Shown in pieces: positions 1-64,000 of a DNA stretch of 64,000 nt. The notes under the pieces were generated by a model. That model saw nothing but the letters and a program-made list of their open reading frames with translations. It was not told the origin of the DNA and searched no databases. Position 1 is the first letter of the stretch; each line of letters opens with the position of its first letter. Both the position numbers and the translations under genes were made by a program. The DNA lies in assembly GCF_932294415.1 (NCBI RefSeq), contig NC_065537.1, positions 1,674,001 to 1,738,000 of the forward strand, given 5' to 3'. The DNA is from Quercus robur (lineage: Eukaryota > Streptophyta > Magnoliopsida > Fagales > Fagaceae).

Positions 1-1237
1 ATAGTGTCAAGAATATGACGAAGTTTTCATTCGGCTCCACCATTTTGTTGAGAGGTACCTGAACAAGTTAGTTGATGAACAATGCCATAGGAATGCAAAA
101 CAGTTTGGAAAGCATATTGAGTGTACTCAAGAGCATTATCAGATCGAAAAAGTTTGATATGTTTGGAAAATTGAGTTTTAACCATTTTTGCAAAATTAGA
201 ATATACTTGCAATAATTTAGAACGATGTTTCATATTAAAAATTAATCTATAGCGAGAGAAATCATCAATAAAGACAACAAAATATCGAGATCCACCAATA
301 CTAGAGACAGAGGAAGGCCCCCAAACATCAGAATGAATAAGGTCAAAGATATCAGTGGATATTGATTCACTAGTATTGAAAGGCAAAGCTGGTTGTTTTC
401 CTAACTGACATGAAACATAATCAAAATTTTCTGTAGACACTGAACCTAACAAACTTCTAGAAGCCAATTGTTATACCTGAGAAAAAGATGCATAACCAAG
501 TCGAGCATGCCAAAGTACAAGGGAAGGAATAGAAGGAACTGCAGCAGCTGCAACAACAGAAATAGGAGAAATAAGTGGAAGACGAAGGTTGTCCACGGGA
601 AACATACACCTAACTCTGGGACTGGTCCCAAGCTCCTGTCCCGTCCTTCGATCTTACACAATACACCAAGAATAATCAAAGATAATGTGATAACCCAACT
701 CAGTACAACAAATGGTTCCACAATGTCTGGTCATAATATAGGTTCCGTTTCGACCTCCAACCTCTCGGTTCCTGGGGTCTTTAATGTTCCTGACCTTTCT
801 TACAATTTATTTTCTATGGGACAATTAGCTGTATGAATATTAAGAGGGTGTGGTGCAGGTTTAAGTTCAGAAAATAAGGACAAGTGAGGTGTCATGTGAT
901 TGCAACAAGCAGAATCCATAAGCCAAGAGGAAGGAGATATACCAGATAAAGCTGAGAGAGAAGAGGAATAAGATGCATTACCAACCATACGAATGACATT
1001 AGCGAAGATGTTTTTAAGGTCATCTGTGGTCATGGTGAAAGTACGACCTGAAGACTTAGATTGTGCAGAGACAGGACTCATTGGTTGGACACTCTCAGTG
1101 TTAGCAACAGTAGTAGCAGAAATTGAAATAGCTGATTTGTTGCAATGATAGCAAGTCTCAATATTGTGGCAAAAACGTTTGCTAGATTGTTGACGACGAT
1201 TATTGCAACAAGAAGAAGACTTGCCCTTATTCTTCAT
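1..1237 (-). pseudogene. copia gag(C-term)-protease-integrase pseudogene
   Basis: At 1237-835 the minus strand reads a Cys/His-rich piece like a gag zinc knuckle (C-H-N-I-E-T-C-Y-H-C) and then a protease-like site (SSWLMDSACCNHMT). From about 700 down to 470 it reads a GAG-pre-integrase domain (LWHARLGYASFSQ), then at 467-27 an integrase core with the catalytic Asp residues in HSDVWGP and FRSDNALEY and the QQNG..E motif. Breaks: in-frame stops at about 653-655 and 469-471, and a TGA at 27-29 where family members have Arg, as expected from CGA to TGA. Between protease and pre-integrase the sequence is inverted (711-830). It belongs to the element whose LTR is at 1980-2150. Confidence 0.85.
711..830 (+). 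other. Micro-inverted copia protease segment
   Basis: On the plus strand this stretch reads TNGSTMSGHNIGSVS and then FNVPDLSYNLFSMGQLA, which is the protease-to-pre-integrase linker of a copia polyprotein. The flanking parts of the same polyprotein read on the minus strand: NIHTA ends at the right junction and ELGYHIIFDYS starts at the left one. Turning this roughly 120-bp block around restores a continuous order. An AGCT palindrome lies at the right junction (827-830). Confidence 0.75.
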
Positions 1238-1324
1238 TTAGAAGCAAAATATACAAAAATGAAATCTACACGAAAAACTGGGTAAGGAGCACTTGGATTG
1301 CAAAACGTCAATTCTGAGAAAAAA

Positions 1325-1449
1325 GTCAACGGTCAACGGTACAGTCAACTCCCAGTGATGACATCAGCAAGATGAAGTAAGCTGATGACGTCAGTTAGGG
1401 CTTACGTGGATGCTAACGTGGCATTGATGACGTCAGCGATGATGTCAGC
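1325..1449. promoter_or_regulatory. Cluster of bZIP-like and W-box-like motifs
   Basis: Within 125 bases there are repeated GTCAAC motifs (W-box core on the other strand), then a TGACATCAGC, two perfect TGACGTCAG palindromic sites (about 1386 and 1428) and a TGATGTCAGC. It lies in the leader/gag gap of the copia element. bZIP factors bind TGACGTCA and WRKY factors bind TTGAC; a regulatory role here is inference only. Confidence 0.35.
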
Positions 1450-1966
1450 AGGTGACCCAGTGGCGCGTGGAGCATGTGAGGCGCGTGGTTCAATCTTCGC
1501 CGAAGCTTTGGACGGTGAGGGCGCATGGAGAGTCCGATGAGGTCGATTCTTTTCCGACAATGTAGATTAGAGAAAGAATATTCCAATGACGACGGTGGTG
1601 AGATGATCGGAGCAATACTGAAGGCGTGTGAGGCGCGTGGAAAAACTGTCGAATCTTTGATCGGCGCATGGCAACGCGTGTAGGGTCAGATGATGATGAT
1701 TCCGGCATAGTTGTGTAGATCAGTTGAAAACATACACGGTGATATGTCTTATGTCTTAATCAGAGGTTCGATGTGGAAGATCCGACCAAGGCAGTGATCT
1801 TGGTGGCAGTGTTCAAGCTTCTGGCGGTGAAGATTCAACCTTGGGCACCTCTAACGGTGGTGGAGCAATCAGGAGAGGGCACGGAAAAGGTTTACTGACC
1901 GAAGAAGTCGAGGCAGCGGAAAATACCAACAAAGACAAGACTGCAAGACACAAGAAAGTTAGAGAT

Positions 1967-1979
1967 GGCTCTGATAACA
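1967..1979 (-). other. Primer-binding site (initiator tRNA-Met type)
   Basis: The minus strand reads TGTTATCAGAGCC directly after the LTR end. It matches the plant copia PBS TGGTATCAGAGC with one mismatch. This fixes the LTR boundary and orientation. Confidence 0.75.
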
Positions 1980-2150
1980 TGTTAAAAATACTGAATGATT
2001 GTATATTGTATTTCACAGTAAAAGAATACACACAAGTGCCTTTATATAGGAGGCATATGAGTGCAGTACAAGTAAGAGTGTAGTGCAAGAATGTGTGCTA
2101 TACAAGTAATCTAGTTGGGCCTAAAGCACACAACACTATACACATTAACA
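1980..2150 (-). repeat. Copia 5' LTR (171 bp)
   Basis: On the minus strand it starts TGTTAATGTG, ends TTTTTAACA, and is followed at once by the PBS. It holds a TATA-like CTATATAAAGG. LTRs this short are at the small end for plant copia elements. The second LTR is outside the window. Confidence 0.75.
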
Positions 2151-2151
2151 A

Positions 2152-2411
2152 ATTCTACCTCTCACTTTCTTGTGGCCTTCGACTAACATGTGACAATGTT
2201 AGTGGCTTTCCATGGGCTGGTTTTCTTGAACCATTTTACTCACAAGTGGGTGTAATAAGCTTGGGTCAAATATGTATGGGTCAAAATTGGATTCTTTTAA
2301 ATAGCAAAATTCATGGGCCTTGGGGATAAATTTGGTGGGCTGTACATAACAATTTCTGGTATTTTATCTCACGGTTAGTGGGTCGGAGTGATGGGCTTTG
2401 GGCTGAATTTG
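2152..2411. repeat. Dispersed repeat, copy 1
   Basis: This stretch matches 8080-8290 closely, for example the shared block TTAGTGGCTTTCCATGGGCT. Copy 2 lacks about 45 bases present here around 2269-2313. The two copies are direct and bracket the first kinase pseudogene and the MULE-like element. No open frame of note. Confidence 0.75.
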
Positions 2412-2647
2412 TAACACATCCTTAAGCTGTTAAGCACAACTCACCAGACCTTCTAGATAATTACAGTCACACTGCTAAATACTCATTCAGTACATACAAG
2501 TCACCAGTAAAATAATAATACTCATTGTAACTTACAAAAGATCACATTAATCGAAATTAAAAAATAAAGTGGGAATTGTTGTTTTTCATGAGTAACAATC
2601 AGCATACAAGTGAAGAATTATGCTTGCATGCAGCAGATGTATCAAAG

Positions 2648-2970
2648 TCACCTTACTCGGGAGGAATTTTGGTAGGCTAGATTTCCATCCAATCTAGGAT
2701 GAAGTGGAGAATGATGGTGCAAAGGCTGCTGGCCTTGTTGATGAACCACAGGATGACTAGCATGATTTCTAAGCTCCATTGGTCTTTCATTGGCAGCTTC
2801 AAACCGTTTCAATTTTTCTAAAACTTCTTTCATTGATGGTCGAAGCTTAGGTTCAGTTGCAAGGCACTTTAGAGCTATAAAGCACAGACGCGACTGGAAA
2901 GGTGCTGCACCGGAGTTCGACGCAGGGTGCGGCGTCCGACGCGGCTACTCGCACGTCGATGCCGCGTTTG

Positions 2971-3004
<34 letters not shown>

Positions 3005-6000
3005 CTCAAATTCGCACCGACTCGGCTCAATTCACGCTGACTCGGCTTCGATTCGCGCCAATTCGGCTAGAATTAGGCCATATCGACCGAATCGGATTGT
3101 ATCAGCTGGAGACCGAAATGACCAAAACAGCTGAAACAAGCCGAAATCGGCCTTGATTCATGCCGCTGAGGATTCGCCGAAGTCAAGGTATGAAGTGAAG
3201 GTCTTGAAGGTGTAGTTTTCCATGGGCATGTTTAGTGAAGGATGAGGATGGAACTTTAAAGGAGGCGTTGAAAACATTTCTTTCCTTGTAGAGTGGAAGA
3301 GTTTTCTTTTTTGTTTTGGAAAGAGGAGAGGAGAGGAGAGTGATGTTAGATGTGGAGTGGGTGTGAGTTTTGTTATGAGTTATGGGAAGGACTTTTTGAG
3401 GAGAGTGGATCCTACTCAACATTCATTGATGAGGTGCGTGTAAGAACTGTAGAAGCACTATGGCTTTATTTAGTGTAGCGTACGAATGAAACACAAGTGT
3501 GAAGTTGTGCCCTATAAAACAATTGAGATTTTAATATAAATTAATTATTGTTGTATATAATTAGTTACACATAGTCTTGCATATATTTTGTGAAGTTGTA
3601 TTTTAAAAATATAATTTCAATTATAATTGTAAAATCATAAAATTGTATTTTCAAAACATAATTTTATAATTTATACTTAGTAATATATACAAAATATAAA
3701 TAAAAATATTTTTAATAATTTTTTAATCGCCGCACCCGCACCCTACTTTTTCAAAAATTGCTGAGCCCTGCACCCGCACTCGCACCTGCACCCGAATCCC
3801 GAAATGCACCCGTGCTTCATAGTTTAGAGCAAGCTGAGATATATGGAATGCAGCCTTGGATGGATATTTTCCTCCCAACCGGGAGTCCATGATTTGTTTC
3901 AACTTTATTATATCTGATAGATATGGTTTGATCCAATCCACCAAATTTTGTTTCCCACTTGGACGATTGTATCAAATACCCGTAAACCTGTTAGTATCTC
4001 AACTAAAACAACACCAAAAGCATATATGTCACTCTTGACGCCCAAATGCCTTGTATAATCAGCATAACATATTGTCATGGCACAGCTTTTAAAACATTCA
4101 GGGTGAAGTAGCTGAAGTTTGCCAAAATTTAGGTCAAGCTTAAGCCTCACCCTCATTTGGCCTTAAGAGCACCAAAATTCCAAAAGTTTTGGTAGAAATA
4201 ATACCTGTAACAACATACTCTGGAGCTGCATAACCATACATGCCCATTATTCGTGTTGTCACATGTGATTGACTAGCTGATAGACCCAACTTCGCCAAGC
4301 CAAAGTTTGATATCTTGGCATTATAGGACTGCAATAAAACCAAAAGTTAGACTAGTTCAAACTTTATTTGTGAGACATTCTTTTTGTGACCAAGGAATTT
4401 TTAAACTTTTTAATTCCATGATGTGGTGGATCAATTGTGAGAGGTGGGTTCACAAAGGGAAAAATGGGTGTGCATAAAGGTTGGAAATGTGAACAAGATG
4501 AAAAGATGATATAATAATCAATGGGCTAGGGACAGTAGCAATATATCATTCCTTTGTGCATCTCTTGTAGTTTGATAGTTATTCACTTTTCAATGGAAAT
4601 TTACCCCATCCAGCAGTATATCGGAGGATTTAAAACCTCTATGAATAACTTGCTTATCAGATGTGTGCAAAAATGCCAGGCCCCGAGCTGCTCCAATTGC
4701 AATCTTAAGCCGTATATACCATGGAAATGGCCCAATAGCTGACCCCCCTGCATAAATAAATGATGTGTATGGGAAACCAAATGAACTTTTATTTTTGAAT
4801 CACATTCACAGCACATTCCCTACACATATGGACAGTAATAGAATTCAATTATGTTTTAAGCTTTTACTTCCAAACTGATGGTTTTCTAAGCTGCCGTTCT
4901 GCATGAATTCATAAATGAGGAGGAACTCTGTGTCCTCCCAGCAATAGCCTATCAGCTTGATTAGGTTAGGATGAGAGAGCCTTCCAAAGAAAATCACCTC
5001 TGACTGCGCCTATAAATTAGCACTGAGATAAGCATACATATTTAACATGGTTTGAATGTAATGTTAAAAAGCAAATTACTGAAACGTCTAACCAAACTCC
5101 AAATAATGCATCTGTGTGTGTGTTGTTGTTTGGGGGGGGGGGGGGGGAGCCCTGATGTGGTTTAGAGAAAAAAGAACTGTGCCTTAATTTAATACAGAAC
5201 AAGCATTCACAAAATATGGGATTGTTTGCAATGTCAGCTCTAAATCTCAAATCTTTGAAATCAACGTGCTAATTTGAACTTAATTAGCAATGTACATTAA
5301 AAAGTGCAACAAGCAATGATGATAGTAGTTACCATCCTATTTCCCATCAGTGAAGAAGGGTACATTAAAAAGAAACAAGCAATGATGAATATAGCAACAA
5401 CAAGCACAATAAAAGTACAACCGAAAGGACTTAAGGAATTCAAAACACATTAACTTCACAACTATTTATTATTCCCTAGCAAGTTGGGTAGAATTACCCG
5501 CCACTTTTGAAATCCATGCACGCTCTCGGGGCTCAATTTTTTGACAGCAGTTACCATCCTATTTCCATTCTTGGATTGCCCCTTATCCTTGAGCCAACCC
5601 TTAAAAACCTGCCCAAATCCTCCCTCACCAAGTACTGTATCAGGACTAAAATTCTTGGTTGCAACCTTTAATTCTGTAAGACTGAAGTTCCTCAAGTTTG
5701 GGGTGGGCAAGATCTAACCAACTATTATTTCATAATTTTTGGAGCTACTACTGTCTGTTTCAGACCTGGCTGGTGGGAATAGTGACACTATGGGATAAGA
5801 GAATTGTGCTATTGCACAAGGTGATTGGTTAGATTCTGAACAACTACCATCTATCTCAGTTTCAGAAATGGTGGGTGGAAATATTAATGGAATGGAAAAA
5901 TATGGTATGGTAATGGAAGGATTTGTAATTATTATCTCATAATTTTCGGGACTGTCTATTGCAGACCTGGCTGGTGAGTATAATGACACTATGGAATTGG

Positions 6001-6332
6001 AATTATGAGAGAATCTTGGAGATGTTTCGTTGGATTCTGAACAACTATCATTTTCACTATCTGAGTCTGGATTTGTTCCATTCCTTATCCAACTAAAACT
6101 GCAGGACTCTGAGTTGGTTGATGGGAAAACAGAGTACTCTACTAGTGATTCACTTCTTTCTTCCTTTACTGTACTACCACGGTGCGAGTTGTTGGCAACA
6201 AATTCTTCAACCAAAATTTACGAAATACAGAAATGTTTAAAGTTGAAATTATATAGTATTCGATCACTAAATTTTTCTTGTCTGTCTCAAAATTCTTTGA
6301 AACTTACCTGAATCAACTTGGTGCTTCCTCAT
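2648..6332 (-). pseudogene. Chimeric kinase copy 1: N-module + PBL-like (RLCK-VII) kinase, dead
   Basis: Exon 1 (6332-6308) encodes MRKHQVDS. Exon 2 (from 6204) encodes the Ser/acidic N-module with F-P-P-A-R-S repeats, then [19 protein letters not shown], a Gly loop GEGGFGQV and AVKKL. Further exons lie at about 5010-4869, 4747-4605, 4328-4205 and from 4049, ending at 2648 after RPSMKEVLEKLKRF. This is the layout of PBL/BIK1-like cytoplasmic kinases. Lesions: in-frame TAG at 5714-5716 between module and kinase; catalytic loop HRD changed to HRG; DFG changed to NFG; a one-base deletion near 3970 after GLRVFDT; and a 947-bp hAT element in the last exon. It cannot make an active kinase. Splice sites are read by eye. 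Confidence 0.85.
2876..3822. mobile_element. Non-autonomous hAT element in kinase exon
   Basis: Flanked by a perfect 8-bp duplication TTTAGAGC (2868-2875 and 3823-3830), the hAT hallmark. Its ends read TATAAAGCAC and, on the other strand, CTATGAAGCAC. Subterminal regions are GC-rich with repeats of CACCCGCAC type. A poly-T run lies at about 2971-3004. I see no transposase. Removing it with one copy of the duplication rejoins kinase sequence (ISQLAL to KCLATEPKLRPS). Confidence 0.85.
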
Positions 6333-6660
6333 ACTGATATTGGACAGAAAAATTTTGGGAGATTGAGAGCGAAAGAATTACATATGAAAAATGGTGTGTC
6401 AGTGTTCATAGTTTATAACAACTTTGAAGTTTCAGCAAAGATACTTTCTCATGGATTCTCGCATTCGTTTCCACGTGACTGACTAGACCAAGTGCCAAAG
6501 TTCACTTTCCAGAAGCGCTGAGCAGTTGTTTAGTAGTGAAGAAAGTGCGTTTGGTAGCTCTATTTGTCAAAAATGTGACTTTGAGTTTTCGACTCATCTG
6601 CTTCCCGAGAGCATTCATATCTTGCTATGGCTTAATTGCTATACAATAGGGCCTTACATC
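6333..6660 (-). promoter_or_regulatory. Upstream region of kinase copy 1 with G-box
   Basis: This upstream block matches those of the other cluster members at 47805-48030, 57014-57110 and 57473-57760. A perfect G-box CACGTG lies at 6472-6477, about 140 bases before the ATG, in the shared context TTTCCACGTGACTGAC. Homology is direct; a role as promoter is inferred. Confidence 0.5.
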
Positions 6661-6849
6661 ATTTGGGTTGTTCCAAGTTCTTTGTGGGTCTTGGCAAATC
6701 TATCTCAACAATTGGTCTGGTGGTCCTAATGCTCATTTGGATTGACTTCGGCACTCAGCTTTCATGAGGCTTATCCTTGACTTTTCCCCATGTACTGAAT
6801 CAGCATAGTTCATAGGCTCTGCTAGCTAGGTCCATGGGATTTAATTTTA

Positions 6850-8077
6850 GGGGAAACTACAGTGCTAGTCCCTTAAGTTTACTTGCTGAGTACTTCTGGT
6901 CCCTAAAGCTTCAAGCGAGTATTATTAGTCCCTAAAGTTTTGAATATGAGTGTTATTAGTCTCTTTGTTAGCTTCCATCAGTTTGTTTGTCTATGTGTCT
7001 AATGGAACAATGATGTGGCATGTTTTAAATGATGTGGTAACCTATTTGTTATTAAAAAATTATACATCATATTGTAAACATAAAACCGAGTAAACTCAAA
7101 TAATATTAGTCTTCAACACATCAAACTCATTAAAATTGGATCTTTCTCCAAATTCAAATAACCTGGATTATTTTTTTCATTTTCCTTCATTTTCATCCAA
7201 ACAAGTTCTAGAAATATGTTCAATTCATAATCAAATAACTAATATATATATATATATATATTAAAGGATTTTGCTACTGCAGAACTCCACCGCTGCAGTA
7301 ACAGCACTAAAAGAAGATGGAGATGACGAGTTCGTCAAGGCCTATGCCACTCATCTCAAACACTCTAGTCGGATCTCTCACCATGCATGAACACTTATTT
7401 TACATGTAGATACATATATTCGTTGAACCTGAAACTTTGTATTCTTTGGTTTCATTAATTCTTTGGGTCAGAAATGAAAGTGACCATTGTATTGAGTATT
7501 TGTAGTTAACCATTTGATCAAATACATATTGAAATTATTATACCGTGAGCATTTAAGTTAAGGGTCTAAGGATTTTTCAGTGTTCAATTTGAAAGATGGG
7601 TATTTTTTTTTTTTCTTGAGAGATTTCTGCTTGGTTGTGTATAGATGCAATTATGTAGATATCTCCAGCCTTGTTTACAAACTCTCTCTCTCTCCATAAA
7701 CATATTCCTTGGTCCTGTCTAGATTCCTAGAAAAAGGAGGAAAAGATTAAAAAAAAAAAAAAAAATATCTAAGAAATTTGAATTTGGAGAAAGTCATGGT
7801 TTTGATGTGTTGAAGACCCACATTATTTGGGTTTACCTGATTCTGATGTGTATAATATAATATATAATTTTTTAATAATAAATAGGTTGCCACGGCATTT
7901 AAAATATGCCACATCAATGTTCCATTAGACACAGAAGCAAACAAATTAACGGAAGTTAACAAATTGATTAATGGCACTCATATTTAAAACTTCAGGGACC
8001 AAAAATGCACACGTGAAACTTTAGGGACCAAAAACGCTTAGCAAGTAAACTTTAAGGACTAACAATGTAATTTTGCC
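6850..8077. mobile_element. MULE-like element with ~300-bp terminal inverted repeats
   Basis: The first and last roughly 300 bases are inverted repeats of each other (for example AAGTTTACTTGCT near the left end and AGCAAGTAAACTT near the right). Flanks TTAATTTTA (6841-6849) and TGAATTTTA (8078-8086) form an 8-of-9 match, fitting the 9-bp duplication of Mutator-like elements. There is no transposase, so it is non-autonomous. The interior holds a coding-like fragment (7295-7390), a TA run and a GA run. Confidence 0.7.
7295..7390 (+). pseudogene. Captured fragment like ribosomal protein eS19
   Basis: One frame reads DEFVKAYATHLKHSSRI, close to the N-terminal part of cytosolic ribosomal protein eS19 (family pattern FVKAY..HLKRSGK). 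It is about 30 codons long, ends in TGA, and lies inside the MULE-like element, as in Pack-MULEs that carry host gene pieces. The match is from memory of the family and covers few residues. Confidence 0.5.
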
Positions 8078-8079
8078 TG

Positions 8080-8290
8080 AATTTTACCTCTCACTTTCTA
8101 GTGGCCTTTGACTAACACGTGACAATATTAGTGGCTTTCCATGGGCTGGTTTTCTTTAATTATTTTACTCACAAGTGCGTGTAATAAGCTTGGGCCTCGG
8201 GGATAAATTTGGTGAGCTGGACATAAAAATTTCTGGTATTTTATCTCACGGTTAGTGGGTTGGAGTGATGGGCTTTGGGCTGTATTTGTT
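8080..8290. repeat. Dispersed repeat, copy 2
   Basis: Direct copy of 2152-2411 with an internal deletion of about 45 bases. It begins at the right target-site duplication of the MULE-like element, so that element inserted at the edge of this repeat. Confidence 0.7.
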
Positions 8291-9036
8291 GTCTGAAAAT
8301 TTGCTACTTACAACTTCTTAAAACAGACTGGGATTTTTCATTGCTTTTTTAAGAGTGTGAGTTGAACCTACCTGTGGCATTGGTATTGATGTTGAACCCT
8401 TTTATTTTTTGCAAACAACAAAGCAAAAATTTTTGGTGTGGATTTAACATAAAAACATGATCGTTAAGGAGTACTATCAGTGAACAAAATTCACATACTG
8501 GACTATGTACAATTTGTTTTATTGAGCATTTCGAAAAGACAACAACAAAAGTGGACGTGAAAAAAGAAGGGTTAGGATACTTTAATGATGTGCAAATAAG
8601 AAGTGAATGAATTTCTAACTATTTAATTTGGGAATGTAATAACAATAACAATGACAATAACAATAACCATAAGAGAAGAAGAAGTGTTTAAGTATTACAA
8701 GTTTACAATTATTTATATACTATCAGCTGCAATTGATTAATTGATTATGAGTTTGTTCCTATTAAGTTTTGTATCGGTAACAAAAAGTTTACTATCACAC
8801 TATCATGACATAATGCTTGTGTGCAGTTGGTTTGGATTAGCCTTTTTGGTTAACTTATTAGAATATTTACATCTTTTTACTATCTTGCACAAAAACAAAA
8901 ACAAAAACAAAAAAAATAAAAGACAAAAATCAAAAACAAATTGAGTAGAGAAAAGGGTCTGCCTCCACCAATTCATACATTGTAAACAAAGGTACCACAA
9001 AAATACAGAATATTGCTGATGAAACTAAGCTATGAA
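8291..9036. other. Intergenic, no gene seen
   Basis: AT-rich sequence with short AATAAC and AAAAAC runs (about 8640 and 8890). Open frames are short and show no recognisable domain. Confidence 0.6.
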
Positions 9037-11122
9037 TCTATATATTATTAAAAGTTAAAGCGTAGTATTTATTGCTACTGAGATCTTGTTGCGCCACCTC
9101 ATTGCCACATCATTTGCCACATAATTATTATTCTTTTTTTTTCAAAAAAAAAATATAAATAAATTATTAACTTTACATATTCATCTTTGTCGGTTTTAAG
9201 ACACACACACATATATCTTTTTTATTTCCAATTTTTCTATAATTTTTTTTGACATTCACTTTTTTTTTTTTTTATTAATATTTACTCTTTCTACTTCCCT
9301 TACCTTTCCATCTTCCCACTACCCTCTACTTTAATATCACTATCCATCTTTCCCTTCATCTTCATTTATTTGTCTCTTTTTATTCACTCTCTCTTACTAT
9401 AAATTTGTCATTCTCTCTTCCATTTTTTGCATAGTTATCTCTCACAAGAAAGGTTATCTCTCTCTCTCTCTCTCAATGTTTTGGTGGATTTTTATTTTTA
9501 TTGCATCTCCACTTTAAGTTGATAAATTTTTGTCTTTTTTAGAACTCTAATTTAGGTTGATACGATTTGGTTTTATGTTTTAAGTTATTATTATTATTAT
9601 TATTATTATTTCACTTCGATCATTAAATTTTATCCAATTAAGTTATAAATAATTAAAGATAGTAGATAAAAATATAATAGCATTCCATTACATAGCATAA
9701 ATTGGATAATTTAGTGTTTATTGTTATATATTTTAATTTTTCCTATTTTTTTCTTCTTCTCATCTTATTTTATTCAATATTCAAATTCAACCACATGCTC
9801 CTTATCATTAAATTATTGATATTTTCTATCTCTTTTTGTTTAAAAAAATAAAAAATGTAATATTTTACTTAAATTCAAATAAAAGAAAATTGTGCTTATC
9901 AAATTGTACTCATTTTTTTAACATTTACACTTTCTCCAACCTTTCTCATTCCCTTTATCTTTTCATCTCCCTAAACATTCTACCTTGATATCACTCTTCC
10001 TCTTTCCTTTTATCTTTCTTTATTTTCTTTCTTTTTATTATCATTCTTTTAGTATAAATTTGTCATTCACTTTTCTATTCTTTACATAATTTTCTCTCAC
10101 AAAAAAATGGGTTATTTCCCACTCTTTCTCCCTCAAATTTTTGGTGGATTTTATTTTTGTTTTTCTTGCATCTCTATTTTAGCTTGATGACGTGTTGTAT
10201 TCTTTAGAATTCTATTTTGGTTGATGAAATTTAGTTTTGTGTTTTAAGTTTTTATTTATTTATTTATTTTTTTATCACTTCAATTGTTAAATTAATGTTA
10301 TCATATTGCATTATAAAGAATCAAAGATAGTATATAAGAATATACTATTATTATATTACATAGAATGATTTGGATAAGTTAGTGTTTACTGTTATATATT
10401 TTATTTTTATTTTTTTCTCATATAATTTTATTCAACATTTAAATTCAACCACATCCCCCACATATATCATTAAATTATTTATATTTCCTCTCCAATTTAA
10501 TTTAAAAAAATTTAAAATATAATATTTTGCCTACTTAAATAAATAAAATTGTCCAAATTAAGTGAAGTAATGCTAAGGAAACACTCATTCTCACACCCAA
10601 TGCATCAAAGGAAAAATGAAATACAAAACAAATCAAGTTAGAAACACTAAATTAAAAAAATAAAAAACTAATAATGCATATTTTTTGTCATGGAATCATC
10701 ATCAAATTTTGGATAACGATAGGTTGCCAATGGAGAGAGAGAGATGGTAAAGAAAAAAAAAACAATACAAAGTAATAAAGAGTAGATAAAGAAAAAAAAA
10801 ATCAAGCGTCAATTAGTAATCGTTGATTGGAAAACAAAGAGGTTGTAAGGATAAGTAAAAAATAAAATAGAGAACATTAAAAACTTTACAGTATAGTAAA
10901 ATAAACGGTTAAATTCACTTAAAAAAATAAATCAATAATTAAATACAATCATAGTACTAAATTTAAATTTAAAACTAATCAAACTCTAACTATGGAAACC
11001 ATATTAATCATAACCAAAAAAAAAAAAAAAAAAAAGATGTACTCTGGTAGTAGTAGAAATTACATAAGAAATAAAGTTAGAAGATTTTAAAATTTCTTTT
11101 TTGACCTTTCATTTAACCTTAT

Positions 11123-11185
<63 letters not shown>

Positions 11186-11614
11186 TACACTATTACTTTT
11201 GAAAATCTAATGAACAATGCTACCTCTCATTTAATGTCTTTGTTATGCAAATCATCAGTTAGTAAATATACGATAATGGTAAGAAGCGTTGCAAATGAGA
11301 CCACTTAAAAAAAATATAAAATTAATTAGCTACTATCATTATGGAGTAGTGGTCTATAATTTTACGCATCTAAATAAATGGAATATATAGAGTTTTCTTA
11401 AAGGTATGTGTAAAGATTCACATTATATATATGTGTGTGTGCGTGTGTGTGTAAAGGTAAAAAAAAAAAAAAAAAAAGGAATATTTTAGGTTTATATTAA
11501 CTTAAAAACTAATGAAAAACCAATGGTTAATAACTAAAATTACAGTATTAATAAAATATTTAATGAGATCATCTTGAAAAAAATTACACACACAGCGTGC
11601 AGGTATGCAACTAG
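9037..11614 (+). mobile_element. Helitron A (non-autonomous, internally duplicated)
   Basis: Starts TCTATATATTATTAAAAG with GCGTAG shortly after, preceded by A. Ends CACAGCGTGCAGG...CTAG, followed by T. The same start and end patterns occur in Helitrons B and C. TC at the 5' end, CTAG at the 3' end behind a small hairpin, and insertion between A and T are Helitron hallmarks; the hairpin is weak in this copy. The interior is pyrimidine-rich and has two diverged tandem units (about 9290-9880 and 9900-10500). No Rep/helicase is seen. A (TA)n of about 50 bases lies at 11129-11178. Confidence 0.6.
11129..11178. repeat. (TA)n microsatellite
   Basis: About 25 uninterrupted TA units within Helitron A. 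Confidence 0.95.
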
Positions 11615-12076
11615 TGATACATAACAAGAAGGTTCAAGAGCCATCAAATCAAGTGCCAAAAGTGACATGATAATATTTTTTTCCTTTCCATTTTATTAAT
11701 TGAAAGCATATTTTCAACGTACACCTGAACTCGTTTAAAATGAGAGACACTACTAGTTTGAAGGGTTTATAACATCTCACTACCTCAAATACACAGAAAT
11801 TCAAATAGATATTTCAATTATTCGAATAGATTGAGAAACAATATATACGTATACCCTTTCCAAAAGAGATCTTTTGAAGGTTGCAACTTTTAGGGTAGAT
11901 ATAAAACCATTCAACAATTAATGCTCTGAAAATAACAATATTAAGAAATCCCCAATTCTTGTACCACTCATTCATGCTCACAACTTCTTTGAAACCCATA
12001 AAAAATCCCCCACTTCCCTTCAGAATCAACTTTTTATGGAACTCAATCGAAAAGTAAATAAAAATAAAAATAAAAA
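11615..12076. other. Intergenic, no gene seen
   Basis: AT-rich. The only open frame of about 70 codons, on the minus strand, resembles no family I know. Confidence 0.6.
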
Positions 12077-12320
12077 TTCAATCACTAACTACATTTTAAA
12101 GAAAAAAAAATAACAATTCAACAAAAGAGACAAAAAGACATGATCAATGAACCTAAGCAATTAACTACAATCAACACTATGATTGAATCCATGGAAGAAA
12201 TTCAATCACTAACTACATTTTAAAGAAAAAATAACAATTCAACAATAGAGACAAAAAGACATGATCAATGAACCTAAGCAATTAACTACAATCAACACTA
12301 TGATAGAATTCATGGAAGAA
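12077..12320. repeat. Tandem duplication, 124-bp unit x2
   Basis: The block starting TTCAATCACTAACTAC at 12077 repeats at 12201 with few changes, including AAGACATGATCAATGAACC in both. Confidence 0.9.
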
Positions 12321-12374
12321 TCACTATAGTCAAAGCTATATGTGAAAGGATTAAGAGTTTCAAAAACATATTAA

Positions 12375-12400
12375 GTTGAGTCATCTAGAGATGACTCAAC
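12375..12400. repeat. 12-bp-arm palindrome
   Basis: GTTGAGTCATCT and AGATGACTCAAC are perfect inverted arms around a 2-base centre. Each arm holds a TGAGTCA bZIP-like core. No neighbouring gene explains it. Confidence 0.7.
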
Positions 12401-12731
12401 TACGGTACTTGATCAACTTCAAAGAGAGAACTAGCAAATGCAAAGACAAATAGATTGTTGTCATTTAATGCCAAAAGTCAAGAAAACTTTTAAAGGGGAA
12501 GGTCCAAGAGAGAATTATGAGGTCCATTAACAAAATTGTAGACTTGGATGATGACAAATATTTTAGAATTTTCAAATTCAAGCAACTATAATTTCCAAAA
12601 ATATTTACTACAAACTTTAGATGCTATTAAAACTATATGCCTATGTCTAAAAATTCATTGGATATGTTGCTAGATATGTTATAAGGGTTGTATAAAGCAC
12701 GTCAATACATTGTTAGGTGGAGATTTGGCAT

Positions 12732-13025
12732 TGGTGTTAACATTTAAAAAATAAATAAAAAATGTTACGGTTATGGTTATTTTTACAGGTTGTGAGTTTC
12801 TATCGGTTTTGTGGATATCGATTCTTTTGGCATTTGTGTCTCACTTACTAGAAACCTTGGAAGTTTTCTTGGAGAAATATGTTGTATGTGTTTGAAATGA
12901 ATGACACTGGGGTGATGTGTGTGTGTGTCTTTTAATCTTTTTACTCACTCTTTTCTAAGGTTTTAGCAGTATTTGTGTCATTTTTAGCATTTTAGCTAGT
13001 GACATTTTAGATGATGAGCAATGTT
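12732..13025. repeat. Direct repeat, copy A
   Basis: Shares long blocks with 13760-14030, such as the pair around ATGTGTTTGAAATG and GGTTTTAGCAGTATTTG. The copies lie about 1.03 kb apart. They could be a duplication or decayed LTRs; no PBS or TG/CA ends were found. Confidence 0.6.
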
Positions 13026-13519
13026 ATGCAGAGGGTGAGCAATGTCATTTCACTTGCATCTTTATAAGGTAAATTACAAAAAATACCCAATGCGGTTTGG
13101 GGATATCAACATTTTTTCCACCAATTTTCAATTGTCTAATTTAACAACCTCTTAACTTCTGGAACAAATTGAAACTGTTAGGGATTTCGTTGGACATATT
13201 TTGTAGTTTAAAATGCTGCTGATAGCAGATTCCCCTAATGTTGTTGGTAGAAAAGAACTCAAGCTCCTGTATACAGGAGCAATATTGTTTGGTGTCTTCC
13301 AAAAATATGAAAAGGTATTAACCATTTTTCCTTTATATTTTTATCAGTTTTAGACTAGTATGTAGTATCATTGAATTTGCTTAGTAATTATTATATATAA
13401 TATCATCAGTTTTTTTGTTGCAACTACTGTTTTTGATTTGTGAATGTTATTTATCTACAACAATTTTCTTATTTTATTTGGTTCAAGATTAAAAATAAAA
13501 AATACTAATTATGGATCTG

Positions 13520-13759
13520 ACATGGCATTTTTTAAATGCCAAATAAAATTTATTATTATTATTTTAATAGCCACATCAGTATTTAGTGTTTAATGGTGCC
13601 CTTCATCTGCCACATAAATTATTTCCGTTTGTGAGATAACAGTAAGGACCAAAACTAGAACACTTTTTGATTTTAGGAACTAAATGTGGTAAAATTAAAA
13701 AGTAGTGACCAAAATGGAATTCAAGTCAAAACATAGAGACCAAAAAATGTATTTTTACC
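13520..13759. repeat. MULE-like terminal region
   Basis: Read from 13759 leftward on the minus strand it starts GGTAAAAATAC and has the GACCAAAA/TTTTGGTC-rich, low-complexity style of the TIRs at 6850 and 8077, including a ...TGGCATTTAAAAAATGCCA block. The facing end near 13073 (GGTAAATTACAAAAAATACC) does not pair well, so it may be one end of a truncated or composite element. Confidence 0.4.
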
Positions 13760-14030
13760 TTGGTTTTAATGTCAACATAAAAAAATGTAAAAATTTAATT
13801 GTTATGGTTATTGTTATAGGTCGTGAGTTTTTACCAAACCCTTGGCATTTGACACCCACTTACTCGAACCCTTGGAAGTTTTATAGGCGAAATATGTGGT
13901 ATGTGTTTGAAATGTGTGACACTAGGGTGATGTGTGTGTGAGTGAATATTTCACCTATTTTACTTATTCATTTTTCAGGTTTTAGCAGTATTTGGGTAAT
14001 TTTTTGGCATTTTGGGGGTATTTTGTGTTA
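13760..14030. repeat. Direct repeat, copy B
   Basis: Partner of 12732-13025. Its left edge coincides with the outer end of the MULE-like terminal region. Confidence 0.6.
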
Positions 14031-15460
14031 GAATAATGTGGCCCAACATGATATTTTATGATTTCTCTATTATCAATAATTTATTATTCAAAATTTCTTG
14101 TGAAATTTTGCAATATTTTTATGATGTAAAATATTGGTATAGTGAAATATGTCTAGATTTTGTAGACTAAGATTATGAGTCATTTCGTTATAGTCCTTGA
14201 CTTGACCCATCATGATGTAGCCTATTCTTATAGGTACATTATTGGACCATGATGGAAAGGAGGTGCAAGTTAAAATTTCTTAGACTATGAAAGACAATAA
14301 AGGCTAGTCTTTCAATAGTTAGTGCATAATAATCTTGGTAGTCCTTCCATAATGAGATTCATGCATGTTAAGCATTGGCCTTAATAAATCTCTCATGTCA
14401 TTACCAGTAACTTGCCACCTATAAGAGGTGTTGTCATTATAGTGATTCTGGATATGAAAGATAGATGAATCAATGTGTTAGTATGGAGTTACAAAGTAAT
14501 GACACGTTAATGAACTTCTTCATTAATGAATCTAATTAATGAAGTTATCTATTAATGAATGTAACATATCTACTACATGAATTGTTATTATGATAGAAAG
14601 GATTTTATGGCTGGTCATGTCCTTTCTGAATATTATAAATATTATCAAGGCAACACTTGCAAATGGTGTGAGAAGAGAAAAGAAAGTTCTTGTTAATTCT
14701 AAATTTCAGGGGAGAGTGTCCAAATTTCTTGTGAGGTCCTTGAATGATATAATTTATAGTATGTAAATTTCTCACATCTTATTGTTGATTTTATTACATA
14801 TGCACAAGATATAATTATTAATTGATAGATCTATTATATTTTTTTCTCTTGAATTAACCCAATTACCCAACTGCACAAAATTCACCACAAAAATTTGGCC
14901 AAACCCAAATCTAGTCATTAACCCATGGAAAGAAAAATGGAAAAAGTATTTTGTATAAAATGATACCACGTCATTCGTATCAAAATCTAATAAATGAGAG
15001 ACATGTGTACAAAAATAACTATCCACTAATACATGTCTTTCAATTGTTAGTAAGTTAGTTATTTATTGTTGACATGTGGTCTCACACTTATTGCATTTTG
15101 ATATTGCTGACATAGTAACATTTGATACCAAATACCTTTTCAAGAAAGATGAGGACGGAAAGGACAGGCGAAAGAAGATGGGTAAGATTTGGCCAATAAG
15201 CAAAAGGAAAAAGAAAATGAGAGAGAGATACATGCACCACAAACCCACAACATGATCAAATATAGCCACCAAATCACCAGCAACAACCCAGAAACTACTG
15301 CCACAACCTATTGCCAAAGCCAAAGTAGTTGGAATTGATTTTTACCCAAACCTAACTCACCCCATTTTTTTTACTCATGATATGTCGAATAGTACCCAAA
15401 GTTTCGGGTCAGTTCACCTTTGGGTTTGGCCATCCCTACTTGGAGGATCAGAAGTGCTGA
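14031..15460. other. No gene; possible LTR remnant at 14031-14790
   Basis: A stretch starting TGTTAGAATAATGTGG, with a TATA-like ATTATAAATATTATC near 14632, looks like a copia-type LTR, but I find no convincing CA end with a 5-bp duplication. The rest (14790-15460) holds only short minus-strand open frames without domains. Confidence 0.3.
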
Positions 15461-15469
15461 TGATAGTAA

Positions 15470-16443
15470 GTATGCCTGAGGTATTGAACGACCACATCCC
15501 ATTTGAGGACGTGATATTAGTTGATTGTGCTGCTTGTGCTTGTTGCTTAGAACTCTTAAAGGAATTCTGGATTTGAATCATCTGCAGGGATTTGAATCAT
15601 TAGCTACTGCTGCTACATCTGCTGTCGCAACTGTTCACGGAGGTTTCTTTGAAGACTATACCCGCTTGCAGAAGATGCAGAGGAGGTGGTGTTAGTTGTC
15701 TGGGCTGCTTGTGCTTGTTGCGTATTGCAGGACACCTGGGCTTGTGGCATCATTTGTATTAATAATGGCTGCAAGTGACTACCTTGTACTACCATCTGTC
15801 TTAAGGTAATAGTGCGGAATGTTTCATTAGATTCTGAACTAGTACTATCATCTGTCTCTGTCTCAGACTTGTAGGCAGGAAAGATTAGTGAGTTGGAAAG
15901 ATTTGTTTTTCCATTAAGTGTTTGATTAGATTCTGAACTAGTATCAGACATGGTGGGTGGGAAGTGTAATGGAATGGAAAGAGCTGCTTGTCCATTAGGT
16001 GGTGGAAATACTTGTGGAAATGAGGAGGTTATGGAAGGATTTGGAATTGTTATTTCATAATTTTCGGAACTGTCTAGAGAACTAGTAGGTGGGAATAATG
16101 ACACTATTGAATTGGAATGATGATTGAATCTTGGAGGTGTTTCCTTAGAATCTGAATTGGCATTAATGCCAGACTTGTCAGTAGGGAAGAGTGGTAAAAC
16201 GGGAAGCTCTTTAGTGAAGTCTGGAATTGTATTTGTTCCATTCCATATCCGACCACGAGACTGGCTTAGCTGATGGGAAGAATGAGTGCTCGACTAGTGA
16301 TGTACTAAGTTGTTGTAAGCAACAACTTCTACAACCAACGTAACAATAAAATTGCAATAATATAGTATTCAGTCACTAAAATTTTAATTTCTTTAACTCA
16401 AAATTCTTTGAAACTTAATTGGATCAACTTGGTGCTTCTCCAT
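15470..16443 (-). pseudogene. Kinase-cluster copy 2: N-module with Gln-rich tail, no kinase
   Basis: Exon 1 (16443 leftward) reads MEKHQVDP, but the donor GT is now AT (GATCCAATTAAG). The exon 2 region starts near 16335, has an early in-frame stop (HH then TAG), then reads the N-module: SIVSLFPP, ENYEITIPNPSI, FPPTMSDTSSESNQ, SETETDDS. Instead of a kinase, the frame runs into a Gln/Ser/Thr-rich tail (QQAQAAQTTNTTSSASSASG) and stops at 15613. A second QQAQAAQSTNITSS-like copy continues to about 15480 in another frame. It is probably dead. The tail may come from an unrelated Q-rich gene. Confidence 0.7.
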
Positions 16444-16700
16444 AATACCAATATTGACATAAGATTCTGGGAGCTTGACATAGCTGAATTGCGGGAGGGA
16501 GAGAAAGTTGCATATCAAAATGGTGTTGTTATTCATAATTTGATAGTTTGAGGAAGCAATTCAATGGAGGATACGCTTGAGGGTACTTTACTCTTACATT
16601 GTCCAAGAAGAAATAATTAAAAGAAAGAAGAGGAGTTCGTGGAATATTCCACTGCGGTGAAGAGTTTTTTAATAATTTGATTAAAAAGGAGAAATCTTTT

Positions 16701-16863
16701 TTTTTTTTTTTTTGATACAACATAGAATTCTACTCTAGCCTAATCTAAGTGTATATATGTGTGAAGCTCCCTCTTGGAGACTTGAACCCCGGCCCTTGCC
16801 CCCGCACACCCCACAAGCACTTATACTTGTGGAGTGACCATCGCACCAAGGGTGTGCGGTGGT
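16701..16863 (-). mobile_element. tRNA-derived SINE
   Basis: On the minus strand it starts near an A-box-like TTGGTGCGATGGTC, has a B-box-like GGGTTCAAGTCTCC, and ends in an A-tail (plus-strand T run to 16713). A 13-bp duplication GGAGAAATCTTTT flanks it (16688-16700 and 16864-16876). Length about 160 bp fits plant SINEs. I cannot name the family. Confidence 0.8.
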
Positions 16864-16876
16864 GGAGAAATCTTTT

Positions 16877-17410
16877 AAACCTCGATTGTGGAAGATTACA
16901 CATTCTTGCACGTCTTTTAGGTTATTTGATTATCTATTACAATTTTTCTATTAATAATTGAACAGATGCCATTAAAAGTTGGTGTCAAACTGTGAATATG
17001 TAAATATTCTAAGGGGGTGGTGCGGAGGATCTCATCTGAATTGATTCTTAAAGTATGGATAATATATTTAAGTATTTGGCGTCAACCTAAGTCCATTTAA
17101 GTTTCAAGTTTATTTGTTTCTCAAAAAAAAATAAAGTTTCAAATTTATTTTATTAAGGCTTTTCAGTCAACTTTTGTTAAAAATTATATAAAAAAATTTA
17201 CAAAATATGTTTCAATAATTAATTATATTTTTTTAATTTAAAAAATCTGAAGAAAGAAAATAAAAATTTGGATACTTAATCTTAAGTTTAACAAAATTTG
17301 ATGAAAATGCCTTAATTGAATAAACTTAATTGTAAATTGTGTTCTAGCCAGCCCAAGTCCAGTGAGTTAAGTGTCACTATTGTCACTCTTAAGTGGAAGG
17401 CCAAAAAAGG

Positions 17411-17442
<32 letters not shown>

Positions 17443-17853
17443 AAGAAAAAGAAAAAAAAAAAAAAGAAACTTGTGTTTTAGCTTGGGAAGAGGGTGTAAC
17501 AAAGATGGTCTGCACTCTAATGGTGTCTCATGTCTAAATTCCAAATTAAGAGATTGGCCATTCAATACTACAAATTTTATGTCAAACGTTAATTGAACTG
17601 TTAAATTTATTTGGTGCCAATTTGCTTAATTATGCAACAATAAGAAGGTAAGCAATTTCGTTAGTGTTTTACAACAATTTGACCTTAAATTTCCTTCATG
17701 AAAAATATCCTAGACCTAGAACTAAACCTTTCTAAGTGTGATGAATAACATGATCATCCTACAAATGCCAATAAGCAGACAGCAGAGAATTAGCTTGACT
17801 AATAAACCTGATGAAAATTTTGAATAGCAACAAATAGATGTGCCTAAAAAGTC
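16877..17853. other. No gene; poly-A/GA tract
   Basis: AT-rich sequence with an A/G-rich run at 17399-17467 that gives artificial Lys-rich frames. No recognisable protein. Confidence 0.6.
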
Positions 17854-17858
17854 GTTTG

Positions 17859-18841
17859 TGATAGGCCAAGAATATATTGACTCCTTATGGTAAATTAACC
17901 AATTAATTAACCAAGTTAATTAATTAAGACAAATTAATATGCAATACACATGGTAGCACAAACAAATCACCAACTAAGTTAAATGCAGTGGAAAATAAAG
18001 TTGAAACGGTGATTGTTTAAGAATGGGGAAAACCTCCAAGGCAAAAACCCCCCTAGGTGAATTTAAGGTCACCACTCCTGAAAATCCACTATTATCAAAC
18101 ACAAGCAGTTAAAAGTAAAGGAATCCCAATACCTTATACTAGTCTATAGTTGAACCCTTACTCCAATACACAATTGGACTTGTAATGTAGTGAAAATCTC
18201 TTCTTTCAATGCACAGCTCCAAGTATGTGATCAACCAATCGATGCATGGATCCAAGTACATGACTAACACACCAACTTAAGAAGGATGTTGATTGCAAAG
18301 TTCTTCAGTTCATCCACACGATGAAGATCAAGAAGCTCCTTGGTCACAAAACCCTACTGCATACAAACGTAGCAGCTTCTTCAAGAGAAAGATGAAATAG
18401 GGTAAATTGTCTTCGGTCACAATATGCTTGCAACAACCTTTGCATCCAATTTCATCAAGTGAGACGGCCCTTAAAATAATCCTTAGATATGTTTAGGGTT
18501 ATGAGAAAAGAAAACCTAAACACATACACATGGATATGCGTGAAATCAGATATGAAAAACTGATTTTCATAATTCTCAATAGATACAGTTGTCGAGCTTA
18601 TTTGTTGAGCTTCATATTTTAAATCTCGATGGATACATCTGTCGAGCTTTAAAGAACAGCACTTATTCACTTGATTCTTGGACAGATTTGCATGGCCTCA
18701 ATACTTGAACTTGAACTCTTGTTCCTTAAAGTATTAAACACATTCTAGATCTATCCAATTACAAGTATAGTGCGTTTTGTCAAAAAATTAGCCAATTCTA
18801 AATGACATATGTTCTTAACATGATCCACATATGTTCTAACA
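17859..18841 (-). repeat. Sirevirus-type solo LTR (983 bp)
   Basis: On the minus strand it runs TGTTAGAACATATGTG to GGCCTATCA, flanked by a perfect 5-bp duplication GTTTG (17854-17858 and 18842-18846). Its first third matches the LTRs at 22633 and 27498 (TTTAGAATTGGCTAAT, TTGACAAAA.GCACT) and it shares the CTCGACAG/CTATCGAG motif style. The length equals the 982-bp LTR of the nearby element. It arose by LTR-LTR recombination. Confidence 0.85.
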
Positions 18842-18846
18842 GTTTG

Positions 18847-19600
18847 TGTCCTCTTTGCACTACAACTCTCCAAGGTATTCTGGAAAGTTCTCTCGATTTG
18901 CTTTCTCCATCATTTGATTGATATACAATTTCAAGCAATCAAACTATCATGATGTTCGTCCACTTTGGAAAGAAAACGCTTCAAAGAAACAACCTCAAGC
19001 TCGAAACCATTTTGACCAAATTAACAAGTTTAAATCTTTTCTGACAAAACCAACTACATTTTACCGCTAATAGCAACACACATGTAAAATACAATAATAG
19101 ATCCTGTTACTTAGAAAGCTTAACTAAACGACTTCCAGCTTTGGCCTTTTTCATCTTGTATTACATGTCGCTTTGTGCTGTAGAATAGAGGTTACTATTT
19201 AATTTTTGTATTTAATTTGTAATTTTCGTTATTTTAGGTTTAGAGTTATTATTTCCTTGTTTTTAAGTACTTTTAATGCCTTTTAGGTCAAACTTGGTTC
19301 CTATTATAGTTAGGTATTCATTAGAGTTATTTTAGAATATATTTTCTTGTCTGTCAAATTTTACAGAGCCTTTAAATAGGCCTTTAAGTCCATAACCTTT
19401 TTTTTAACCATTATATTCAATCAATAAAATTTCAGACTTTTTGTCTCTCGATTATCCCCACTTGCACTTTACATATGCAATTATTTTTGCTAAAAAAATG
19501 TGTTACTTTTTGTTTGCAAATACAAAATTTTTTTGCAGAAAAATGTGTTTCTTTTTTGTTTTATTTCATGGGGACATAATTGTAAATTTATACCAACTTC

Positions 19601-19602
<2 letters not shown>
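18847..19602. other. No gene; possible LTR U3/R remnant
   Basis: At about 19190-19470 the sequence has a TATA-like TTTAAATAGG and a poly-A signal CAATAAAATTTC, resembling part of an LTR. No ends or duplication were identified. The remainder is unexplained. Confidence 0.3.
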
Positions 19603-19633
<31 letters not shown>

Positions 19634-20126
19634 AGAAACCAGACCAAGCCTGGGAATTTTATTCAAAACCAAAATTAATGAACATTTCTAACCACCAAAG
19701 GGACAATGTCTTCAGGTAAATCTTCTAACCAAACCTGTAACCCAACACCAGAACTAGCTTTCTTAGCCAACGCATCAGCAACAGAGTTAAATACACAGCT
19801 AGTAAAAGAAAAATCAATAAATTGAAAACAGGTTGATTGGGACCGAATGTCATCAAGAATGTTTCCATAGCTGGCAAACTGGCCCATTCCATTCTTAAGT
19901 GCCTCAATAACAGTAACAGAGTCTCCTTCGACCACCACTTGAGTCAGTCCAATCTCCAGAGCAAACTGGACCACCCTCTAACATGGCTCTGCCTCCAGCT
20001 CTGCCACAGACTGCCTGAAAGGAACAGGCATGGTTAGCGCCCCAATCAGATCACCCCTGTTGTCGCGAACAATCACTCCCACCCCTGCCAGGTTTGAAGC
20101 TCGAAAGACCGCTGCATTAAAGTTGA
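19603..20126 (-). pseudogene. LINE 3' end with RNase H domain, 5'-truncated
   Basis: The minus strand, from 20126 to 19675, reads a plant L1-type RNase H: INFNAAVF, IVRDNRGD, AELEAE, VVVEGDS, VADALAKKA. The first catalytic Asp is Asn here (FNA instead of FDA), and an in-frame TAG lies near 19981 after ELEAEPC. The frame ends at 19675 and is followed by a poly-A tail (plus-strand T run 19603-19632). The order RNase H then A-tail marks the 3' end of a LINE cut off at its 5' side. No clear target duplication was found. Confidence 0.75.
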
Positions 20127-20194
20127 TTTTGTAAATGTTATATGATTTATATTTATATATATATATATATATATATGGCCATAACTTAGGTAAA

Positions 20195-20608
20195 ATTTCT
20201 TAGGTACTATTATTTAGGTTCTCCTCTTAATTTTTTGACATCTGTCACTTAGCAAATGGATGTTAAAAGGCCCATCTCTTTTTGTTTTCTTCCGTCAATT
20301 TTTTGTTTTTTGTTTATTTTTTGTTTCCTGACCTGTGATTGTAAGAAAGCACAATGCAGAAGCTTTCTTCAGTTCAGATCTGAGAAGGTTTCTTTAGTTC
20401 AGATCTTTATGGGTTAACCAGCAATCACCACTCTCTTTCTCGCTCTATAAATTTTCCCTCTAGTTGTTTCTTTCTTTTTCTTTTTTGCAAGAAAAATTAC
20501 ACATTTGGCTCCTTACTCTTCAAATCTGTCTTTTGGTTTTACCTTTGAAGGTGAGACTACTCCTCCTCACCTCTCTAAGCTCCACCACATTTCCATAGAC
20601 TCTTCTCT

Positions 20609-20646
<38 letters not shown>

Positions 20647-20828
20647 GCACTATCAACCTAAATCGGTGGCGGTTGTGCTAGTTTCCCTCTAGTTGTTTCT
20701 TTCTTTTTCTTTTTTGCAAGAAAAATTACACATTTGGCTCCTTACTCTTCAAATCTATCTTTTGGTTTTACCTTTGAAGGTGAGACTCCTTCTCCTCACC
20801 TCTCTAAGCTCCACCACATTGCCATAGA

Positions 20829-20874
<46 letters not shown>

Positions 20875-21345
20875 GCACCGATCAACCTAAATCGGTGGTG
20901 GTTGTGCTAGTTTGGCAACACAATCTGGTGGTTATAGAACGCCAATGATGGCAGATTTGGATTTGGGTGGTTGTAACTAGTCATTGTGGTGGTGGATTTG
21001 GGTGTTGAAGGTTGATTTTGTGGGTTTGTGTTGATATTTATATTGATTTTGGTGGTGGGTGTGGTGGTTGCTTGGTTGTGGTAATCAAAATATGGTTCAA
21101 AATTCCACTTGGCTCCTAGGGAAAAAAGAAGCAAGGGAAGAAAGAAAAGAAGAGGAGGAAATTACTATGGAGGATTGTAGTTTAAAATGAAGCCAAATTT
21201 AATGGATCTGGTTTTCTCGCACGCTAGGAACGGAAAAAAAAAATGTAAAAAAAAAAATAAATAAGAGAGATAAGATAACATCTGTTTGCTTAGTTTGCTA
21301 AGTGACAAATGTCAAAAAATTCAGAGGGGAAACTAAGTAACAGTA
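20195..21345. mobile_element. TIR element (MULE-like, non-autonomous)
   Basis: The left end (CTTAGGTACTATTATTTAGG ... TTTTTTGACATCTGTCACTT) and the right end, read on the other strand (CTTAGGTACTGTTACTTAG ... TTTTTTGACATTTGTCACTT), form terminal inverted repeats of about 70-90 bp. Flanking duplications are unclear. The interior carries a 229-bp tandem duplication and CT runs, and no transposase. Confidence 0.6.
20454..20911. repeat. 229-bp tandem duplication
   Basis: The unit starting TTCCCTCTAGTTG at 20454 repeats at 20683 nearly unchanged, each ending in a (CT)n run and AAATCGGTGG. It lies inside the TIR element. Confidence 0.9.
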
Positions 21346-22627
21346 CCTAAGGCCAAAAGTTCCACCACTTCTTCGATTCTCTCACATCCAAAAGTCTACA
21401 CATGTAACCAAAAGTTAGGAAATGCGAAAGGATAAATTACAATTGTATAGTCTTGTAAAAACTTTTTGACTATTACTTATGATGTATTGAATTTATCTTC
21501 TGGTGAGCATCATGGATCATATGACTCATGAAAAAGATAAATTCAGTACATTATAAGTCATATTACTCATGGTGTAACTTTATTAAGATAAATTCAGTAT
21601 GAAAAAGATAAATTCACTACATCATGGATCATGGGTGTAACTTTATTAAGAATAAGATAAATTTGAGTCATCTCTCTCTGTTGACCGTTTTAGTTTAGTC
21701 ATTGGAAAAGAATATTTTGGTACTGGTGTATCGTTTCAAGATTACTATTTTATAGATTTTATATATGTGTATATATAAAACAGTATAAAATGGCAAGAAT
21801 TTTATTTAAATTGATTTCCATTCCAAACATGAAATTCTAAATTGTTAGTTTTCAACAAAACGAATCCTAATAAGCAACTCCACCATCTAAATATCTAGAG
21901 CAAACTGGATCTTTTAGTTGAAATGTCAACGGACCCAAAGCAGTCAATTTGAAGTATAGGGCTTTTTTATAAATGTAATGGCCAAGTTGATAGTAGATTT
22001 ATTTGGCACAAGTTCTAGTTCTTCTAGGAGTACTGGGCCTCATATTTTGTCACAACTTACGTAATTGTCAACTTTTGTTGAATTATATTGCTTACACGTA
22101 AGTCCACCACTGATACTTAGTGAAAAGTAATCCTAATCATTGCTTAGCATGTAGTCACCATCTAAGTAAGTTTTTTGGTTCCTTATATTTTGTAGCTCTA
22201 GCTTTTCTTATGTGTATTGGGGTGAGAGAGGGGGATATGCACCAAAACAATACTAATCTATAAATACTATATAACTGAAGCCTCGGACTTTTTGTTGACC
22301 TCTTAAGAGCTTACCACATAAGCTTTGGAAGCCTCACAATTTCCACTTATTTTTAAAAACAATATTATTTTATTTTTTAACTATAACCTTTGAAGAACAA
22401 AAAAAAAAAAAAAAAAAAAATTAACTACTACCAAACGATCTACACGCAGTAAACCTCCTTCTTTCCCACACTAGTCTCCTTCATACAATCACTCCTCTCT
22501 TCACACTGCCCCTATCTATTTCTCTCTTTTGTTCTATCATGGCTCAAACATAAAGTGTTCTTTAAAAAAAAAAAAAAATTACCATGGAAACCTGAAGACG
22601 TGAGTCATAAGTACAAAAACTACCATG
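21346..22627. other. Intergenic, no gene seen
   Basis: AT-rich. At 21480-21660 there are several close repeats of GATAAATTCA(G/C)TACAT. A-runs lie at about 22398 and 22563. No protein recognised. Confidence 0.6.
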
Positions 22628-22632
22628 GAATA

Positions 22633-23614
22633 TGTTAGGACATATGTGACTCATATTAAGAACATATGTCATTTAGAATTGGCTAATCCTTTGACAAAAT
22701 GCACTTTACTTGTAATTGGGTAGATTTAGGATGGGTTTAGTATTTCAAGAAACATGTTGTTCAAGCCAAGTAATAAAGCCATGAAGATGGACCAAGAAAC
22801 AAGTGAAGAAAAGCTGTTCATTAAAGCTGGACAGATTCTCGATAGCTGCTCGACAGATATATCTATCGAGATCTCGACAAATATCTCGACAGTTGTATCT
22901 ATTGAAAATTACGAAATCATAATTTCCAAATTTGATTTTTGGCCCATGCTGACTTGTATGTGTAGGGTTTCTTTTCTCACAATCCTAGACATATAAGGCT
23001 TACTTTAAAGGTCATCACACATGACAATACAAGAAGAACACATGCAAAAAGTGATCGAGTGCCTTATTCTCTCTAAAAAAAGCTACTGCGTCTTTGCACA
23101 TTAGGGTTTTGTAACCAAGTGCTTCTTGATCTTCATTGTTGATGAAGTGAAGAACTTTGCAGCCAACAACATCTTCAAGTTGCTGGAGTTAGTCACATAT
23201 TGGGAGTCGTGCATCATTGTTTAGTCACATACTTGGATCCGTGCAAAAGGGTGGCGTTCATATATTGAAGAGTTCAAAGGTTCTGAAGCGGTAGAAAGTT
23301 TCTGCTGTGAGTTCATCTACGGGGATTGTAGAGTCTAGGGACAAAGGTTTTGTACTAGATCTGAAACTTCTCTTTACTATAGTGGATTGCTTTGCAGAAA
23401 GGTTTCCCCCCAAGTTTTTTTACTGTGAAACTAATTTGTTTCATTGGTTTTCCTAGGTCATCATATGTTGTCTTATTTACTATTCCGCTGTGCATGATAT
23501 TGACATGATATTGATGTTTGTTTGTTTTAACAAAGTTTATTCATAATAAATCTAATTAACAACTTGGGCTTAAATATTGTTAATTCTATCAACCGGGGTC
23601 TAAATTTCCCAACA
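22633..23614 (+). repeat. Sirevirus-type 5' LTR (982 bp)
   Basis: Begins TGTTAGGACATATGTG and ends TTTCCCAACA, two bases before the PBS TGGTATCAAAGC. Around 22840-22905 it carries repeated inverted motifs CTCGACAG and CTATCGAG. Confidence 0.85.
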
Positions 23615-23616
23615 AG

Positions 23617-23628
23617 TGGTATCAAAGC
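23617..23628 (+). other. Primer-binding site (tRNA-Met type)
   Basis: TGGTATCAAAGC lies two bases after the LTR end, one mismatch from the usual copia TGGTATCAGAGC. Confidence 0.8.
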
Positions 23629-23682
23629 GGGTACACTTTGATTGGATTAATTTCTTGAGTGTGATCCTTGACCCCCGTTGTC

Positions 23683-25327
23683 ATGGATCATGGACAATCT
23701 CTTTTGATTCCTCCTTTATTTGATGGCACTAATTATGCATACTAGAAAGTTTGTATGAAAGTTTTTTTGCAAGCTCTAGGTGAAAAAGTATGGCAAGCTA
23801 TTGAAATTGGCTTAATTAAGCCAAAGGAAGCGCTGGTGGATTGGGATGAAGCAACAATCATAGCGGAAAATTTCAACAGTAGGGCCTTGAATGCTTTGTT
23901 TTGTTGGGTGACCAATGAGGAATTCAAGAAAATATCATCCACGAAAGTTGCCAAGGAAGCATGGATTATTCTTGAGACCACCTATGAAGGTACCAAGGCA
24001 GTAATGACTGTGAAGCTTTAAAGACTCACTAGTAGTTTTGAAGAAATAAGGATGGAGGATGATGAGACATTTGATGAGTTCTATGCTAAACTCAAGGATA
24101 TTGTGAATTCTGCCTTCAACCTTGGAGAATTTATAGCAAAATCCAAAATTGTTAGGAAAATCTTTAGATCCTTACCTAAAAGATTCCATGCCAAGATTAC
24201 TGTCATTGAAGAAATGAAGGACATTGATCAAATTCCTTTGACTAAGCTTGTAGGGAACCTTCAAACCTATGAGATGTGATTAGGTTTAATGGGAAAAGGT
24301 GGAAAGAGTAGAAACTTGGCTCTTAAGGGTATAGAGGAAGAGATTGATGACTCTGAAGATGAAGATGAAAGCAAATATGAAGATGATGATGAGGATGAGG
24401 ATCTAGCCTTCATAGCTAATGAGATTATCAAGCTTCTTCATCCAGTGCCATAAGTGCAAAAGTTTTGGTCATATTAGGATAGAGTGCCTAAACTATCTTA
24501 TGAAGGAAAAATCCAAGAATTCAAAAGGTAAAGGGTTGGTTGCTACCTGGAATGATACTGAGAATAACTCTTCTGATGAGTATGTGGATGAATGTGGTCA
24601 CTTTATGGCTTTTGCTGCCACAACTGACAAGGTGATTGTGGAGAGTGCTAGTGATAGTGAGGATTCTTCTGGTGATGAAGTACCCAAGAATTTGACCCTT
24701 CAAGAAGCCTATGATAAGCTATGCACTGAATTCATAAAATCTGAAAAGACTTCTCATCTTTGTAGAAAAGAGCTTAATGAGATAAAAACTGAAAAAGCTG
24801 ATCTATTAGTCAAACTAGATGAAGAGACTACAAGGTTAGTTGAGACTCTTGTTGTAGAGAACACCTCATTAGAGGAAAAGGTCAAGAATCTTGAGGTTGA
24901 GCTTAGTCAAGCTAGAACTTAAATAGAGAGGATGTCTAATGCAAAGCTTGATGAGGTATTGAGTGCTCAAAAGCCCAGTTATAATAAGACTGGCTTAGGA
25001 TATGCTGTTTTCTCCGGCCCCTCCTCTTCCACGGCTTCTAGATCAAGGACTGTCTTTGTGCCCCAATCTGAGAAAGGTGATAAAGGTATGAAATCTAAAA
25101 CTGATTTTGCTAATTCTAAATCATTTGTTAGACCTCATGTTTGTCACCATTGTGGTGTTTATGGACACATTCATCCTAATTGCTTTAAGTTGTATCCTCA
25201 AAAGCAAGTGTCCAAACGGTCACATGTTTCCTCTCAAGGACCTACACCTTTGTTTGGAGAGTTATTAAAAGTCTTGAGCTTTTTAACTCAATTTCAAGAG
25301 AATCCTAAATTCTTCTATGTCCTTTAG
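23683..25327 (+). pseudogene. Sirevirus gag pseudogene
   Basis: Reads MDHGQSLLIPPLFDGTNYAY, then a copia gag domain (WIILETTYEGTKAV, FYAKLKDIVNSAFNLGE, RKIFRSLPKRF), an acidic stretch, a first zinc knuckle CHKCKSFGHIRIEC, a long coiled coil (about 24700-24920) and a second Cys/His motif CHHCGVYGHIHPNC. Breaks: TAG after NYAY (about 23743), TAA after VKL (about 24019), TGA after YEM (about 24277), a frameshift near 24420 and a TAA near 24920. After QFQENPKFF the frame ends, where protease and pol would normally follow. It packages nothing now, but the gag-only layout is of interest. Confidence 0.85.
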
Positions 25328-26344
25328 TAGACATACTAGGACACGTGCCTTTTCATCTTCACGGCCAAAAACTCGTGCTTTATGGGTGAGAAATGAGCCT
25401 AAGACTTAATTGTCTTTTCTGTTTGTCCTCTACTTTAATTCTTTCTATCTAAAGTAGGACTCTCTTTACTTGATTTCTTATCTGCTTTTGGAATCATGCT
25501 TTCATGCATTTGCACTTTTCTTTCATGCTTTCATATATTTGTCTATTTTTGTTTGGTTGTTTAGTCTTTATTTTGTTTGTTTTTCAAAAAAATAAAAAAT
25601 AAAAAATACAAAAACAGTGTGTGTTTGTGTATATTGGTAATTGTGTACCTTGGATGGCCATTGAAATAAAGTTTTCTAAACTTTGTATCTTTTGTAGCTT
25701 AGATGAGTATCTCTATGCACAACTAAGTAAGTGAGCTTTATGGCTCGTGTTTGTGATGAATAAGATTAAGTAATCTCTTGTACTTAACACTCATACTACT
25801 CTTTTTGACGGGAATGACTAAAAAACCCTAAGAGAAAGGCATAAATAACCATCTCACCACTGTTGCCTGCCAAACATGGAATGAAATCTGTATGCTTCGG
25901 CGTAGCAAAAGTGCAATGTCAAAAGCTTAACATCATTGGGCATTTCTTTTCTCTCTCTAATATGCCCATGAATGATATGCTTAACAAAAGAAAAAATATG
26001 CAAAGAAAAATAAAAGCAAAAAGAATCAAAATGCTTTATATATGATTGCAAGCGTGTCTTCTAGAAGATGTGGGAGTTACAGGATATACCTCGAAGGTGA
26101 TAGTCCCCATCAAGCAGTTATGATTGTGTGTGAGTTAAATTGATTTTCTCATATCCAAAATTGTCATAACATGTAGATACTTATGCAATCTTGCAATGTT
26201 TTCACACACAACACGCAAATTCTTTGCTACTTTTGATACATATGCAGGTACAATGTGATTTGGCCATCACAAGGAATACATGTGTTAATGTATGCCCACT
26301 AAACTGTCTTGACTTATTTTTGAAATATAAAATTGGTTAGACTT

Positions 26345-26375
<31 letters not shown>

Positions 26376-27048
26376 TTTAGATCTATATGCTTGACATTTT
26401 TCTTGTTAAGAGATGTTTTTGAGAGCTTAAAATGTTGTTTGAATCTTTGTTTGGGTAGTATGCTTGATTGCATTCACGTATGTGTTTTTCTCTTCTTTGA
26501 AAAACTGTTTTTGCCCATCTCAACAGCTCTTGACAGATTGCTATCTATCGAGCCCTTTTTCTTCTTGTCTCGACAGAAGTTAACACAATCTCGATCCAAC
26601 GAGGTTTCTGGATTTCTTCTTGATAGAACCTCGACAGCTTCTCGATACAGTGAGAAACTTTTTGTCTGGCTGATAAATCCTTGATAGATTCTCGATCCAT
26701 TGAGGTTGGCTTCTACTCGATAGCTACTCGACAGCTTCTCGATCTGTTGAGATCCTCTTGCATGCATTGTTTTTCACATGTTTGGATCTTTCTATTATCT
26801 TGTCATCTATAGCATCTTGTTTCATTACATTTATGCATTTATATGGACTACTTGTGCCCCCTTGATCATTTTTTATCATCTTTGTTTCTCGGATGAAGCT
26901 TTATAGCTTCTTGTACCTTTTGTCAATCATGACAAAAAGGGGGAGAAAATGTAGTTTCTTTTAAAGATTTTACATGTTAGGGGGAGAAATACATGCTTTT
27001 GTTAGGGGGAGTGTTTTTTGTTTATGAGGGATGTAGTAAGGACTTTTC

Positions 27049-27085
<37 letters not shown>

Positions 27086-27497
27086 CTTTATTTCTTATTT
27101 TAGACACATTGTTCTTACTTTGTGATAGCAAACCCAGTACTCATTTTGATATATATATATATATATATATATATTGAGGTTGTTATTACATTCTTTCACC
27201 TATCTCTTCATGTGTTGTTTCTTTTCTCTCTTTATGCACATGCTTCATATTTATTGTATGCAATCTTTTATTTTTGTTTCACACTAAGATGCCTTGATGA
27301 GTTTTGTTTAAAGTATTTCAAAAATACAGGTTGTCGAAATCTTCCATGCCATGAACTCTCTTCTTGCAAAGATTTTCAAAAGTTTGTGTTAGGGTAGATT
27401 TTATTGTATTTAACAAGTATGAGTTGAGTGATTTATGACTTCTCTCATATTTCATTTGTTTGTTGTGATTTTGTCAAAGATTGCCAAAGGGGGAGAT
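25328..27497 (+). other. Non-coding interior of Sirevirus derivative with multiple PPTs
   Basis: No pol sequence. A (GT)n run lies at about 26350. At 26515-26760 there are many CTCGACAG, CTCGATC and TATCGAG motifs like those in the LTR. Polypurine tracts with AGGGGGAG lie at about 26934-26949, 26979-26989 and 27004-27011, and the final PPT at 27486-27496 directly before the 3' LTR. A T run and a (TA)n lie at 27050-27175. Confidence 0.75.
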
Positions 27498-28509
27498 TTT
27501 TAGGACATATGTGAATTATCTTAAAAACATATGTCATTTAGAATTGGCTAATCCTTTGACAAAACGCACTTTACTTGTAATTGGGTAGATCTAGGATGGG
27601 TTTAGTACTTCAAGAAACATGTTGTTCAAGCCAAGTATTAAAGCCATGAACATTGGACGAAGAAAAAAGTGAAGAAAAGCTGTTCAAATGGACAGATTCT
27701 CAACAGCTACTTGACAGATATATCTATCAAGGTTTAATGAATCTCGACAAATATATCTATCAAGGTCTCGATAGATATCTCAATAGTTGTAATTATCGAG
27801 AATTACGGAATCAGAATTTCCAGATCTGATTTTCGGCCCATGCTGACTTGTATGTGTAGGGTTACTTTTCTCACAACCCTAGACATATATAAGGCTTATT
27901 TCAAAGGCCGTCACACATGAGAATACAAGGGGAACACATGCAAAAAGTGACTGAGTGCTTTATTCTTTCTGAAAGAACCTACTGCGTCTTTGTGCCTTAG
28001 GGTTTTGTAACTAAGTGCTTCTTCATCTTCATTGTTGATGAAATGAAAAACTTTGCAACCAACAACATCTTTAAGTTGCTGGAGTTAGTCACGTACTGGG
28101 AGTCGTGCATCATTAGCTAGTCACGTACTGGGATCCGTCCAAAAGGATGACGTTCATATATTGAAGAGTTTAGAGATTTTGAAGCGATAGAAGGTTTCTG
28201 CTGTGAGTTCATCTACAGGGATTGTAGAGTCTAAGGACAAAGGTTTTGTACTAGATCTGAAATTTCTCTTTACTATAGTGGATTGCTTTTCGGGAAGGTT
28301 TCTCCCCAGGTTTTTTACAGTGAAACTAGTTTGTTTCATTGGTTTTCCTGGGTCATCATATATTGTCTTATTTATTATTCCGTTGTGCATGATATTGACA
28401 TGATATTGATGTTTGTTTGTTTTAACAAGGTTTATTCATAATAAATCTAATTAATAACTTGGGTTTAAAACTTGTTAATTCTATAAATCGGGGTCTAAAT
28501 TTCCCAAAA
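27498..28509 (+). repeat. Sirevirus-type 3' LTR (about 1012 bp)
   Basis: Homologous to 22633-23614 throughout. Its start is TTTTAGG rather than TGTTAGG and its end CCCAAAA rather than CCCAACA, so both termini are mutated. It has extra CTATCAAGG units compared with the 5' LTR. Confidence 0.8.
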
Positions 28510-28514
28510 AAATA

Positions 28515-28534
28515 TAAGGATTTTTTTATCCACA

Positions 28535-28565
<31 letters not shown>

Positions 28566-30279
28566 TCCACAAACCCTAAACGTAAGCTAGTAGCTTTTCT
28601 ATTTAGGAGTCCTTATTTTTCAATTTGCATGAAACAACGTTGTAATTTCGGTATAAAGCTAGCCATGTAATATTTTCCATGATTATCAAAGACTTTAGCC
28701 AAAACTCATCTTTGGAGGCTAGGGTTATCTCAAAAATATATACTAGTGTTGTGCTTAATTTCCACCATATCTATCGTTTACTGTCATATTATGCAAGAGT
28801 GGGGTTAATTAATTATTTGTGGTTCATGTTTGAATAAAAGAGAAGGGGGTGGAGTTATTTTTGTTGTTTCTTTTCCTCTCCTGTAATTCTCATCTTTAAT
28901 ATAACTTATTTATTTATTTATTTATTTTCTAGATTATAAAGTGAATATATATATGTATGAGAAATTTGGTTTGTTTTCCTATGATCTAACCAAATTCATG
29001 GAAATGAAACTCTAGATTGTAACAATAGTTTGTGATAGGTATGGAATAGTGATTATTAGCATTTGGAATTTTGGATGTATTAAAGTTTCTTATAGCATTA
29101 TTCTTGAGAAATCAAAAGGCATATATTACACCTTTATCCAAAGCTATTTTATGCTCTTGACATCATACTTTTAAGAATTGTAAGTTTTGATTTATAACTA
29201 TTAGATTTTTCCAATGAGGATCTTCACTTGGAAATATTGAATTGCATATTTTAAGTTTGAAGTTACAAAATTAGGTAAAAGTTGAAAAATAAATATTTTT
29301 TTTAAAAAAGATAAAAATCAAATTATAGATTAATGCACAGTAGGTATCCAAAATTTTATTTTCAAGGCTTAAATTAATTATATTGGGTTTTTTGGGGACG
29401 GTGTTTTGAAATTCTTTTATGTATTATTATAAAAGATTGACTTTTTAATGAGAAAGTATACTGCTTTGGTTTGTGATAAACGAGTTTCCATAACTTAAGG
29501 GTAGTTTTTGGTTTTCTTTTTATGTTAAAATATGTTCATGAACTTTGAGGTTTGTTAGATTTGTTATTGAAGTTTGTGAAAATTTTTGAATTAAACTTTT
29601 TTTTTTCTTTCTCCCGTTTTCATTAGAAGAAAAAGTCCACTAAGAGGGATAAATTACACCTCTATAGATTTGAATTTGATTTAAATTATGATATATATAA
29701 TTTATTAGTAACCTCCTCTTTTATAGTTAAATATGATCAAGAGTCGAGTTATGATTAATGTGATTGAAGAATTTATGTTTATTTTGTTCTCAATTCAAAA
29801 ATATAAGTGGTGCTCTCTCTCTAAAAAAAAAATGGTTAATTCAATTTAATTTCTAGATAGTTTCCTACTGATATAGATTGTACTTAAAATTGCAAAATAT
29901 TTAGTAATGTATAGATCCTATGAAGTTAAATGTGCAACTATTATGTGCCTCCCTCCAAGGTAATATATGGACATAATTGAAGTTTAACATGATGAATAAT
30001 GTTTTTTTTAATGCATTGTGGCAACATGGTTGAGATTTCTATGCAAACTACAAAATAGAGTAAATGCTAAAAGAAATATTTTTATTCATGTTTGACATCA
30101 AAGCATCTTAATATTTAAAAATATACAAATGAAAATGTGGATCATGTATGTTTCATTTTGAAATTTGATGTCTAGGAGGAGATAAGTATGTTTGTCATGT
30201 CTTCCCTCATGTTGTGAATATCTATTAATTGTTTTTGTGGAAATGAATTGTATGAAAACAAAATTAGTAGTATTTATTT
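28515..30279. other. Intergenic, no gene seen
   Basis: Very AT-rich with poly-A runs (28530-28560) and only short frames. Nothing recognised on either strand. Confidence 0.6.
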
Positions 30280-30287
30280 GTTTCATC

Positions 30288-30835
30288 TAGGGGTGTCCAA
30301 ACAAAACCATGACCCAACCCACCCGTTGAACCCGTCTGATCCAGCCTGATAATCGATCGACTCGACGCTAGTGATGGTTGGCAGTGGGTCTCTGCCTCTA
30401 GAACTCAAAAACGGCAGGTTGGTTGGTAGGTTTTCTCCCCAAAACCCGAAGAACTTAACCGAACTGAGATATAGAGCATTTCCCATCGAAGTTTTTTAGA
30501 TCTGGCAAGATCTTAGCCATTTCCGGTGAGATCTTAGCTAGATCCATGAAATCTCTACTGGATTTGGCGAGATCTCACTGGATCTAGTGAGATCTCACCG
30601 AATCTGGAGAGATTTCGCCAAATCTGGCAAAAATATCATTGAAATTTTGCCGATTTTTCCAGATTTTGGCTGATTTTTAGATCTCTAACTTTGACCGAAT
30701 TGACTGCAATCCATTGAAGGTCAGATCTGCCCAATCTGATCAACCACTCTAGTCGGCAGCGGGTTGAATTTCTGACCATCCGATCTGGTCGGGTTGGTTC
30801 TGGGTTGGGCACAACCCGACTTGTGGACAAACCTA
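30288..30835. mobile_element. hAT MITE (548 bp)
   Basis: Perfect 8-bp duplication GTTTCATC at 30280-30287 and 30836-30843. Ends TAGGGGTGTCC and, on the other strand, TAGGTTTGTCC, the TAG/CTA style of hAT elements. The centre (30490-30620) is a run of GATCTNG/GAGATCTC-like repeats, many palindromic. No coding capacity. Confidence 0.85.
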
Positions 30836-30873
30836 GTTTCATCTTATAAAAACTGACATAATATGGTTATTTC

Positions 30874-30874
<1 letters not shown>

Positions 30875-30950
<76 letters not shown>
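30875..30950. repeat. (TA)n-(GA)n compound microsatellite
   Basis: TA units followed directly by about 17 GA units, adjoining the inverted-repeat element. Confidence 0.9.
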
Positions 30951-30952
<2 letters not shown>

Positions 30953-30956
30953 TCAA

Positions 30957-32563
30957 GTTACCATAGATTTTTAAGAAATCTAACGGTTAAAAAAATACCA
31001 TTAAATTCTATTGTTTTCCACCATATTACCTAATTAATACTAGAATTCTCTCTCTTTCTCTCTCTCCTTACTTATTGCTTTCCACCATATAATATTTTCT
31101 TCAACACAATCTAACAAAAAAAATTGAAAAATAATCCTATTTTCATTAATTTCACAAAACTACCTATAACAAGAGTCAAATGACTTTCAATTTTCTCCTT
31201 AAAATAAATAAATAAAGGAACTTCAAAAAAAACTTCAAAATCTGAGAACAACTATAGACACACACACGTTTTATCTTTGTGAGAACAACTATTTAAGAGT
31301 GTCTATTTATTGTTTTTTAAGGGTACTTTTCGTTTTTAGACACATTTTATAATGAAGATCAATTCACTCCATAAGGAAAAGTGATGATTGATCACAGGCA
31401 AGAGCCAAGAAGTTTCTTAGAATTAGAATCCAAAGGAATACATAAAATTTGGCGAGAAGGATTAAAAATTTCTGCCTCAATTAAATGAATCATATATCAA
31501 TTTTATGAGTAATGGTCTTTCCAAGCATGCCCGCTTTTCGTAGAATATTTCACTTATAATAATAAATAAATAATTGCGAAGTCAGAAATTATATGTTCAT
31601 CTCTACCTACGATAATAATATTGAAGACTCCAAGTCGGTCAAATATTCTTATTATTCCGTCTTCGAAAAGATGAACTAAACAAATATATATAGTGATTAC
31701 TATCGGAGATAATGCTGCACTTTTGTACATTGTATACAATACTCACTTTATAAGCTTCACTATTTCTTGCGGAGTACATGTTATTTAATAAGAATGAAGT
31801 CAAAATTAACTCAAAAGTAGAAATTAAGAATTAGATCCAGGTGGTGGTTGTGGTTCTAAAGAATCTAAGCCCTGTCAATTTAAATGTAATCATTCAAACA
31901 GCAACAGTTCACCCAAAACCATCAAAAATTTTATTTTAATGAATAAATTCAACCATTACAAATATTATATTCAATAGAAAAATACATATCCAAGGCTTTA
32001 TGCCTAGCACGAAATATATAAAAATTGATATATAATTCATTTAATTGAGGCAGAAATTTTTAATCCTGCTCGCCGAATTTTGTGTATTCCTTTGGATTCT
32101 AATTCTAAGAAACTTCTTGGCTCTTGCCTGTGATCAATCATCACTTTTCATATGGAGTGAATTGACCTTTATTATTAAATGTGTCTGGAAACGAAAAATA
32201 CCCTTAAGAAACAGTAAATAGACACTCTTAAATAGTTGTTCTCACGAAGATAAAACATGTCTATAGTTGTTCTTAGATTTTGATTTTTTTTTTTAAGTTC
32301 CTTTATTTATTTATTTTAAGGATCAAATTGAAAGTCATTTGACTCTTGTTATGGGTAGTTTTGTGAAATCAATGAAAATGATATTATTTTTCAATTTTTT
32401 TTTGTTAGGTTGTGTTGAAGAAAATATTATATTGTGGAAAGCAATAAATAAGGAGAGAGAGAAAGAGAAAGAGAATGCTAGTATTAATTAGGTAATTAGG
32501 TAGAAAACAATAGCATTTAATGGTGTTTTTTTAACTGTTAGATCTCTTAGAAATCGATGGTAT
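30957..32563. mobile_element. Long inverted-repeat element, ~550-bp arms
   Basis: The left arm (about 30957-31506) and right arm (about 32018-32563) are inverted copies over about 550 bases, for example TTTCTTAGAATTAGAATCCA on the left and TGGATTCTAATTCTAAGAAA on the right. The spacer is about 510 bases with no gene. It could be a MULE with long TIRs or a foldback element. Flanking duplications were not resolved. A transcript through it could fold into a long hairpin. Confidence 0.75.
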
Positions 32564-32610
32564 AAAAAAGGTATAATAAGTTTATAAAAGTTACACCAGG
32601 TGTAATTTCA

Positions 32611-33697
32611 CAAGAGTTACACATTTTGTAAACCATTGATTACTATTAGATTTAAGGGTCAAAAAACACTCATAGTTGTATCATTATTACTCTATAGAAA
32701 TTAGTGATTTAAGCATTAACTCTTATTATTAAAGGAAAAAAAAAACCACAGCATTATTTTTATTTTTATTTTTTTGCCCATATCATCATCTTCTTCCTTC
32801 TGTCTTTCTTTTTGCACTATACTTTCAGGCCTCCACCATTCATAAAATTCTCATAGTTGGGTTGGAAAGCAGCCACAGAGCTTCTCTTTTGTTTATTCAT
32901 CTGGTGTTACTAGGTAATTTCGTAGTTGATGATGAGGAGACCACATGTGCTCTAAAACTATTGCAGTGAAAAGATATTTCTTAAATTTGGATTTCCATTA
33001 CCACCATTAATAATAGTCTTGTATCTATAAAGGAGTTTTTAAGTGGATGGTGCATTTTCTGTTGAAGAAATTTCTTTGTGGTGGAACCATGAGAAGAACT
33101 TTCACATTAACTTTAAGAGAGAATCTTGACTAAAATATTTTGTTTATATATAGAAACATTATATTCAGAATTCTTTCAACAGCGAGAATAACTTTCACAT
33201 TAACTTTAAGAGAGAATCTTGACTAAAATATTTTGTTTATATATAGAGACGTTATATTCAGATTTCTTTCAACAGCGAGAAGACCTTTCACATTAACTTT
33301 AAGAGAGAATCTTGACTAAAATATTTTGTTTATATATAGAGACGTTATATTCAAAATTCTTTCAACAGCGAGCCTAGCAAGAAGAAAAGGACTTGAGAGT
33401 TATTTTCAGAATTTTTTCCAACAAGTCTAAGAAGAAGAAAAAACTTGAGATGTTATTTTCAGAATTATTCCAACCACCATTCATGATGGAGGCTTGAAAG
33501 TATAGTGCAAAAAGAAAGACAAGAGGAAGAAGATGATGATATGGACGGAAAAAAAAAAGGTTTTTTTTTTTTTTAATAAGAAGTGTTAATGCCTAAATCA
33601 CTAATTTCTGGAGAGTAATAATGACACTACTATCAGTATTTTTTAACTTTTAGATCTAATAGTAATCAATGGTCCACAAAACGTGTATCTTGAACCT
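32611..33697. mobile_element. Second inverted-repeat element, ~220-bp arms
   Basis: The left arm (about 32611-32845) pairs with the right arm (about 33480-33697): ACCATTGATTACTATTAGAT versus ATCTAATAGTAATCAATGGT, and TGCACTATACTTTCA versus TGAAAGTATAGTGCA. The right outer end, read inverted, starts GGTTCAAGATACAC, resembling the GTTCAAGTTACC at the outer edge of the preceding element. The interior carries a 93-bp triplication. Confidence 0.7.
33091..33369. repeat. 93-bp tandem repeat x3
   Basis: Units start at 33091, 33184 and 33277, each beginning GAGAA.A(A/C)CTTTCACATTA and ending TTCTTTCAACAGC, nearly identical. Confidence 0.9.
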
Positions 33698-33966
33698 ATC
33701 TCATATATATATATATATATATAAAGTGTTTTGTCTTATAAAAAGTTAATTCATTTATAACTATCTGGTGCATTGTAGGTTAGCGACTAGTTGAATCTAT
33801 AATCATATCCAACTAAAGACTCAAAAGTTGTAAAACAAACAACCAGCAATACTACTAAACAACCAAACTTGAAATTATGGAGAAAAATGATAATTACATT
33901 AATATATAAATTATTTGTTTGTTTTATTATTAATATCGATTAATGTATTTTAGATTAATCTTACAT

Positions 33967-35714
33967 TCAATCTTCTTTTCCTGAACTGAAAGTCTTACTT
34001 TGCAATGCATCCAAGGCTCTTTGTAGGCTACGTACAATCTCATTCATTGAGGGCGATTTCGACCTTCTAGACTTACACAATGCAGTGCTAGGTTCCCAAC
34101 ATATGCCACTTCTGCTAATTCAAATGGGGTCGGTGGTGGTATTTTTGGGTCCAAAATCTTGTGAATTTCATCTTGGGCAATGTATGGCACTACAAAATCA
34201 ACTATACTTTGTCGCTCACCGTTTTCGTCTCTATAAAGTGCTTTGTATCCAGACAAAATTTCTAGCAATACTACTCCAAAACTGTACACATCACTTTTGG
34301 GTGTTAACAATTGAAGCTTATAGTACTCGGGGTCCACACTGCCTGCCCCAAGAATTGAAAGGTATGACATAAAAGATGGGCCAAAATCAGATACCTTGGC
34401 AGTCCACGTGGCATCTAGTAATATGTTAGAAGATTTGATGTCATAGTGTACGATTGGCGGTACTGCATATGCATGCAGATACTCAATGCCTTTAGCTGCG
34501 TCTAGTGCCACTTTAATCCGGGCAGCCCATGATATTAGAGGAGTACTTTGAAGCTTATGAAGATGGTCATGAAGGGTACCATTTTCCATGTATTCGTAGA
34601 CCACTACACGCACGTTACCATCCTCACAAAATCCCAATAAGCGAACGAGATTCTTGTGGTTAAGGTGGGACAAATCTTCGTATTCATTCTTTATAGACAT
34701 TGATAGTTGAGCACGCTTAATAGCCACTACTTGGCCATCGTCTAAAGTGGCACGGTAGACTGAGCTAAAACTACCTGTTCCAATCTTGTGATCTTCTGAG
34801 AAGTTGTGAGTGGCTTCAAGTAGCATTTGCAAATGAAATTCCGTCAAGTCTCTGAAGCTTGTAGTTATGATTGTGCGTCTAGGCTCAGATCTGTTTGTTT
34901 GTGACTTGGCTGTGGAAAAGAACGACAATACAGATTTTTTTTTGGAATGAGAGAATTTTTGAGATGTTTGGTTAGATTTTGAACTACTACTACTCTTTGG
35001 CTTAAGAAACTCAATCAAGTCTTTAAAGGTTGCTATTTGGACTCTGCGGTTAGGCCTTGCTGATATGGAAGGATCAGTTGGAATTGTTATTTCATAATTT
35101 TTGGAGCTACTACTGTCTGTTTGAGACCCGGCTGGTGGGAATAGTGACACTACGGAATTAGAAAATTGTGCACGAGGTGATTGGTCAGACTCTGAACAAC
35201 TACCGTCGGTCTCAGTCTCAGACATGATGGGTGGGAAGATTGTTGGAATGGAAAAACTTGTTGCTGATATGGAAGGATTTGTAATTATTATCTCATAATT
35301 TTCGGTACTGCTTGTTGGAGACCTGGCTGGTGGGAAGAATGACACTATGGAATTGGAATTATGAGGGAATTTTGGATATGTTTCGTTGGATCCTGGAATA
35401 CTATCACTTTCACTATCTGAGTGGTTGGCTGGGAAAATTGATGGAATGTAAATAGGGGAGCTTGGATTTGTTCCATTCCATATACAACTGAAACTGCCTG
35501 ATGACTCTGACACGGTTGATGGGAAAAATGAGTACTCTACTAGTGATTCACTTCTTTCTTCCATTACTGTACTATCACGGTCTGAGTTATTGGCAACAAA
35601 TTCTGCAACCAAAAATTACGAAATACAGAAATGTTTAAAATTGAAGTTATATAGTATTCAGTCACTAATTGTCTGACTCAAAAACTTACCTGAATCAACT
35701 TGGTGCTTCCTTAT
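33967..35714 (-). pseudogene. Kinase-cluster copy 3: N-module + CRINKLY4/CCR4-like kinase
   Basis: Exon 1 (35714-35690) has ATA where the paralogues have ATG. Its donor and the acceptor at 35603 are intact. Exon 2 (from 35602) encodes the full N-module ([62 protein letters not shown]), then a kinase of the CRINKLY4-related type: [81 protein letters not shown] is HYD, though the catalytic Asp stays. A missing base near 34047 (NRPQ then TGA) shifts the last roughly 26 codons, which still read MNEIVRSLQRALDALQSK to a stop at 33967. The next in-frame ATG would give MEERSES. It is probably a recent pseudogene or a kinase with a cut tail. Confidence 0.8.
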
Positions 35715-36251
35715 ACTGATATTGGACAGATAAATTTTGGGCAGTTGAGAGCGAAAGAATTACATATGAAAATGATGTGTTGTGTTGGTGTTCATAATTT
35801 ATAAGAACTAGTCATGGACCCGCGCATTGCGCGTGATAATATTATTGTTTTAGTTATTATTGGTTAATAGTTGGTTTTTCATTTTCTTTCAAGTTAATAT
35901 ATTGACTTTTAAAAAATATAAAATCTAATATATTAATTCAACAACAATAATAATAATAATGTTGAATAAAATAATATGAAAAGAAAAAAAGTAAAAATAA
36001 AAGATATAACAATAAACACCAAATTAATCATCTCTAAATAAATACCAAATTATTTAAATCATATTATGTAATATTATAATATTACATTCTTATATACCAT
36101 CTTTAATTATTTACAATGCAATATGATAAAATTTAACAACCAAAGTGAAGAAAATAAAAAAGAAAAAAAAAACCTAAAACACAATTAAATCGCATCAACC
36201 TAAAGTAGAGTTCTAAAAAACACAAAAATTTCACAACCTAAAGCAGAGATG

Positions 36252-36284
<33 letters not shown>

Positions 36285-36288
<4 letters not shown>

Positions 36289-36964
36289 GGGCCCGGCCCA
36301 AAAATGATGGGCTATTCCAAGCTCAGGCCCGTCCGAGGAGCGTCCTGTCCAACGAAAAGCCTCATATGAAGCGCTGTTCAACCCCGATAGCGTCAAGGAA
36401 ACCTGTCCGAGGAGTAACTCCTCCTCGGACATCACGAAGCCCAGACGAGAAACTCTGCTCAGCCATTTCAGCTCACCTTCCCCAACATAAAAAACAAATT
36501 AAATTCAAAATATCTCACGGAAGGCTACCACCACATTAATTGCGCCCCAACCACCCTCTTGGCCGCATTAATGAGGAAAAGACCCCTGAACAGTACCGCC
36601 TTGGCCTCTGCAACTCACAAAAGGTCTGATGAGGGCGTCTGATGGGACAGGTGCTCAAGTGGGTGCTTGGATGACTAACAGGTGTAAGGCTGGGATGAAA
36701 AGGAGAGAAATATATAATGTAATGAAGTCCCTCAAAGGAGGGACGGGAGAATTGTAAGAGGAACAAAAGAAATAAAACCAGACTAGAAGAATCCTTCTTT
36801 ACGTTCTTATTTCTCTCTGCAAACAGTACACTACATGCATCAGATTTGTTAGTTTCACTGAGGCCAAGCTCTTTAACCCATTCTCTACAAGTATTTATTG
36901 TGGGTTGTGCTTTGGGCCAAGGCCTGATCAACAGAAGTTGGACCAGGAAAATCGTGCAACCACA
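36285..36964 (+). repeat. Gypsy 5' LTR (680 bp)
   Basis: Starts TGTGGGGCCCGGCC, ends CAACCACA. A TATA-like AAATATATAATG lies near 36710 and AATAAA near 36771. A hairpin with 10-bp perfect arms, GTCCGAGGAG and CTCCTCGGAC, lies at 36405-36430. Confidence 0.95.
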
Positions 36965-36965
36965 A

Positions 36966-36983
36966 TTGGCGCCGTCTGTGGGA
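36966..36983 (+). other. Primer-binding site
   Basis: TTGGCGCCGTCTGTGGGA follows one base after the LTR. TGGCGCCGT matches the 3' end expected for tRNA-Asp over nine bases. The same site, with one change (TTGGCACCGTCTGTGGG), follows the LTR of the element at 57938. Confidence 0.65.
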
Positions 36984-37017
36984 AGAGCTAGGGCATCAGC
37001 TAGTGCAACAGTCGAGC

Positions 37018-39057
37018 ATGGAAGAACTAGATCCGTACCAGGAGGATCCTCACCAAGCCAACTCCCAACGAACACAACCCGCCGAGTCCCAGAGACAGAA
37101 TAATCCAACCAACCCAGGCGGCAGGGGGAATCGTGAGGGGAGTGCGCATACCACCCGGACTAGCCAGAGTCACACTCAGACAGGAAGTCATGTGTCTCAG
37201 AGGCGAAATAGTCACCAGGCCATGCAGCGGGAGATAGATGACTTAAAAAGGAAGTTACGACGTGTACAACGAAGACGATCTCCCTCTGACTCAGGTGAGT
37301 CTTCTAATGCGGAGGATATAAGCTACAGACGAAGGTCAAGGACCCTCCCAAGCGAGACCTTTTCTTATGTAAAGGAACCTCGCCCGGTACGGAAGTATGA
37401 GAGCCCACCCAGCAAAGGTTCGGGGAGCGACGCCATGAAGAAGGCGTTGGACCAGGTTTCAAGATCACCCTTCACGAATAGAATCGAAGGGGCTAAGATG
37501 CCAAGACGCTTCAACCAACCGGCGTTCGCCATTTATCACGGCAAAGCAGACCCGGTGGAGCACGTGAGTCAGTTTAATCAAAAGATGGCAATTTACTCGC
37601 AAAACGAGGCCCTGATGTGCAAAATCTTCCCTTCAAGCTTGGGATCGATGGCGATGAGATGGTTCAACAACCTGAAGACAAACTCCGTGGGCTCCTACAA
37701 GCAGCTCACCCAAGCTTTTTGCTCCCGTTTCATTACAAACACTAGAGTCCCTAGACCTCTCAGTTCGCTGCTGTCCTTGTCCATGCATGAAGGAGAAACC
37801 CTGAAAGCGTATTCGGATAGGTATTGGGAGGTGTATAACGATTTAGATGACAACCATGATAACATTGCCATCAGCACGTTCACAAGTGGCCTCCCCACCG
37901 CGCATGGCTTAAGGAAATCCCTCACCGGGAAACCAGCCACTGACGTCCAACAGCTGATGGATAGGATCGACAACTACAAAAGAGTGGAGGAGGATCAGCT
38001 GCAAGGGAAGGGCAAGGAAAAGGTCGTCCCCTTTAAGACAAATGACTTCAGAATGGAACGTCACAATCCTGGTCAGCCGAGGAGAGATTTTCCGCGACAG
38101 GCTGGGCAGAGCACCCCGCAAACAGTGAATACCGTATTCAGAGAGCCAGTACAACAAGTATTGGAGAAAATAAGGGATGAACCCTATTTCAGATGGCCGG
38201 GAAAGATGGCTGGAGACCCTGCCAATCGTAATCAGAACCTGTACTGCCAATATCATCAAGACCACGGGCATACTACTGAGGACTGCAGGAGTCTGTGGAA
38301 TCACCTAGATCAATTGGTCCGAGAAGGAAGGCTACGTCACCTGCTGCACCCATCAAGCGGCCATCCCGGCCAAGCAGCACAAGAGCCTCGAAGGGACGTG
38401 TCTTTAAGACCCCCCACCGGGACGATACATGTCATCCTCGCTGCACCAGGAAGAACTGGGCCGCCCATCCCAAGGGTATTAGCCGTGGATCATTTCCCCT
38501 ACATGGGCAGGCAAAGAGAACCCAAGAGGTTAAAAAAGGGAAGCTCTTTGATACTGGGATTCTCGGATGAGGATAAAGAAGGAACAATTCAACCTCACGA
38601 TGATGCCTTGGTGGTCACCTTGCGGATTGGGGGTTTTGATGTTAAAAGGGTGTTAGTAGATTCGGGAAGTGCGGTGGAGATAATGTACCCCGACTTATAC
38701 AAGGGGCTAAACTTGACACCAGAAGATTTAACAGCTTATAATTCCCCCCTCCTCAGCTTTGAGGGGAAGCTTGTCACGCCAAAGGGGCTAATCCGACTGC
38801 CCGTACAGACCGGGGCGGAAGTGGTGGAGGTGAATTTTATCGTGGTCGACGCTTATTCACCCTACACTGCGATAGTTGCAAGGCCATGGATCCACAGCCT
38901 AGAGGCCGTCACCTCCACACTTCACCAGAAAGTGAAATACCCATCCCAAGGACGAATAGAAGAGATCCGTGGAGATCAGGCCGTGGCCAGGAAGTGTGTG
39001 GTGGCCGCCGTTTTACATCGGCCCTTGGTCGAGACCTCGGACTCAAAAAGCTTATAG
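37018..39057 (+). CDS. gag-pro: Gypsy (Tat) gag-protease
   Basis: 679 codons from the first in-frame ATG (37018). An Arg/Ser-rich, charged N-terminus (about residues 1-140) is followed by the capsid-like retrotransposon gag domain (about 165-330; FNQPAFAIYHGKADPVEHV, AMRWFNNL, FITNTRVPRPLSSLLSL), a Cys/His knuckle CQYHQDHGHTTEDC at about residue 410, and an aspartic protease with DSGS at residue 548. It forms the particle and cuts the polyprotein. It ends at TAG (39055-39057), in the same frame as pol. The frame is fully open, in keeping with the young insertion. Confidence 0.9.
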   Translation: MEELDPYQEDPHQANSQRTQPAESQRQNNPTNPGGRGNREGSAHTTRTSQSHTQTGSHVSQRRNSHQAMQREIDDLKRKLRRVQRRRSPSDSGESSNAEDISYRRRSRTLPSETFSYVKEPRPVRKYESPPSKGSGSDAMKKALDQVSRSPFTNRIEGAKMPRRFNQPAFAIYHGKADPVEHVSQFNQKMAIYSQNEALMCKIFPSSLGSMAMRWFNNLKTNSVGSYKQLTQAFCSRFITNTRVPRPLSSLLSLSMHEGETLKAYSDRYWEVYNDLDDNHDNIAISTFTSGLPTAHGLRKSLTGKPATDVQQLMDRIDNYKRVEEDQLQGKGKEKVVPFKTNDFRMERHNPGQPRRDFPRQAGQSTPQTVNTVFREPVQQVLEKIRDEPYFRWPGKMAGDPANRNQNLYCQYHQDHGHTTEDCRSLWNHLDQLVREGRLRHLLHPSSGHPGQAAQEPRRDVSLRPPTGTIHVILAAPGRTGPPIPRVLAVDHFPYMGRQREPKRLKKGSSLILGFSDEDKEGTIQPHDDALVVTLRIGGFDVKRVLVDSGSAVEIMYPDLYKGLNLTPEDLTAYNSPLLSFEGKLVTPKGLIRLPVQTGAEVVEVNFIVVDAYSPYTAIVARPWIHSLEAVTSTLHQKVKYPSQGRIEEIRGDQAVARKCVVAAVLHRPLVETSDSKSL

Positions 39058-39063
39058 CAACCA
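39055..39063 (+). promoter_or_regulatory. Amber codon in leaky context between gag-pro and pol
   Basis: TAG is followed by CAACCA, which fits the CAR-YYA context known from tobamovirus-type stop readthrough. pol continues in the same frame with no further stop, and its only early start is a non-ATG codon. Readthrough is therefore the likely way pol is made; that is inference. Confidence 0.6.
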
Positions 39064-42000
39064 GCCTCCTCGGTGAAGCATAACGAGGGGCTGGCCGAGG
39101 AGATGAGGTGTGAAGGCCTAGATAAGATTGCTGTCAGCGATGACCCGGAGAAGTTCTTTCAGGTCGGCTCCGAATTGCCCTCTCAAGAAAAGGAGGAACT
39201 GGTCAGATTTCTCAGGGAAAACGTCGATGTATTCGCTTGGGACGCCTACGATGCCCCGGGAGTCGAGCCCAGCCTTATTTGTCACCACTTGAACGTCAAC
39301 CCCTCTTCTACTCCGAGGAAGCAGCCACCCCGACGCCCTTCAAAGGAGCACGCTAGTGCCGTGAGAGACGAGGTGGCAAAATTAAAAAGGGCAGGGGCTA
39401 TCAAAGAGGTCTTTTATCCCGAATGGTTGGCAAACACAGTGGTGGTAAGGAAGAAGACGGGGAAGTGGAGGGTCTGCGTAGACTTCACGGACCTGAACAA
39501 GGCGTGCCCCAAGGACCCATTCCCCCTACCCAAAATTGACCGATTGGTGGACGCAACCGTGGGGCACCCTCGAATGAGTTTCCTGGACGCCTTCCAAGGC
39601 TATCATCAGATACCCCTTGCGCTAGAGGACCAAGAGAAAACGGCTTTCATGACGCCCATCGGAAATTATCATTATAAGGTGATGCCTTTTGGGCTAAAGA
39701 ATGCGGGTTCGACATACCAAAGGATGATGACTCGGATGTTCGAGCCACAACTGGGCAAAATCATTGAGGTGTATATAGACGATATGGTCGTGAAGAGCAA
39801 AAGGGTGTCCGAACACGTGAAAGACTTTGGAACCATCTTCGCTATCTTGAGGGAGCATCGCTTGCGGCTAAATGCCTCCAAATGCTCGTTCGGAGTCGGG
39901 TCTGGGAAATTCCTAGGGTACATGGTCACCCACAGGGGAATAGAAGTAAGTCCTGACCAAATCAAAGCCATTAACAGCCTACAGACTCCTCGGAACCCGA
40001 AGGAAGTGCAGAAGCTCACTGGCATGATTGCGGCGTTAAGCCGGTTCATATCACGATCGGCGGATCGATGTCGGCCTTTTTACCTGCTGCTGAACAAGTG
40101 GAAGGAGTTCAAATGGTCGGAGGATTGCGTTCAGGCTTTCCAGCAGCTTAAAGACTACCTGTCCCGACCACCCATCATGTCCAGTCCTGAGGCAGACGAG
40201 GTGCTGTTTGCCTACATCGCCGTAGCTCCCCACGCCGTAAGCCTGGTACTAATACGGGATGACAATGGGGTACAGCGGCCGGTGTACTATGTGAGCAGGT
40301 CACTACATGAAGCCGAGGTGCGATACCTACCCTTAGAGAAGGCAATTTTGGCGATAGTGCATGCAACCCGGAAGCTTCCTCATTACTTTCAGGCGCACAC
40401 GGTCATCGTCCTGACTCAGCTTCCACTTCGAGCCGTGCTTCGAAGTGCGGACTACACAGGAAGGATCGCCATGTGGAGTGCTCTTCTGGGGGCTTTTGAT
40501 ATTAAATATATGCCCAGACCCTCCATCAAAGGACAGGTCCTCGCGGACTTGGTAGCAGAATTTGCTGAGCCCTCTATAGAAACGGTGACTGAGAAGAAAG
40601 ATCTGTGCGGAAAACTGGTCGGCGCGATTTCGGCCGGGGAAGCCATGCATTGGAAGGTCTACGTAGATGGTGCGGCCAACCAGAGAGGATCAGGAGTTGG
40701 GATAGTTTTAATATCGCCAGACGGCGCTGTCATTGAAAAGTCATTACGACTCGGATTCTCGGCTACGAACAATGAAGCCGAATACGAAGCCTTACTTCAG
40801 GGAATGGCAATGGTTCAAAGGTTAGGTGGAAGAATAATAGAGGCCTTCTCGGACTCCAGATTAGTGGTCGGACAAGTGATGGGAGAACTGGAAGCTCGAG
40901 ATACTAGGATGCAAGAGTATCTGGGACAAGTCAAACGGCTACAGGAGAGCTTTGAATCCTTCAGTTTGACACATATCTCCAGGAGCGTAAACACTCATGC
41001 AGACTCGCTGGCCACTCTTGCCACGTCCTCGGCACGTAATTTGCCACGAGTAATCCTAGTCGAAGATCTAGTTAAGGCCAGTCCCATCAGTGGAAACCTG
41101 ACCCAAGTCCATCAGATAAGACAGAGCCCCAGTTGGATGGACCCCCTAAGGAATTTCCTCCAAAATGAGGTCCTACCGGAGGAAAGACTAGAAGCCGAGA
41201 AGATACGTAGAAAGGCTCCTCGTTTTTGGCTATCAGAGGACCACCAGCTCTATCGGCGCTCATATTCTGGACCGTACCTGCTCTGCGTACATCCAGAGGA
41301 GTCCGAGTCTCTTCTTGAAGAGTTGCATGAGGGAGTATGTGGAAGTCACACCGGAGGAAGATCGCTGGCGCACAGGGCACTCACTCAAGGATACTGGTGG
41401 CTGAACATGCAGAGACAAGCCCAGGAATACGCTAAGAAATGCGATCAGTGCCAAAGATTCGCCCCAAATATCCACCAACCCGGAGGGGTTCTCAACCCAC
41501 TCTCCAGTCCATGGCCATTCGCGCAATGGGGTCTTGATATTGTCGGACCTTTCCCCAAGGCTGCGGGGAACAAGCGATACATAATAGTCGGAACCGATTA
41601 CTTCACTAAATGGGTGGAGGCTGAGCCTTTGGCCAACATCAGGGACGTGGACGCCCAGAAATTCATCTGGAAGAACATTATCACCCGCTTCGGAACTCCG
41701 AGAACACTCATTTCTGACAATGGTCTTCAGTTCGACAGCAAGAATTTTAGGGAGTATTGCCGCGAGTTTGGGATCATTAATCGATATTCCACTCCCGCAT
41801 ACCCCCAGGGAAATGGGCAAGTTGAGGCCGTGAACAAGGTCATAGTGAACGGGTTGAAGAAAAGACTGGATGAGTCAAAGGGGAGGTGGGTAGAAGAACT
41901 ACCGCACGTCTTATGGACATATCGGACAACGCCGCGGCGTTCCACCGGTGAAACTCCCTTCTCAATGACTTACGGGGCAGAGGCAGTGCTTCCAATCGAG

Positions 42001-42372
42001 AACAACTTCCCCACGTTAAGGTCTAATTCGTTTACCCCAGGTGATAACGATGAGTTGTTAGGAAGCAGTCTGGACCTAGCCGAAGAAAGAAGGGAAAAGG
42101 CCACGATTCACATGGCCTATTATCACCAGAAGCTAAGACAAGGATATGATGCTAACGTCAAACTGCGGCCTCTGGGTCCAGGTGATCTCGTGATGAGGAA
42201 GATTCTTGGCAGCGCAAAGAACCCCTCTTGGGGCAAGTTGGGGCCCAATTGGGAGGGACCTTACCGTATCACATCCGTGGCCGGAATAGGCGCCTACTAC
42301 CTGGAGGATTTGGATGAAAAAGCTGTACCTCGACCATGGAATGTAAATAACCTCAGGAGGTATTATTATTAA
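39058..42372 (+). CDS. pol: Gypsy (Tat) pol: RT, two RNase H domains, integrase
   Basis: Open from just after the amber codon to TAA at 42370-42372. Counting residues from 39073: reverse transcriptase with DFTDLNKACPKDPFPLP and YIDD at 234-237; a gypsy RNase H remnant (about 365-490); a second, archaeal-type RNase H from about 525 (WKVYVDGAANQRGSG, NNEAEYEALLQG, SDSRLVVGQV, HADSLATLA); then integrase with its HHCC finger (about 745-795), catalytic Asp in LDIVGPF and SDNG, and Glu in QGNGQVEAVNK. The C-terminus has GPYRI but no chromodomain. Copying RNA to DNA and inserting it are its roles. The dual RNase H defines the Tat lineage. Confidence 0.92.
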   Translation, partial: QPASSVKHNEGLAEEMRCEGLDKIAVSDDPEKFFQVGSELPSQEKEELVRFLRENVDVFAWDAYDAPGVEPSLICHHLNVNPSSTPRKQPPRRPSKEHASAVRDEVAKLKRAGAIKEVFYPEWLANTVVVRKKTGKWRVCVDFTDLNKACPKDPFPLPKIDRLVDATVGHPRMSFLDAFQGYHQIPLALEDQEKTAFMTPIGNYHYKVMPFGLKNAGSTYQRMMTRMFEPQLGKIIEVYIDDMVVKSKRVSEHVKDFGTIFAILREHRLRLNASKCSFGVGSGKFLGYMVTHRGIEVSPDQIKAINSLQTPRNPKEVQKLTGMIAALSRFISRSADRCRPFYLLLNKWKEFKWSEDCVQAFQQLKDYLSRPPIMSSPEADEVLFAYIAVAPHAVSLVLIRDDNGVQRPVYYVSRSLHEAEVRYLPLEKAILAIVHATRKLPHYFQAHTVIVLTQLPLRAVLRSADYTGRIAMWSALLGAFDIKYMPRPSIKGQVLADLVAEFAEPSIETVTEKKDLCGKLVGAISAGEAMHWKVYVDGAANQRGSGVGIVLISPDGAVIEKSLRLGFSATNNEAEYEALLQGMAMVQRLGGRIIEAFSDSRLVVGQVMGELEARDTRMQEYLGQVKRLQESFESFSLTHISRSVNTHADSLATLATSSARNLPRVILVEDLVKASPISGNLTQVHQIRQSPSWMDPLRNFLQNEVLPEERLEAEKIRRKAPRFWLSEDHQLYRRSYSGPYLLCVHPEESESLLEELHEGVCGSHTGGRSLAHRALTQGYWWLNMQRQAQEYAKKCDQCQRFAPNIHQPGGVLNPLSSPWPFAQWGLDIVGPFPKAAGNKRYIIVGTDYFTKWVEAEPLANIRDVDAQKFIWKNIITRFGTPRTLISDNGLQFDSKNFREYCREFGIINRYSTPAYPQGNGQVEAVNKVIVNGLKKRLDESKGRWVEELPHVLWTYRTTPRRSTGETPFSMTYGAEAVLPIENNFPTLRSNSFTPGDNDELLGSSLDLAEERREKATIHMAYYHQKLRQGYDANVKLRPLGPGDLVMRKILGSAKNPSWGKLGPNWEGPYRITSVAGIGAYYLEDLDEKAVPRPWNVNNLRRYYY

Positions 42373-42445
42373 TAAGAATGGTTTAGCATATGTTCTCTTT
42401 CATGACTATTTGCCGCTTCCCAGTCTACGTTACAATTATTTATAA

Positions 42446-42770
42446 GTTTTAAACAGAACCCAAGTCCTGCATGGCTCCTCGGACCACAGACTTGGGGAAA
42501 ATTGTTACTTAAGCCACCTATTTATAGGTTTTAAACAAAACCAAAGTCCTGCATGGCTCCTCGGACCACAGACTTTTGGGGAAGTTATTACTCATGACAG
42601 CTCATAGTTTTAAACAGAACCTAAGTCCTGTATGGCTCCTCGGACCACAGGCTCTAGGGGAAATTATTACTCATGACAAGTCACAGTTTTAAGCTGAACC
42701 TAAGTCCTGCCTGGCTCCTCGGACCATAGACTTTTGGGGAGATTATTACTTATGATAGATGGGGAGATCA
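42446..42770 (+). repeat. Four ~75-85-bp tandem repeats after pol
   Basis: Units start near 42447, 42532, 42606 and 42687. Each has a TTTTAAACAGAACC-like start and TGGCTCCTCGGACCA. A related repeat array lies in the non-autonomous element at 58860-59150. Tandem repeats in this position are known in Tat elements such as Retand. Confidence 0.85.
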
Positions 42771-43008
42771 TTATTTAGAGTAAATCACTTTTAATACATG
42801 CGCACAGTCTAGCATCATCTCGACCCTCAAATGAGCAACCCAAAAACCCATTTTCATTTTTACCGTTTGCCTGTATCTACCTCGTTATAAAGGTTTAAAC
42901 GCTATCGACGTACATTTTTAATAAACAAAACGAACATTTCATATTGACATTCCGAGTACATTAAAAAGAGAGTTCCTTACAAAAGAATGAAAAAACAAGA
43001 CAACTCTC

Positions 43009-43050
<42 letters not shown>
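43009..43050. repeat. Poly-A run
   Basis: About 38 A residues just beyond the 3' end of the antisense gene, inside the gypsy element. Confidence 0.9.
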
Positions 43051-43053
<3 letters not shown>

Positions 43054-43080
43054 ATTCACTAAGGTTGAAAACCTATAAGG

Positions 43081-45538
43081 CTAAGCTTCAGCGGGAGGAT
43101 CTTCTTTCTGCTCGGGCTGAGGAGGAGGAGCCTCAACGGTAGAGTCAGTGGCAGGATCCTTAGCCACATCAGGCACAAGTACGGCATCAGGCACCGCCAG
43201 GTCTTGCTCCGAAGTGACTTGGGCTTCATCAGGGTTAACTCGGATCTCCGGAGGATAGAAGATGCTCTCGGGCAATCTTAATGCCGAATCCGCAGGAACT
43301 CCTGCAGCGTCGAGAGCATGAGCCCATGAAATGTCGCAGTACTCCCTGCACACCTCAGGGATCTCCTCAGATAACCTGGCCTCAGTCTCTTCGGCCCCAA
43401 GCTGGCGAGCAGCATTCTTCTCGGCCTCCGTGGCCTCTCGGATCAGCTGGACTTCCTCCCTTGCCAGCCTCAGTTCATCCTCCACCTTTTGCAGGGCAGT
43501 CCTCAGATCCTGCACTGCCTGCCTCTCGGTGTTAAGGTTAAGCTGAGCCGTGTACAGTTGTTTGCGTTGGTCCTCCGCCTGATCCTCGGCAGTCTTTAGG
43601 CCGGCCTCTGCACTTTTACGTCGGTTCTCCGAATCCTTGAACTCAGCCGTGAGTTTAGTGTGATCATGCCTAAGGGACCCCAAGGCTTTCTCCACCTCTG
43701 TCCGAGCCTGGGTCTCAGCCTCAGCCAGATTACGGCTACTACGGCAAAACTCCTCGGCCACAAAGACCTGCTGAGTAATCTGCGGACAAAACAAGAGCGT
43801 ACTTAAAAGAAAAGTATATAATCTAACGGGAGCAAGTAAATGATCAAAGCAGTAAAAAGATTACTTACCAGCGCGAGATCCCTCTTAAGGGATAGGAAGA
43901 GCTCGGACTGAGTGCACCGCCTGTAAGCCTCCATGTCCCTAGGAAGAAGTAGGGGCTGCTCTAAGGCCTCCGCCACGTACCCCGCCCGGCCACGATTATA
44001 CTCTCGGACCGAAGCAGTGTAAGGAATGGCGAGCCCATCCAGCTCCAACTTTGGGTCCCATGGACGAAGGGCAGTGCGCACTTCAGCAAGGTTCCCCTCA
44101 TCCCTACTGTCCGAGGAGGTGCCCCTTCTGCTCCTTGGCGCCCGTGTAGTTTTCTGCTGCTTGGTCGGCTGGACAGCCACCTCGCCTTCCTCTGGCGTGT
44201 CCACCGGCCTCTTCTTCTTCAGGTCCGGGATAACCTTAAGACCAAAGTCCGAGACGCCTTAGGGAACCACAGGGGGAAGGGTTTTGACCTTTGATGGACT
44301 TGGGCCCTTCGATGGCTGAACCTGTGATGACTGACCTTTCCCCCGAGATGTCATCAGCTCCTTTAGAGACTTTCCCTTTCCTGCCATGGGCTCTACCTCT
44401 TCGTCTGAGGTATCGTCCGAGCAGATAACAATTGGGGGAACACCAACTGTAGAATGTCGGTCCTGCTCGGCTTCGGGATTGGAAGGCTCCCCTAAAGGAT
44501 TTTGCTGAATTTCCTCCTCGAAGTAAAACTCGTCTATTTCTGCCTCAAGAGAAAGACGGGAAGATTCAGTTTCTTCTTCAATCAGAGCAGCCGCGCCAGG
44601 CTCATTTACCGGAGGAAGCTGCTCCGCTAAGTAAGGATTCCTGACCCCAGGCAGCACTACTGGTGGCAAATCGTGTGGAGCTAGGAACCCGTCTCGGGAC
44701 ACGTCAATCCTAGCCAACCTCGGACTGCCCGCCCTTATAACGTGACCAATTGCTTGGAAAGCCCTGCTCAGAGGTTGATAGCCCAAAACCAAATGGGCCG
44801 CACGCAACTGTCTGTCCTCGGTAACGTAAATCTCCGACCTGAGAAGATAATTCAGCGCTGGCACATTCGTAAGGTCTATCCGAGGAGCGACGTGAATTTT
44901 TTCTGCGAACAACCAAGAAAAGTGAGGTCAGGTCATGAAATTTTCCAATTACAAAGAAAGCAAAAAATATATATAATAATAATCCCTCAACACTAAATCC
45001 TTTCCCCAAAAAGGACCAATCCTAAGAGCGCCGCACCTGGTTTTCCTGCCCGAGTTGGACAGTGAATACCGTCAAACCACTCCCCAGAAGCAATGAGGAA
45101 GTCATCCTTCACGGTCTTATTGGAAACTGGAAGACAAGAGATCAACCTAACGACCTCGTTCCGGGATTTAAGATAATACCCATCATCCCCAAGGCGATGG
45201 CATTCGTACAAATAGGCCACATCATGCCAAGTGAGGTCTAGATTCATCCGCTCGCTTAAGACATCTACACAGCCTAATATCTTGAACATATTTGGGGCAC
45301 ACTGATACGGCGTCAACCTATGGTTGAACAGGTATTCCCTTGTGATCCTGTGCATGAGAAGTGTCATCCCTCCCTCTATGAAAGCAATCATGGGGATAAC
45401 GACTTCTCCTTCAACTCTATCGGTCAATATTCCTTCAAGAGGACAGTGCCGCAGCCCAACCCTCGGGGGAATGTGGTATTTAGCCCTAAAGGCTTCCATA
45501 GCGGCAGGAGTTTTTACTAATTTTTCGAATCTACCCAT
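43081..45538 (-). pseudogene. Antisense spliced gene of the gypsy element (one internal stop)
   Basis: On the minus strand three exons join in frame: 45538-45037 (starts MGRFEKLVKTPAAMEAF), 44902-43869 and 43779-43081, with donors CCAG|GTGCGG and CTG|GTAAGT and acceptors TTCGCAG and CCGCAG. The sum is 2235 nt, 744 codons plus stop, broken only by one TAA at 44259-44261. The N-terminal part (YHIPPRVGLRHCPLEG, FIEGGMTLLMHRITREYL) resembles the putative gypsy-type transposon domain (Pfam Transposase_28) found in plant antisense ORFs. The middle is acidic and Pro-rich. The last exon is a long Ala/Glu/Arg coiled coil. Extra antisense ORFs are known in Tat elements; function is unknown. The stop may be a recent mutation or a real end. 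Confidence 0.75.
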
Positions 45539-45806
45539 CTGAACTGAACTGAGGAAATGAAAGTAGAGACTGGAAAGAAAAGTAGAGTCCGAGGAAGAAA
45601 TTGAAACGGAGAGAAAGGCGAAATGTACTGGTACCTTCACAAGACGCTCAAGGGGACGCCTAGGAATCTCTCTTGGACGAGGCGCTTCACAAGAACGGCT
45701 ACGGCGGCGTAACGGACGCAAGTGTTCGTATATCTCTGGAGTTCTCTGGAGCCTTCTGGGGTTTGTGAAATGCAGATGAAAAAAGAAACTGAGCCCCGCT
45801 GACGTC

Positions 45807-45813
45807 TTATATA
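45807..45813 (-). promoter_or_regulatory. TATA box of antisense gene
   Basis: The minus strand reads GCTATATAAGACGTC, about 270 bases before the ATG at 45538. It fits a plant TATA box in position and sequence and suggests the antisense gene has its own promoter. Confidence 0.5.
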
Positions 45814-46062
45814 GCAGGGAGGAGAGAGAAAAGATCATCCCTGCCTAAAAATACGAGAAAGAAACGATGGCCGTTCGATTCACACCAAGCCGTTGGATGA
45901 AGGGAACATAACGCCTCCAGAAGTTAATGACCACGTCTCGTAAATTGTGGCGCGTCAAAAGTAACGGTCCGTACGCGCACCCCACGATCTCCTTATTTCC
46001 CTCCACTCACAAATATCAAAACCCCGCTTTTCTCCTCGGAGGGAGGTTAAAACCGCAGTTTT

Positions 46063-46070
46063 GAGGGGCT
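46063..46070 (+). other. Polypurine tract
   Basis: GAGGGGCT lies just before the 3' LTR; the other Tat-like element has TTGAGAGGCTAT in the same place. Confidence 0.6.
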
Positions 46071-46072
46071 AT

Positions 46073-46752
46073 TGTGGGGCCCGGCCCAAAAATGATGGGC
46101 TATTCCAAGCTCAGGCCCGTCCGAGGAGCGTCCTGTCCAACGAAAAGCCTCATATGAAGCGCTGTTCAACCCCGATAGCGTCAAGGAAACCTGTCCGAGG
46201 AGTAACTCCTCCTCGGACATCACGAAGCCCAGACGAGAAACTCTGCTCAGCCATTTCAGCTCACCTTCCCCAACATAAAAAACAAATTAAATTCAAAATA
46301 TCTCACGGAAGGCTACCACCACATTAATTGCGCCCCAACCACCCTCTTGGCCGCATTAATGAGGAAAAGACCCCTGAACAGTACCGCCTTGGCCTCTGCA
46401 ACTCACAAAAGGTCTGATGAGGGCGTCTGATGGGACAGGTGCTCAAGTGGGTGCTTGGATGACTAACAGGTGTAAGGCTGGGATGAAAAGGAGAGAAATA
46501 TATAATGTAATGAAGTCCCTCAAAGGAGGGACGGGAGAATTGTAAGAGGAACAAAAGAAATAAAACCAGACTAGAAGAATCCTTCTTTACGTTCTTATTT
46601 CTCTCTGCAAACAGTACACTACATGCATCAGATTTGTTAGTTTCACTGAGGCCAAGCTCTTTAACCCATTCTCTACAAGTATTTATTGTGGGTTGTGCTT
46701 TGGGTCAAGGCCTGATCAACAGAAGTTGGGCCAGGAAAATCGTGCAACCACA
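46073..46752 (+). repeat. Gypsy 3' LTR (680 bp)
   Basis: Identical to the 5' LTR except for two transitions near its end (GGGTCAAGG for GGGCCAAGG and TTGGGCCAGG for TTGGACCAGG). Confidence 0.95.
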
Positions 46753-47327
46753 ATATATATCACCAAAAATTGAGAGAGAAAGAGAGAGAAATAATTTTTT
46801 TGTGAAGAAAAATTATGCATATAATGGAAAAGAGAATGCCAAATTTATACAAAAAGGATAACAATAAGAAGAAACAAAATAAAGGGATAGATGAAGAGTG
46901 ATATTAAGAGAGAGGGTAGTGGGGAGATGAAAATGTAAAGGGAAATAGAAAGGTTAGAGAAAGTGTAAATGTTAAAAAAAGTGAGTACAATTTAATTTAT
47001 TTAAATTTAAATAAAATATTATATGTTTAATTAAAAAAAGAAAATATAAATAATTTAATTATATGGAGGATGTGACTGAGTTTAAATATTGAATAACATA
47101 AGATGAAAAGATTAAAAAAGTAAAAGTATAATATATATAACAATAAACACCAAATTACCCAAATCATATTATGTAATAGAATAATATATATTACATTCTT
47201 ATATATTATCTTTTTAAAAAATTTTTTATAACACAATAGTATAATATTTAACAATCAAAGAGAACAAAAAAACTTAAAACACAAAACTAAATAAAATAAT
47301 AAATAAATAAAAAACTCCAAAAATTAT

Positions 47328-47379
<52 letters not shown>

Positions 47380-47804
47380 AGGGAGGGAGAAACAACCTTT
47401 CTATGATGGAAAACTATACAAAGAATGGAAAAGAGAATAACAAATTTATAGAAGATGGTGCGAATATGAAGAGACAAAATATAGGAAGTTGAATGGAAAG
47501 ATAAATAGTGAGATTAAGGTTGAGGGTAGTGGGGAGATGAAAAGGTAAGGGAGGGAAAGATGAAGAGACAAAATAAAGAAAGATGAAAAGTGATATTAAT
47601 GTTAAGGATAGTGGAGAGATGAAAAGGTAAAGGCATGAGAAAGGTTGGAGAAAGTGCAATTATTAAAAAAAAGTAAAAGTTAAAAAACAATTATAGAAAA
47701 ATTGGAAAGAAAAAGGATAATGTTGTGGATGCTGATGTGGCTCAACGTGAGTACAGTAACATTAAACACTACGCTTCAGTTTTTAGTAATATATTGATGA
47801 TTGA

Positions 47805-48030
47805 TTTGGAAGTTTCAGCGAAGATACTTTCTCATGGACTCTCGTGTTCCTTTCGGCGTGACTGACTAGAACAAGGGCCAAGTTCACTTTCCAGAAGAAA
47901 TAAAAATAAGAAGAGGAAGTTTCCCTACATTTGGTAGCTCTATTTGTGAGTCGAAAATTGTGGCTTTTGCGTCTTTGGCTAATTTACTAGCCGAGAGTAT
48001 TCACATCTTGTTCTGTTTATACCAGAGATT
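47805..48030 (-). promoter_or_regulatory. Displaced upstream region of kinase copy 3
   Basis: TTTGGAAGTTTCAGCGAAGATACTT and what follows match the upstream block of copy 1 (6410-6620), including TTTGGTAGCTCTATTTGT. It belongs in front of the gene at 33967-35714 but now lies 12 kb away behind Helitron B. The G-box is degraded to GGCGTG. Confidence 0.7.
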
Positions 48031-49198
48031 TTTTTTTTTTTTTTTTAGCAGAATGTTTATGCCAGAGATTGACTGTGATATCATATCATATTATATATTT
48101 TATATATAATTGCAAAAGACAAATTTATGAAATCCGAATGATTGAAGAAATGATTCCATTAATTAGAAAGTAATTACAACCAGCTATTTCTATAGCTATG
48201 AGAAGAAGAATCTAGAGACTAACAAACTAACAGAATAACAGAAAATAGAAAGATCCTATCCTAACTACACCAACACGTGCGTATAACTAACTCTTACATG
48301 TGCTTCTAAATGACATTTAAATACACTGCTAAAACTACATGTTTAAGTTTAAGTCATATGATGTAATCGAGTTTGAGCCTTTGACTTTTGAAGTCGTAAA
48401 AGATTTTAGGGAAATCATGACTTGAAGATACCATTTTGTTAGTGTCCCATATCTGATTAAATATTTAAAACCTTGATTCTAGCCTGATTATATCATTGAT
48501 TGAACCTGGGAATTTAATACACCTCTTCATCTACTGCCCAATTGGCCAAATTTTTGGTCCCTCTCAGATTGGCATAGAAAATTCCCCACCATGGCAGTTG
48601 ACTCCCCAAGTACCTGGGTTAAGATGCTTCATAAACCCAACCTCTTCTTCCACATCCAAATCTCGGATTCTCAAAACTTCTTACTATATTCTGTAGTCAC
48701 TTGTGACTAAATTTGGATGTTGAGAAACAAACAAATCCATGACCTAGACTCAATCAATACAAAATTTAGTGAAGGGTATGAGTATTGCTATTATATAGTG
48801 TGCTCCGCTGAAGTGTGTAACCAGCTTTTTAGATTTTAAGGGTTTGTTTGTTTATGTTGTTTAAACAATAGTTTTCATTGTTTAAATGACACAACATGTA
48901 TTTCCATAACATTTTTTTATCCACAAGTATTTCTATAATGCTTAAATAACGTTACTATAACAACATTACCTAATGGGCCCCAATCATTGCATGCCTTGAC
49001 ACCTCCATTAAAGCAATGGCTTGGCAAGGTTGATAAGGAAAGGGACAATGCTTCCGTTTTATCTATATACTATTAGATTATAATGAATGCAAAATGTTTA
49101 GAAATGAGATTGAAGAATCGATCCTGCTCAGTCAAAACTTGCAGACAATTCAAACACTTAGGATACTAGTTTCATATTAGTTTTGTCATCTGTGACAT
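48031..49198. other. Intergenic, no gene seen
   Basis: A T run at about 48030-48046, AT-rich sequence and short frames. The plus-strand frame at 48496-48696 has no recognisable domain. Confidence 0.55.
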
Positions 49199-49206
49199 GA
49201 TGGTCT

Positions 49207-50182
49207 CACTAGCGGAGCCAGGGGAGTGAGAGGGGGCAAGTGCCCCCTCCCCACACCCCCCCCCCCCCCCTCCCCGACCTCCCCAAAAACTCCTATATAA
49301 TATACCTATAAAGCAATTTGCTCCCTGACAAAATTTTTCTATCTCAACTTTGCCCCTAGCATAAATAGGAAGACTTCTTTGCTTCTAAAAGAAAGCAATC
49401 ATGTCCTGTATAAATACATAGCACATTTCTTCTTTTTCCATTGAAAACAAAGTTCAATGGCCCCCCATAAGACTAAAAGTATTGTCCTTTTGACAAGTTT
49501 CCAAACTACTAAAAGTAGATAATGAATTTACAAAAAAAATTTCACAACAAATTTCAAAAATGTCAAAACAATACTATACAGTATATACAGTATTTCTCAC
49601 AATAAATTTTACAATTGTTTAACATTCAATTTTCATTTTGGCCCACCACTTACACTACTTTATTGTCTACCAATTGTATAATTCCTCGTGTCAACTTGTG
49701 AAAATACCAACTCTCCTCTTGGTGGGTTCTACATTATCATTATTTTTTATAAAAAAAAAAAAAAATGGCCTACTTATATTCATATATAACACTAAAACCA
49801 TAGCCTCCACTCTTTTCCTTCTTTTTTAGTATTTAATTTTTTTTTTCGATCTTGTTTTTGCTATAATTCAAATTTTAATTGCTTAAAAGAATAGAGAAAA
49901 AATGTTGAGTGCGACATTATTTTTTAATAGCATTCAATGCAGTGAGGATACAAAATTGCTAGTACATTGTTATACTCTTAACACTTTTACAATAATTTAT
50001 TTTAAGAAATAAAATTGATTGTTTAAACTCTATTTATTTAGATTAATCTCCAAATTACTTTAATATATATATATATATATATATATTTGTGTATTTAGTT
50101 TGCTATTAATATCAAAAAAAAATTTAAGATTAATTTTGCTTTCAACATTACCCCCTAAACTAAATTCCTAACTCCGCCACTG
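49207..50182. mobile_element. Non-autonomous hAT element (976 bp)
   Basis: Perfect 8-bp duplication GATGGTCT (49199-49206 and 50183-50190). Ends CACTAGCGGAGCCAGG and, on the other strand, CAGTGGCGGAGTTAGG. A C run lies at 49255-49270. No transposase. The start resembles that of the element at 63922. Confidence 0.88.
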
Positions 50183-50300
50183 GATGGTCTAAACCAAACT
50201 GTTGAAGGATCTCTTACAAGGTCATGTTAACTCGTCCAATTTAGTTTTAAGTCCACTACATTGTTGCCTTTTGGATTTATCAAATTATTATCTGTTTCAG

Positions 50301-50561
50301 ATCACAAATTCACTTCTGTCCAATTTGAATCCAGGTATGCCCAGTTTGTGTCACTAATAGGCTTTTCTCTGTGGGCACATGGTGAGCTGGGCTGATAATA
50401 ATAATTTGATCTTATTCTCTCCCTCATTTACATGGTATTGCTAATATTTTGAGAAACTATTGTTTCATTGCAGACATGTGTGGATTGTGGGGGAAAGATT
50501 GGACAGATGTCCCGTTTGCCGGGAACCAATCAGTAACCGTATCAGGTTGTTTTTGGGGTGA
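50301..50561 (+). pseudogene. RING-finger E3 ligase relic (RGLG-like)
   Basis: Two exon-like pieces. 50301-50381 reads QVCPVCVTNRLF and, one base out of frame, CGHM. After an intron of about 90 bases with a GT donor and TTGCAG acceptor, 50474-50561 reads QTCVDCG and, after an extra G in a five-G run, ERLDRCPVCREPISNRIRLF to a stop. The order C-P-V-C, C-G-H, T-C-x-x-C, C-P-V-C is a RING finger; C-P-x-C-x-T-N and Q-T-C..C-G resemble RGLG/copine-type ligases. Two single-base shifts make it a pseudogene. The vWA/copine domain expected upstream is not seen. Confidence 0.6.
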
Positions 50562-50610
50562 CCCTGCCAAGAGAATTTTTTTAATGAATGTGTAGAGAAG
50601 AGAATCTACA

Positions 50611-50955
50611 TCTACATATATCTAAAAGCTGAAACGTAGAGTTTAATGTTGCCATGCTCCTTTTGAGCCACATCAACGCCACACCAACACCACATCATCA
50701 ATCTATTTTCAATATTTTTTCTCTCTTATTTTTAATTTTTTTTCTCCTTATTAATTTGCCACTTTACAATTATACATTTTCCAACATTTACTTATTTTAA
50801 CCTTTTTATCTCCCCACTACTCTACACCTTGACCTTACACTTTCTCCATCGCTTTATTTTCCTTTTATTTTGACTCTTCTTCTCCCCATTTTTTGACTAT
50901 AAAATTTTGTTATTTCTCTTCCATTCAATCCATATTTTGCTCATACAAAAAGGTG

Positions 50956-51020
<65 letters not shown>

Positions 51021-51951
51021 TTATTTTGGTGGATGTTTGATTCTTTAGATTGATAAATTTTTATGTTTTACTCTACTTTAGATTGATATGATTTGGTTAT
51101 ATTTTAATTTATTATATTTTTAATATTAATTTATTTATTTGTTACATGTTATCCTTTGAAATTATAGAATGATTTACTATTATTCTATTACATAGCATGA
51201 CTTGGATAATTTGGTATTTAGAACTATACATTTTTCTTTTAAATATTTTTTACTCATCTTATTTTATATAATTTTATTATTTGTCTCACATTCTCTTCGA
51301 AAAAAAGGTGATTGTTCTCTCTCTCTCTCTCTCTCTCTCAATTATTAATTCTTTCTTGCAATTGTAAATTTAGATTAATGAGTTTTTTTTTTTTTTTTTT
51401 TTTGGTGTGTGTGTGTGTGTCTCTCTCTACTTTTGGATGATACATTTTGGTGGTGTGTTTTTTGAGTTATTTATAATATGTACTCTCTATTTTATAGTTT
51501 TGGTTTGAGTTAATTTTTGGTTTGAATGTCTTTATAAATTATTTGAGTAATATCAAATGTAAATTTGTAATGAGGTTTGATTATCATGATAATCTTCTTA
51601 AAAGAATGAGAAATTCAAATAATTAATTTTGGAACTTAAAAATTTTATTTGTAGAAAAAAAACCATAACACACTATACAAAAGTTTGAATAAAATAGATC
51701 ACTTGAAAAAAAAAAATAGTATTTTTATCTTTCATCTCAAAAAATATAATAGACTAATATCAATCAAATGCACCTAAGTTTTTAAATAATAAAAAAACTC
51801 AAAATAATAGAATGATATATTTGTAGAGATGGAGAGATGAAAAATAATTTTGGAAATAATATCTCCAGTACGTTTTATAGAATAAATCATATATTATAAA
51901 ATGTTACAAAATAGTTATATATTCCCACACATCGCGTGGGTTTGCGACTAG
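50611..51951 (+). mobile_element. Helitron C (non-autonomous)
   Basis: Starts TCTACATATATCTAAAAGC with GAAACGTAGAG after it, preceded by A. Ends CCCACACATCGCGTGGG (hairpin), TTTGCGACTAG, followed by T. The interior matches Helitrons A and B (GATTGATA.ATTT, GATATGATTTGG) and has two (CT)n runs (50960 and 51320) and a T run. No Rep/helicase. Confidence 0.75.
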
Positions 51952-52854
51952 TTAAATTTAAACTAGATTGCACATGGTCAGGTGTTTTATCGAAGATTGT
52001 CTATGGTTTTTTCTTCCTTGCGCGTTGTATCATAAATGTCTATTGTTCTGTTCCATTATTGGAGGATATTTTTCCATAAAATGACATGTATAACTCCATC
52101 AAATGTTCGTGGCCACACTGTTGCAGCTCAGTTTTTTCTTCCCTGGTTGTGGTGTTCCAAACTTCCGATTGAAACCATAGATCATATTGATAAAGTTTCT
52201 GTATTTTTGGGTGATCTTTCCTTTCTTTAGTCTAAACAAGGGATAAAGAAAAACTTTATACATAACCTAGTTTGGAGGTATTCCTACAAACTAGATTAGG
52301 CACAATGAAAAAATTGGTAACTTTCTTTGGTCATTGGAGAAGCACATAACCAATTAAATAGACTATTAGACCCAAACAAAGCATTCTCCTCACACCCTTC
52401 TCTCCCTGACCCACCTCTCTCTCCACCGGTGCCAATCCTTTCTCCTCCACTGGTGCCACCATTGCCGATCCTCTATAACCACACCAGGACCTTTCCAAAA
52501 GGGAATTACACAATTAGGATTCTAGCGATAGTAATATGATTTCAAATACAAATTAATAACCCTTGCCAATGTTCTCAGATTCCTTCAAGAAGAATTAAAA
52601 CAATAAACACAATTCAACAAAAAGAAATACACACAAAGTTGGGGAGAAAGTAACTTCCCCATCTCAAACTAAATTTCCTATACACAAGCCAAATCTCATG
52701 GACAAATTATAAAAGAATTTCTTCCATATTCTAGCAACAATTGAACCTTCTTGAAGATTATAGGCTTCATCCTACCACGAACTATCTTGATTTGAAGACT
52801 CAACTTCGTTGATGCTCACTACTCTCACCTTAGAGATCTCTTATACTATTTCTC
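51952..52854. other. No gene recognised; 3' flank of the intact kinase
   Basis: A plus-strand frame at 52036-52230 and CT-rich sequence at 52380-52460 match nothing I know. The right part may be 3' UTR of the kinase gene ending at 52855. Confidence 0.5.
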
Positions 52855-55788
52855 TCAATGTTCTCTTAATGAAGTGCTCATGGAATAGGATGAGAGTGAA
52901 CTGACATGTGAAGTTAATGCCTCTCTGTACTCTTTACGGATACGCCAAAGGATTTCTGCACACCTCCTCATGCTAGGCCGATTCTGTCTACGTGGAGCCA
53001 AACATTGTAAGGCTAGTTCAAGAATCTTATCAACGGCTAATATATTTGCAGAATCACATGCCAGCTTTGGGTCCAAGGTTGAAATAGCTTCTCCATCAGT
53101 AAACTTCTTCATGGCCTGAACTCAAAATCAAGTCACATTAGGGTAAAGAATTTTCTTAGTTTTGGAAAATGTTCCAATGTAACATATCCAGTTAAAAGAA
53201 GGGAAGAGTTGGAAAATTGTTGAAAAGACTAGGTAAGATACTTTGATGGACGTGTGAAGATAATCATATGGATTTTTGTTAAACAGTCATGGAAGTTTCT
53301 TTTACTCTGTTTTTGCCGGAACCTGTTAATCAAATTTCAAAATTGATAGTGACCAAAAGAAAAGTCTCAATAGAATCATACCCATTTTGCCGTTATCCGC
53401 TCCTTCAGTTCTCGTTTTGGTTCGATTGGACGCCTGCCCGTGACTAGTTCAACCAATAACACACCAAATGAATACACATCACTTTTCTCAGTAAGCTGAT
53501 AGGTCCTGAGGTACTCTGGGTCCAAGTAGCCAGCAGTTCCTTTTACTTGGGTAGACACATGGGTAACACCTGAATCACTGTCAGCTGATAGTCTAGCGAA
53601 ACCAAAGTCGGTTTCCTTGGCTCTAAAGTTTTCCTTGAGGAGAATGTTGGAAGATTTTATGTCTCTATGAATGATAGTGTGATCTGCAAGAGAGCCGACA
53701 GAAAATCCTGTTGGATCTCTCGAAATAGATTCTACTTTCTCAGAGGCGAACAACTTTTTAATTTTGACAGGACAAATGAATTAAGTCACCCCAAAGGTGT
53801 ATACCTGTATACATATGAAGATAGGTGATGGCATGGGCCACATCAATTCCAATATCTAGCCGTACAGCAAGGCTCAGAATATTGCCTCGAATACCTGCCG
53901 TAGTTCTCCAATCAGATTTCAGGAACTCAAGCACACACAGAGTGAATGAAAGTAAAGCCACACAAAGAGAACTCACAATCCAAATGTTCTCTGAGGGTTC
54001 CATTGGGAACATACTCCGCAACAACAATCCTTTCATCTCCGTGCTCCAAATATCCATAAAACTTGACAAGATTCAAATGTTCCACCTTCGCTAGAGTTTG
54101 AATCTCACTCTGGAATTCTACTTCTAAATGCTTATCATATACAAGCTGCAAAGAAAGATAAACAAGTACTTGTCAAAGCTCTATGTCACACATTTGTTGA
54201 CTTAAATGTGAAGCCCCATAAGTTTGTGTCAGACCCAGAAAACGGAATTATCATAAACAACTTTCACCGAACCTTCTTAGCCCGTTTTACCGCAACCAAG
54301 GTTCCATCTTTGAGTCTCCCCTTGAAGACTGTTCCAAACCCACCTTGTCCAATCTTAAAAGGGGGAGAGAAATTCCCCGTGGCCTTGAGGATTTCCTCTA
54401 TATTGAACTTTACACTCTCAGCCTCCCGTCCATGTGTTGAGTTATTTGCACTGTCATTGACTCCTCGATTTGAACCACGTTTTCTCTCTCTACCTGTTTT
54501 TGAAGCATCCGATGCATCTCAGAAATCAACAAACAGGGTCTAGACTGCATGAATCCTCCAAATTATCCAACATCTATATATACTGAATAGAATTAAACCA
54601 TCGATATAAAATTTCTATCACAATTGTCAGAGCTCTAATTCTTTTAATAATATAAAACCTTCCCAACAATAATGATAATAAAATCTTCAAACTTAATGGG
54701 TGTTCCAACAAAATATTGTATTACCACAGGTTCCAAATCTCTTGTGAACTTTTGTTACTTCAATAATTTATCAAAATAAAAGATCCTCAACAAAGACCAT
54801 TACAATTTCTCCAACACATAATCAAAGCTCAACAGTAAAGTTCCAATATTAACCTAAATTACAAAGTCATTACCTGAGAATTCTCTAACCCACGATTGCC
54901 TCAAGAATTGCCTCAATAATCTGAAAGGATCTGAAGGGGGAGAGAGAAAAAAAGGGGAGGGGGGGGGGGGGGTGGGTGAGATACTCAGTAAGTAGGACTT
55001 GCTATGCAAAATGGTTAACAAGGTGCGCTCCCTTGCTAATGAGCTTCTTATTTGAAACTACAACGGTAAACTCCCTTGCAAAGGAGCTACTAAGGTACAT
55101 TGTTCCCTCTTTAGCTTGTTTGTGTTGTTTATTAGAGGGGGGAAGTTTAAATTCGGGAACCAGAATTTACCTCTGAAGCTTGTTGTTTGGATTGTGCGTC
55201 TTGTAGGCCTTGCTGATGCTGGTATGGAAGGATCAGTTGGATTTATATCATCATTTTCGGAAACACTGTCTGTTTGAGACTTGGCTGGTGGGAAGAATGA
55301 CACTATGGAATAAGAGAATCGTGCTTCTACTGCTTCATCAAATCCTGAACAACTATCATTTGTTTCCGTCTCAGACATGGTGGGTGGGAAGAGCAATGAA
55401 ATGGATAGACTTGTTGGTTCATTAGCCCGTATGGAAGGATTTTCGGAAACACTAGACCTTGCTGGTGAGAAGAATGACGCTATGGAATTGGGACAGTAAG
55501 AGAATACTGGATGTATTTCGTTGGATTCAGAACTACCATCAGTGTCAAACTTGTTAGCTGGAAAGAGTGCTGGAATGGAAACTGACTCTACTAATGATTC
55601 ACTTCTTTCTTCACTATATGTTGGACTACCAGAGTCTGAGTTGTTGTCTTCAAAAAAACCTGCAACCAAAAATTACAAATAAAGATGGTAAAAATTGCAA
55701 TGAATTATATAGTATTCCGTCACTAAAATTTCTTGTCTAACTCAAAATTCATTGAATCTTAACCTAGATCAACTTGGTGCTTCTGCAT
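52855..55788 (-). CDS. Intact chimeric kinase: N-module + CRCK-like kinase (copy 4)
   Basis: Seven exons by GT-AG and frame: 55788-55764, 55659-55171, 54517-54273, 54145-53977, 53894-53805, 53683-53382, 53115-52855; 526 aa, no break. Residues 1-171 are the cluster's N-module ([62 protein letters not shown]). From 172 it is a CRCK-type cytoplasmic Ser/Thr kinase: [12 protein letters not shown] with Lys 249, [20 protein letters not shown] 345-347, DFG 365-367, [41 protein letters not shown]. All catalytic residues are present. No signal peptide or membrane segment, so likely cytoplasmic. CRCKs can bind calmodulin; whether this one does is not visible. The module joins the kinase at a phase-1 intron. 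Confidence 0.88.
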
Positions 55789-55880
55789 ACCGACCTTGGA
55801 CAAATAATTCTGGGAGATTGACGTAACTGAGAGAGAGAGAGAATTGCATTTCAAAATGGTGTGTTGGTAGTAATAATTTA

Positions 55881-57013
55881 GAGCATCCACAGCAGCTGTG
55901 GTATAATTTATGCCATTTTGCCACACTAAAGACCTACTTTATTATTTTACCACATCATTTTACAACATCCCATTTATCAGATGTTTTATCATTCAATCCT
56001 ATACATTAAAATAATATTTACTACACATTAAAATAATATAAACAATACAATAAAATAATATATCTAACACAGTAATTAACAACCACAACACTGCCGCCGC
56101 CGCCACCACCGCCACCGCCACCACCACCATCGTGGCAGCCACAATCCATTGCAAAACAAAAAATTGAAAACAAAACCACCGCCCACCACAAAACCCATTA
56201 AAACCCAGAAAACACAGAAAATCCATGAATCAAACCCAGAAAACAGCAACTCAAACCCAGAAAACACAACCAACTCAAACCCAGAAAACACAACCAAAAC
56301 CCACTAGACCGGTAACCCAAACCCACGAAACTACTAGCACCGCCAACCCAAAGCCCCGAATCCACTTGCACCGGCAACCAAAACCCATTAGCACCGGCAA
56401 CCCACGATTCCGATCTCACCTCAACGTCGATGGCCACGTCGATTCCAATCCCATAATCGTGACGAACACTCCGGCGGCAGACCTCGCCCTCACGAACCTC
56501 GCTTATTGCTCGCACACCGATCTTCATGGCTTCGCCGTCCCTGGCACCAAGCTCTACCTCGCCTCCATCGCCGATTCCTTTGTTCTTTCTGGGTTTGTGA
56601 GGATTCCATTTCTGGGTTTTGTTTTAAACTAGGAATTGGATTTGAGGATTTTTGGGTTTGATTTTTGGATTTGAAGAAAGAATATTTCTGGGTTTGATTT
56701 GAGGAAAGAACACCGGTTTGGGAGAGAGAGACCGATTGTGAGGAGAGGTGTTCGTGAGGAGAGGAAACAACACCGGTTGGGGAGAGAAAAAATCAATTAA
56801 AAAAGTGAGAGGAGAGAGAAAAACCGAATAAACAAATAATAAATTTATACCACATTTCGTCCGCACCGTTGCAAATTTGCAACGGTACTGTTCATATGTG
56901 GTATAAATTTTACCATTTGGAACATCTGATAAAGCTCCGTTTTTGTGTTTGGTGTGCTAAATGTGCCAAAAATTTGGCATTTGGCACATTTAGCACATCT
57001 GCTGCGGGTGCTC
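55881..57013. mobile_element. PIF/Harbinger-like element (1133 bp) with gene fragment
   Basis: Ends GAGCATCCACAGCAG and, on the other strand, GAGCACCCGCAGCAG, flanked by TTA on both sides (55878-55880, 57014-57016), as for Harbinger-type elements. Removing it restores the promoter sequence ATAATTTATAAGAATTTGG shared by paralogues. The interior has CCG-rich and AAACCCAGAAAACA repeats and an NSF-like coding fragment, but no transposase. Confidence 0.78.
56456..56590 (+). pseudogene. Captured NSF N-terminal fragment
   Basis: Reads IVTNTPAADLALTNLAYCS, then HGFAVPGTKLYLASIADSF, close to the start of plant NSF (the N-ethylmaleimide-sensitive fusion ATPase of vesicle transport). About 45 codons, then it diverges. 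It sits within a Harbinger-like element, so it is a transduplicated exon piece. The ORF runs on but the surrounding residues are repeat-derived. Confidence 0.65.
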
Positions 57014-57110
57014 TTATAAGAATTTGGAAGTTTTAAAAAGAATTCAGCGAAAATACTGACATTTGACATTTCCACGTGAGGGTGCTTTCCAAGATGAAAT
57101 AAAAGAAAGA
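57014..57110 (-). promoter_or_regulatory. Displaced promoter part of intact kinase, with G-box
   Basis: Continues the upstream sequence of the gene at 52855-55788 beyond the Harbinger-like element. TTTCCACGTGAGGGTG holds a perfect CACGTG at 57073-57078, the same position in the alignment as in copy 1. The insertion has moved it about 1.1 kb further from the gene. Confidence 0.5.
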
Positions 57111-57447
57111 AGTGGATGTTTCCCCTCTATTACAGTTTTTTTTTTTTTTTACTTAATATAAGTTTCTACCTATTTTTACCTCAAAAAAAAAATAAATAAA
57201 TTTGAACAAGTGCCATCAAAAGTTGGTGGAGTCGATGGTGACATAGATATTATGACGAGGTGGTGGTGAAAATTTGATGATTCCATTAGAAGAAGGAGAA
57301 AGAGGGGCATAATGGAGATGGGATATAACTTGTGATATAATTGACCCTTTTTGTCAAGAAACAAAGTAATAAGCAATCAGCTGAATTTATTGTACAGTTT
57401 CAGATACTAAAATTTTCTTGTCTAACTCAAAGTTCTTTGAAACTTAC
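57111..57447. other. No gene seen
   Basis: T-rich start, then sequence with one short minus-strand frame (57176-57376) of unknown nature. The N-module exon expected left of the exon at 57448 is absent. Confidence 0.5.
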
Positions 57448-57760
57448 TTCGATCAACTTGGGGCTTCCACATGACACCAATCTACGACAAAATATTCTGC
57501 GAAATTGAATTGGGAGGAAGAAAGAATTGCGTATAAAAATGGTATTTTATAATTTATAGTAAGAATTTGGAAATTCTAGGATTGAATTCAGTGAAGATAC
57601 TCACAGTTTCCGCGTGAGAGTACTTTCCAAGAAGAAATAAAATATAAGACAAAAGAGGAAGTTTCCTGCGCTGAACAGTTTCTACTAGGGACAAAAATTG
57701 TGTTTTGTAGCTTTATTTGTGAGTCAAAACGTGACTTTGACTAATTTAATAGCTGAGAGC
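57448..57760 (-). pseudogene. Kinase-cluster copy 5: first exon and promoter only
   Basis: 57472-57448 reads MWKPQVDR with a good donor GAA|GTAAGT, and the upstream block matches the other copies (GAATTTGGAAATTCTAGGATTGAATTCAGTGAAGATAC region; CGCGTG at 57611-57616 where others have CACGTG). No exon 2 follows, so it is a truncated copy. Confidence 0.7.
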
Positions 57761-57937
57761 AGTCACATCCGACAACTCAATTGCTAGCAATTTGAAAGAA
57801 GTGAGTCTTTTAGTGGCACTAGATGATATCCCATGCATAAATTACTTTACAATTTTATTTGAAATTATTTTTATGTATATTAAAATCTACATATAATACT
57901 TCATACTTAATTTTTTTTTTTTTTGTATAATATTTAT

Positions 57938-58614
57938 TGTGGGGTCCAATAATTTGTGGCCCTGGCCCATTTTTGCATTGGGGTTCAAGGCTCGAGCCGA
58001 GGAAGAGTATAGCCGAGGATAGGTAATAAAAGTCCAAATAGTTTTGAGACACAGCTGATGATGATTCTGTCCTCGGCATATTCGAGGTCCCCCTGGAAGG
58101 AAGGGCAAAAAAGATATAGGAACAGTTCGGGAAAAAATCTAAAATATCTATGTCAATAAAGAAGGAGACGCTGGATAGTATAACGACTAAGGACAAAGGG
58201 AAAGCTACCATTACTGCCATTCAATACTCTGCACTTGACAGAACCATACTCTTCAGCTTTTACAACCACCCCCAACCACTTTGAGTATGGGCTGATGGGA
58301 CAAATATCAGTCCTGGAAAGTCGAACCTACACGTGAACACTGGATGAGGGATACAGGCTAGTATAAAAGGAAAAGTAAGCAATCCAGAACAGAGGCTGGG
58401 AAAAATGGCCAAAAACCAAAGCCTCCCAGCCCACCTCCAGGAGAAAGACTCCTAGAGCGAACACAATTTAATTATGTATGAACACCACGAAAAAACCACT
58501 GTCTTGTGACCAAGGCCTAACCTTTCAAACCCACGCTCTATAAATGATATTGTTTGGGCCTTTTTACGTGCGAAACTAACATTATTATAGGTCGTTACAA
58601 ATTGTGTCCTCACA
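57938..58614 (+). repeat. Non-autonomous element 5' LTR (677 bp)
   Basis: TGTGGGGTCCAATAATTTG to GTGTCCTCACA. A TATA-like GTATAAAAGG lies near 58362. Confidence 0.92.
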
Positions 58615-58615
58615 A

Positions 58616-58633
58616 TTGGCACCGTCTGTGGGA
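58616..58633 (+). other. Primer-binding site
   Basis: TTGGCACCGTCTGTGGGA after the LTR, one change from the site of the gypsy element at 36966. Confidence 0.65.
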
Positions 58634-58859
58634 AAAGGCTTGTGTCTTGGCACAGGTGGTGGGTTGAGATAATCACTCACATCATTTCCAACAGCGGGGT
58701 GTAGTGTTTTAGCGTGAAGTCCCACTAGGGGCTACATTTCTTCACTAGGGGCTGCGCTTTGTAGCGTCAGCAGCACGGATGGTTCTAGGGGCTTGGCCGA
58801 GGAGCTAATCCCCTTAAACCAAGGTCCCACGCCATAGCCAAGGGGATAATTCCCCCAAC

Positions 58860-59190
58860 TACTTAGAAATCAAGTTTTGGACAGAACCAAGGTATTGCAT
58901 GGTTCTCGGACTCAAACCTATGGGGAAACCAACTACTTAGAAATCAAGTTTTGGACAGAACCAAGGTATTGCATGGTCCTCGGACTCAAACCTATGGGGA
59001 AACCAACTACTTAGAAATCAAGTTTTGGACAGAACCAAGGTATTGCATGGTCCTCGGACTCAAATCTATGGGGAAACCAATTACTAAAATATCAAGTTTT
59101 GGACGGAACCAAGGTATTGCGTGGACCTCGGACTCGAACCTATGGAAAAGTCAGCTACTTAAGAAGAATTCTAAGTCGCTCAGTCCTCGG
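58860..59190 (+). repeat. Four ~73-bp tandem repeats
   Basis: Units with CAAGTTTTGGACAGAACC and TGCATGGTCCTCGGACTC repeat every 72-73 bases, the last one diverged. They share the (A/G)ACAGAACC...TGCATGG..CTCGGAC core with the gypsy repeats at 42446-42770. Confidence 0.9.
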
Positions 59191-59993
59191 ACCAAGTACC
59201 AGAAAAGGTTAAGGCTTTGAAAGTTATTAGGAAGATGGCGAAACGCCTTATTACTCAGCGACCTGTAGGGGCTATTCATTTTTGGGTTATATATCCTTGG
59301 ATGATTACTTCTTACACGGCAATCGAGCATTCAGCCATCATCTCATTCAAGTTTGGGCTATACAACCCATTTTCAGGTCGGCGTTATTATACCAGACAGC
59401 TATAATAGGTCCATCATAATATCTTTTTCTTTTCTTCTTAGTAAGGATTTCTGCCCTAAGTATCATTTGTTCAAATCGGCATTATTATGCCGGATAGTTT
59501 CAATAAGCACAGAGCAAGGTCTTTTTATTAACTAAGATTTCGGCCCTAAGCATCGTTCATAATATAAAAATAAAAAAGAAGTCACAGGGTAGTACGTCTA
59601 TTCACGGCATAACCATTTCAAAAAAAAAGAGATAGAATATACGAAATAAAGCAATGATGACTTTTATTAATACAAAGAGGCATTACAGCGTACAATGAAG
59701 GGTTTAAACAAGCCTATATAGAAAACGAATTACAAAAGCAATAAAAAACAAAACAAACAAACAACCAGAAATCTTTTTAAGCTCTGCTCCCAAGTCTTTC
59801 CAAATTCTGCCCCAGTGGCACCTATATTGAGAGGAAGACCTCCCTTGGTGGAAGAGGAGAAGAAGAGGAAGAAGGAAAAGCACCAAGATGGATCTGGTGA
59901 TGGGAAAGAAGAAGAAGGGGAGGCAAAAGAAGACACCAGTGAAGGAAGAGAGGAAGAAGCAGGGATACTTTGTCTCTGCGTCAGTCCTAATTC

Positions 59994-60221
59994 CTAACAC
60001 GCTGGTGCCATGTTAGCTATGCTCATGAGAGAGCGGTTGGTACTGATAATGGGTGACCCCAGCTTAGTCACGCCAAAAGTTTGACGCGACGAGCCCCTGC
60101 TTCGGATTTTGGCTGAAGGGAGGATGAGAGGTATCTTGAGTCTCTGCCATCCCTGTCCTAACGGAGCAATCTTAAACTTTGGAAGAACAGAACGCTTCTG
60201 AAAAGGATATGATCTTTTCAT
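59994..60221 (-). CDS. Small antisense ORF of the non-autonomous element
   Basis: 75 codons from an ATG at 60221 (MKRSYPFQKRSVLPKF to MSIANMAPAC). It is basic and I do not recognise it. Its place, antisense near the 3' LTR with a TATA-like CCATATAAG about 140 bases upstream, parallels the antisense gene of the gypsy element. It may be a remnant of such a gene or a chance frame. Confidence 0.35.
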   Translation of the reverse strand: MKRSYPFQKRSVLPKFKIAPLGQGWQRLKIPLILPSAKIRSRGSSRQTFGVTKLGSPIISTNRSLMSIANMAPAC

Positions 60222-60358
60222 CCCCACTTCTACTTCAAATGTATCACACTATAAACTGTGACTATGCTGTTAGGAAGACTTAGAACACAGCTTGAGGGTT
60301 GAGGCTTTGGGAAGGTTAAAGAGTCTTTACGTGAAGGGAATACCTTCTCGTTTGGCTT

Positions 60359-60366
60359 CTTATATG
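60359..60366 (-). promoter_or_regulatory. TATA-like box, antisense
   Basis: The minus strand reads TTCCATATAAGAAGCC, about 140 bases before the antisense ORF start at 60221. Confidence 0.35.
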
Positions 60367-60703
60367 GAAGGTGAATTCAATGGCATTTAATCTGTACATA
60401 TATCCAAGAAGGTCTGCGAGTAAAGTAGCGTCTGTTCAACTCCCCAATGTCATCTGTAACTGTCAGAATTGATTGGCCTCGTAAAGGCAATTTATTAAAG
60501 ACGCACCTTGTTCACTGAAACGACGAGAGCACACCATGTGTAAATCTAGAAGAATGTCTCGTAGCCTGGCACATTTCCTAAGCAGATGAAGTGACGCCAA
60601 CATTAATGAAGGACAGAGCTGAACGAACCGTAATAAAGGCTTGGCATCACCAAAACCCTCCTCTCCGACCAAGAGGTCGGATAGCAGGATTTTGAGAGGC
60701 TAT

Positions 60704-61380
60704 TGTGGGGCTCAATAATTTGTGGCCCTAGCCCATTTTTGCATTGGGGCCTAAGGCTCGAGCCGAGGAAGAGTATAGCCGATGATAGGTAATAAAAGTC
60801 CAAATAGTCTTGAGACACAGCCGAGGATGATTCTGTCCTCGGCATATTCGAGGTCCCCCTGGAAGGAAGGGCAAAAAAGATATAGGAACAGTTCGGGAAA
60901 AAATCTAAAATATCTATGTCAATAAAGAAGGAGACGCTGGATAGTATAACGACCAAGGACAAAGGGAAAGCTGCTATTACTGCCATTCAATACTCTGCAC
61001 CTAACAGAACCATGCTCTTCAGCTTTTACAACAACCCCCAACCACTTTGGGTATGGGCTGATGGGACAAATATCAGTCCTGGAAAGTCGAACCTACACGT
61101 GGACGCTGGATGAGGGATATAGGCTAGTATAAAAGGAAAAGTAAGCAATCCAAAACAGAGGCTGGGAAAAATGGCCAAAAACCAGAGCCTCCCAACCCAC
61201 CTCCAGGAGAAAGACTCCTAGAGCGAACACGATTTAATTATGTATGAACACCACGAAAAAACCACTGTCTTGTGACCAAGGCCTAGCCTTTCAAACCCAC
61301 GCTCTATAAATGATATTGTTTGGGCCTTTTTACGTGCGAACCCAACATTATTATGGGTTGTTACAAATTATGTCCTCACA
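60704..61380 (+). repeat. Non-autonomous element 3' LTR (677 bp)
   Basis: Same length as the 5' LTR, about 4.6% different, no gaps noticed. Starts TGTGGGGCTCAATAATTTG, ends TATGTCCTCACA. Confidence 0.92.
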
Positions 61381-62610
61381 TTTATGTTTGTCCACAATAT
61401 TGCTAACCTTGAAACTTGATTTTCTTAATTCATAGTTTATTATAACAAATTGTATAACATTGTAAGATTATAATATGGTATAATATTCACTGTTAAAAGT
61501 AGATTTTATTTTTCAAACTGATTAAATGATTTTGAAATCTACAAATAAGAATTTAAAGTATAAAATACTTTTATATCCTAAAATTACATAAATAAGCAAC
61601 CTACCAATTATTTTTTCAACCACTCTATTCTCACAACAAAATATGGAGACCTTGATCACAAACACCCAATTAATTATCTGAATAAAATTAAAGAAATCAT
61701 TTGTAAGTATCAACATAAAGAGAATGTGATTAAACAAAGAGAAATTTACTAAAACACATTCATTTATCAAAATTCAATTGTCTTTAGTTGGGCTTTCACA
61801 TCCTTAAAAAAAAAAGAAAAAAACACTTTTAAATCACCATCCATTTTTGTTTTTATCACTATAGCTCGTACCACACAAAATAGCAGTAAAAAAAAAAAAA
61901 CTTACAAAGAAACCTACAAATTATGAATTCTAAAACAATTTTAAAAAAAAAAAAAAATAGCTAACTTCATAAGTAATCAATTAGAATGTTTCTTTTTCTT
62001 TAGTTCCAAAAAAATACATTTAAAACTTTCCCAAACTAAAATCTCAAACACCCAAAGACTCCGAGCAAATCATAATCTTCACAAAATCTACAATGTCTAA
62101 CTTCAACATCAAAACTGTAGGCTACCGTCACTGAATAAAAAATGTAAGCCCCCTTCCTTGGTCATAGCCTACTTATATGGGTTACGATCAAATGATACCA
62201 CAACATTGGAGTTATGCAGGTGTCATTGAAAGGTTGAAAGTAAATGACATCGTTTGTCTAAGTGTACTTGAGATGGGATGATATGAAAAGCTATGGACGT
62301 GTATATAAAGGAGTAGAAGTGAAAAGGGTGAATAGAAATGCAAAGATGTTTTTATGTGTGTGAGAGATAAAAAGTCTTGAAATATTGAACCAAATGAAAC
62401 AAATAGTAGTCTTAAAACATTGAATAAATAATGTAACAAAAATAGTCTTGAAACATTGAGCCAAAGGAAATAAAGAATCTCTATATTTAAATTTGTTCTT
62501 ATCTTTGATGTGACTTAAGGGTATTTCAATTCTCTTCATAAAATGCGCCACATGGCAGAATCTCATACTCTTTCACATGAGATCTCTACTTATATATATA
62601 TATATATATA

Positions 62611-63863
62611 TTAAAATCTACATATAATACTTAATACTTATTTTTTTGTATAATATTTATGTTTGCCCACAATATTGTTAATTTTGAAACTTGATTTTCT
62701 TAATTCATATTTTCTTTAAAAAATATTGTATAGCACTGTAAGATTATAATATTTACTATTATAAATAGATTTTATTTTTCAAATTGATTAAATGATTTTG
62801 AAATCTACAAATAAGAATTTAAAGTATATAATACTTTTATATCCTAAAATTACATAAATTTCAGCAATCTATCAAACACTTTGTCAACCACTCTATTCTC
62901 ACAACCAAATATAGAGACCTTGATCACAAACACCCAATTAAATTATCTCAATGAAATGAAGGAAATCATTTGTAAGTATCAACATAAAGAGAACGTGATT
63001 AAACAAAGAGAAATTTGCTAAAAACACATTCATTTATCAAAATTCAATTATCTTTAGTTGGGTTTTCATATCCTTAAAAAAAAAAATGAAAAACACTTTA
63101 AAATCACCATCGATTTTTGTTTTTATCATTATGGCTCATACCGCACAAAATAGTAGTAAAATAAACTTACAAAGTAACCTACAAATTATGAATATTAACA
63201 CAATTAAAAAAAAAAAAAGAAGAAGAAGAAGAAGCTAACTTCATAAATAATCAATTAGAATGTTTCTTTTTCTTTTTCTTTAGTTGTAAAAAAATACATT
63301 TATAACTTTCCCAAACCAAAATCTCAAACACCCAAAGACTCCAAGCGAATCATAATCTTCACAAAATCTACAATGTCTAACTTCAACATCAAAACTGTAA
63401 GCTATTGTCATTGAATGAAAAACGCAAGCCCCCTTGTTCATAGCCTACTCATATAGGTTCCAATCAAATGATACTTCAACGTTGGAGTTATGTATATGTC
63501 ATTGAAAGGTTGAAAGTAAATGACATAGTTTTTTTGTCTAAGCGTATTTGAGATGGGATGGTATGAAAGGTTATGGATGTGTATATAAAGGAGTAGAAGT
63601 GAAAAGGGTGAATGGAAATGCAAAGAGATTTTTTGTGTGTGTGAGAGATGAAAAGTTTTGAAACATTGAACCAAATGAAAAAAATAGTAGTCTTAAAAGA
63701 TTGAATAATAATGTAAGAAAAATAGTCTTGAAACATTAAACCAAATAAAGAGTCTCTACTTTTAAATTTGTTCTTATCTTTAATGTAGCTTAAGGGTATT
63801 TCAATTTTTTTCATAGATTGCGCTACATAGCAGAACCTCATGCTCTCTCACATGAGGTCTATA

Positions 63864-63899
<36 letters not shown>
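62611..63899. repeat. 1.29-kb duplication, unit 2
   Basis: Full copy of unit 1, bounded by (TA)n runs. It contains short internal repeats of the type GTCTTGAAACATTGA.CCAAA (63650-63750). Minus-strand frames exist but differ between units and look non-coding. Confidence 0.85.
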
Positions 63900-63902
<3 letters not shown>

Positions 63903-63921
63903 GGTGGACAAATGACGTGAT

Positions 63922-64000
63922 CAGGGGCGGAGCCAGGGGGGGTCAAGGAGGGGCAATTGACCCCCTGACTCCTCTAAAAGTTTCTCCACTCTACCTGTAT
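63922..64000. mobile_element. hAT element, left end only
   Basis: CAGGGGCGGAGCCAGGGGGG followed by GC-rich sequence matches the start style of the hAT element at 49207 and of common plant hATs. It continues beyond the window. Confidence 0.6.

Follow-up and report, generated by a model that had tools for sequence, protein, structure and literature searches.

A Shared 5′ Gene Cassette Joined to Different Kinases and Other Immunity-Type Genes in Oak and Its Relatives

RESULTS

Organization of the Locus

The window analyzed here is a 64,000-nucleotide stretch of Quercus robur DNA (contig NC_065537.1, positions 1,674,001 to 1,738,000). Five copies of a promoter and a 25-nt exon 1 were found in this window, all on the minus strand, with starts at positions 6332, 16443, 35714, 55788, and 57472 (Table 1). 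Exon 1 is followed by a GT donor in copies 1, 3, 4, and 5; copy 2 has lost it. A tblastn scan of the window (E up to 1e-3) with the modules of 36 relatives located four module loci. An earlier note on this DNA had described a minus-strand cluster of four module copies and a fifth copy with only promoter and exon 1, and the window comparison and the tblastn scan bear this out.

Table 1. Positions of the Five Copies in the Window
Feature	Position	Strand	Remarks
Copy 1, shared promoter/UTR	upstream of exon 1 to about 6423	−	window comparison
Copy 1, exon 1 (MRKHQVDS..)	6308..6332	−	donor GTAAGT present
Copy 1, module, exon 2	5717..6204	−	76% to P0006 module, E 3e-77
Copy 1, damaged exons of a PBL/PIX13-like kinase	2648..5713	−	read by eye; tblastn pieces
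Copy 2, exon 1	16419..16443	−	donor GT lost
Copy 2, module and Gln-rich 3′ reading frame	15613..16293	−	no kinase
Copy 3, exon 1	35690..35714	−	ATA at start codon
Copy 3, module, 5′ part of exon 2	34839..35602	−	91% to P0001 module
Copy 3, CCR4-like kinase	33967..34838	−	one ORF with module as far as 34044
Copy 4, exon 1 (MQKHQVDL..)	55764..55788	−
Copy 4, exon 2, module	55171..55659	−	489 nt, phase 1-1
Copy 4, exon 3 (20-letter peptide)	54874..54930	−	57 nt, phase 1-1
Copy 4, CRCK-like kinase, five exons, open	52855..54493	−	HRD, DFG intact
Copy 4, kinase exons	54493-54273, 54145-53977, 53894-53805, 53683-53382, 53115-52855	−
Copy 5, promoter and exon 1 only	exon 1, 57448..57472	−	no module there (tblastn)

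In copy 1, the module and the PBL kinase lie in one frame, with an in-frame TAG between them (5714-5716). Read by eye, the catalytic loop of this kinase is HRG, the DFG motif has become NFG, and an insertion of about 0.95 kb interrupts the last kinase exon, with kinase pieces detected by tblastn. The module of copy 2 has a profile score of 97.3, compared with 5.8 for the best of 500 shuffles. In copy 3, the module, which extends further at its 3′ end than that of copy 1, and the CCR4-like kinase form a single ORF of 523 residues, and the last ~30 residues of the kinase are out of frame. The gene model for copy 4 joins the module to the CRCK-like kinase in eight open exons encoding 537 residues, with two further introns between the module exon and the kinase; a second possible acceptor, 24 nt upstream of 54493, also preserves the frame. 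The module exon of copy 4 is symmetric in phase. Its module is 92% identical to that of database protein P0041 over 162 residues, and the exon-3 peptide is also present in P0041. The four partners listed in the earlier note (PBL-like, Gln-rich, CCR4-like, and CRCK-like) are present, but copies 1–3 are damaged and copy 2 has no kinase, leaving copy 4 as the sole open reading in the window.

Properties and Relatives of the Module

The four module copies are rich in Ser and acidic residues, and each contains 3–5 repeats of the FPP-x-x-S type. These repeats exceed those in composition-preserving shuffles; copy 3 has five, compared with a shuffle mean of 0.14, and this number was reached in 0 of 500 shuffles. 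Chance likeness through Ser/acidic composition is ruled out by the shuffles. The second motif proposed for the module, of the NYEI type, did not hold throughout the family, since it is missing from copy 4, P0041, P0049, P0053, and P0015 (5 of 12 representatives). Ser-Pro sites were clearly above shuffles in none of the 12 representatives.

Relatives of the module were found in 55 database proteins, and all 36 that carry an organism name come from Quercus, Castanea, or Lithocarpus. With the module region of copy 3 as the query, 50 protein matches were obtained among 1174 candidates, the 34 named ones all belonging to these three genera. Two further protein searches added five module proteins, two of them named, both from Q. 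suber. The window modules have no match in Pfam up to E 1, nor do the modules of eight relatives up to 0.1, and this includes the NOI motif of the RIN4/NOI family. Searches against NCBIfam gave only general kinase matches, far under the cut-offs, and none for P0049 and P0053. In the AlphaFold2 model of copy 3, 10-residue blocks score 27–39 across module residues 1–250 and mostly 74–93 across the kinase; the module is thus predicted by the model to be disordered. The earlier note knew of no described family of this form, and none was found in the open-licence PMC literature among the matches listed.

Twelve database proteins begin with MVA followed by EF or GF. The MVA start fits the end of intron 1 (TTG GTT GCA), and we therefore take these proteins to be genomic ORFs; their reading as transcripts was rejected.

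Kinase Partners

The assignment of copy 1 to the PBL class follows from its similarity to P0007, whose kinase is matched by the copy 1 pieces. Among solved proteins, P0007 comes closest to PBL2 (E 1.5e-118) and BIK1 (E 4.4e-115). An N-terminal MGxC myristoylation site is usual for RLCK-VII/PBL kinases. No such start is found in copy 1, P0004, P0007, P0008, P0009, or P0011, which begin with MRKHQVDS; P0006, P0012, and P0013 have other N-terminal ends, and none of the PBL-type proteins shown begins with MG. The kinase of copy 3 is putatively of the CCR4 type; it falls in one clade with proteins named CCR4 by some sources, in a tree that was built without Arabidopsis CCR4. CCR4 receptor kinases usually have an ectodomain and a transmembrane segment; in the copy 3 ORF no other Pfam domain precedes the kinase, and the module, predicted to be disordered, stands in their place. 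The nearest solved kinases to that of copy 4 are FERONIA and SymRK; its signature suggests a CRCK-type kinase. P0041 is named G-type lectin kinase B120 by its source, and its nearest solved kinase is BAK1; we presume it to be CRK-like (DUF26-type). The source names are not consistent, since P0014 and P0019, both within the CCR4 clade, are called PBL25 and PERK11, respectively.

In 28 of the 39 database kinases whose catalytic loop could be read, a key aspartate is missing. The loop Asp is found in 22 of 41 readable kinases and the DFG Asp in 19 of 39, in rows that are not independent of one another. Among the eight PBL rows with a readable loop, both aspartates occur only in P0009 (YGD/DFG). 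Judged from these residues, most of the kinase partners look catalytically dead.

Module and Kinase Trees

Copies 1 and 3 are 81% identical over 745 positions (E 0.0), from the promoter to the end of the copy 1 module, and downstream of this module no alignment between them was found in the self-comparison of the window (E up to 1e-6). The histories of the two parts were compared using module and kinase sequences from the same 28 proteins, and wider sets were also run. The CCR4-like kinases fall together in a single clade (100/99), and a tree constrained to unite their modules is rejected (AU p = 3.9e-05; 28 proteins); this group was fixed beforehand by kinase class. The modules of the copy 3 group and of the PBL proteins form one clade (100/99) that is rejected on the kinase data (AU p = 0.0019), a less strict value because this grouping was chosen after an earlier tree was seen. 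P0005 and copy 3 are grouped by their modules (87/74), but the kinase data give AU p = 0.257, and a conflict inside the CCR4 class is therefore not claimed. Copy 4 and P0041 have the module and the exon-3 peptide in common, yet no other row, P0041 included, exceeds 41% identity to the kinase of copy 4.

Module and kinase trees, whose agreement the earlier note had set against its proposal, therefore conflict for these 28 proteins. Plain tandem duplication is ruled out by this conflict, and repeated joining of the module, as that note had proposed, is supported, whichever part was captured by the other. We regard the fusion history as well supported.

Partners Other than Kinases

The range of partners is wider than had been claimed. 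Outside the kinases, the module is joined to one MORN protein, to part of an ACD11/GLTP protein, and to two ORFs of the NLR type, the NLR-type and MORN fusions being known as ORFs only. The modules of P0049, P0050, P0053, and P0055 score 67–114 bits against a profile of 31 kinase-linked modules, each above all 500 shuffles. P0053 aligns with residues 7–122 of the 207 of solved ACD11, so that its GLTP part is partial. The module is internal in both NLR-type ORFs. In P0055, which has one member, Rx_N (profile 1–87 of 93), a partial NB-ARC (2–44 of 248), and an LRR surround the module, which is placed between the coiled coil and the NB-ARC. In P0050, Rx_N is matched only on the C-terminal side of the module, and the ORF stops before any NB-ARC. 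When the module was excised from P0050, the Rx_N match did not lengthen (36.3 vs 38.9 bits), and the best stretch was still profile 56–86, though two stretches were matched. The module apparently lies inside the coiled coil of P0050, a placement that rests on the reading of the sequence.

In kinase, MORN, and GLTP fusions alike the module comes before its partner, and P0040 has a second kinase part before the module. Some annotated fusions may be gene-model merges, and P0040 looks like one. According to a passage of PMC6086335, 9% of oak genes are of the NB-LRR or RLK kind, and kinase and NLR partners are thus partly expected by number.

In 13 proteins a Copia-gag-type sequence directly precedes exon 2, and eight of these have Pfam gag domains. 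Such joins could be the trace of a transposable element or retrotransposon that carries the module and drops it before genes. We consider this origin very unlikely, since the gag-type join falls at the exon-2 border in all 13 proteins, as by splicing, and no flanking repeats, short terminal repeats and Helitron ends aside, surround the shared unit in the window self-comparison (E up to 1e-6). In addition, all five copies point the same way within 55 kb, and a longest contig of 71,088,366 bases is common to six C. sativa members, which points to a local cluster.

DISCUSSION

Constraint on the Module

Between window copies, the dN/dS of the module is 0.65–0.89, with an interval that includes 1 in five of the six pairs, and copies 1 and 3 have diverged to a similar extent in exon, intron, and promoter. 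No clear constraint at the protein level follows from these values, and clear purifying selection on the module was not found among the window copies. The cluster could accordingly be the product of neutral birth-and-death in a tandem kinase array, in which unequal and illegitimate recombination sets one 5′ end before whatever follows, the products being mostly pseudogenes and the module having no function. The damage to copies 1–3, the dN/dS near 0.8 with wide intervals, and the many truncated or catalytically dead relatives are in keeping with this, as is the weak purifying selection on oak NB-LRR and RLK families reported in a passage of PMC6086335. However, the same replacement of DFG by NFN is seen repeatedly, in long open frames, in 12 of 39 database kinases, named Quercus and Castanea proteins among them; the FPP-x-x-S repeats are kept in modules on unrelated partners; and copy 4 is open across eight exons. 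On balance we think the neutral account possible but improbable. Even without an immune role, the family clearly illustrates how one 5′ cassette can be set repeatedly before unrelated genes.

Proposed Role of the Cassette

We lean, by a modest degree, toward a chimeric family of the Fagaceae, a restriction that holds for the named matches, in which a portable 5′ cassette has been fused repeatedly to immunity-type genes and supplies a bait or docking tail. The cassette consists of the promoter, the 25-nt exon 1, an intron, the module in exon 2, and sometimes exon 3. In DNA or in predicted proteins it is fused in frame to the cytoplasmic portion of kinases of the receptor-like or receptor-like cytoplasmic type (CCR4-like, PBL/PIX13, CRK-like, and CRCK-like), and also to ACD11/GLTP, MORN, and two NLR types. 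The usual N-termini of the kinase partners are a myristoylation site (PBL), an ectodomain and transmembrane segment (CCR4), and the CRCK N-terminus. The fusion products are predicted to be soluble, since a disordered module takes the place of the membrane-targeting N-terminus of the partner. The FPP-x-x-S-acidic repeats would bring the immunity-type partners to one binder or pathogen effector, with the (pseudo)kinase fusions as decoys or scaffolds and the NLR fusions as the sensing form. We infer expression, binding, and decoy or sensor function, and bait or docking tail is the most likely role of the module. In favor of this reading, passages of PMC7532969 state that the NLR SUMM2 monitors CRCK3 and that acd11 autoimmunity depends on the NLR LAZ5.

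The module may instead set the location, turnover, or expression of its partners (for example, a soluble pool, phospho-regulated degradation, or a shared promoter) and have no role in pathogen sensing. Its position ahead of a kinase, MORN, or GLTP partner and the promoter common to the five window copies would suit such a role, and disordered tails rich in Ser, Thr, and acidic residues commonly carry phosphosites. In the two NLR-type ORFs, however, the module is internal, so that what was captured was neither the promoter nor the N-terminal position, and we hold this alternative to be rather doubtful.

Comparison with Known Systems

RIN4/NOI is a short disordered piece that occurs in several plant proteins and is also built into NLRs. 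The bait proposed here resembles it as a short disordered piece in several proteins, also within NLR-type ORFs, but the module has no Pfam match, its partners include kinases, ACD11, and MORN, and among named matches it is found only under Fagaceae names. The RLCK pseudokinases ZED1 and RKS1 serve as baits guarded by ZAR1; RLCKs that look like pseudokinases occur here as well, but the kinase subfamilies are different and a disordered module is added. Relative to PBL, CCR4, and CRCK kinases, the usual N-terminus is replaced by the module in the fusions, the likeness to PBL/PIX13 (RLCK-VII) resting on solved relatives, that to CCR4 (CR4-like) on source names and the clade, and that to CRCK on the signature. 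Much as in NLRs with integrated domains, a noncanonical segment appears to lie inside the NLR-type proteins P0055 and P0050; unlike those domains, this segment is predicted to be disordered, is outside Pfam, and is not known to bind an effector. A passage of PMC12787737 names RIN4 among NLR integrated domains, and the survey scans Pfam-A according to the same source; surveys of this kind should therefore miss the module.

A more specific proposal, which we offer tentatively, is a lineage-specific, disordered, multimotif bait that shuffling of exons and promoters has carried to several classes of immune component (RLCKs, receptor-kinase cytoplasmic domains, ACD11, and a MORN protein) and into two kinds of NLR. 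If the bait is shared, in oak and chestnut one small repeat array would link kinases, pseudokinases, ACD11, and NLRs, marking one binder or effector target that is surveyed in many forms. It would then provide a handle on what the expanded immune repertoires of these trees guard and a probe for module-binding proteins and effectors, and would show that disordered, family-specific modules can escape Pfam-based catalogues of integrated decoys. The cluster preserves fusion products of one family side by side.

Cassette Copies in the Window

The shared promoter and 25-nt exon 1 were found in five minus-strand gene copies. The module, a Ser/acidic segment encoded by exon 2, is present in copies 1-4, and tblastn with the modules of 36 relatives detected no other module locus in the window. 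Copies 1 and 3 align at 81% identity over 745 positions; the alignment ends where the copy 1 module ends, and self-comparison of the window gave no alignment of the two further downstream. Since promoter (89%, 82 positions), intron (86%, 87 positions), and module (87%, 483 positions) are similarly identical, the sequences indicate that the 5' cassette was copied as one whole. The window is of plant origin: in the protein search, the closest named relatives of the window copies were oak and chestnut proteins.

The earlier note had placed the module before a PBL-like kinase, a Gln-rich tail, a CCR4-like kinase, and a CRCK-like kinase. Kinases do follow at copies 1, 3, and 4, but copy 2 has none, and copies 1-3 are damaged. 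In copy 1, an in-frame TAG separates the module from the PBL kinase, in which, as read by eye, HRG replaces HRD, NFG replaces DFG, and the last exon carries a ~0.95-kb insertion. Copy 2 has lost the first splice donor. Copy 3 joins module and CCR4-like kinase in a single 523-aa ORF, with ATA as the exon 1 start and the final ~30 residues out of frame.

Copy 4 is the sole window copy with a reading frame open throughout. Its model of 8 exons, with borders picked by eye and guided by relatives, has GT/AG at 7/7 introns and encodes 537 aa; the kinase is putatively CRCK-like by its signature. Exons 2 and 3 have lengths divisible by three and phase 1-1, so such exons could be moved without a frame break. 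The exon 4 acceptor has a weak pyrimidine tract, with a better-looking in-frame alternative 24 nt upstream (read by eye).

Features of the window (window positions)
Feature	Position or length	Strand	Remarks
Copy 1, exon 1 start (shared promoter upstream)	6332	minus	sequence comparison
Copy 2, exon 1 start (shared promoter upstream)	16443	minus	sequence comparison
Copy 3, exon 1 start (shared promoter upstream)	35714	minus	sequence comparison
Copy 4, exon 1 start (shared promoter upstream)	55788	minus	sequence comparison
Copy 5, exon 1 start (shared promoter upstream)	57472	minus	sequence comparison; promoter and exon 1 alone
Copy 4, exons 1-3	25 nt, 489 nt, 57 nt	minus	8-exon model
Copy 4, exons 4-8		minus	8-exon model; CRCK-like kinase, HRD and DFG intact
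LTR element	36285-46754		inserted upstream of copy 3; 682-bp LTRs, 99.7% identical; taken to be Gypsy type from gene order
Further upstream stretch of copy 1	6423-6624		matches 47806-48010, on far side of LTR element
Insertion, ~1.1 kb	55880-57010		between copy 4 proximal promoter and its upstream stretch; probably a small DNA element
Upstream stretch of copy 4	57017-57123		common to copy 5
Large inverted repeat	30959-31504, 32021-32562		arms ~545 bp, 91% identical; possibly a foldback element
93-nt tandem repeat	33091-33372		after the inverted repeat
683-bp direct repeats	57935-58617, 60701-61383		95%; near right end of window
74-nt tandem repeat	58855-59161		
1.25-kb direct repeats	61380-62611, 62655-63886		87%; near right end of window

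Relatives and Partner Proteins

The module region of copy 3 matched 50 proteins among 1174 candidates. The module of P0049 gave 7 matches among 116 candidates (four new) and the P0050 region 2 among 1563 (one new), for a total of 55 relatives. All 36 with an organism name are from Quercus (lobata, suber, robur), Castanea (sativa, mollissima, dentata), or Lithocarpus. Module-linked kinases are probably clustered in Castanea too, because six C. sativa members share a longest contig of 71,088,366 bases, taken as one chromosome, and one C. dentata member is tagged 11G009500.

Fusion of the 5' cassette to unrelated coding sequence has occurred repeatedly. The names that the sources give to the kinases differ widely (CCR4, PIX13, PBL25, PERK11, TMK3, B120, and others), and classes were not assigned from these names alone. 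CCR4-like kinases make up 24 of the 32 rows of the larger kinase set; PBL/PIX13 kinases are also partners, as is one putatively CRK-like kinase, P0041. P0049 carries a MORN protein in one ORF, with the intron-1 border still read at its 5' end. P0053 carries a partial ACD11-like GLTP, which matches the solved ACD11 at E 4e-19 over its residues 7-122 of 207. The module is internal in two NLR-type ORFs. In P0050, it sits between EEVADIKNE and WVHQVRDVAF, within an apparent coiled coil (read by eye), and Rx_N is matched only C-terminal to it; in P0055, a near-complete Rx_N precedes it, and the P-loop of a strongly shortened NB-ARC follows. A profile built from 31 kinase-linked modules scored P0049, P0050, P0053, and P0055 at 100, 67, 114, and 114 bits, respectively, against 4, 3, 7, and 11 bits for the best of 500 shuffles. 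P0040 from Quercus suber links two CCR4-like kinase parts via the module exon, and looks like either read-through from one cluster member to its neighbor or a gene-model merger.

The exon-2 start was recognized by pattern in 42 of the 55 proteins, where it follows MRKHQVDS or a similar sequence, Copia-gag-type sequence ending MA, or another short end. Gag-type sequence was found in 13 proteins (P0014, P0015, P0018, P0019, P0027, P0029, P0031, P0033, P0034, P0038, P0043, P0046, and P0047), 8 with a Pfam gag domain and 5 with remnants. In Quercus, Castanea, and Lithocarpus alike, it runs in frame into the module at the exon-2 border. Neighboring genes may have been merged in these gene models; a domesticated gag exon is possible.

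Module and Kinase Trees

The trees were compared on the same 28 rows, where module and kinase were found to conflict rather than agree, as expected from the repeated module capture proposed in the earlier note. The CCR4 kinases form one clade (100/99), and forcing their modules together was rejected (AU p = 3.9e-05). Conversely, the copy 3 group and PBL, a grouping chosen after an earlier module tree had been seen, form one module clade (100/99) that was rejected for the kinases (AU p = 0.0019). The larger module set (CCR4 grouping, p = 1.8e-21) and kinase set (converse, p = 4e-84) gave two-tree values to be taken as "rejected" only. Within the CCR4 class, the conflict was not significant (p = 0.257, 28 rows). 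The modules of copy 4 and P0041 are nearly identical and group 100/99 with the relative P0016 (starred; larger module tree). In the larger kinase set, the copy 4 kinase is at most 41% identical to any row and differs from that of P0041; both are on long branches. The trees gave no resolution of the deep order of partners, and placement of copy 2, P0049, P0050, P0053, and P0055 in the larger module tree is unsure. Shuffling of the module onto unrelated partners is very probably the origin of these proteins.

Module Sequence and Catalytic Residues

Modules of 12 representatives are 160-256 aa long with 17-23% Ser and a net charge of -4 to -19 in 11 of them (P0031, +6). The repeat unit approximates S-I-x-S-[LIF]-F-P-P-A-[RK]-S-[EQ]-T-[DE]-S. 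Of 64 FPP-like sites in 13 representatives, 60 have Phe at position 0 and 52 have Pro at +1, while Ser occupies +5 in 50 and -5 in 47. With the loosest FPP-x-x-S pattern, at most 11 of 500 shuffles match the count in each of the 12 representatives. The NYEI-type motif was missing from 5/12 and the SESN-type from 2/12. Ser-Pro sites were not enriched over shuffles in the 12 representatives. The module is predicted to be disordered, because AlphaFold2 (copy 3 with 26 relatives) gave block pLDDT values of 27-39 for residues 1-250; the kinase blocks were mostly 74-93, the lowest (42) near the activation segment.

The catalytic loop was readable in 41 of 57 sequences inspected, which are not independent, since some are almost identical or model a single gene. 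The loop Asp is kept in 22/41, the DFG Asp in 19/39, and both with exact DFG in 9/41 (7 database proteins and copies 3 and 4); at least one aspartate is absent in 28 of the 39 database proteins with a readable loop. Dead kinases would appear to be kept, since NFN replaces DFG in 12/39, including named Quercus and Castanea members.

Proposed Function

The disordered repeat tail stands where the membrane-targeting N-terminus usual for the partners would be. The repeats could each bind the same partner protein or effector, and the fusion proteins, many catalytically dead, could act as baits or scaffolds. An immune bait or docking role is preferred, though tentatively, because the module is internal in two NLR-type ORFs and because two partner classes, the CRCK-like one putatively, are related to NLR-watched Arabidopsis proteins: CRCK3 is watched by the NLR SUMM2, and acd11 autoimmunity requires the NLR LAZ5 (PMC7532969). 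A role in location or turnover is somewhat less probable. That the fusion products are largely non-functional is almost as probable as the immune role, and is favored by the pairwise module dN/dS of 0.65-0.89 between window copies. These values speak against the module as a whole being under strong protein-level constraint, or reflect decay in copies 1-3; the interval lies below 1 for the copy 2/copy 4 pair alone (0.40-0.96). Purifying selection is described as generally weak in oak NB-LRR and RLK families (PMC6086335).

Precedents exist for NLR integrated domains, for disordered baits of the NOI type, and for RLCK pseudokinases as baits. A recent NLR survey, which counts Quercus suber and Q. 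lobata among those species that have many integrated domains, scanned Pfam-A (PMC12787737), a database with no model for this module: no Pfam family matched the window modules (up to E 1) or those of 8 relatives (up to E 0.1). Targeted searches of open-licence PMC listed no description of a disordered, family-specific module that connects several classes of kinase with ACD11, MORN, and NLR-type proteins.
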